23,659 bases of DNA, from NCBI GenBank assembly GCA_027604665.1, contig JADGIZ010000133.1, forward strand, positions 1-23,659, read 5' to 3'. This stretch comes from Polyrhizophydium stewartii (taxonomy: Eukaryota; Chytridiomycota; Chytridiomycetes; Rhizophydiales). Shown in pieces: positions 1-23,659 of this stretch; position 1 is the stretch's first letter; the number at the start of each line of letters is the position of its first letter. Below the pieces are notes generated by a model that had not been told where the DNA came from, did no database searches, and saw only the letters and a list, made by a program, of their open reading frames with translations. The translations under genes were made by a program, and so were the position numbers.

Positions 1-533
1 GAGAGGGAATCGAACGTCCGGAGAGTGAGATGAACCGTATAAGAAGCCAGACCCTGTAGTAGAATCTTGGGCTAAACCTGATCTGGTTGTGATGGAGCAG
101 GCTCAACCCTGATGACGACAAAAGTCAGGTATAGTCTCATCTAATTTGAGAATAGCTCCGGATTATTAAGAAGCCTAAATGAAATGAGACAAGATCGTGA
201 ATCCTCCAAATCAATCGTGGCCGTGACTCTTTAACTTTAGTCAGGGTAGCCTCTCTTCGCACCTTGATGATTTGTTAATCCTCCAGGTTCTCCATTCAAA
301 CTAAGATTGCAAAGCCGCTATGATTAAAGCAACGTGGCTTAGCCCTGAAATCGTGTCTCGATCAGTCGCTACGTGGCCGGAGCTCCGCACCTACTAACAC
401 AGCCGCTTCAGATCGACTAAATAATCTTATGTTGAACCTACATTTTGTGGATAACTTTTTTATAAACCAAGAAGCAAAGGTACTGAAGGTCATTGATGCG
501 GCTCTCAGGCGACTTACAGTCACCTTTTTAGGG
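1..533. other. Spacer or possible 3' end of cox1 relic
   Basis: No intact gene is visible. On the minus strand around 330-350 there is a short stretch that can be read as the cox1 'LGLAG..PR' region with bases missing. This would continue the cox1 relic that ends more clearly at 534, but the match is too short to extend the call. At 400-408 lies cagccgctt, a short word also found at 11027, 13524 and 14622 in the spacers. Nothing else is recognised. Confidence 0.3.
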
Positions 534-1264
534 TCGGGCTGCTATGAAGAATGAAATCAAAGAAATCGCGAAGCTTGATAGTTCGGGTTTATCATTTGCT
601 TAGAGTCTTAGATGATAATAGCACCACCAATAGTAGTATTTAATAGGTTAATTAGAGGTGGAATAGAACATAAGTAACCAATCTAACAAATTTAGAGATC
701 GATTAAGGTAATTATTAGAGTAAGCACATCTGATTTGATGCTGGTGGAGCTGTACGTCATGACCATGATTATTAATTAGGGTGCTTATTATACCATTGTT
801 ACTTATCATAATTAATTCTTTTATTCTTAACCCCTACTAGATAGGGGAAGTAAATTCCTCTAGTTTAAAAGAATTGACCACTCCCTTAACAAGCAATCTA
901 GGATAGCTACGCGTAGATCGACTACCCAGAGAGTTATGATGATAGTTCTCTCAACTTAATAGGATTAGAGCTACCTATGATGGCGGATGTAGCTTCAAGT
1001 TTAATAAGAAACTTCATTATTAATCGTAGTTAAAAAATCTTCACTCTTGATTCATGAGAGGCTTTATTTTATTAGATACTAAAGTTCACCCATCTAATCA
1101 ATGTAGTTGGAGAAAGTAAATAGATTAATCCTTTACGCTTTAAATACTACCTAGAATTAGATTAGGCTGGATAAACCATAATGAGCTGTACTTTTTGTTG
1201 TTAATAGATTTATTCTTACTGGCCTTCGGATTGTTATTATCCCCGCTATTCTATCTAAAATAAG
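534..1264 (-). pseudogene. cox1: Cytochrome c oxidase subunit 1 relic, many frameshifts
   Basis: COX1 is the catalytic membrane subunit of complex IV. No frame stays open, but the minus strand gives, in the correct order, short blocks resembling conserved COX1 motifs: LIRLELAG at 1264-1241, VTAH then MV and PAL at 1191-1161, the WLLPPSL region at 1128-1094, SLHLAGASSIIG-INF at 1024-955, AITMLLTD at 912-886, W-HPE at 798-774, TIGG-IV at 637-611, and A-F-FILSMGA at 574-534. Each block is in a different frame or contains stops. The span is about 730 bases for a stretch that normally needs more than 1000, so net deletion dominates. In the W-HPE block the second Phe-Phe-Gly is changed, next to the copper ligand. 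The start and the last third are not found. Eight motifs in order make chance unlikely, but each one alone is weak. Confidence 0.6.
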
Positions 1265-3176
1265 CCAACCTCCTATTTATTGGATAATCAATCTACCCAT
1301 ACTCATCACCTTAGACAACATAACCATAGTTCTAAACCGATTGGCAGTAGGATTCTCCACAGTAAATAATTACAGCACGAGAGACGCTGGAGGGACCTTT
1401 ATTCGAGACGATTGTTAGATTGGTGCGTCATTCTGCAACCGACCTTCCCTCCTCTTTGGTCGATAGACCCCTTGATCTTTAGAGGCTTTGATTCCTGTGT
1501 TCCCTCTGAGAATCATAGATACACTTTCCTCTTTGAGTCCCTAACATTTGTTTGGTTGGGTTTTAGTCAATTTCCTTCTGGAAATTATCTGTTGGTATGG
1601 AGACGATGGCTCAAAGCCTACTTCCCATTGTATTAGCTTTTGATATTTGGTTATCTTCAAGTACTCAATAAATATACGATCATATTTATATAATCAGCTT
1701 CATTATTAGCTTAGAATACCCCCTCTGATTGGAAGGCAGTAATATGATTGTATATAATAAACTCGGCTTTATCAGATGATGTAGCAGAAGTTGTCTTTAG
1801 AAATGTAGCCCTAGTCCATTATTCCTAGTATCAGCAGATTCTTGTCAAGTAAACGAATAATTGTCGTCATGGAGTAATTCAAAGGATTACCTCTAACCTG
1901 AGCAGCCTAGGAGGCCCTAAAAGCTGCTTTAATCGGGTCTAGAGTAAAGTCGTGATGTACTTTCTGTTGATTATTTAGGATCGCCCCCCCGTTGTGCAAA
2001 ATCATAAGTACTTGAATTAATTAATTGCCTATTTTAACTTTAAAGGTTTCTTGTTATGTTCGGACACACAACTTGTTCGTGGTCATTATTATACCCTAAA
2101 TAGTTTAACGAACCTCCATCTTTGATTATGACTTCTATACCATTAAATCTAAATAATTGGGAGCGACTCCGACGCGGTAACCTCAAAAAGGTGAAGTTGA
2201 TTATATGGTTTATCGAGCGGAGCTCTTGTCCTGAGTTTTACTCTTGGGCTTCCTAAGCAATCTACGATTGCTGAATAGTGAAGCAATCAGGTTTTCCTAC
2301 CTAAACAACTAGATGTTGTTTTAGATTTAACTGGAAATAAACCAGCTTCGAGGGGTGAAATAATTATCCCCAGTAAAAAGAATAGCAGAGAATATTAAGA
2401 AAGTATTCAAATCATAAGATTGGTAAGAATAATATTTATAGATACTTAGCTATTGGTTAATTATTTGATACATAATCATGATCATTCGTAAATAGTAGCA
2501 ATACTGCAACAATAAGAATACCATTAATAACTACAGATCTAAATACTAAATAAACAGCCAACTAAATACGGATCCAGTAAAGATGATTTGTAACAGTAAT
2601 TATTTATAGGATTTATTTTCTGATGAAGCATATTTAGGCTCAGGAGGTATTAAAGATAGATCTGCACCCTGGTCAATATACGCTTCATATCTATTAACAA
2701 GTTCTTTCGATTCGCTTTGGTACTACTTAGGTTTTCTCTCGATCTTTAGGTCGATTTACTTAAATATTCTTCCTTTTTAGATCTATCCTAATAATAATCT
2801 ATCAATTCAAATTGGCTATCTATAGGCATAATAAAATAGGACCAATATCATAATATGATCTAACAGCTAGGCTTATTTAACCCCAGAATTACACCATTGA
2901 TACACCTAATAAAAATGACCTATGGTCGATCAATAAAATCCAGTTGATTTGAGTCGTTTCACCGCGTTGAAACACCCGGCCATTTTATTGCTTCATCACA
3001 CTATTCCTCGAAGAGGGGCCATCTTTTTTACTTATTCTTCCTTTTGGTTGAACCCTTACTTTGTCTCCTTACACACACACCCTTATTCTATCTCCTTTTA
3101 TTCCCTATTATTTACTATTTGCGTTTAGGGCATTGCTGACGCTAGCCCGATCTCTACATATCCTGGTTAGCTGACC
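1265..3176. other. Spacer, no recognised gene
   Basis: A mixed AT-rich spacer. Upstream of the cox1 relic (1265-1400, minus strand) there may be further N-terminal cox1 remnants, but I could not anchor them. The frame at 1412-1636 is a chance opening. On the minus strand around 2640-2450 a hydrophobic frame of about 25 codons appears that I could not match to any mitochondrial protein. A first GC-rich hairpin word, gcgactccgacgc, sits at 2163-2175, and a C7 run is at about 1983-1989. Confidence 0.4.
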
Positions 3177-3209
3177 GCGACCGCCTCCTTCAAGGAGGCT
3201 ACGTCGCGG
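3175..3209. repeat. GC-rich nested hairpin, family GCGAC/GTCGC
   Basis: The outer stem CCGCGA (3175-3180) pairs with TCGCGG (3204-3209). Inside it, GCCTCCTT (3183-3190) pairs with AAGGAGGC (3192-3199) around a one-base loop. The 32 bases at 3177-3208 recur exactly in inverted orientation at 13084-13115. It sits in a spacer within AT-rich sequence. The form, a hairpin within a hairpin, resembles the double-hairpin elements described from some fungal mitochondrial genomes; that relationship is inferred from shape only. Confidence 0.75.
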
Positions 3210-3230
3210 CGCGATCTTTATTATGTTGCT

Positions 3231-3260
3231 CGTAAGGACGTCGCTGAGCGCCGTCCGATT
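3231..3260. repeat. GC-rich element with GTAAGGACG / CGTCCGATT ends
   Basis: Reads cgtaaggacg, then tcgctgag, then cgccgtccgatt. The ends GGACG and CGTCC are complementary, so the element folds back on itself. The same ends flank different contents at 3525-3545, 6789-6904 and, inverted, 8182-8199, which marks this as one member of a small repeat family. Confidence 0.65.
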
Positions 3261-3524
3261 AATTCAGGGATATCTGATTACTCCTAAAAACTACTTTAAA
3301 TGTAGGAGATTAATTGTTGTAGATAGGTCAAATAGATGTGCTTGAATTATTTATGGTTTCTGGTTTACAATTATCCTAATTCAATAAATCGATCTATCAT
3401 ATATACCTCTTAATGGTTGGTTTGCTGCTATGATTGATAGGCATGCTAATAGGTCTTGGACTAATACAAATCTACAATTTGTGTGACACTTAAACTGACT
3501 CAGAGGTACCAAATTATGCAATTC

Positions 3525-3545
3525 TGTAAGGACTCCGTCCGATTT
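3525..3545. repeat. Minimal copy of the GTAAGGAC / GTCCGATTT element
   Basis: tgtaaggactccgtccgattt is the shortest member of the family. It consists only of the two ends, with a three-base loop (GGAC-TCC-GTCC). It may be the unfilled form of the longer elements at 3231 and 6789. Confidence 0.6.
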
Positions 3546-3799
3546 GAGCTGTTACGATTAAGAAGGGTTGATGTAAGCCAGTAATGTAGGATTACCTACA
3601 CATTCTTCCCAGGATAAATATACTAAGCCAATAGGAGATAAATCTTAATACTATAGACCTTCTTCTCTAACTTTTTATATATTTTAGGTTGGTTGACCTA
3701 GCTTTACATAGATAATAACCCTTAATCTCTAACCTCCTTAATGAAAATAAGTATATATATGAGAGGTAATGTTAAGAACTATAATAGAAATACCCATGT

Positions 3800-6120
3800 A
3801 TCAATTGTGGTGTAGCTTAAGATAAATATATAGGTAACCCTTTAGGGGGTCTACATTAAAAGGATCAAGACTATAAGGTATTAGGTAAAAGAAATCCTTA
3901 CATATGAGATAGGTATGGGTTAAATCTATACAAGTCTAATTAGAAGAGCTACATTTACTAAACATATCTGTATATAGGTATCTCCTACATAGTTTATATA
4001 ACCCTTTCTTGGCCTAGTAGAACTTATACCAATTTGTCCGGAGGCAATTCTAGAGTTTAGACCTACTATGGTTCTATGTATATCCTAAGAAGATGTTATA
4101 ATAAATAGATTCAAGGTGTGTAATTAAATAGACCTACTGAGAAAGGAACTATACCCTGCAGTTTAGATATGCCAATTTATTAGCTGGGTAGAAAGAGGAG
4201 GGTAAAGAAGAGAAATAAACTAAGAGGTAGGTTAACCTTTAAATAAATAACCGAATTTCTATAGATTTCTTATCTAATTAAACCAATATCTCATGTATAA
4301 TTGATGGAGAGTCCCCTAGTTGATGATCTAACAACTTGTATGTAAAATAAAGTATCTACAGGAGTTTCTCTCATACAAATATAATTATTTATTTAGATAA
4401 TATACGAAGGATAACCAGGTGAGATATAGAAAGTATAGGAATCCCTTAAGGGCTAAATTTGATGTGTTGTGAGAGATCGGTCCCTATCAAATTATAGTAT
4501 ATAGACTCCATCTAATTGGGTTATTAGGGGTACCTTGTCATTGACTTGAGGTTAGAAAGATTATTTATATATGTTCTTAAGGGAGATTGGCCCTATAATC
4601 GGTAAAATTAATCAGGATCACCCCTAAAAGAAATAGGATGTGTTAATCTTCAACATAATGTATAGTCGGTATAAGATCCTAAATATTACTGTGATAGATC
4701 CGTATTGTATATAACTCAACTTCACAAATGCTATTAAGCTCAAGATCCAGGGTCTTTCTTAATAAATTAGGATAAACCCTCCGCGGCAATTATAACCATT
4801 TTTATTAGCCTAGATGTCAATTATAGAAGAAAGGAAAAGAGAATATAATGGATAGCTCCTTCTTTATAATAGATGCTATTTCTTTGTTTACCTAACCAAT
4901 TCTATATAATCTAGAGGGAAAGAGATTTATTAATTGGAACCAAGAGGCTGTATATATAGTACTCCAAATAGAACATACAATAAAGTTATTACCTCGATAA
5001 CAATGGGTTTATTTACAACTCCTATCTTATAGCAGATTTAAGGGAGATCTTAGACTAAGTTAGATAGCAAGAGAACAAAAGTTATTATCTATAAAACAAT
5101 GGGTTGGGATCTAATCAATTGCACAATATATCTAATTTTCTTTTATATTAATCTAGCACTCTTTATCAGCACCCTAGTTTCTATTGATTTAATAACCTCA
5201 ACTAATTTGGATTAAGAGAATTCGCCCGGAGGGCTACGCACTGAATTCTGGGTCTAAATCAATTATTAGGATTTTATGTGGAGGGTCCACCCATTAAGGC
5301 CTAGAAGTGTTATAAGATACCTCTGTATATAGCGGATTAAAGATTCTAGTAATTAAGAATAATCTGGGAAGTCTACAATTAATTTGGATACTACACATTA
5401 TAAAAGAGGTCTTACCTACTTATTTGTAACCTAATCTTTAAGGGAACCAACCTACCAAATAGAATCTGTCCTTAATAATAAGAGAGACCTAAGAGAATAG
5501 ATTACTATTTAGAAGTATGTTCATTAATAATCCTCCACCTTTTTTATTATACGAAAGAAGTTACAATGTAACTCAAAGTAGATTAGGATTTATCCCCTGG
5601 TTTGTATAACTATTAGGATTCAGGGATGAAGTTCAAATAGAACGCTCGGTTCCTTTAGTTTATCCTATTATTTCTTATATACAGCGTATGGTTCCCAATA
5701 GATAATATCTCATTTATAAGAACTATCGGCCTTTTAGGTATACATCTTCTCCTCTGCAGGTCTTGGGTATTATAAGCCAATTAAGGTATATCCTCTTGAA
5801 GAGAAGATATTTTATGCGTAGTTATAGGAGATGATCTAAGATTTATTAAGGTCAACCAACCATTTTTTAGATCCAGTAAAGTCTACATAATTTTAATAGA
5901 GTGCTTAACCCTCAATACAAGCAGGTATATATCACAATAGTCATTAATAATTATCTTTCTAGATAGAACCTAAGGCACCTGATTAGTAATTATTTTGACC
6001 CATTTCAGAAATGGACCAATATAGGATAGCTGATCTCTATACTGTACAAAGTTTGGAATATAAATAGCTAATTGTAATCTAGGAGCATAGGCTTCATTAT
6101 ATAAGAAGTACACCTCCCTT
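3800..6120 (+). rRNA. rns: Small-subunit ribosomal RNA, degenerate (rns relic)
   Basis: The small-subunit rRNA is the decoding RNA of the mitochondrial ribosome. Its conserved landmarks appear in order on the plus strand: a 5'-domain-like stretch at 3801-3838; the 530 loop as ctccgcggcaat at 4779-4790; the ATTAGATACC loop as tataagatacc with a following TAAA at about 5309-5341; the GAATTGACGG region as gagacctaagagaatag at 5484-5500; the GCATGTTGTTTAATTCGA region as gtatgttcattaataatcc at about 5516-5534; the AACGAGCGCAACCC region at 5628-5660; and the 3' decoding region at 6066-6118, with gctaattgtaatct followed by gaagtacacctccc. The span of about 2.3 kb is long but within fungal range. The universal ACACACCGCCCGTC is altered, as are the 530 and 900 loops, so this copy does not look functional. 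Both ends are approximate. No GC-rich hairpins interrupt it. Confidence 0.6.
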
Positions 6121-6599
6121 TCTATTAATTAGTTGAGATTGATCCTTCCGTTACAGATCTTATTTGATTTCTATTATAGTTACTTTCTATTATTTTGATC
6201 TAGAACCCCTATGCTAATTCCTTTAGAAAAGAGGGTATCTAAACACGTCCGTTATTATCTAATCTTTAGTAATTTCCTTTCTTCAATTAGATAAATTAGG
6301 ATCTAGATGAGTGCTCTATGTATAGTTTCTTAAGATCATCCTATTAGTTTTATGGTCGATTTGATTACTTATTTACCCTTTATACGTGCTAAATGTTATC
6401 GAATAACCTCTTTACTGTTAGCTTGACGATTTAACCTTCCAATGCTACTCTGTCTGCTGATAGAAATTGCGCATAATGATTACCTATTATGGATTCACCT
6501 GGTCTGACTTAGTACGCTTCATCTCATTTCATCGCGAAGCCTCGGAGTGGCCGGCCCCATCCGGGGCCTACGCCACACAACTCATTCGATTCGCTCTCG
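6121..6599. other. Spacer after rns, with a possible repeat fragment
   Basis: No gene is recognised. The segment moves from AT-rich rRNA-like sequence into the GC-hairpin spacer. The word catctcatttcatcg at 6520-6534 is identical to 21006-21020 inside a structured repeat, and the bases around it (a nearby 'tagtacg' and a pairing gcttc/gaagc) suggest a diverged or truncated copy of that element. The frame at 6467-6751 runs through this repeat and is not credible as a gene. Confidence 0.35.
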
Positions 6600-6621
6600 G
6601 GGGGCCGTCGACGACCAGGTG
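6600..6621. repeat. 22-base dispersed repeat, copy 1
   Basis: gggggccgtcgacgaccagg followed by tg. The same 22 bases with one difference (g to t at the middle) recur in the same orientation at 16022-16043, nearly 10 kb away. The flanks are unrelated beyond a few bases, as expected for a small transposed unit. Confidence 0.7.
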
Positions 6622-6788
6622 CCCGATTAGGTTGTGTCCGCTCGATTTGATGTCGAATCCATCCGTCTTCTACTCTTTTGTGGTTTTTCATCATCATTGT
6701 CTATTATTTCAAAGATCGATTTTGGATTTTTGTCAAATTGAAGCAATCTGATATTGCTTAAGGAGTGCCATTAAGAGCATCTGGGATT

Positions 6789-6904
6789 TGTAAGGACGAC
6801 CCCCCTTAAGGGGGGGCGGAGTGGCGGGGGCCCCCCTTAGGGGGGCCCCCCCGGATCCTTCAGATCCGGGCCGGAGGCTAGCCACGAACGCGCCGTCCGA
6901 TTTT
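6789..6904. repeat. Composite GC-rich element, four nested hairpins inside GTAAGGACG/CGTCCGATTT ends
   Basis: The outer ends tgtaaggacg (6789-6798) and cgccgtccgatttt (6891-6904) match the minimal element at 3525. Inside are C6-TTAA-G7 (6800-6816), a long G/C dyad around TTA (about 6826-6850), and the perfect hairpin CCGGATC-CTTCA-GATCCGG (6851-6869). The last hairpin core also occurs at 15869-15885 in a different cluster. It reads like a small element into which other small hairpin elements have inserted. Confidence 0.7.
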
Positions 6905-7809
6905 ATTATCAAGTTCAACCTCCACGATCATAGGGCAATTATTCTAGCTTCAATCATAGCGCGTCAGCCTACTTTGTTGCTATTTTTAACTCCCATTTCA
7001 GGGTTATTCTGAATTAACTAAGTTGATGGAGTTCATATTTAGGATAATAGTCGGAGGTGATAGAGAATAGGTTAATATCAATAAATCAGACCAAGCTTCA
7101 TCAACTTGCTTTTGTTGCTAAGTCTATTCATTCCGTTCAACAAGCTCACCCCACCTAGGCGCGGAGGGCCGATTATTTTTTATTTTCTGGTACGCTCAGA
7201 CGCTATGCAGGCTACAATCCAGTTACCAGATTCGTCTTTTTACTTAAGTATCTATGGTTTCCTAATCCTTTAGAGCGACTCTGTCTGGTAACCTCCACCA
7301 TCAATCTGCCCCAATTATTCATAAGCATTAACTAAATTGGGAGCGCGCCTTGGAGCGGGTAAAGCAATCCGCGGCGGATACCGCTCCAAAAACATTTGCG
7401 CTGCTGAACCGGTGATTTGGCCAGTTAATTTAGAAATCACTCATTTGACAAGAAGCAATCTTTGAATTATTACTGGTGTGACTAGAAATACGTATGTCTA
7501 TGTGGTTGACTAAAGGATATTCTAATCCAATCTGGGACGGGGACAAGGGTAGTAAAGAATGACGCTACGCTCCATCCTCTCACCCTCCGTGATACTTCAG
7601 GTGGGCCGGATTTCGTCTTTGCTCAGATCTCGCTCTGGCCGCTTGGGCCAATTGAACAATCGCAGATTGTGAAATAGTCTAACAACTGAGAATTAAGAAA
7701 TAATTGTAAAAGTAATAAGAGGTAAACTAAAGAAAGCACAATTGTATTTCCTGTTTATGGTTACCTAAATATCTTGAAATTAAACTACACAATATAATAA
7801 ATAGCCTGT
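6905..7809. other. Spacer with scattered GC-rich hairpin fragments
   Basis: No gene is recognised. At 7369-7387 ccgcggcggataccgctcc is a near copy, in inverted orientation, of the core of the 32-base repeat at 19452 and 19595. At about 7272-7300 gagcgactctgtctggtaacctcc resembles 2161-2184. An AT-rich stretch near 7690-7790 on the minus strand hints at a COX1 'NHK' start or an ATP6 segment, but neither could be supported. Confidence 0.35.
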
Positions 7810-8070
7810 TAGTTGAAGCGGCTGGCCGTGACGTCGCCTCGGTCACTCAGCGACCGGGCTTCGCCCACCGGGCCAATTTGCAGGTTTCATAGCGACGCTA
7901 ACGCGTGCTGACGCAACGTCGCAACCGCGACTCCGTCGCTGCAGCAATTGCTCGGTCCCATTTGGAGCGACTCCGTCGCGGCAGCCAGATGGGTTATATA
8001 GGGACCGCTAGGAGTCGCTCCTAGCTTTGGCCGTGACGTCAATCTAAGATCGGTCACGGACGTGACGTAG
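7810..8070. repeat. Large GC-rich hairpin cluster
   Basis: About 260 bases of much higher GC content than the surroundings, built from short inverted modules. gcgactccgtcgc occurs at 7927-7939 and again at 7967-7979 (stem GCGAC/GTCGC, loop TCC), gctaggagtcgctcctagc at about 8007-8025 is an imperfect hairpin, and ggccgtgacgtc occurs near both ends (about 7824 and 8029). The modules recur singly elsewhere in the window (2163, 13190, 21372), so the cluster looks like several elements inserted next to or into one another. Confidence 0.7.
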
Positions 8071-8181
8071 GAATGAAGCTCGATTAGAAATGATCAATAA
8101 AGTCCGAATCAATAGTTAGACCAGGTTCAATAGAACTTTCTAATTCAAGAAGTTATAGGACAGGAGCAAGAGAAATAGAAT

Positions 8182-8199
8182 AAATCGGACGGCGTTACG
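8182..8199. repeat. Inverted copy of the CGTCCGATTT element end
   Basis: aaatcggacggcgttacg is the reverse complement of cgtaacgccgtccgattt. It keeps the right-hand end of the element family seen at 3231, 3525 and 6789 and a shortened left end. It is the only copy found in this orientation. Confidence 0.5.
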
Positions 8200-8596
8200 A
8201 AGCTGGTCGCTCATTTATTTAGGTGAGGTTACAACCCAAACAGATTAGCCATCAACTTTAGCAAATACTCAGAGCTATTAGACCTGTAATAGTAACAGGG
8301 AAGCTAGAAAAGCGACCAACAGAAGTCTTTCAAAAATCAATCTTGAACAACCACCTACGGTGGTTTAGAGAAGTCATCACGAGTTAATCGATCTTCTATA
8401 TCGACCCTTTGCTTTTTATAATAATAATCAAGTACTTGCGCTTGAATTGGAGCGACTCATAGCGGGCCTTATTCAGAAATGCGGATTAATCAGGTTTTGA
8501 GGATTTGTCATTTATTTTAGGATACATGAGATTCATCAAGGGTTATGATGAATTCCTAAAGATTATGCCTTTTAGTCTTGCTCTCTTATGTCTTTA
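8200..8596. other. Spacer, no recognised gene
   Basis: Mixed sequence with one further GC-rich word (ggagcgactcatagcgggcc near 8450). On the minus strand the part nearest 8596 may hold further degraded nad5 sequence downstream of the recognised block, but no motif is clear enough to call. Confidence 0.35.
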
Positions 8597-8709
8597 CTAC
8601 TGGTGAATATGAGATGAAGTAAAAGCCTAAGACAAATCCAATAACTAAAACAGTAAGAGAATCATAATAATAAGACTAATTACTAAATACCATCAGATTC
8701 ACTCATTCC
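8597..8709 (-). pseudogene. nad5: NADH dehydrogenase subunit 5 relic
   Basis: ND5 is a proton-pumping membrane subunit of complex I. On the minus strand the reading YYYDSLTV followed by LVIGFVLGFYFISYSP matches the ND5 segment FDSLTVSMLIPVL-VSSLVH-YSI-YM, with a few residues deleted in the middle. Just upstream, broken by frameshifts and a stop in place of Trp, is the preceding SEWF-ISWGF-YDS segment (about 8709-8660). Only about 110 bases of a gene that normally exceeds 1900 can be recognised. Neighbouring sequence in both directions is too degraded to follow. DSLTV with the correct flanks on both sides makes the call reasonable. Confidence 0.5.
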
Positions 8710-8925
8710 AGTTAGATTACAGATCTGATATTTGTCATTAGATTAGAGATTGGTCTTGATTTCTTAGCTTGATTATTAGACTAAGCATTGCTCCATTCGG
8801 ACGATCTCATTACATTTTTGGACTTTTTTCCTATTTCGACTACACTTTTGAATTAGATGGTGAATCTCTAGGACTAATAGATAATAAATGGTGTGTAAAA
8901 AGAAGCCCCAAATAGATAACCTCCT

Positions 8926-8977
8926 CGGGCGGGGCCCATCAAAGTGAATCGAATGTAATTCGATGATACGTATTTAG
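8926..8977. repeat. Structured repeat 'GGGCGGGGCCCATCAAAG', copy A
   Basis: cgggcggggcccatcaaagt at 8926-8945 is followed by a hairpin ATCGAAT-GTA-ATTCGAT (8948-8964) and the box gatgatacgtatttag (8962-8977). Copies at 19701-19780 and, inverted, 20981-21059 keep both boxes but have different internal hairpin sequences. Copy A lacks the clear 11-base flanking inverted repeat seen in the other two. Confidence 0.7.
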
Positions 8978-9304
8978 ACTCCGGCTGATCCATCCCAATT
9001 TATTTGATTTCAGCATTCATACGAATGCTCTTAATCCTCATCGAGCAATCAAGGTCCTCAACATTTCTAACTCAGGATTAAAGCTAAACTAAGATAATCA
9101 CCAATAAAGCAGTTTCTACGATTAACAATTTAGAATTGTGGTATCACTTCATCAGATCTTTAAAAGTCTTTAGCATATGGAAAAAGTCAGGACGATTTCT
9201 TTATTTTCATCTCGAGCTGCTACACCCTTAGGATGAGGTGAATTAGATGCAATTCCAGATAAGGTGTGATTAGGATAATTGAACAGACATAAACCATTAT
9301 TATT

Positions 9305-9351
9305 TCATTAGTTAGTGCACCATCATAAGAAGTTTCTAGACCTGCTCCACC
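9305..9351 (-). pseudogene. Possible ATP synthase subunit 9 fragment
   Basis: The minus-strand frame reads GGAGLETSYDGALTNE, which can be laid against the GAGIGTVFGALI-AVARNP turn of subunit c, the proton-translocating ring of ATP synthase. The conserved glycine pattern is partly kept, but the Arg-Asn-Pro loop is changed and the second helix with its key acid is not visible. It lies directly downstream of the cox3 relic on the same strand. The match is short and could be chance. Confidence 0.2.
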
Positions 9352-9372
9352 CTGCATAGCTGGATCTTGCTT

Positions 9373-9815
9373 GTACCATGGTAGTGGTTCAACTCCTCAA
9401 CTTACGTTGAGCAATTGAATAATTGCTTCATTCTTTATTAGAAAAGGTTTATCTCCATTGATGAAACCAATTTATAAACTATATGGGCCCTCCAATTACA
9501 ATGAATAGTAGTAAAATGAAGAAGTAATGAAACGCAGAGTCGTAGCCAAATACCCCAAGATCTCGTGTTGTGTCGAGCTCATAGAAGCGGTAATTAGATC
9601 AATGGTATTTGGCATTGAGTATCCTAGCAATAGGCAATAGTAGGTTACAATAGGAGAATAGGCAAATAATCCAAGAGTAGCTGTAGGTAACAAAATAATT
9701 GAAGAATAGATGAACTCATTGAAGATAGAATAGTTCATTTGAATATTGAAAATAGCTCACGTAATGGGTAATATAGTAAATGAAATGAATAGATCGGTGA
9801 ATGTAATGATATTAT
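9373..9815 (-). pseudogene. cox3: Cytochrome c oxidase subunit 3 relic
   Basis: COX3 is a core membrane subunit of complex IV. On the minus strand, blocks in order resemble HLVSPSPWPIYTSFS (9812-9772), the SEIMFF helix (about 9738-9715), SP-VE (9659-9647), LGY-MP-NTIILLSSG (about 9625-9583), LG--ATIL, EYYES (near 9500), and GFEAA-WYWHFVD as GVEPLPWY (9396-9373). Two overlapping short open frames (9938-9735 and 9738-9496) cover part of it, hydrophobic as expected, but no single frame spans the gene and stops interrupt it. About 440 bases represent a gene of about 800. The motifs are individually loose but colinear. A possible atp9 fragment follows, and cox2 lies head-to-head on the other strand. 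Confidence 0.5.
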
Positions 9816-9974
9816 TGAGGATGGGTCTAAAGTAAATAGAAAACCATTAGAATAGACATCGACCCCTGCTAAGCAAATAAAAGTTGATACAACTCGCGTC
9901 ATCGAAGCTGTATCTAATTCAGAATGAAATAAAAGCAAATAACCAGTAGCATTTATCAGTAAAAATCTTAATTA

Positions 9975-10200
9975 TGTTTATGAGTTAGTGCTCAATTCTA
10001 AAAGTTGATCTTATTAAACCTTCTGATAACTTATTTTGATTCACAGATTATTCATGGACATTCCTAAATACATACATGACCTTTAGCATTAACCTTTTTA
10101 CTAGTCTAGATTTTTATTGGGCATCTAACCACCTTTCCTATAGAAATTGGGAAGGAGGGTCAATGCTAAGGTATTTCTCTAATTTAGACTCAGTAGATCC
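9975..10200 (+). pseudogene. cox2: Cytochrome c oxidase subunit 2 relic, C-terminal half
   Basis: COX2 carries the CuA centre that takes electrons from cytochrome c. On the plus strand three colinear blocks are seen: a degraded LRLLEVDNR at 9990-10010, DVIHSWAVPSL read as D-(Y)-SWT-FP-L at 10044-10066, and KREGVFYGQCSE read as a GG-GQC segment at 10142-10167. The spacing between blocks (34 and 76 bases) is close to that expected. The CuA cysteine motif after GQC is disrupted by a stop. The N-terminal membrane helices are not found, because the sequence upstream is the opposite-strand cox3 relic. I first considered COX1 'GHPEV' for 10057-10070, but COX2 explains both flanks better. Confidence 0.4.
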
Positions 10201-10734
10201 CTAGACTTAGATTATTTATCCGATCTAATGTAACTATAATGAATTTGGAATCGGGCGGAGGTGTATGCAATTAATTACTCAAAGCTTTTCGAGGTATAGC
10301 GGCCTAGAGTACCAATCCAAGATCTACGCGAAGCTCGCCCCCGCGACCGCAAGGAGTCGCTCCATATCTGACAGTCTCAGAACTATAGGGACCATTCTTT
10401 GAATGCTTCAAAATCTTTTACACATATCATAAAGAGGCGATATCTGACCGCTCAAACTTATTTTGTTGAGCGGTTGTTGGCAAAACTTAGCCCGCCCTTC
10501 AGTTTTATTATGGATATCTTGGGGTATTTAGAAAGAAAGCCATTGCGACTCTATGCAAAAAATGATAATGTAATAAGCCAAAATAATCAAAGATTGCTTG
10601 TATCTAAGCCAATGTATTGTTTCTATTATAGATTTTGTATGATTTCTAAAGACTAGTAGGACTTCTTAAAGAAGGATTAAGAGTAGAAGTTGATGCTATA
10701 TTTGAGCTAAACTAACTAAATACGCATATAGTTT
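10201..10734. other. Spacer with a GC hairpin and an unsupported short frame
   Basis: Around 10329-10365 is a GC-rich patch (gcgaagctcgcccccgcgaccgcaaggagtcgctcc) of the GCGAC/GTCGC module type. An 85-codon frame at 10399-10656 follows. It has mildly coding-like, basic content but no recognisable domain, no paired start signal, and a length expected by chance in this much sequence. I do not call it a gene. Confidence 0.35.
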
Positions 10735-10845
10735 TGGAATTGGTCAAGCTAGTTGAGTAAGAAGGAGGATTAACTACATAGTGGTAAAAGATGAGAAATA
10801 GAAAAGCAATTAAAGCAAACTTAGTTAACCTATATCAAATGCACC
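10735..10845 (-). pseudogene. nad3: Possible NADH dehydrogenase subunit 3 relic
   Basis: On the minus strand QFNISF-FALLFLLFDLEI, the central helix region of ND3 (a membrane subunit of complex I), can be recognised as a disrupted FDIG followed, in a shifted frame, by FALIAFLFLIF and then YVVNPPSYSTS, where ND3 has Y-FAVSAY. The acidic pair DLE is lost. The conserved ECGF motif that should lie upstream was not found. The hydrophobic pattern and FAL-FL-F match are suggestive, but this is a tentative call. Confidence 0.3.
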
Positions 10846-11714
10846 TATATAGTTAGTTATCCTAGACCTGCAGGGGTTTTATGTAATTTTCGAGGTTTCG
10901 ATGAACCTCCATCCAAATAAGAGACCAACTCTATTGATTTATTATTTATATAAACCCATCCAATGGAGGGGGTCCCGCATTCGCGACAACTCTTTCTAGA
11001 GTCCTTATTTCTTTATCCAATCGCGTCAGCCGCTTCTAACTCATAAAGATCTACACTTAATTAAATAAGCCACTGTCTGGTGGCTTTCCTCTAAATTATC
11101 CATAACCTCATATAGAATAAACCGCCAACTCCAAAAGTAGGTTTGATAATTGCTGATAAGTCATAGCTTCATCACAACTTTCCAAATTGCAAAATAGAAG
11201 CGAGTTTCAAAATGAAACCAGGGGTGAAAGATCATCAGTAGGTAAGCCTCTATTCCTTATTTTCTACTCTATCGAGTGGGTCAACTTCCAGATCGAGGTA
11301 ATTGTCCTGCATATCTAACCATGAACCTATTTACATCAGTTTCATTTATCGTTTTATCTTTTATCCCCCTTTTGGAGGTTCACCCTATATTCCTCATCTA
11401 ATAAAATAATAAGCACAATAAGAAATTAGTCACACACGATTTATTGAAACAATTTTCAAATTGGACCGCGTACGCCGCTAAAACCTTCATATATAACTTA
11501 TAGACTTCATTGACCTATTTAGAAGTGTTAATTATAAATAACTAATTTAATTCACTAAACGCATTATCGTTTAACTAGTAAGACTAATCATAAATACTTA
11601 CCCTTAATTAACCCTCTTAAGGGGTTTCACTAACAAAAAAGTAACTTAGTAAATCGACTAAGTCGATTGCAAATTATTCATAATTAGATTGTCTATTCTA
11701 GCCTTAATTTTATT
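10846..11714. other. Spacer, no recognised gene
   Basis: A sequence of mixed composition with a small GC patch near 10970-10990 and the short word cgcgtcagccgctt at about 11022-11035, which recurs in other spacers. The part approaching 11715 is AT-rich and probably contains the unrecognisable C-terminal end of the cob relic on the minus strand. I see no other gene. Confidence 0.4.
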
Positions 11715-12514
11715 CTATTATACCTTATTAAACACTATAGATGCTGAACTATCATATTAAACAATACAGAATAACCAGAAAACTAATATTAAATTGTACT
11801 GGGTTATTAATAAAACTTAGACGAATAATTATTATATCTCTTTCATGTTGACTTATACTTGGCTAATAAGTATGTTTTAGCTTTATAATTTAGGGTAAAG
11901 TTACCATCAGCTGTGACAAAATCCGTAATCCTATGAGGATCCAATGACTAATTACTGTGTACGAAAAGAGGACATTTTATAGAATAGTTGTCACTAATCT
12001 ATATGGAAATAGATTCATTCAAGCTTTTGATAAGCTATACTTAAGTTTAGCTATATTAATAAAACCTTCCTAGTTAATGTTATAACCTTCATTAATTATA
12101 TCCATGGCCTTACATCACAAATTGTTATATTATGCTGGACTAAAAGTCTCGTTATATCTATCTATTCACTAGACTAGAAAGGTAGGGGAGTCCAACCTAA
12201 ATCTAATTATAATATATCATAAGTTATGGTAGATCCTTATAAACTAGTACAACTTATCTAGAATCTTTTCAGAAAAGATGAAGCAACATTAGCGTGAATG
12301 TATCAAATCATCCATCCATAGTTTACGTTCCGCATGATCGACACGAAGGCCAGGTCAACGTTAGGTGTGTAATGCATAGCAAGGATAACCCCTGTAGCAA
12401 TTTGGATACCTAGACAAACAGCTAGAAGTTATCCACCATGCGGAACTTAGCTGGTGAGGCAACAACGTAACTGTTAACGATACCTAGAGGTTAGTTAGAT
12501 TTTTATAGACGCAT
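11715..12514 (-). pseudogene. cob: Cytochrome b relic, partly very well preserved
   Basis: Cytochrome b is the haem-bearing core of complex III. A start ATG at 12514-12512 opens a frame reading MRL-KS-, then NSYVVASPA, broken by two TAA codons. After a frame change, 12428-12261 is free of TAA/TAG for 56 codons and contains [20 protein letters not shown] followed by [17 protein letters not shown] and YIHANVAS, a near-perfect fungal-type sequence including one haem-ligand His. Within it 'SVEH' is lost and an Arg is TGA. Beyond, in changing frames, come RGLYYGS, a degraded FLGYVLP, PW--DII--GGF, GSS--LG, Y-IK, NPVQ (11811-11790) and a final SI--NKV near 11720. The second haem-ligand region is damaged. 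About 800 bases represent at least 900 of the normal gene. TGA at this Arg position gives no evidence for a code. This is the most secure gene identification in the window. Confidence 0.85.
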
Positions 12515-13019
12515 AGTATAGATTTTTCATATCAGATATTACTGATACGTATAACTGAAGTACGAATAGCATTATAATTCTTGAACCAATTGCAACAATC
12601 TTTAAATTGTCTTTTTAGGGCTAGAGTAGAACGATGCTAGATGCTAAGTCAGGCTATCCAATTAAATCGATCTAAAAGATCGACTACCAAAAAAGAAACT
12701 TGATAAGTAAATGCCTTGCGCTCGAGCTTTCTCGCTTCTCCTTTATTCGTCAAATTTGTGAGATAAATCCTATCGTTGAACTCTAATTATTTATTCAGAC
12801 AGCTTATTTTAATGGTATCTCGGTAATCATTCATTATGTCTTCCCTTAGCTACATTATTTGATTATCTCTGAACAATTAGTTCTGGTGACATAGCCTTTA
12901 TTCATGAGCTCGTAGATCGGCTTGATCCTAGGGAGCAATCAGAGATCAATTTAGGCCTAATGATTGTTGAGGAACTGTGACTGATCAAGGGAGGTAAGCC
13001 TCTCCTCGGTTTCCGCCTT
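12515..13019. other. Spacer, no recognised gene
   Basis: Contains a small hairpin aaatcgatctaaaagatcgac near 12664-12684, similar to inverted GATCGA words elsewhere (2735, 21018), and the AT-rich upstream side of cob. No promoter or gene is recognised. Confidence 0.4.
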
Positions 13020-13125
13020 CGGTCCCCCGAATAGCCTCGCTGCACTACGCTTGCTCATTATTCGGGCGGTAACCTTGGAGAGGCGCGACGTAGCCTCCTT
13101 GAAGGAGGCGGTCGCTCCGTTAGGC
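13020..13125. repeat. GC-rich hairpin cluster with inverted copy of the 3177 element
   Basis: 13084-13115 is the exact reverse complement of 3177-3208 (32 bases), itself a nested hairpin (GCCTCCTT/AAGGAGGC inside CGCGAC/GTCGC-type ends). Just upstream cccgaata (about 13026) pairs with tattcggg (about 13060) around a GC-rich loop. The frame at 12957-13151 is a by-product of this stop-poor sequence. A further gcgactccgtcgc module follows at 13190-13202. Confidence 0.75.
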
Positions 13126-13339
13126 TTACTAATAAAGCTACGGGTCCTCAAGGGACCCTATACAGGATAAATATTTTGTGGGATTGGGAGCGACTCCGTC
13201 GCGGTCCAAATTGAGAGTAAAGCTTCGTAATAAGCTGCTCGCCCTCCGGCCGTAGATCGATTATTTAAGACTTGGGGTCTGAGAAAGTTGTAGGTACTTC
13301 AATTAAACGTGATCATAGTAAAGAGCTATGTTATCTAAC

Positions 13340-13408
13340 CAATTTCAATTGATGCAAATTACTGGTATACCGATCATGTACATGATCCTACTTTTTGGTC
13401 TAGCAGAT
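13340..13408 (+). pseudogene. Possible NADH dehydrogenase subunit 2 fragment
   Basis: The plus-strand frame contains LMQITGIP followed by IMYMILLFGLA, which resembles the ND2 segment F-FAGIPPLVGFF-K--L--A of complex I. Only the GIP core and the hydrophobic context agree. The second Pro and the Lys are missing, and flanking ND2 motifs were not found. It is listed because the other mitochondrial genes are represented, but it may be chance. Confidence 0.2.
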
Positions 13409-13949
13409 TAATAGTTTAGATGCAACACCCTATTACTTCACAGTCAGATTATCCATTCTCTTAATCCTAGCCTTAATCTAATTATCACACCTCTTACCCA
13501 ATTTACAGTTGGTTCAGATCGCGCAGCCGCTTAAGACTTTCTAATATTGCTCACCTACAAACAGTTGACGGTTGAGATGGTACACATAGTGATATCTTTT
13601 CTAACAACTTATACTAGTTCTAATCCTTTAGCTTTACCACTAACTGCACCCATAGTATTAGATAAATGCAGAGCTATCTTTTCAATTATTAATCCTCAAA
13701 ATTGCATTAAGGTTAGAATTAAGGAAATCTCGGAAAATTCAAAGGTAGGTTTGATATCTAAATCAAGCTTCGCTTGGCTAAAAGATTCAAGTTCGAATTC
13801 TGATTAATTCCACTTTATAAAAGCTTAACCCATCGCCATAAGTCAAATTCTGATTGCTAGCTAGTCACCTGAACAATAAAAGACTTCCAGATTCACACTC
13901 TAAATTATGGTTAACCATAAGCGCTAGATTCTTTGCCCAATCACATGAA
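13409..13949. other. Spacer with an unsupported frame
   Basis: The 86-codon frame at 13547-13807 has no recognisable domain and no counterpart motif on the other strand, and its length is ordinary for chance. The spacer word cagccgctt is at 13524-13532. No gene is called. Confidence 0.35.
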
Positions 13950-14055
13950 AACCTGGCTTTTAGTCGCGACCGCGACCGGGGCTTCTGAGGCGACGTCGCA
14001 CCTACGGTGCTTGAAGCACCGGACCCCTTAAGGGTCCATTAGGAGGCTAGTCGCA
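13950..14055. repeat. GC-rich hairpin cluster
   Basis: Contains several adjacent hairpins: gcgacgtcgc (about 13990-13999, fully self-complementary), GGTGC-TTGAA-GCACC (14006-14020) and GGACCC-CTTAA-GGGTCC (14021-14037), bordered by tagtcgcgac and ctagtcgcac. The cttctgaggcgacgtcgc string also appears, inverted, as gcgacgtcgcctcagaag at 15839-15856, so the two clusters share modules in a different order. Confidence 0.7.
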
Positions 14056-14130
14056 CTTACAAACTAATACAATGAAAAATTACACTATCTTCTTATGGAT
14101 TCCTTAGCAGCTGAATTGAAAATATGCAAC

Positions 14131-14610
14131 CTATGTTCAATGAAGAAACGAATAATAAAAACAGGTTATATAGCTAATCAAATGGAAACTACTTAACTTG
14201 TAAATAAATAATAAGATAAAAGTTGTAAAGCTAGATTGATCACATAGAGGATAACCATTAGCTAATAATCACCACAAATCATTAATTTGTTTTGCCTTCA
14301 AACCTTTATAATATCTGACAGAGGCTGCCATTAGTCAAATTGAAAAGTTAATTAAACCCCATTTGATGTCGATGTTATAACTAGTAAATCTACTAACTTC
14401 TTAAGAAGGAGGATGATTGATAATGAGAAGATGGAGTCGATCCGCGACTAGATCGATGAATGATCATTTAATGATGAAAATTGCCTTCTAATTAGAATAT
14501 AGATAAATAAGCAAGGGGAGACACTAGGAATAAACCTAAATGATAAAAGCCAACTCCGAGACGGGTTATGATTAGAATGTTTTAGATGAAGTAATGAATT
14601 ATGATAACCA
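14131..14610 (-). pseudogene. nad4: NADH dehydrogenase subunit 4 relic
   Basis: ND4 is a proton-pumping membrane subunit of complex I. On the minus strand the order is: degraded AHMN region (about 14605-14585), G--LL-LSHG-LVSS-L with frame changes (about 14565-14525), LFI-ILI-R (about 14515-14490), and then, after a GC-containing break, RYYKGL (about 14325), LAN--PL and F-EF-L (about 14270-14230), matching KYYRG, LANI-VPL-CNF-GEFL. From 14400 to 14131 the frame lacks TAA and TAG for 89 codons and reads through three TGA codons, as it would in a code where TGA is Trp. Opposite frame content at 14448-14807 is not needed to explain it. The LPEAHVEAP proton-channel motif, which should lie upstream, was not found. 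The order of four blocks is convincing; each alone is weak. Confidence 0.45.
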
Positions 14611-15837
14611 TCGATATCGCTCAGCCGCTTAGATCGATAGAGAAGCCATAGCAATTGAACGTAGTGATGATCTATATAACATAAGTTAGATTTATCGAGC
14701 TCATCGAGGTTTCGATCTTCTTCACCAACTTTGACGTGGCTGGCCACGGAGCGGCTTGAGCGAGTTTGTTCTTTTTCCACAGAATCGGCCCTAAAGAGGC
14801 TTCTCAAAGCTACGGATCCATAATAGAACTCAAATTGATGATATACCAGAACTAAGAATATGACGTATTAGCAAAAGTTCAAAGCAGCAAATGAATTAAA
14901 AGGCAACGGAAGGGTTTGATCACCTTATTCAGAATTAGATCGGGCTTTGGTTATCCTTTTAATCTTTAGTTTGTATCTTTTCTAGTTATATGTTAATAAA
15001 TAGTTTGGACTTTGGATCAATGGTTGAACTATAACAGAAACGCTATGACGGTAAGATGTGGCCCATTTATCAATATCCAATGGCCACGGTGGCACAGTGA
15101 ATTGAGAGTAATCAAGTAAACGATAGGCAAATCCTCTTGTATAATGACAAGGGACTAAAATGAAAGGCAGATTCTCATAGACACGCCTGCTCTAAACCAT
15201 CCGATCGATGGGTCCACTCCTTATAGTTGTTTCTTAGTAAATGGTACTAGACCCTTAATCTATAGTAAATATGGTCTAGATTGAGTTTCTCTTATTTAGC
15301 TATGCTTTCTATTTATCATAAAGTAATATAAAACTAGTTTAATCGTTTAAAAGATCGATCCTACACTTACATTAGATCTATCTCATCTAATATGGACTCT
15401 TATTTCTATTCAGTCTACTTCCATAATATAAATGGCAGTGATAAGGTTATCAATCTTGTAATTACCTGTTAGAAATCTTTAGGCCTAATAAACTCTACAC
15501 CTTCTATAGGGTTTACTGCTTTATTGAAGTTGATCATCCTATGACTCTGTCGATGTTGTAGGTAAATTATAGCTATTTACAGTTCAGTTAAATTGAGATT
15601 AGTAGTAATATTGCTAACATCATTAAAATTAGTCATTGAGTTCTTTAGTTAAATTCAATTGACCTAGTCCAACTATGATACATTATTACGGGAGCTTATC
15701 CTAGCTAATTGGAGAATCACCCAGTCATGTACCTAGGAGTACTAGCCTAAGCTTATAAAAGGATCTCACCTGGTTTGACCCTGTCCCCATTAGATGGTGT
15801 TTAGATAAGTCTCATTTCGGGTTAGATGGCAAATATC
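14611..15837. other. Spacer, possible upstream nad4 remnants
   Basis: A GC-containing insert with ggctggccacggagcggcttgagcg lies near 14738-14763. Around 15050 on the minus strand a short LTVIAF stretch could belong to the ND4 LSVIAI segment displaced by insertion, but nothing connects it to the nad4 relic. 15240-15800 is mixed to AT-rich, and I recognise no gene there. Confidence 0.3.
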
Positions 15838-15910
15838 GCGACGTCGCCTCAGAAGCTCTTCTGAGGCCCGGATCCTTCAGATCCGCGGCCACTCTAGAGA
15901 GTGGCGTCGC
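15838..15910. repeat. Cruciform-like GC element with three hairpins
   Basis: Outer arms GCGACG (15839-15844) and CGTCGC (15905-15910) enclose three perfect hairpins in a row: CCTCAGAAG/CTTCTGAGG (15847-15866), CGGATC-CTTCA-GATCCG (15869-15885) and GCCACTCT-AG-AGAGTGGC (15888-15905, sharing its last base with the outer arm). The middle hairpin is shared with the composite element at 6851-6869. Outer ends plus inserted hairpins repeat the architecture of 3175-3209. Confidence 0.75.
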
Positions 15911-16879
15911 TCCGGGATCTCTAGCCTCCTCCCTTTAGTGTCGATAATAAAATCGATAACCCTCACTTGTTCTGGGTGAGGAGGCTGCAATCAATAAAAA
16001 ATCTTATCTAGAAATCTCATCGGGGGCCGTCTACGACCAGGTGGCTGGATATCCCTTCTAGTCTAGGGTTCTATTCTTTATTGACCTCCCTAGTTACATT
16101 TATAGAAGCCTTAATTAGATGACTTATAGATAGTCAAGGTAGAATATTCTCTGGAGAATAGACCTAAATCATCAGAGAGGACCTAGCCGACCCATTTATG
16201 AAGTTAGATTAATTAGAACCAGGGGAAGAATCTCTACAATTAAGTAGTAATCATTCATTTTACCAACTACTATTTTGCTTCTGAAGGATGTACCTTATAT
16301 AAAATCTATTATTAGCCATACAGATGGATTTGAGCACTTACTGGTGTTGGCATAAGAATTAGGGTTGTATAATAGTAACAACTCTTATATTAGATCATAA
16401 ATTATTTGTGATCGTTGAAGAAGACCCTAAATATTTTAGCAATTAACAGGTTTTAAGATTAAACCGAATACTACTATAAAAACTAGCCGAGCATAAGAAA
16501 GATCGAGGCACATCCTTTAACACTTATACGAAACCTAACTGAGCATCACCTATACTACCCAGGGGCGACCCCCCGCCTACGACATCCCGGTAACACTGCG
16601 GGCCTAAAGCCAAAAACTACTTTTATTCTTTCCTATTTGACGTCATCCCATTTAGCTTTACCCCCCCATAGTGTAGTCTTATAGTAATTTAATGCGATAT
16701 TTCATGGAAAAATAGATCTAAGATCTACCAATAAAAAAAGTACGACTAGCTAATAACCATAGGCTCTAGAATCGGATCAGTATTTGGACTGGCTTCTCCC
16801 TCGCACCCACCTTTGGATGGGGCTCCTTCAGTATTATCTAATTTATTAAGAACATGAATAAGTCCTTAGTCTAATAATT
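15911..16879. other. Spacer, no recognised gene
   Basis: Includes the hairpin cctcactt...gggtgagg near 15961-15983, the second copy of the 22-base repeat at 16022-16043, a C-rich patch at 16564-16600 and a C7 run near 16661. The sequence in between (16060-16550) is mixed AT-rich DNA without a recognisable gene on either strand. Confidence 0.4.
16022..16043. repeat. 22-base dispersed repeat, copy 2
   Basis: gggggccgtctacgaccagg followed by tg. It differs by one base from 6600-6621 and has the same orientation. It lies in a spacer close to the cruciform-like cluster at 15838-15910. Confidence 0.7.
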
Positions 16880-19385
16880 GATACCCTTTTTTAACGTCTA
16901 TTTATGCAGCAGGATTAATTGAATATAAGCTACCATGCTATTAAGTATTCCATCTACTTTATATGATTAAAAAGCAACTATGATTAATCGCTAATTCTAT
17001 TTCAATATTAGGGAGGAGGAGTGTCTGATTAAAGATAACTGATTTTCTTATATGCCTTTTAGCCGTGGTTTATATATTGCGTACTAGGTTAAATATGCTA
17101 CTAATAAATCCTTACTAGATAGCAGGGTGAAGGCCAAATCATCTGTAGAATGGTTAAGATCAAAAAGTATGAACAGGCAAAACATAGATAAATCAGGTTT
17201 AATTATATATACAGCATAGATTCACCGAATTACAATAACTTTTATATAATATTTCTTGGCTTACCCTTGGAATTAAGAGAAATAATGATATATATTAGAT
17301 AGGTTTATTATAAATACTAAGATTCTTCAAGACTAATTTGAGGATAATATTTATTAGACAGCAGAATTCAAGTACTATATTAAAATTACCCCCCCCCCAG
17401 AGAAGAATGATATATTAGATAGAGAAATAAGGGGGTATATAAAAATACCGGATAAGAAGACAAAGTAGTAATCGTTATAATTTCTATAAATGGGTACAAC
17501 TTATCATTCTAAGCCTATATATTATCTGGTTCTCTCTTTCTTTATATAAACTCTCTAATTTGGGATCTCTAACCTACTTAGACTTTATTTTAGATATCCT
17601 GTGAGAAAGGGATATAACTAAATAGAACCTATTTTGTGCTATTGTAAGGTTTCCCTTGGATACAAATAAAAGGTGCGGTAATTTAATGGCTAAGATAATT
17701 AAACTATAAGATGATCATTGTAAAGATTCGTATAGTATAGACATGATCTATTTTCTAACCTAAGCCTTGTATACTTCATTTATTGAAACTTATATTCTCA
17801 ATTGTAACAGTTTTATAAATTTAATCAGATTTGGTACACCTACTAATTTAACCTTAACTTCTTATTTATAAATTGGATAGGGAGATATAGAAGTACCTAC
17901 TAAATTATATACCAAAGAAGTGATGATTAGACTAAATTCCATCTAGGTTTCTATAGTCTTTTATTCTGGATACATCAAATAGGAGTTTACAATATCTATT
18001 TCATTTCTTAATAATTCTTATGGAGGGGATCCTATATTTCTACCCAGTAATACAAATTATATCTAGAATCTAAACTAGGTATCTTCCATCAGGGTCTCTT
18101 TACAAATTATTTGGATATAATACATTAAGAATCTCTAGGTTGTATATAGCAATAAATTAGTAACTTTATTATAGGATCTTCTTTCTAATTTACATTTCTA
18201 TTAATCCAAATATCTATACATAAAGAGGTTCTAACTATTATTCTTTAATATCCTATACTTTTCTATTGATATAAGTCTATAAATAAGATTTTACACAATA
18301 TTTTATTAGATCCCTATACAAAGAGAGGAATTGAGATAATATACTTCTGTAGTAAACCTACCCATTCTAATTATAAATAATAAGGGGCTTCTCCATGTTA
18401 TATAATCCTAAGGATCTTCTTTCTACCCCAATAAATAGATCTTATCAATATTTTACCTATAGATGGGTAAAGAACATATCTAATAAGTCAGATCATCTTC
18501 TCTAAGATAAAGTATAGATAGACAAATAAGAACACATATCATATCTATTCAAAATTAGGTATTTATATAAATAAACTTAACCAGCTTCTCTTAGGGACAT
18601 ATAACTTTTTATATTCACAATAATGGGTTAATCTACAGACCCTTCTACCACAATATATAAGATACTTTGAAGTGGATGGTTTCTTAATTATAGCATAATC
18701 TCCTTAGGTTTATCTTTACCTAATATAGTATAGATTCCCATCTATTTGATCAGAATAAGCCTCTGTGAAAGATAATAAAATTGATTAATAAAACATAGGC
18801 CAACCAGTGTGTAGGTATGTCCTCCTCTATTAAAAAGAATATATTACTTTATACACCCCAATAAATATATCTGATAACTTCAAAAGAGACCATGGAGAAG
18901 GAGCTAGAATAGAAATTATGACTAGAAAATTGGTTAGCATGATGGTAGGGATTACACTTCTATAATTAAGAGATACATCGTTGAACTACACTTAAGGAAA
19001 TTAACTCTAATAACCTTATAATCTAATTTATAGGAAATGAAAGAACCGTAGATGTAACAGACCAGATCTCGTGTTTTTTACCTCTTCTCTTGCAATCTAA
19101 TAATTTACCTTAAATATTGGTTACCTACCCAGATTTGACAATCAATTAATTTTGGATTCTTATAATAAATATAAAACTATTGGAGAAAGGTTTAGATTAA
19201 ATAGTTGAGATATTCTCTTTAATTAGGTTCTATCGGATTAAGTATATCCTACATCAAATGTATAATTATCTGGAAATAAAGATTATACTGGTTAAAACTA
19301 TTGGGATATATCCTTAGGAACCTATTTTATTAGACTCAGGATTATTCCCATTTAAACGTAGAAATCCCCGAGAGTTGAAGTAGAG
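16880..19385 (+). rRNA. rnl: Large-subunit ribosomal RNA, degenerate (rnl relic)
   Basis: The large-subunit rRNA is the peptidyl-transferase RNA. Landmarks follow in order on the plus strand: the GTPase-centre region as aaaaggtgcggtaatttaatggctaag (about 17668-17694); gattaataaaacatagg for the TTTATTAAAAACACAG segment (18783-18799); gttagcatgatgg for ATGAATGG (about 18933-18945); the helix before the peptidyl loop (18964-18998); gaaatgaaagaaccgtagatgtaac for GACAGAAAGACCCTATGAAGCTTTACTG (19034-19058); gagaaaggtttagattaa; tatcggattaagtatatcct for GATGTCGGCTC--ATCCT (about 19231-19250); ctggttaaaactattgggatatatc then aggaacctat for GGGTTTAGAACGTCGTGAGACAG--GGT-CCTATCT (19288-19326); and agactcaggatta for the sarcin-ricin loop (19332-19344). 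Several near-invariant bases are changed, including the AGTACGAGAGGA loop, so it does not look functional. The 5' boundary is a guess; firm support starts near 17660. A run of ten C lies at 17389-17398. Confidence 0.6.
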
Positions 19386-19451
19386 GTGGCACCTATTTAG
19401 GGAGCGGCATTGAAAATGGCATGATTTAGAGAAAGTGTGAATATCGAAATC

Positions 19452-19483
19452 GATTTTGTAGCGGCATCCGCCGCGGGTGGTTT
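19452..19483. repeat. 32-base direct repeat, copy 1
   Basis: gattttgtagcggcatccgc continues to ccgcgggtggttt. An identical 32-base copy follows at 19595-19626 in the same orientation. The core folds as GCGGC-ATCC-GCCGC. A near copy of the core lies inverted at 7369-7387. It lies just after the end of the rnl relic. Confidence 0.8.
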
Positions 19484-19541
19484 TTTTGAAAGCTTATTTT
19501 ATTTTAATATAGAACTGCTTGAGAGGTGTTTGATCTGAATT

Positions 19542-19562
19542 AGATGGGGTTTTCCCCTAGAT
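19542..19562. repeat. 21-base dispersed inverted repeat, arm 1
   Basis: agatggggttttcccctagat is the exact reverse complement of 21079-21099. Within each copy GGGG and CCCC flank an A/T tetranucleotide, so each is also a small hairpin (GGGG-TTTT-CCCC). Confidence 0.7.
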
Positions 19563-19594
19563 GAATAAAATAGACCAAAATGAAGATGCATGTT

Positions 19595-19626
19595 GATTTT
19601 GTAGCGGCATCCGCCGCGGGTGGTTT
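19595..19626. repeat. 32-base direct repeat, copy 2
   Basis: Exact copy of 19452-19483, separated from it by 111 bases of unrelated sequence that includes the GGGGTTTTCCCC hairpin. Exact identity, in a region where genes have decayed heavily, suggests recent duplication. Confidence 0.8.
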
Positions 19627-19700
19627 GTTGTTTTTGGTCGATGACGTGATGATCGCGGATGAGGTGCTAGATTAGATAGAATAAATAGATAGTCATCTTG

Positions 19701-19780
19701 CCTGGGTCTGGGCGGGGCCCATCAAAGTAAGCCAAGCGAGCTTGACGAGTGAGGCGACACGTAAAATAGCCAGACCCAGG
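19701..19780. repeat. Structured repeat 'GGGCGGGGCCCATCAAAG', copy C with 11-bp inverted ends
   Basis: CCTGGGTCTGG (19701-19711) and CCAGACCCAGG (19770-19780) are perfect inverted repeats. They enclose the box gggcggggcccatcaaagt (19710-19728), a small hairpin CAAGC-GA-GCTTG (about 19733-19744), and a diverged right box gacacgtaaaatag (about 19756-19769). The architecture matches copy B at 20981-21059, but the flanking stem sequence is entirely different. Confidence 0.75.
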
Positions 19781-20206
19781 CTATAGATCTCTTAAGGATA
19801 GGTCAACCCTCAGCACTAGATTTTACTTGAGTTTGATGCTCAAAGTAGATGCTGAACTATTTGCAGATTAGACCATCTAATGGTAACGATATCAGGTTCA
19901 TAAACAAATAAACGATATAGGCTATATCCCATTTGGTATATCAAATTGATAATACTAAATCCATCCGTATTGGAACCATTTATGGTACTATATTAGTGCT
20001 AAATTGCTCGCGACCAGATCTACAACTATAGAAAAGATTAGGCTAGCTTCATATTTGACGAATCATTCATTTAGATACTAGATCTTGCATAGTTTCTTAT
20101 TTAGATGTTAATTCTATATAGTTTTTACCTTCTAATTTCTAATAATATGTTATGACTTGATAATGTATCATCTTTAAAGCTATATTCACCCTAAATAATG
20201 TAATGG
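19781..20206. other. Spacer, no recognised gene
   Basis: AT-rich sequence upstream of the nad1 block. It contains tagatgctgaactat at about 19846-19860, identical to 15 bases near 11739-11753, possibly chance. The approach to 20207 probably contains unrecognisable nad1 sequence. Confidence 0.35.
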
Positions 20207-20308
20207 ATAGCCTCTAGATCTATTTAAGAAGAAGCAGATCCGGGTGAGAAATTCAATGTTATGAAGATACCCTATTTCTTTATTATTTCCCTAATAGTGT
20301 TTCTCATA
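20207..20308 (+). pseudogene. nad1: NADH dehydrogenase subunit 1 relic
   Basis: ND1 is the complex I membrane subunit that forms the quinone entry site. On the plus strand a continuous stretch reads approximately IAS, then EEAD, G, FNV, and a hydrophobic run YFFIISLIVFLI. This lays against the most conserved part of ND1, [39 protein letters not shown]. NRAPF and ESELV are deleted, and a TAA stands before the acidic pair. About 100 bases are recognisable out of about 1000. EA-D followed by G-FNV at the right distance is the main support. nad6 follows on the same strand about 350 bases later, separated by a GC-hairpin cluster. Confidence 0.45.
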
Positions 20309-20569
20309 TAAAAGAGGAGACCCTATTTCTAAATAGAGGTCAATCTACCAAGCTATTTTTATTAATGTAGAAGAGAAAGGGCCCAATAATTAAATTATAA
20401 AACATTTCCTATGAGAGGTCTAATAATGTATACGTTCTTGATTGATTGATCTGCACCTAGGATTATCCTTCCTATTTATTATAGATCCTATTTTAGATGA
20501 CTCCTCAAAACCTTGGAAGAATAGGAATTAACCCCTGAGAGTGGCCATCATAACAAATCACTGTGTCGC
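20309..20569. other. AT-rich stretch between nad1 relic and hairpin cluster
   Basis: No further ND1 motif is recognised after 20308. The sequence is AT-rich with no GC hairpin and ends at the GC-rich cluster starting near 20564. Confidence 0.3.
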
Positions 20570-20650
20570 GGACGCTAGTCGCGTCAGCACGCTTGAGCGT
20601 CGGGGCGTCGCCCCGGTCGCGGACGTGACTAGCCTACGGGCTACGTCGCT
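20564..20650. repeat. GC-rich hairpin cluster between nad1 and nad6 relics
   Basis: Adjacent hairpins ACGCT-TG-AGCGT (20589-20600), GGGGC-GTC-GCCCC (20602-20614) and TAGCC-TACG-GGCTA (20630-20643) lie in sequence rich in gtcgcg words. ctagtcgcgtcagc links it to the spacer words at 7898 and 11021. Confidence 0.7.
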
Positions 20651-20654
20651 CTAT

Positions 20655-20760
20655 TATTGCAATTATATTGGTATTGATCACCACTGTTAGTTATTATTAG
20701 TAGTTACCTGTAGGAGCTATTGTTTATTATTAAGACCTTATAATGATGAGGATAGTTAAG
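20655..20760 (+). pseudogene. nad6: NADH dehydrogenase subunit 6 relic
   Basis: ND6 is a complex I membrane subunit. On the plus strand the text is consistent with LLGID-F--L-FLIIVYVGAIAILFLFVIMML: a LLGID start near 20665, LVII near 20685, an intact VGAIV at about 20710-20724, then a stop and DLIMM (about 20734-20748). VGAI followed at the right distance by IMM is characteristic of ND6. Possible C-terminal remnants (L-T-N---ISI near 20908-20935) could extend it to about 20960, but they are not secure. Frames change at least three times in about 100 bases. Confidence 0.5.
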
Positions 20761-20980
20761 CGATTTCTGAGCGTGTTTTATCCAACTTACATGAACAACT
20801 CCATATCTAAGTGAGGCACGCTATTCAGGCTTGGGTCTATTTAGTAGTTTATTAGATTGATCCTATATCCTGCTATCAACTGATTTACATCATGCTATAG
20901 AAAATCATCTTACTCATAATTCTTTAATAAGCATCTATTGGTTTATATCTAATTCTCCATCTATTTGACATGAATGGATG

Positions 20981-21059
20981 ACCTCATCGGGGCTAAAATA
21001 CGTATCATCTCATTTCATCGATCTTAAGATCGACTTTGATGGGCCCCGCCCGATGAGGT
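20981..21059. repeat. Structured repeat 'GGGCGGGGCCCATCAAAG', copy B (inverted), 11-bp inverted ends
   Basis: ACCTCATCGGG (20981-20991) and CCCGATGAGGT (21049-21059) are perfect inverted ends. Inside, read on the minus strand, are the box cgggcggggcccatcaaagt (21052-21033), the palindrome TCGATCTTAAGATCGA (21033-21018), gatgaaatgagatg, and the right box gatacgtattttag (about 21006-20993). It shares both boxes with copy A at 8926 and the overall architecture with copy C at 19701. Confidence 0.8.
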
Positions 21060-21078
21060 TCTCCTCACTTTTTACGCA

Positions 21079-21099
21079 ATCTAGGGGAAAACCCCATCT
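21079..21099. repeat. 21-base dispersed inverted repeat, arm 2
   Basis: atctaggggaaaaccccatct is the exact reverse complement of 19542-19562. It lies 20 bases from the end of copy B, and the matching arm lies about 140 bases from copy C. Confidence 0.7.
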
Positions 21100-21698
21100 C
21101 ATCTAGAATATCATCACGCAATCAACGAAAATGGCTCGCCCCGGAACACGGGGGGTTATCGATTGGATGGGGGGGTAGCCACCTAACGAAGTTTAGAAAT
21201 TGGTTTGAGGGTATCGATTGATCAGTAAATGCAAAATCGATCAATCAACGAAAATTGCTCCGCTGCTACTCATACCATTACTAGATTAGATGGGATATCT
21301 TGCCTAATCAACCCAATTCTTGTTTTATCATCAGACTATTGAAATAGTCCGTCAAAATTGTCAATGCGGGAGCGACCTACGTCGCGTATGCATATTTCAT
21401 CCCCCCTCCATTTATAGGGGAAAACGCCTTCTATTAATAAAATCAACCAAATAAATGAGGCAATGAAGATGTAATTTAGAATTAACTCCATTTGAATAGT
21501 AGCTGAATTACATATGCGATTAGATTCATATTACTGCTTTAATACAGCTCAAATAACTACCAGAATTAGATCATGAAGACTGATAAATATTCCTGTTAGT
21601 AGTTAAGCTAGAGATTGTCATGAATATTATTTAGAATTACCAATTTGATGTTAGAGTTGATAAGAGACATTTTGTATCATTATTTCAACTAACTTACC
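21100..21698. other. Spacer with short direct repeats
   Basis: aatcaacgaaaat followed by gctcgcc or gctccgc occurs at about 21119-21138 and again at 21244-21262. Between them lie a G-rich stretch (gatggggggg) and the inverted pair atcgattgatc / gatcaatc (about 21213 and 21238). A GCGAC-CTAC-GTCGC hairpin lies at 21372-21385. No gene is recognised before 21699. Confidence 0.45.
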
Positions 21699-21788
21699 AC
21701 TTTCTATGTACTAATATTGAGTAAGGTAATAATCTCAATCATAAATAGAACACTGATAGATACATTCATAGAGATAATCAGTCTAGAG
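21699..21788 (+). pseudogene. nad4L: Possible NADH dehydrogenase subunit 4L relic
   Basis: ND4L is a small complex I membrane subunit. The plus-strand frame reads YVLILS, VIIS, INR, then TLIDTF and IEIISL, which lays against LFLIGILGFILNRKN-ILMLISIEIMLL. The Asn-Arg (21744-21749) and the Ile-Glu-Ile (21768-21776, including the membrane Glu) are the key agreements; the Lys-Asn after Arg is deleted. Sequence after 21788 is not recognised. The match covers about 25 residues of about 90 and is tentative. It lies downstream of nad1 and nad6 on the same strand. Confidence 0.35.
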
Positions 21789-22775
21789 TAGTAGTATTCT
21801 ATTGTCCTATTCTATTAACCTTCTAAGCAGTAAGCAAATAAATTGTAATGATAGTAATTAGGATCGTAATTCTAATCAATCTAACATCAAGTCAGACCAG
21901 GTGGGAAGACACCTCATCCTAGAACTTATCCTAGCTAACTGTAGTTAGCCCAATAACTACAAATTACATTTAAGAGAAATTAGTTATTACAACAGAGGAA
22001 CAGATTTAATACTACCTCGATATTAATCCAATCTCTTCTATGTTATAATTGTACATAGAGTAATTAACAGTTAAAGACTAATAGAATAAATCTACTCTAG
22101 TCAAACTAGATACCTATAGCTTTAATAGCTAGTTTATAATACTTATATAATATATCCAAATGTTATAGAGTCTGCCTGGAGGGCCGGAACGGCGAGGTTT
22201 TACCTCAATTTAGATGTCCCTTTAGGATCAGGACGTGAAGCAATACCATTTACACTATTTACTAAAAGTTATCTACACTAATTATCGCCCCTTTGGGGCA
22301 CTAATAATTATTATCAAAACTTATCTACCCCTCATCTACACGGGAACTTTCCGGTCCCATGGGAACCGAGGACCCCTGGTCCCCTGTGAACCGGATATTT
22401 TGACCATCTATATTTTAGATTATTGGAAAGTTAATTACTAGCATTGGCTCTGCCATCGATTCCAACTTTAGCCTTGAGCTGCCCTCTTATTCACTTAGGA
22501 GGAATGACTATGATGGATGCAATATGCTGTATACATGATTCTTCCAAGGAAAGCCACGACTTTTAATAAATAAGTTCAAGCCTTGCGCAGCTCTGGGCAG
22601 TGAGTACAGTTCAAGACTGTAAGGACAATAGAATTACATGGGATTTACCCACTAAGGAATTAGCGTCTGCTTGTCATTTTTAGCACCTATTATAATTTTA
22701 ACAAAGATGCGGAAGCATCGATTCAGAAAGATCGTAATAATTATTGCAGCGTTAGCTGGAACAGCTCAAGGCTGT
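21789..22775. other. AT-rich spacer, no recognised gene
   Basis: The frame at 22235-22441 runs through small GC inserts (gcccctttggggc near 22286; ggtcccatgggaacc near 22352) and is not credible as a gene. Around 22575-22640 short G-rich words (caagccttgcgcag, agttcaagactgtaagg) are unusual for the area, but I could not fit a tRNA or other RNA fold. No nad5 sequence follows the possible nad4L. Confidence 0.35.
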
Positions 22776-22894
22776 GAGTAAGTTAGTTAGTATAGTTATG
22801 AGTAAGTTAGTTAGACTACGGAAGGAGTTATTATATAAGTGGCATTAGTTTGAGTTAGTTAATTAGAATTTAAGGGAATGAATAAGTTAGTTAG
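22776..22894. repeat. Imperfect tandem gagtaagttagttag repeats
   Basis: gagtaagttagttag occurs at 22776-22790 and 22800-22814, with variants gagttagttaattag at about 22852-22866 and gaataagttagttag at 22880-22894. A purine-rich, TTAG-containing tract, probably replication slippage. Confidence 0.7.
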
Positions 22895-23659
22895 AAATAG
22901 TCCGTCCGAAGGCCGGCCAATAGGCTACAGTAGTATTAGAATAGAATAAGTAGGATTGCGAGGCCCGTAATTATATAAGATTAGAGTATTATTGCGAAGC
23001 ATCGATAATAGCTTGATTATGGATATAGTATTAGATATTAAGTAGATATATAGTATTAGATATTAAGTAGAGAGAGATAGTAGGAGAATTTCTCATAGTC
23101 TAGTAGGCAGTAGTCTAAGGGGCCCCTTTAGGCTGATTATAGTTAATTATTATAAATATTAGAGAGATAGGATAATGTGTGTTAGTAATACCTAGTAGAT
23201 ACTGGTGAATTAATTTAGAGGATTATAGTATAATCAGAACTATTGTAGTGAATAAGATACTAAATAGAAGACAGTTCCGAGGGGACCCTGGACCCCGAGG
23301 TCCAGAGGAGCCAATTACATATTTCTAAGTATATGATTATGTTTATTAGATACATTGGTCATAAATTATTATACTTACTTTATATTTATCAATTAGTTTC
23401 TATTATATTAAATTGGACGATTAATTGTTACATTAGCATGAATTAATTTTAGATTTAGTTAATACTATGTTAGTTATTTTATTATTAGCGGGTATTGACG
23501 CAGCTTACGGGTTGCTAACATATCTTAGTAATAATCATATTTAACATTAATTTAGTTATTATAGATCTTATATTATAAATCATTATATTAAATCTAACTA
23601 CATATTATTTAATAAAGTCTTTAGTAATTATGTATATTAATTATAGACTAGAAATGGAT
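22895..23659. other. AT-rich tail with small repeats, no recognised gene
   Basis: Apart from the tandem repeat at 23023-23070, there are short GC inserts such as ggggcccctt (about 23118) and ggggaccctggaccccgagg (about 23281). The final 350 bases are very AT-rich. No gene is recognised on either strand. Confidence 0.45.
23023..23070. repeat. Two-copy tandem repeat, 25-base period
   Basis: atatagtattagatattaag followed by tag is present at 23023-23045 and again exactly at 23048-23070, separated by two bases. Confidence 0.8.

What the first reader, a model, noticed from the sequence alone, without database searches (positions are those of the whole stretch)
534..21788. A near-complete mitochondrial gene set in which every recognisable gene is broken
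Seen: conserved blocks of cox1, rns, nad5, cox3, cox2, nad3, cob, nad4, rnl, nad1, nad6 and nad4L, each colinear inside but interrupted by stops and frame changes, and no long open frame anywhere. Known: a working mtDNA keeps these genes intact or uses introns or editing. Inference: this is a whole-mtDNA relic (large nuclear insertion or defunct duplicate). The alternatives are a genome whose RNAs are extensively repaired after transcription, or a corrupted or simulated sequence.
Basis: partly seen in the sequence, partly recalled or inferred. Interest (0 to 1): 0.8.

Follow-up and report, generated by a model that had tools for sequence, protein, structure and literature searches.

The report
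Gene desert of giant fungal mtDNA
This stretch looks like almost gene-free filler from a very large chytrid-type fungal mitochondrial genome: it carries one broken copy of the start of the cytochrome b gene, not broken copies of nearly every mitochondrial gene, and unbroken mitochondrial genes lie on other pieces of the same assembly.

Summary
The window is a whole contig (C133) of an unnamed eukaryotic assembly, G000. For the other eleven, six-frame Pfam scans in short pieces, frameshift-aware alignment against shuffles, Rfam and rRNA motif scans gave nothing convincing; a slight nad4 excess is told in the checks. The lack of long open frames is confirmed. Elsewhere G000 has unbroken frames of cox3, nad1, nad2, nad4 and nad5 with TAG read as leucine, so neither wholesale RNA repair nor a simulated sequence is needed. 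Window and gene-bearing contigs share GC-rich dispersed repeats: one 19-base core occurs 82 times on 31 contigs, among them 11 of the 14 other contigs with mitochondrial gene matches. Four nuclear tubulin loci are 61-69% GC; the window is 35%. Best reading: gene-poor spacer of a chytrid-type mitochondrial genome of roughly 0.9 Mb or more, littered with decayed gene copies. The size is inferred from contigs, not from a closed molecule.

The parts
12273..12514 (-). broken copy of the start of cob (apocytochrome b), residues 1-89: two TAA codons near the start, two frame changes, missing stretches, TGA at a conserved arginine
   Evidence: PF00033 E 3e-14, hmmscan of shorter pieces, frameshift-aware alignment, 2223 homologues at E up to 0.001, best by E-value 70% identical
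15834..15910 (.). GC-rich dispersed repeat; its 19-base core at 15840-15858 occurs 82 times on 31 contigs of G000
6789..6907 (.). GC-rich dispersed repeat, with copies on many contigs
6496..6629 (.). GC-rich dispersed repeat, copy on C29 and others
20565..20629 (.). GC-rich dispersed repeat; a 20-base core occurs 9 times on 8 contigs
3177..3264 (.). two GC-rich dispersed repeat segments (3177-3217, 3230-3264)
13993..14054 (.). GC-rich dispersed repeat
19694..19784 (.). GC-rich dispersed repeat with copies on C29 and C4

Best explanation
The window is a gene-poor contig of a greatly expanded chytrid-type mitochondrial genome: mostly AT-rich spacer seeded with short GC-rich dispersed repeats. 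Inferred mechanism: recombination and copying, probably helped by these repeats, spread partial copies of genes that are not needed and decay by point changes and small insertions and deletions; the cob fragment is one such remnant. Shown: shared repeats, composition, unbroken genes elsewhere, a broken cob copy here and broken copies of cox1, cox3 and nad5 on other contigs. Inferred: that the repeat-bearing contigs form one mitochondrial genome, and how the copies spread.
For: Repeat core on 31 contigs, 82 matches, reversed control 0; second core on 8 contigs, all in that set. 12 of 15 contigs with mitochondrial gene matches are in the set, 11 of 14 without C133, which holds the core by construction. 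0 of 5 contigs with tubulin matches are in it. Window 35% GC and 28-45% in 1-kb steps; tubulin loci 61-69%. Unbroken frames with TAG as Leu; rnl with group I and II introns on C1. Broken copies on C4 and C42.
Against: No read depth or closed molecule. Besides the window I read four contigs, two of them end to end, about 186 kb. Some of the 31 contigs may be nuclear with a stray repeat.
Confidence: 0.78

Rival explanations
1. Nuclear insertion of mitochondrial DNA (NUMT) that decayed in the nucleus.
For: One broken mitochondrial gene copy and no unbroken gene in the window.
Against: No 1-kb step of the window is above 45% GC, against 61-69% in four nuclear loci; its repeats recur on contigs with unbroken mitochondrial genes.
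Confidence: 0.07
2. Working genes whose RNAs are extensively mended after transcription (insertional editing).
For: The cob block keeps long conserved runs between breaks.
Against: cox3, nad1, nad2, nad4 and nad5 read as unbroken frames in DNA; the cob copy lacks coding stretches and has point changes, and no other cob part lies in the window. No RNA data.
Confidence: 0.03
3. Sequencing or assembly error, or the mitochondrial DNA of a second organism mixed into the assembly.
For: Five near-exact tandem copies of 422-602 bases in C1 and C98 look like contig-joining errors; C4 and C29 carry unlike cox1 starts.
Against: Random base errors would be expected in the unbroken genes too; C4 and C42 each carry both unbroken and broken genes and the same repeats.
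Confidence: 0.12
4. One reading: a near-complete mitochondrial gene set, every gene broken.
For: cob is there and broken; nad4 scores slightly above shuffles.
Against: No other gene found by short-piece Pfam scan, frameshift-aware alignment, Rfam or rRNA motifs, while the alignment method finds genes and broken copies of cox1, cob, nad3, nad5 and cox3 in other contigs.
Confidence: 0.02

Closest known systems
Morchella crassipes mitochondrial genome, 531,195 bp (PMC7014384, passages seen)
   Same: Fungal mitochondrial genome swollen by repeats and non-coding sequence, with a truncated extra gene copy reported.
   Different: A morel; over half of it introns and many ORFs. Here the window has no intron or ORF match and the total, if real, is larger.
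Chytrid mitochondrial genomes using code 16, such as those in PMC6131824 (passages seen)
   Same: TAG as leucine; variable size; cox3 here has chytrids among its named relatives.
   Different: Size range given there is 19.5-298.5 kb; the contigs here sum to at least 888,072 bases.
GC clusters of yeast mitochondrial DNA (recalled, no call)
   Same: Short GC-rich dispersed elements in AT-rich spacer.
   Different: Sequence families not compared.
NUMTs (recalled)
   Same: Broken mitochondrial gene copies.
   Different: Composition and repeats place this contig with mitochondrial, not nuclear, contigs.

Membership tests
Chytrid-type mitochondrial DNA | Mitochondrial genes on the same replicon | tested here: inconclusive
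   On C133 only a broken cob; unbroken genes lie on other contigs linked by shared repeats, not by joined sequence
Chytrid-type mitochondrial DNA | TAG read as leucine | tested here: met
   For other contigs: unbroken cox3 has 6 in-frame TAG, at L 3, I 1, V 1, T 1; cox3 remnant 11, at L 6, I 3, A 1, T 1. The window's cob holds no in-frame TAG, so not testable there
Chytrid-type mitochondrial DNA | Relationship to chytrids | tested here: inconclusive
   Of 120 cox3 relatives listed, four bear an organism name: Synchytrium taraxaci 56%, Nowakowskiella 54%, Blyttiomyces helicus 53%, Harpochytrium 50%; no tree, 18S searches unanswered
NUMT | Embedded in nuclear DNA | tested here: not met
   Whole contig 28-45% GC in 1-kb steps; nuclear loci 61-69%; but no flanks beyond the contig were available
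Insertional RNA editing system | Genes systematically broken in DNA and mended in RNA | tested here: not met
   cox3, nad1, nad2, nad4, nad5 are unbroken frames in DNA; RNA itself not testable
Whole-mtDNA relic | Near-complete set of recognisable gene remnants | tested here: not met
   1 of 12 listed genes supported

The most novel reading that the evidence does not exclude
A chytrid-type fungus with a mitochondrial genome near or above 1 Mb, larger than any fungal one in the papers I saw (531 kb, 2020), made mostly of repeat-seeded non-coding DNA and the wreckage of a second, divergent set of mitochondrial genes that used the same TAG=Leu code, of which the window's cob may be a piece.
Probability: 0.35. 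Interest if true: 0.65.

Novelty: new variant of a known kind. Interest (0 to 1): 0.38.

Why it matters
The window as such is ordinary filler with one dead gene fragment. Its setting could matter: if the contigs join into one organelle genome, it would be far larger than the chytrid range I found in print, and its decayed, divergent gene copies would let one ask whether fungal mitochondria keep or acquire second gene sets. It also shows that gene lists read by eye from AT-rich mitochondrial DNA are unreliable.

Tried and rejected
Long-piece Pfam scans found no mitochondrial family; one search showed that the cob block is found in pieces of 65 to 1833 codons and lost at 4052, so those negatives were dropped and the scan redone in short pieces. 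Window 1-200 and 22955-23659 were not covered by the short pieces.

tblastn of own mitochondrial frames against the window gave GC-repeat matches inside one cox1 frame (E 9e-9 and 0.007), then only noise (E 0.026 and up); several of its queries were wrongly cut frames, so it is weak evidence. The nad4 excess was set aside as told above. ARAGORN found no tRNA in the window or in any of 24 other loci, so its silence says little. Naming the organism by beta-tubulin failed: too conserved. The SSU rRNA searches of the genome did not complete. Three codons missing from the window's cob lie just before the point where the C42 cob exon ends; chance cannot be told from imprecise intron loss, and the 24 cob relatives whose match stops early do so at residues 131-212, not there.

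Absence of a larger fungal mitochondrial genome in print rests on searches (two returned no paper; one listed 15 of 128); open-licence papers only.

Full report
What was claimed.

What is there. The window is the whole of contig C133 of an unnamed 12.86-Mb, 690-contig eukaryotic assembly, G000. It is 35% GC, 28-45% in 1-kb steps. No frame stays open for more than 187 codons even if only TAA stops. Rfam finds nothing at gathering score and two noise matches at E up to 1; ARAGORN finds no tRNA.

The one gene. A search of G000 with PF00033 put its best of four matches in the window, minus strand 12270-12434, E 3e-14. hmmscan confirmed it in pieces up to 1833 codons and in the short-piece scan. 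Frameshift-aware alignment with a profile of 83 homologues extends it to 12273-12514, residues 1-89. The fragment, with X at its breaks, matches 2223 cytochrome b proteins at E up to 0.001, the best by E-value at 70% identity. It is broken: two TAA codons near the start, two frame changes, missing stretches, TGA at a conserved arginine. No other cob part shows in the window (next profile score 49 against 394).

The eleven others. The six-frame scan of 144 pieces (window 201-22954) found no other family of the kind encoded in mitochondrial DNA. Searches of all of G000 with PF00115, PF00361, PF00510, PF00146 and PF00116 gave 9, 5, 3, 5 and 6 matches, none on C133. Frameshift-aware alignment of ten proteins and a cox3 profile, both strands, put only cob clearly above 14 shuffles. 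nad4 passed its shuffle maximum slightly (64, 64 and 60 against 58), but the same reference scores 68-78 at 13 places in other contigs; I treat it as background but cannot exclude faint remnants. The method does find genes and broken copies elsewhere: cox1, cob, nad3, nad5, cox3. For cox2 and nad4L it had no positive control, and nad6 was tested by Pfam only. None of 15 recalled rRNA motifs came closer than in 20 shuffles, whereas rnl is found by Rfam on C1.

Setting. G000 holds unbroken frames, TAG read as leucine, that cover the Pfam domain of cox3 (C116), nad4 (C285), nad2 (C611), nad5 (C4) and nad1 (C17); the nad5 frame may be one exon, its start was not traced. In unbroken cox3, five of six in-frame TAG codons fall at L, I or V of the family consensus. 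Code 16 is used by many chytrids (PMC8672057, passages; PMC6131824, passages). Of 120 cox3 relatives listed, the four with an organism name are Synchytrium taraxaci (56%), Nowakowskiella (54%), Blyttiomyces helicus (53%) and Harpochytrium (50%); the best hit, unnamed, has 60%. cox1 exons with intron endonucleases lie on C98; rnl, group I and group II introns on C1.

Link between window and mitochondrion. One repeat core of the window occurs 82 times on 31 contigs, reversed control 0; a second core occurs 9 times on 8 contigs, all in that set. Of 15 contigs with mitochondrial gene matches 12 are in the set, 11 of 14 without C133 itself. None of the five contigs with tubulin matches is. Four tubulin loci are 61-69% GC. 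The 31 contigs sum to at least 888,072 bases by lengths and coordinates seen, and at least 976,495 if contigs are numbered by falling length, as the 12 known lengths are. Some of them could be nuclear with a stray repeat. Besides the window I read four contigs, C4 and C98 end to end and C1 and C29 in part, about 186 kb. Their six self-matches of 300 bases or more all lie within one fetched locus each, so these contigs are not redundant copies of one another. Repeats shared with them cover 1,486 bases of the window in 24 segments.

Broken copies are common there. C4 has a broken second cox3 and a broken cox1 end, C42 a broken nad5; nad1 and cox2 have several partial matches with stops. The two pieces of the cox3 remnant are 43% and 46% identical to the unbroken cox3 of the same genome; among 121 sequences that gene ranks 103rd and 12th by score, the best reaching 55% and 53%. 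The set compared was chosen for likeness to the unbroken gene, which makes the low rank of the first piece more telling; the second piece is less clear. The window's cob fits the family profile better than the cob exon on C42 does (398 against 212). So the remnants look older or foreign rather than fresh duplicates; I built no tree.

Reading. The window is most likely gene-poor spacer of a very large chytrid-type mitochondrial genome that carries decayed gene fragments, one of them in the window. The largest fungal mitochondrial genome I saw in print is 531,195 bp (PMC7014384, passages), and the chytrid range given is 19.5-298.5 kb (PMC6131824, passages); searches showed no larger one, in open-licence papers only.

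Noticed in passing
window 9152-9260, 9497-9634, 11148-11210: Segments of low GC (33-39%) shared with C1 at 95%, 81% and 95% identity; unlike the GC-rich repeats, and not matched to any gene.
   Followed up: partly
window 19438-19486 and 19581-19629: A 49-base direct repeat, 86% alike, with a GC-rich core.
   Followed up: no
window 23023-23071: Two exact copies of a 25-base AT-rich unit near the contig end.
   Followed up: no
L032 (C4) and L036 (C29): Two unlike, unbroken cox1 starts in one assembly.
   Followed up: partly
contigs C61, C42, C233, C242, C3: Six cox2 matches on five contigs, most with stops and none covering the whole model.
   Followed up: no
L018, L020, L022, L023 (C1) and L025 (C98): Near-exact tandem copies of 422-602 bases, possibly assembly joins.
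   Followed up: no
L051 (C42) against window 12273-12514: The C42 cob exon ends where three codons are missing from the window's cob.
   Followed up: partly
24 loci of other contigs: ARAGORN finds no tRNA in any of them, although many carry mitochondrial genes.
   Followed up: no
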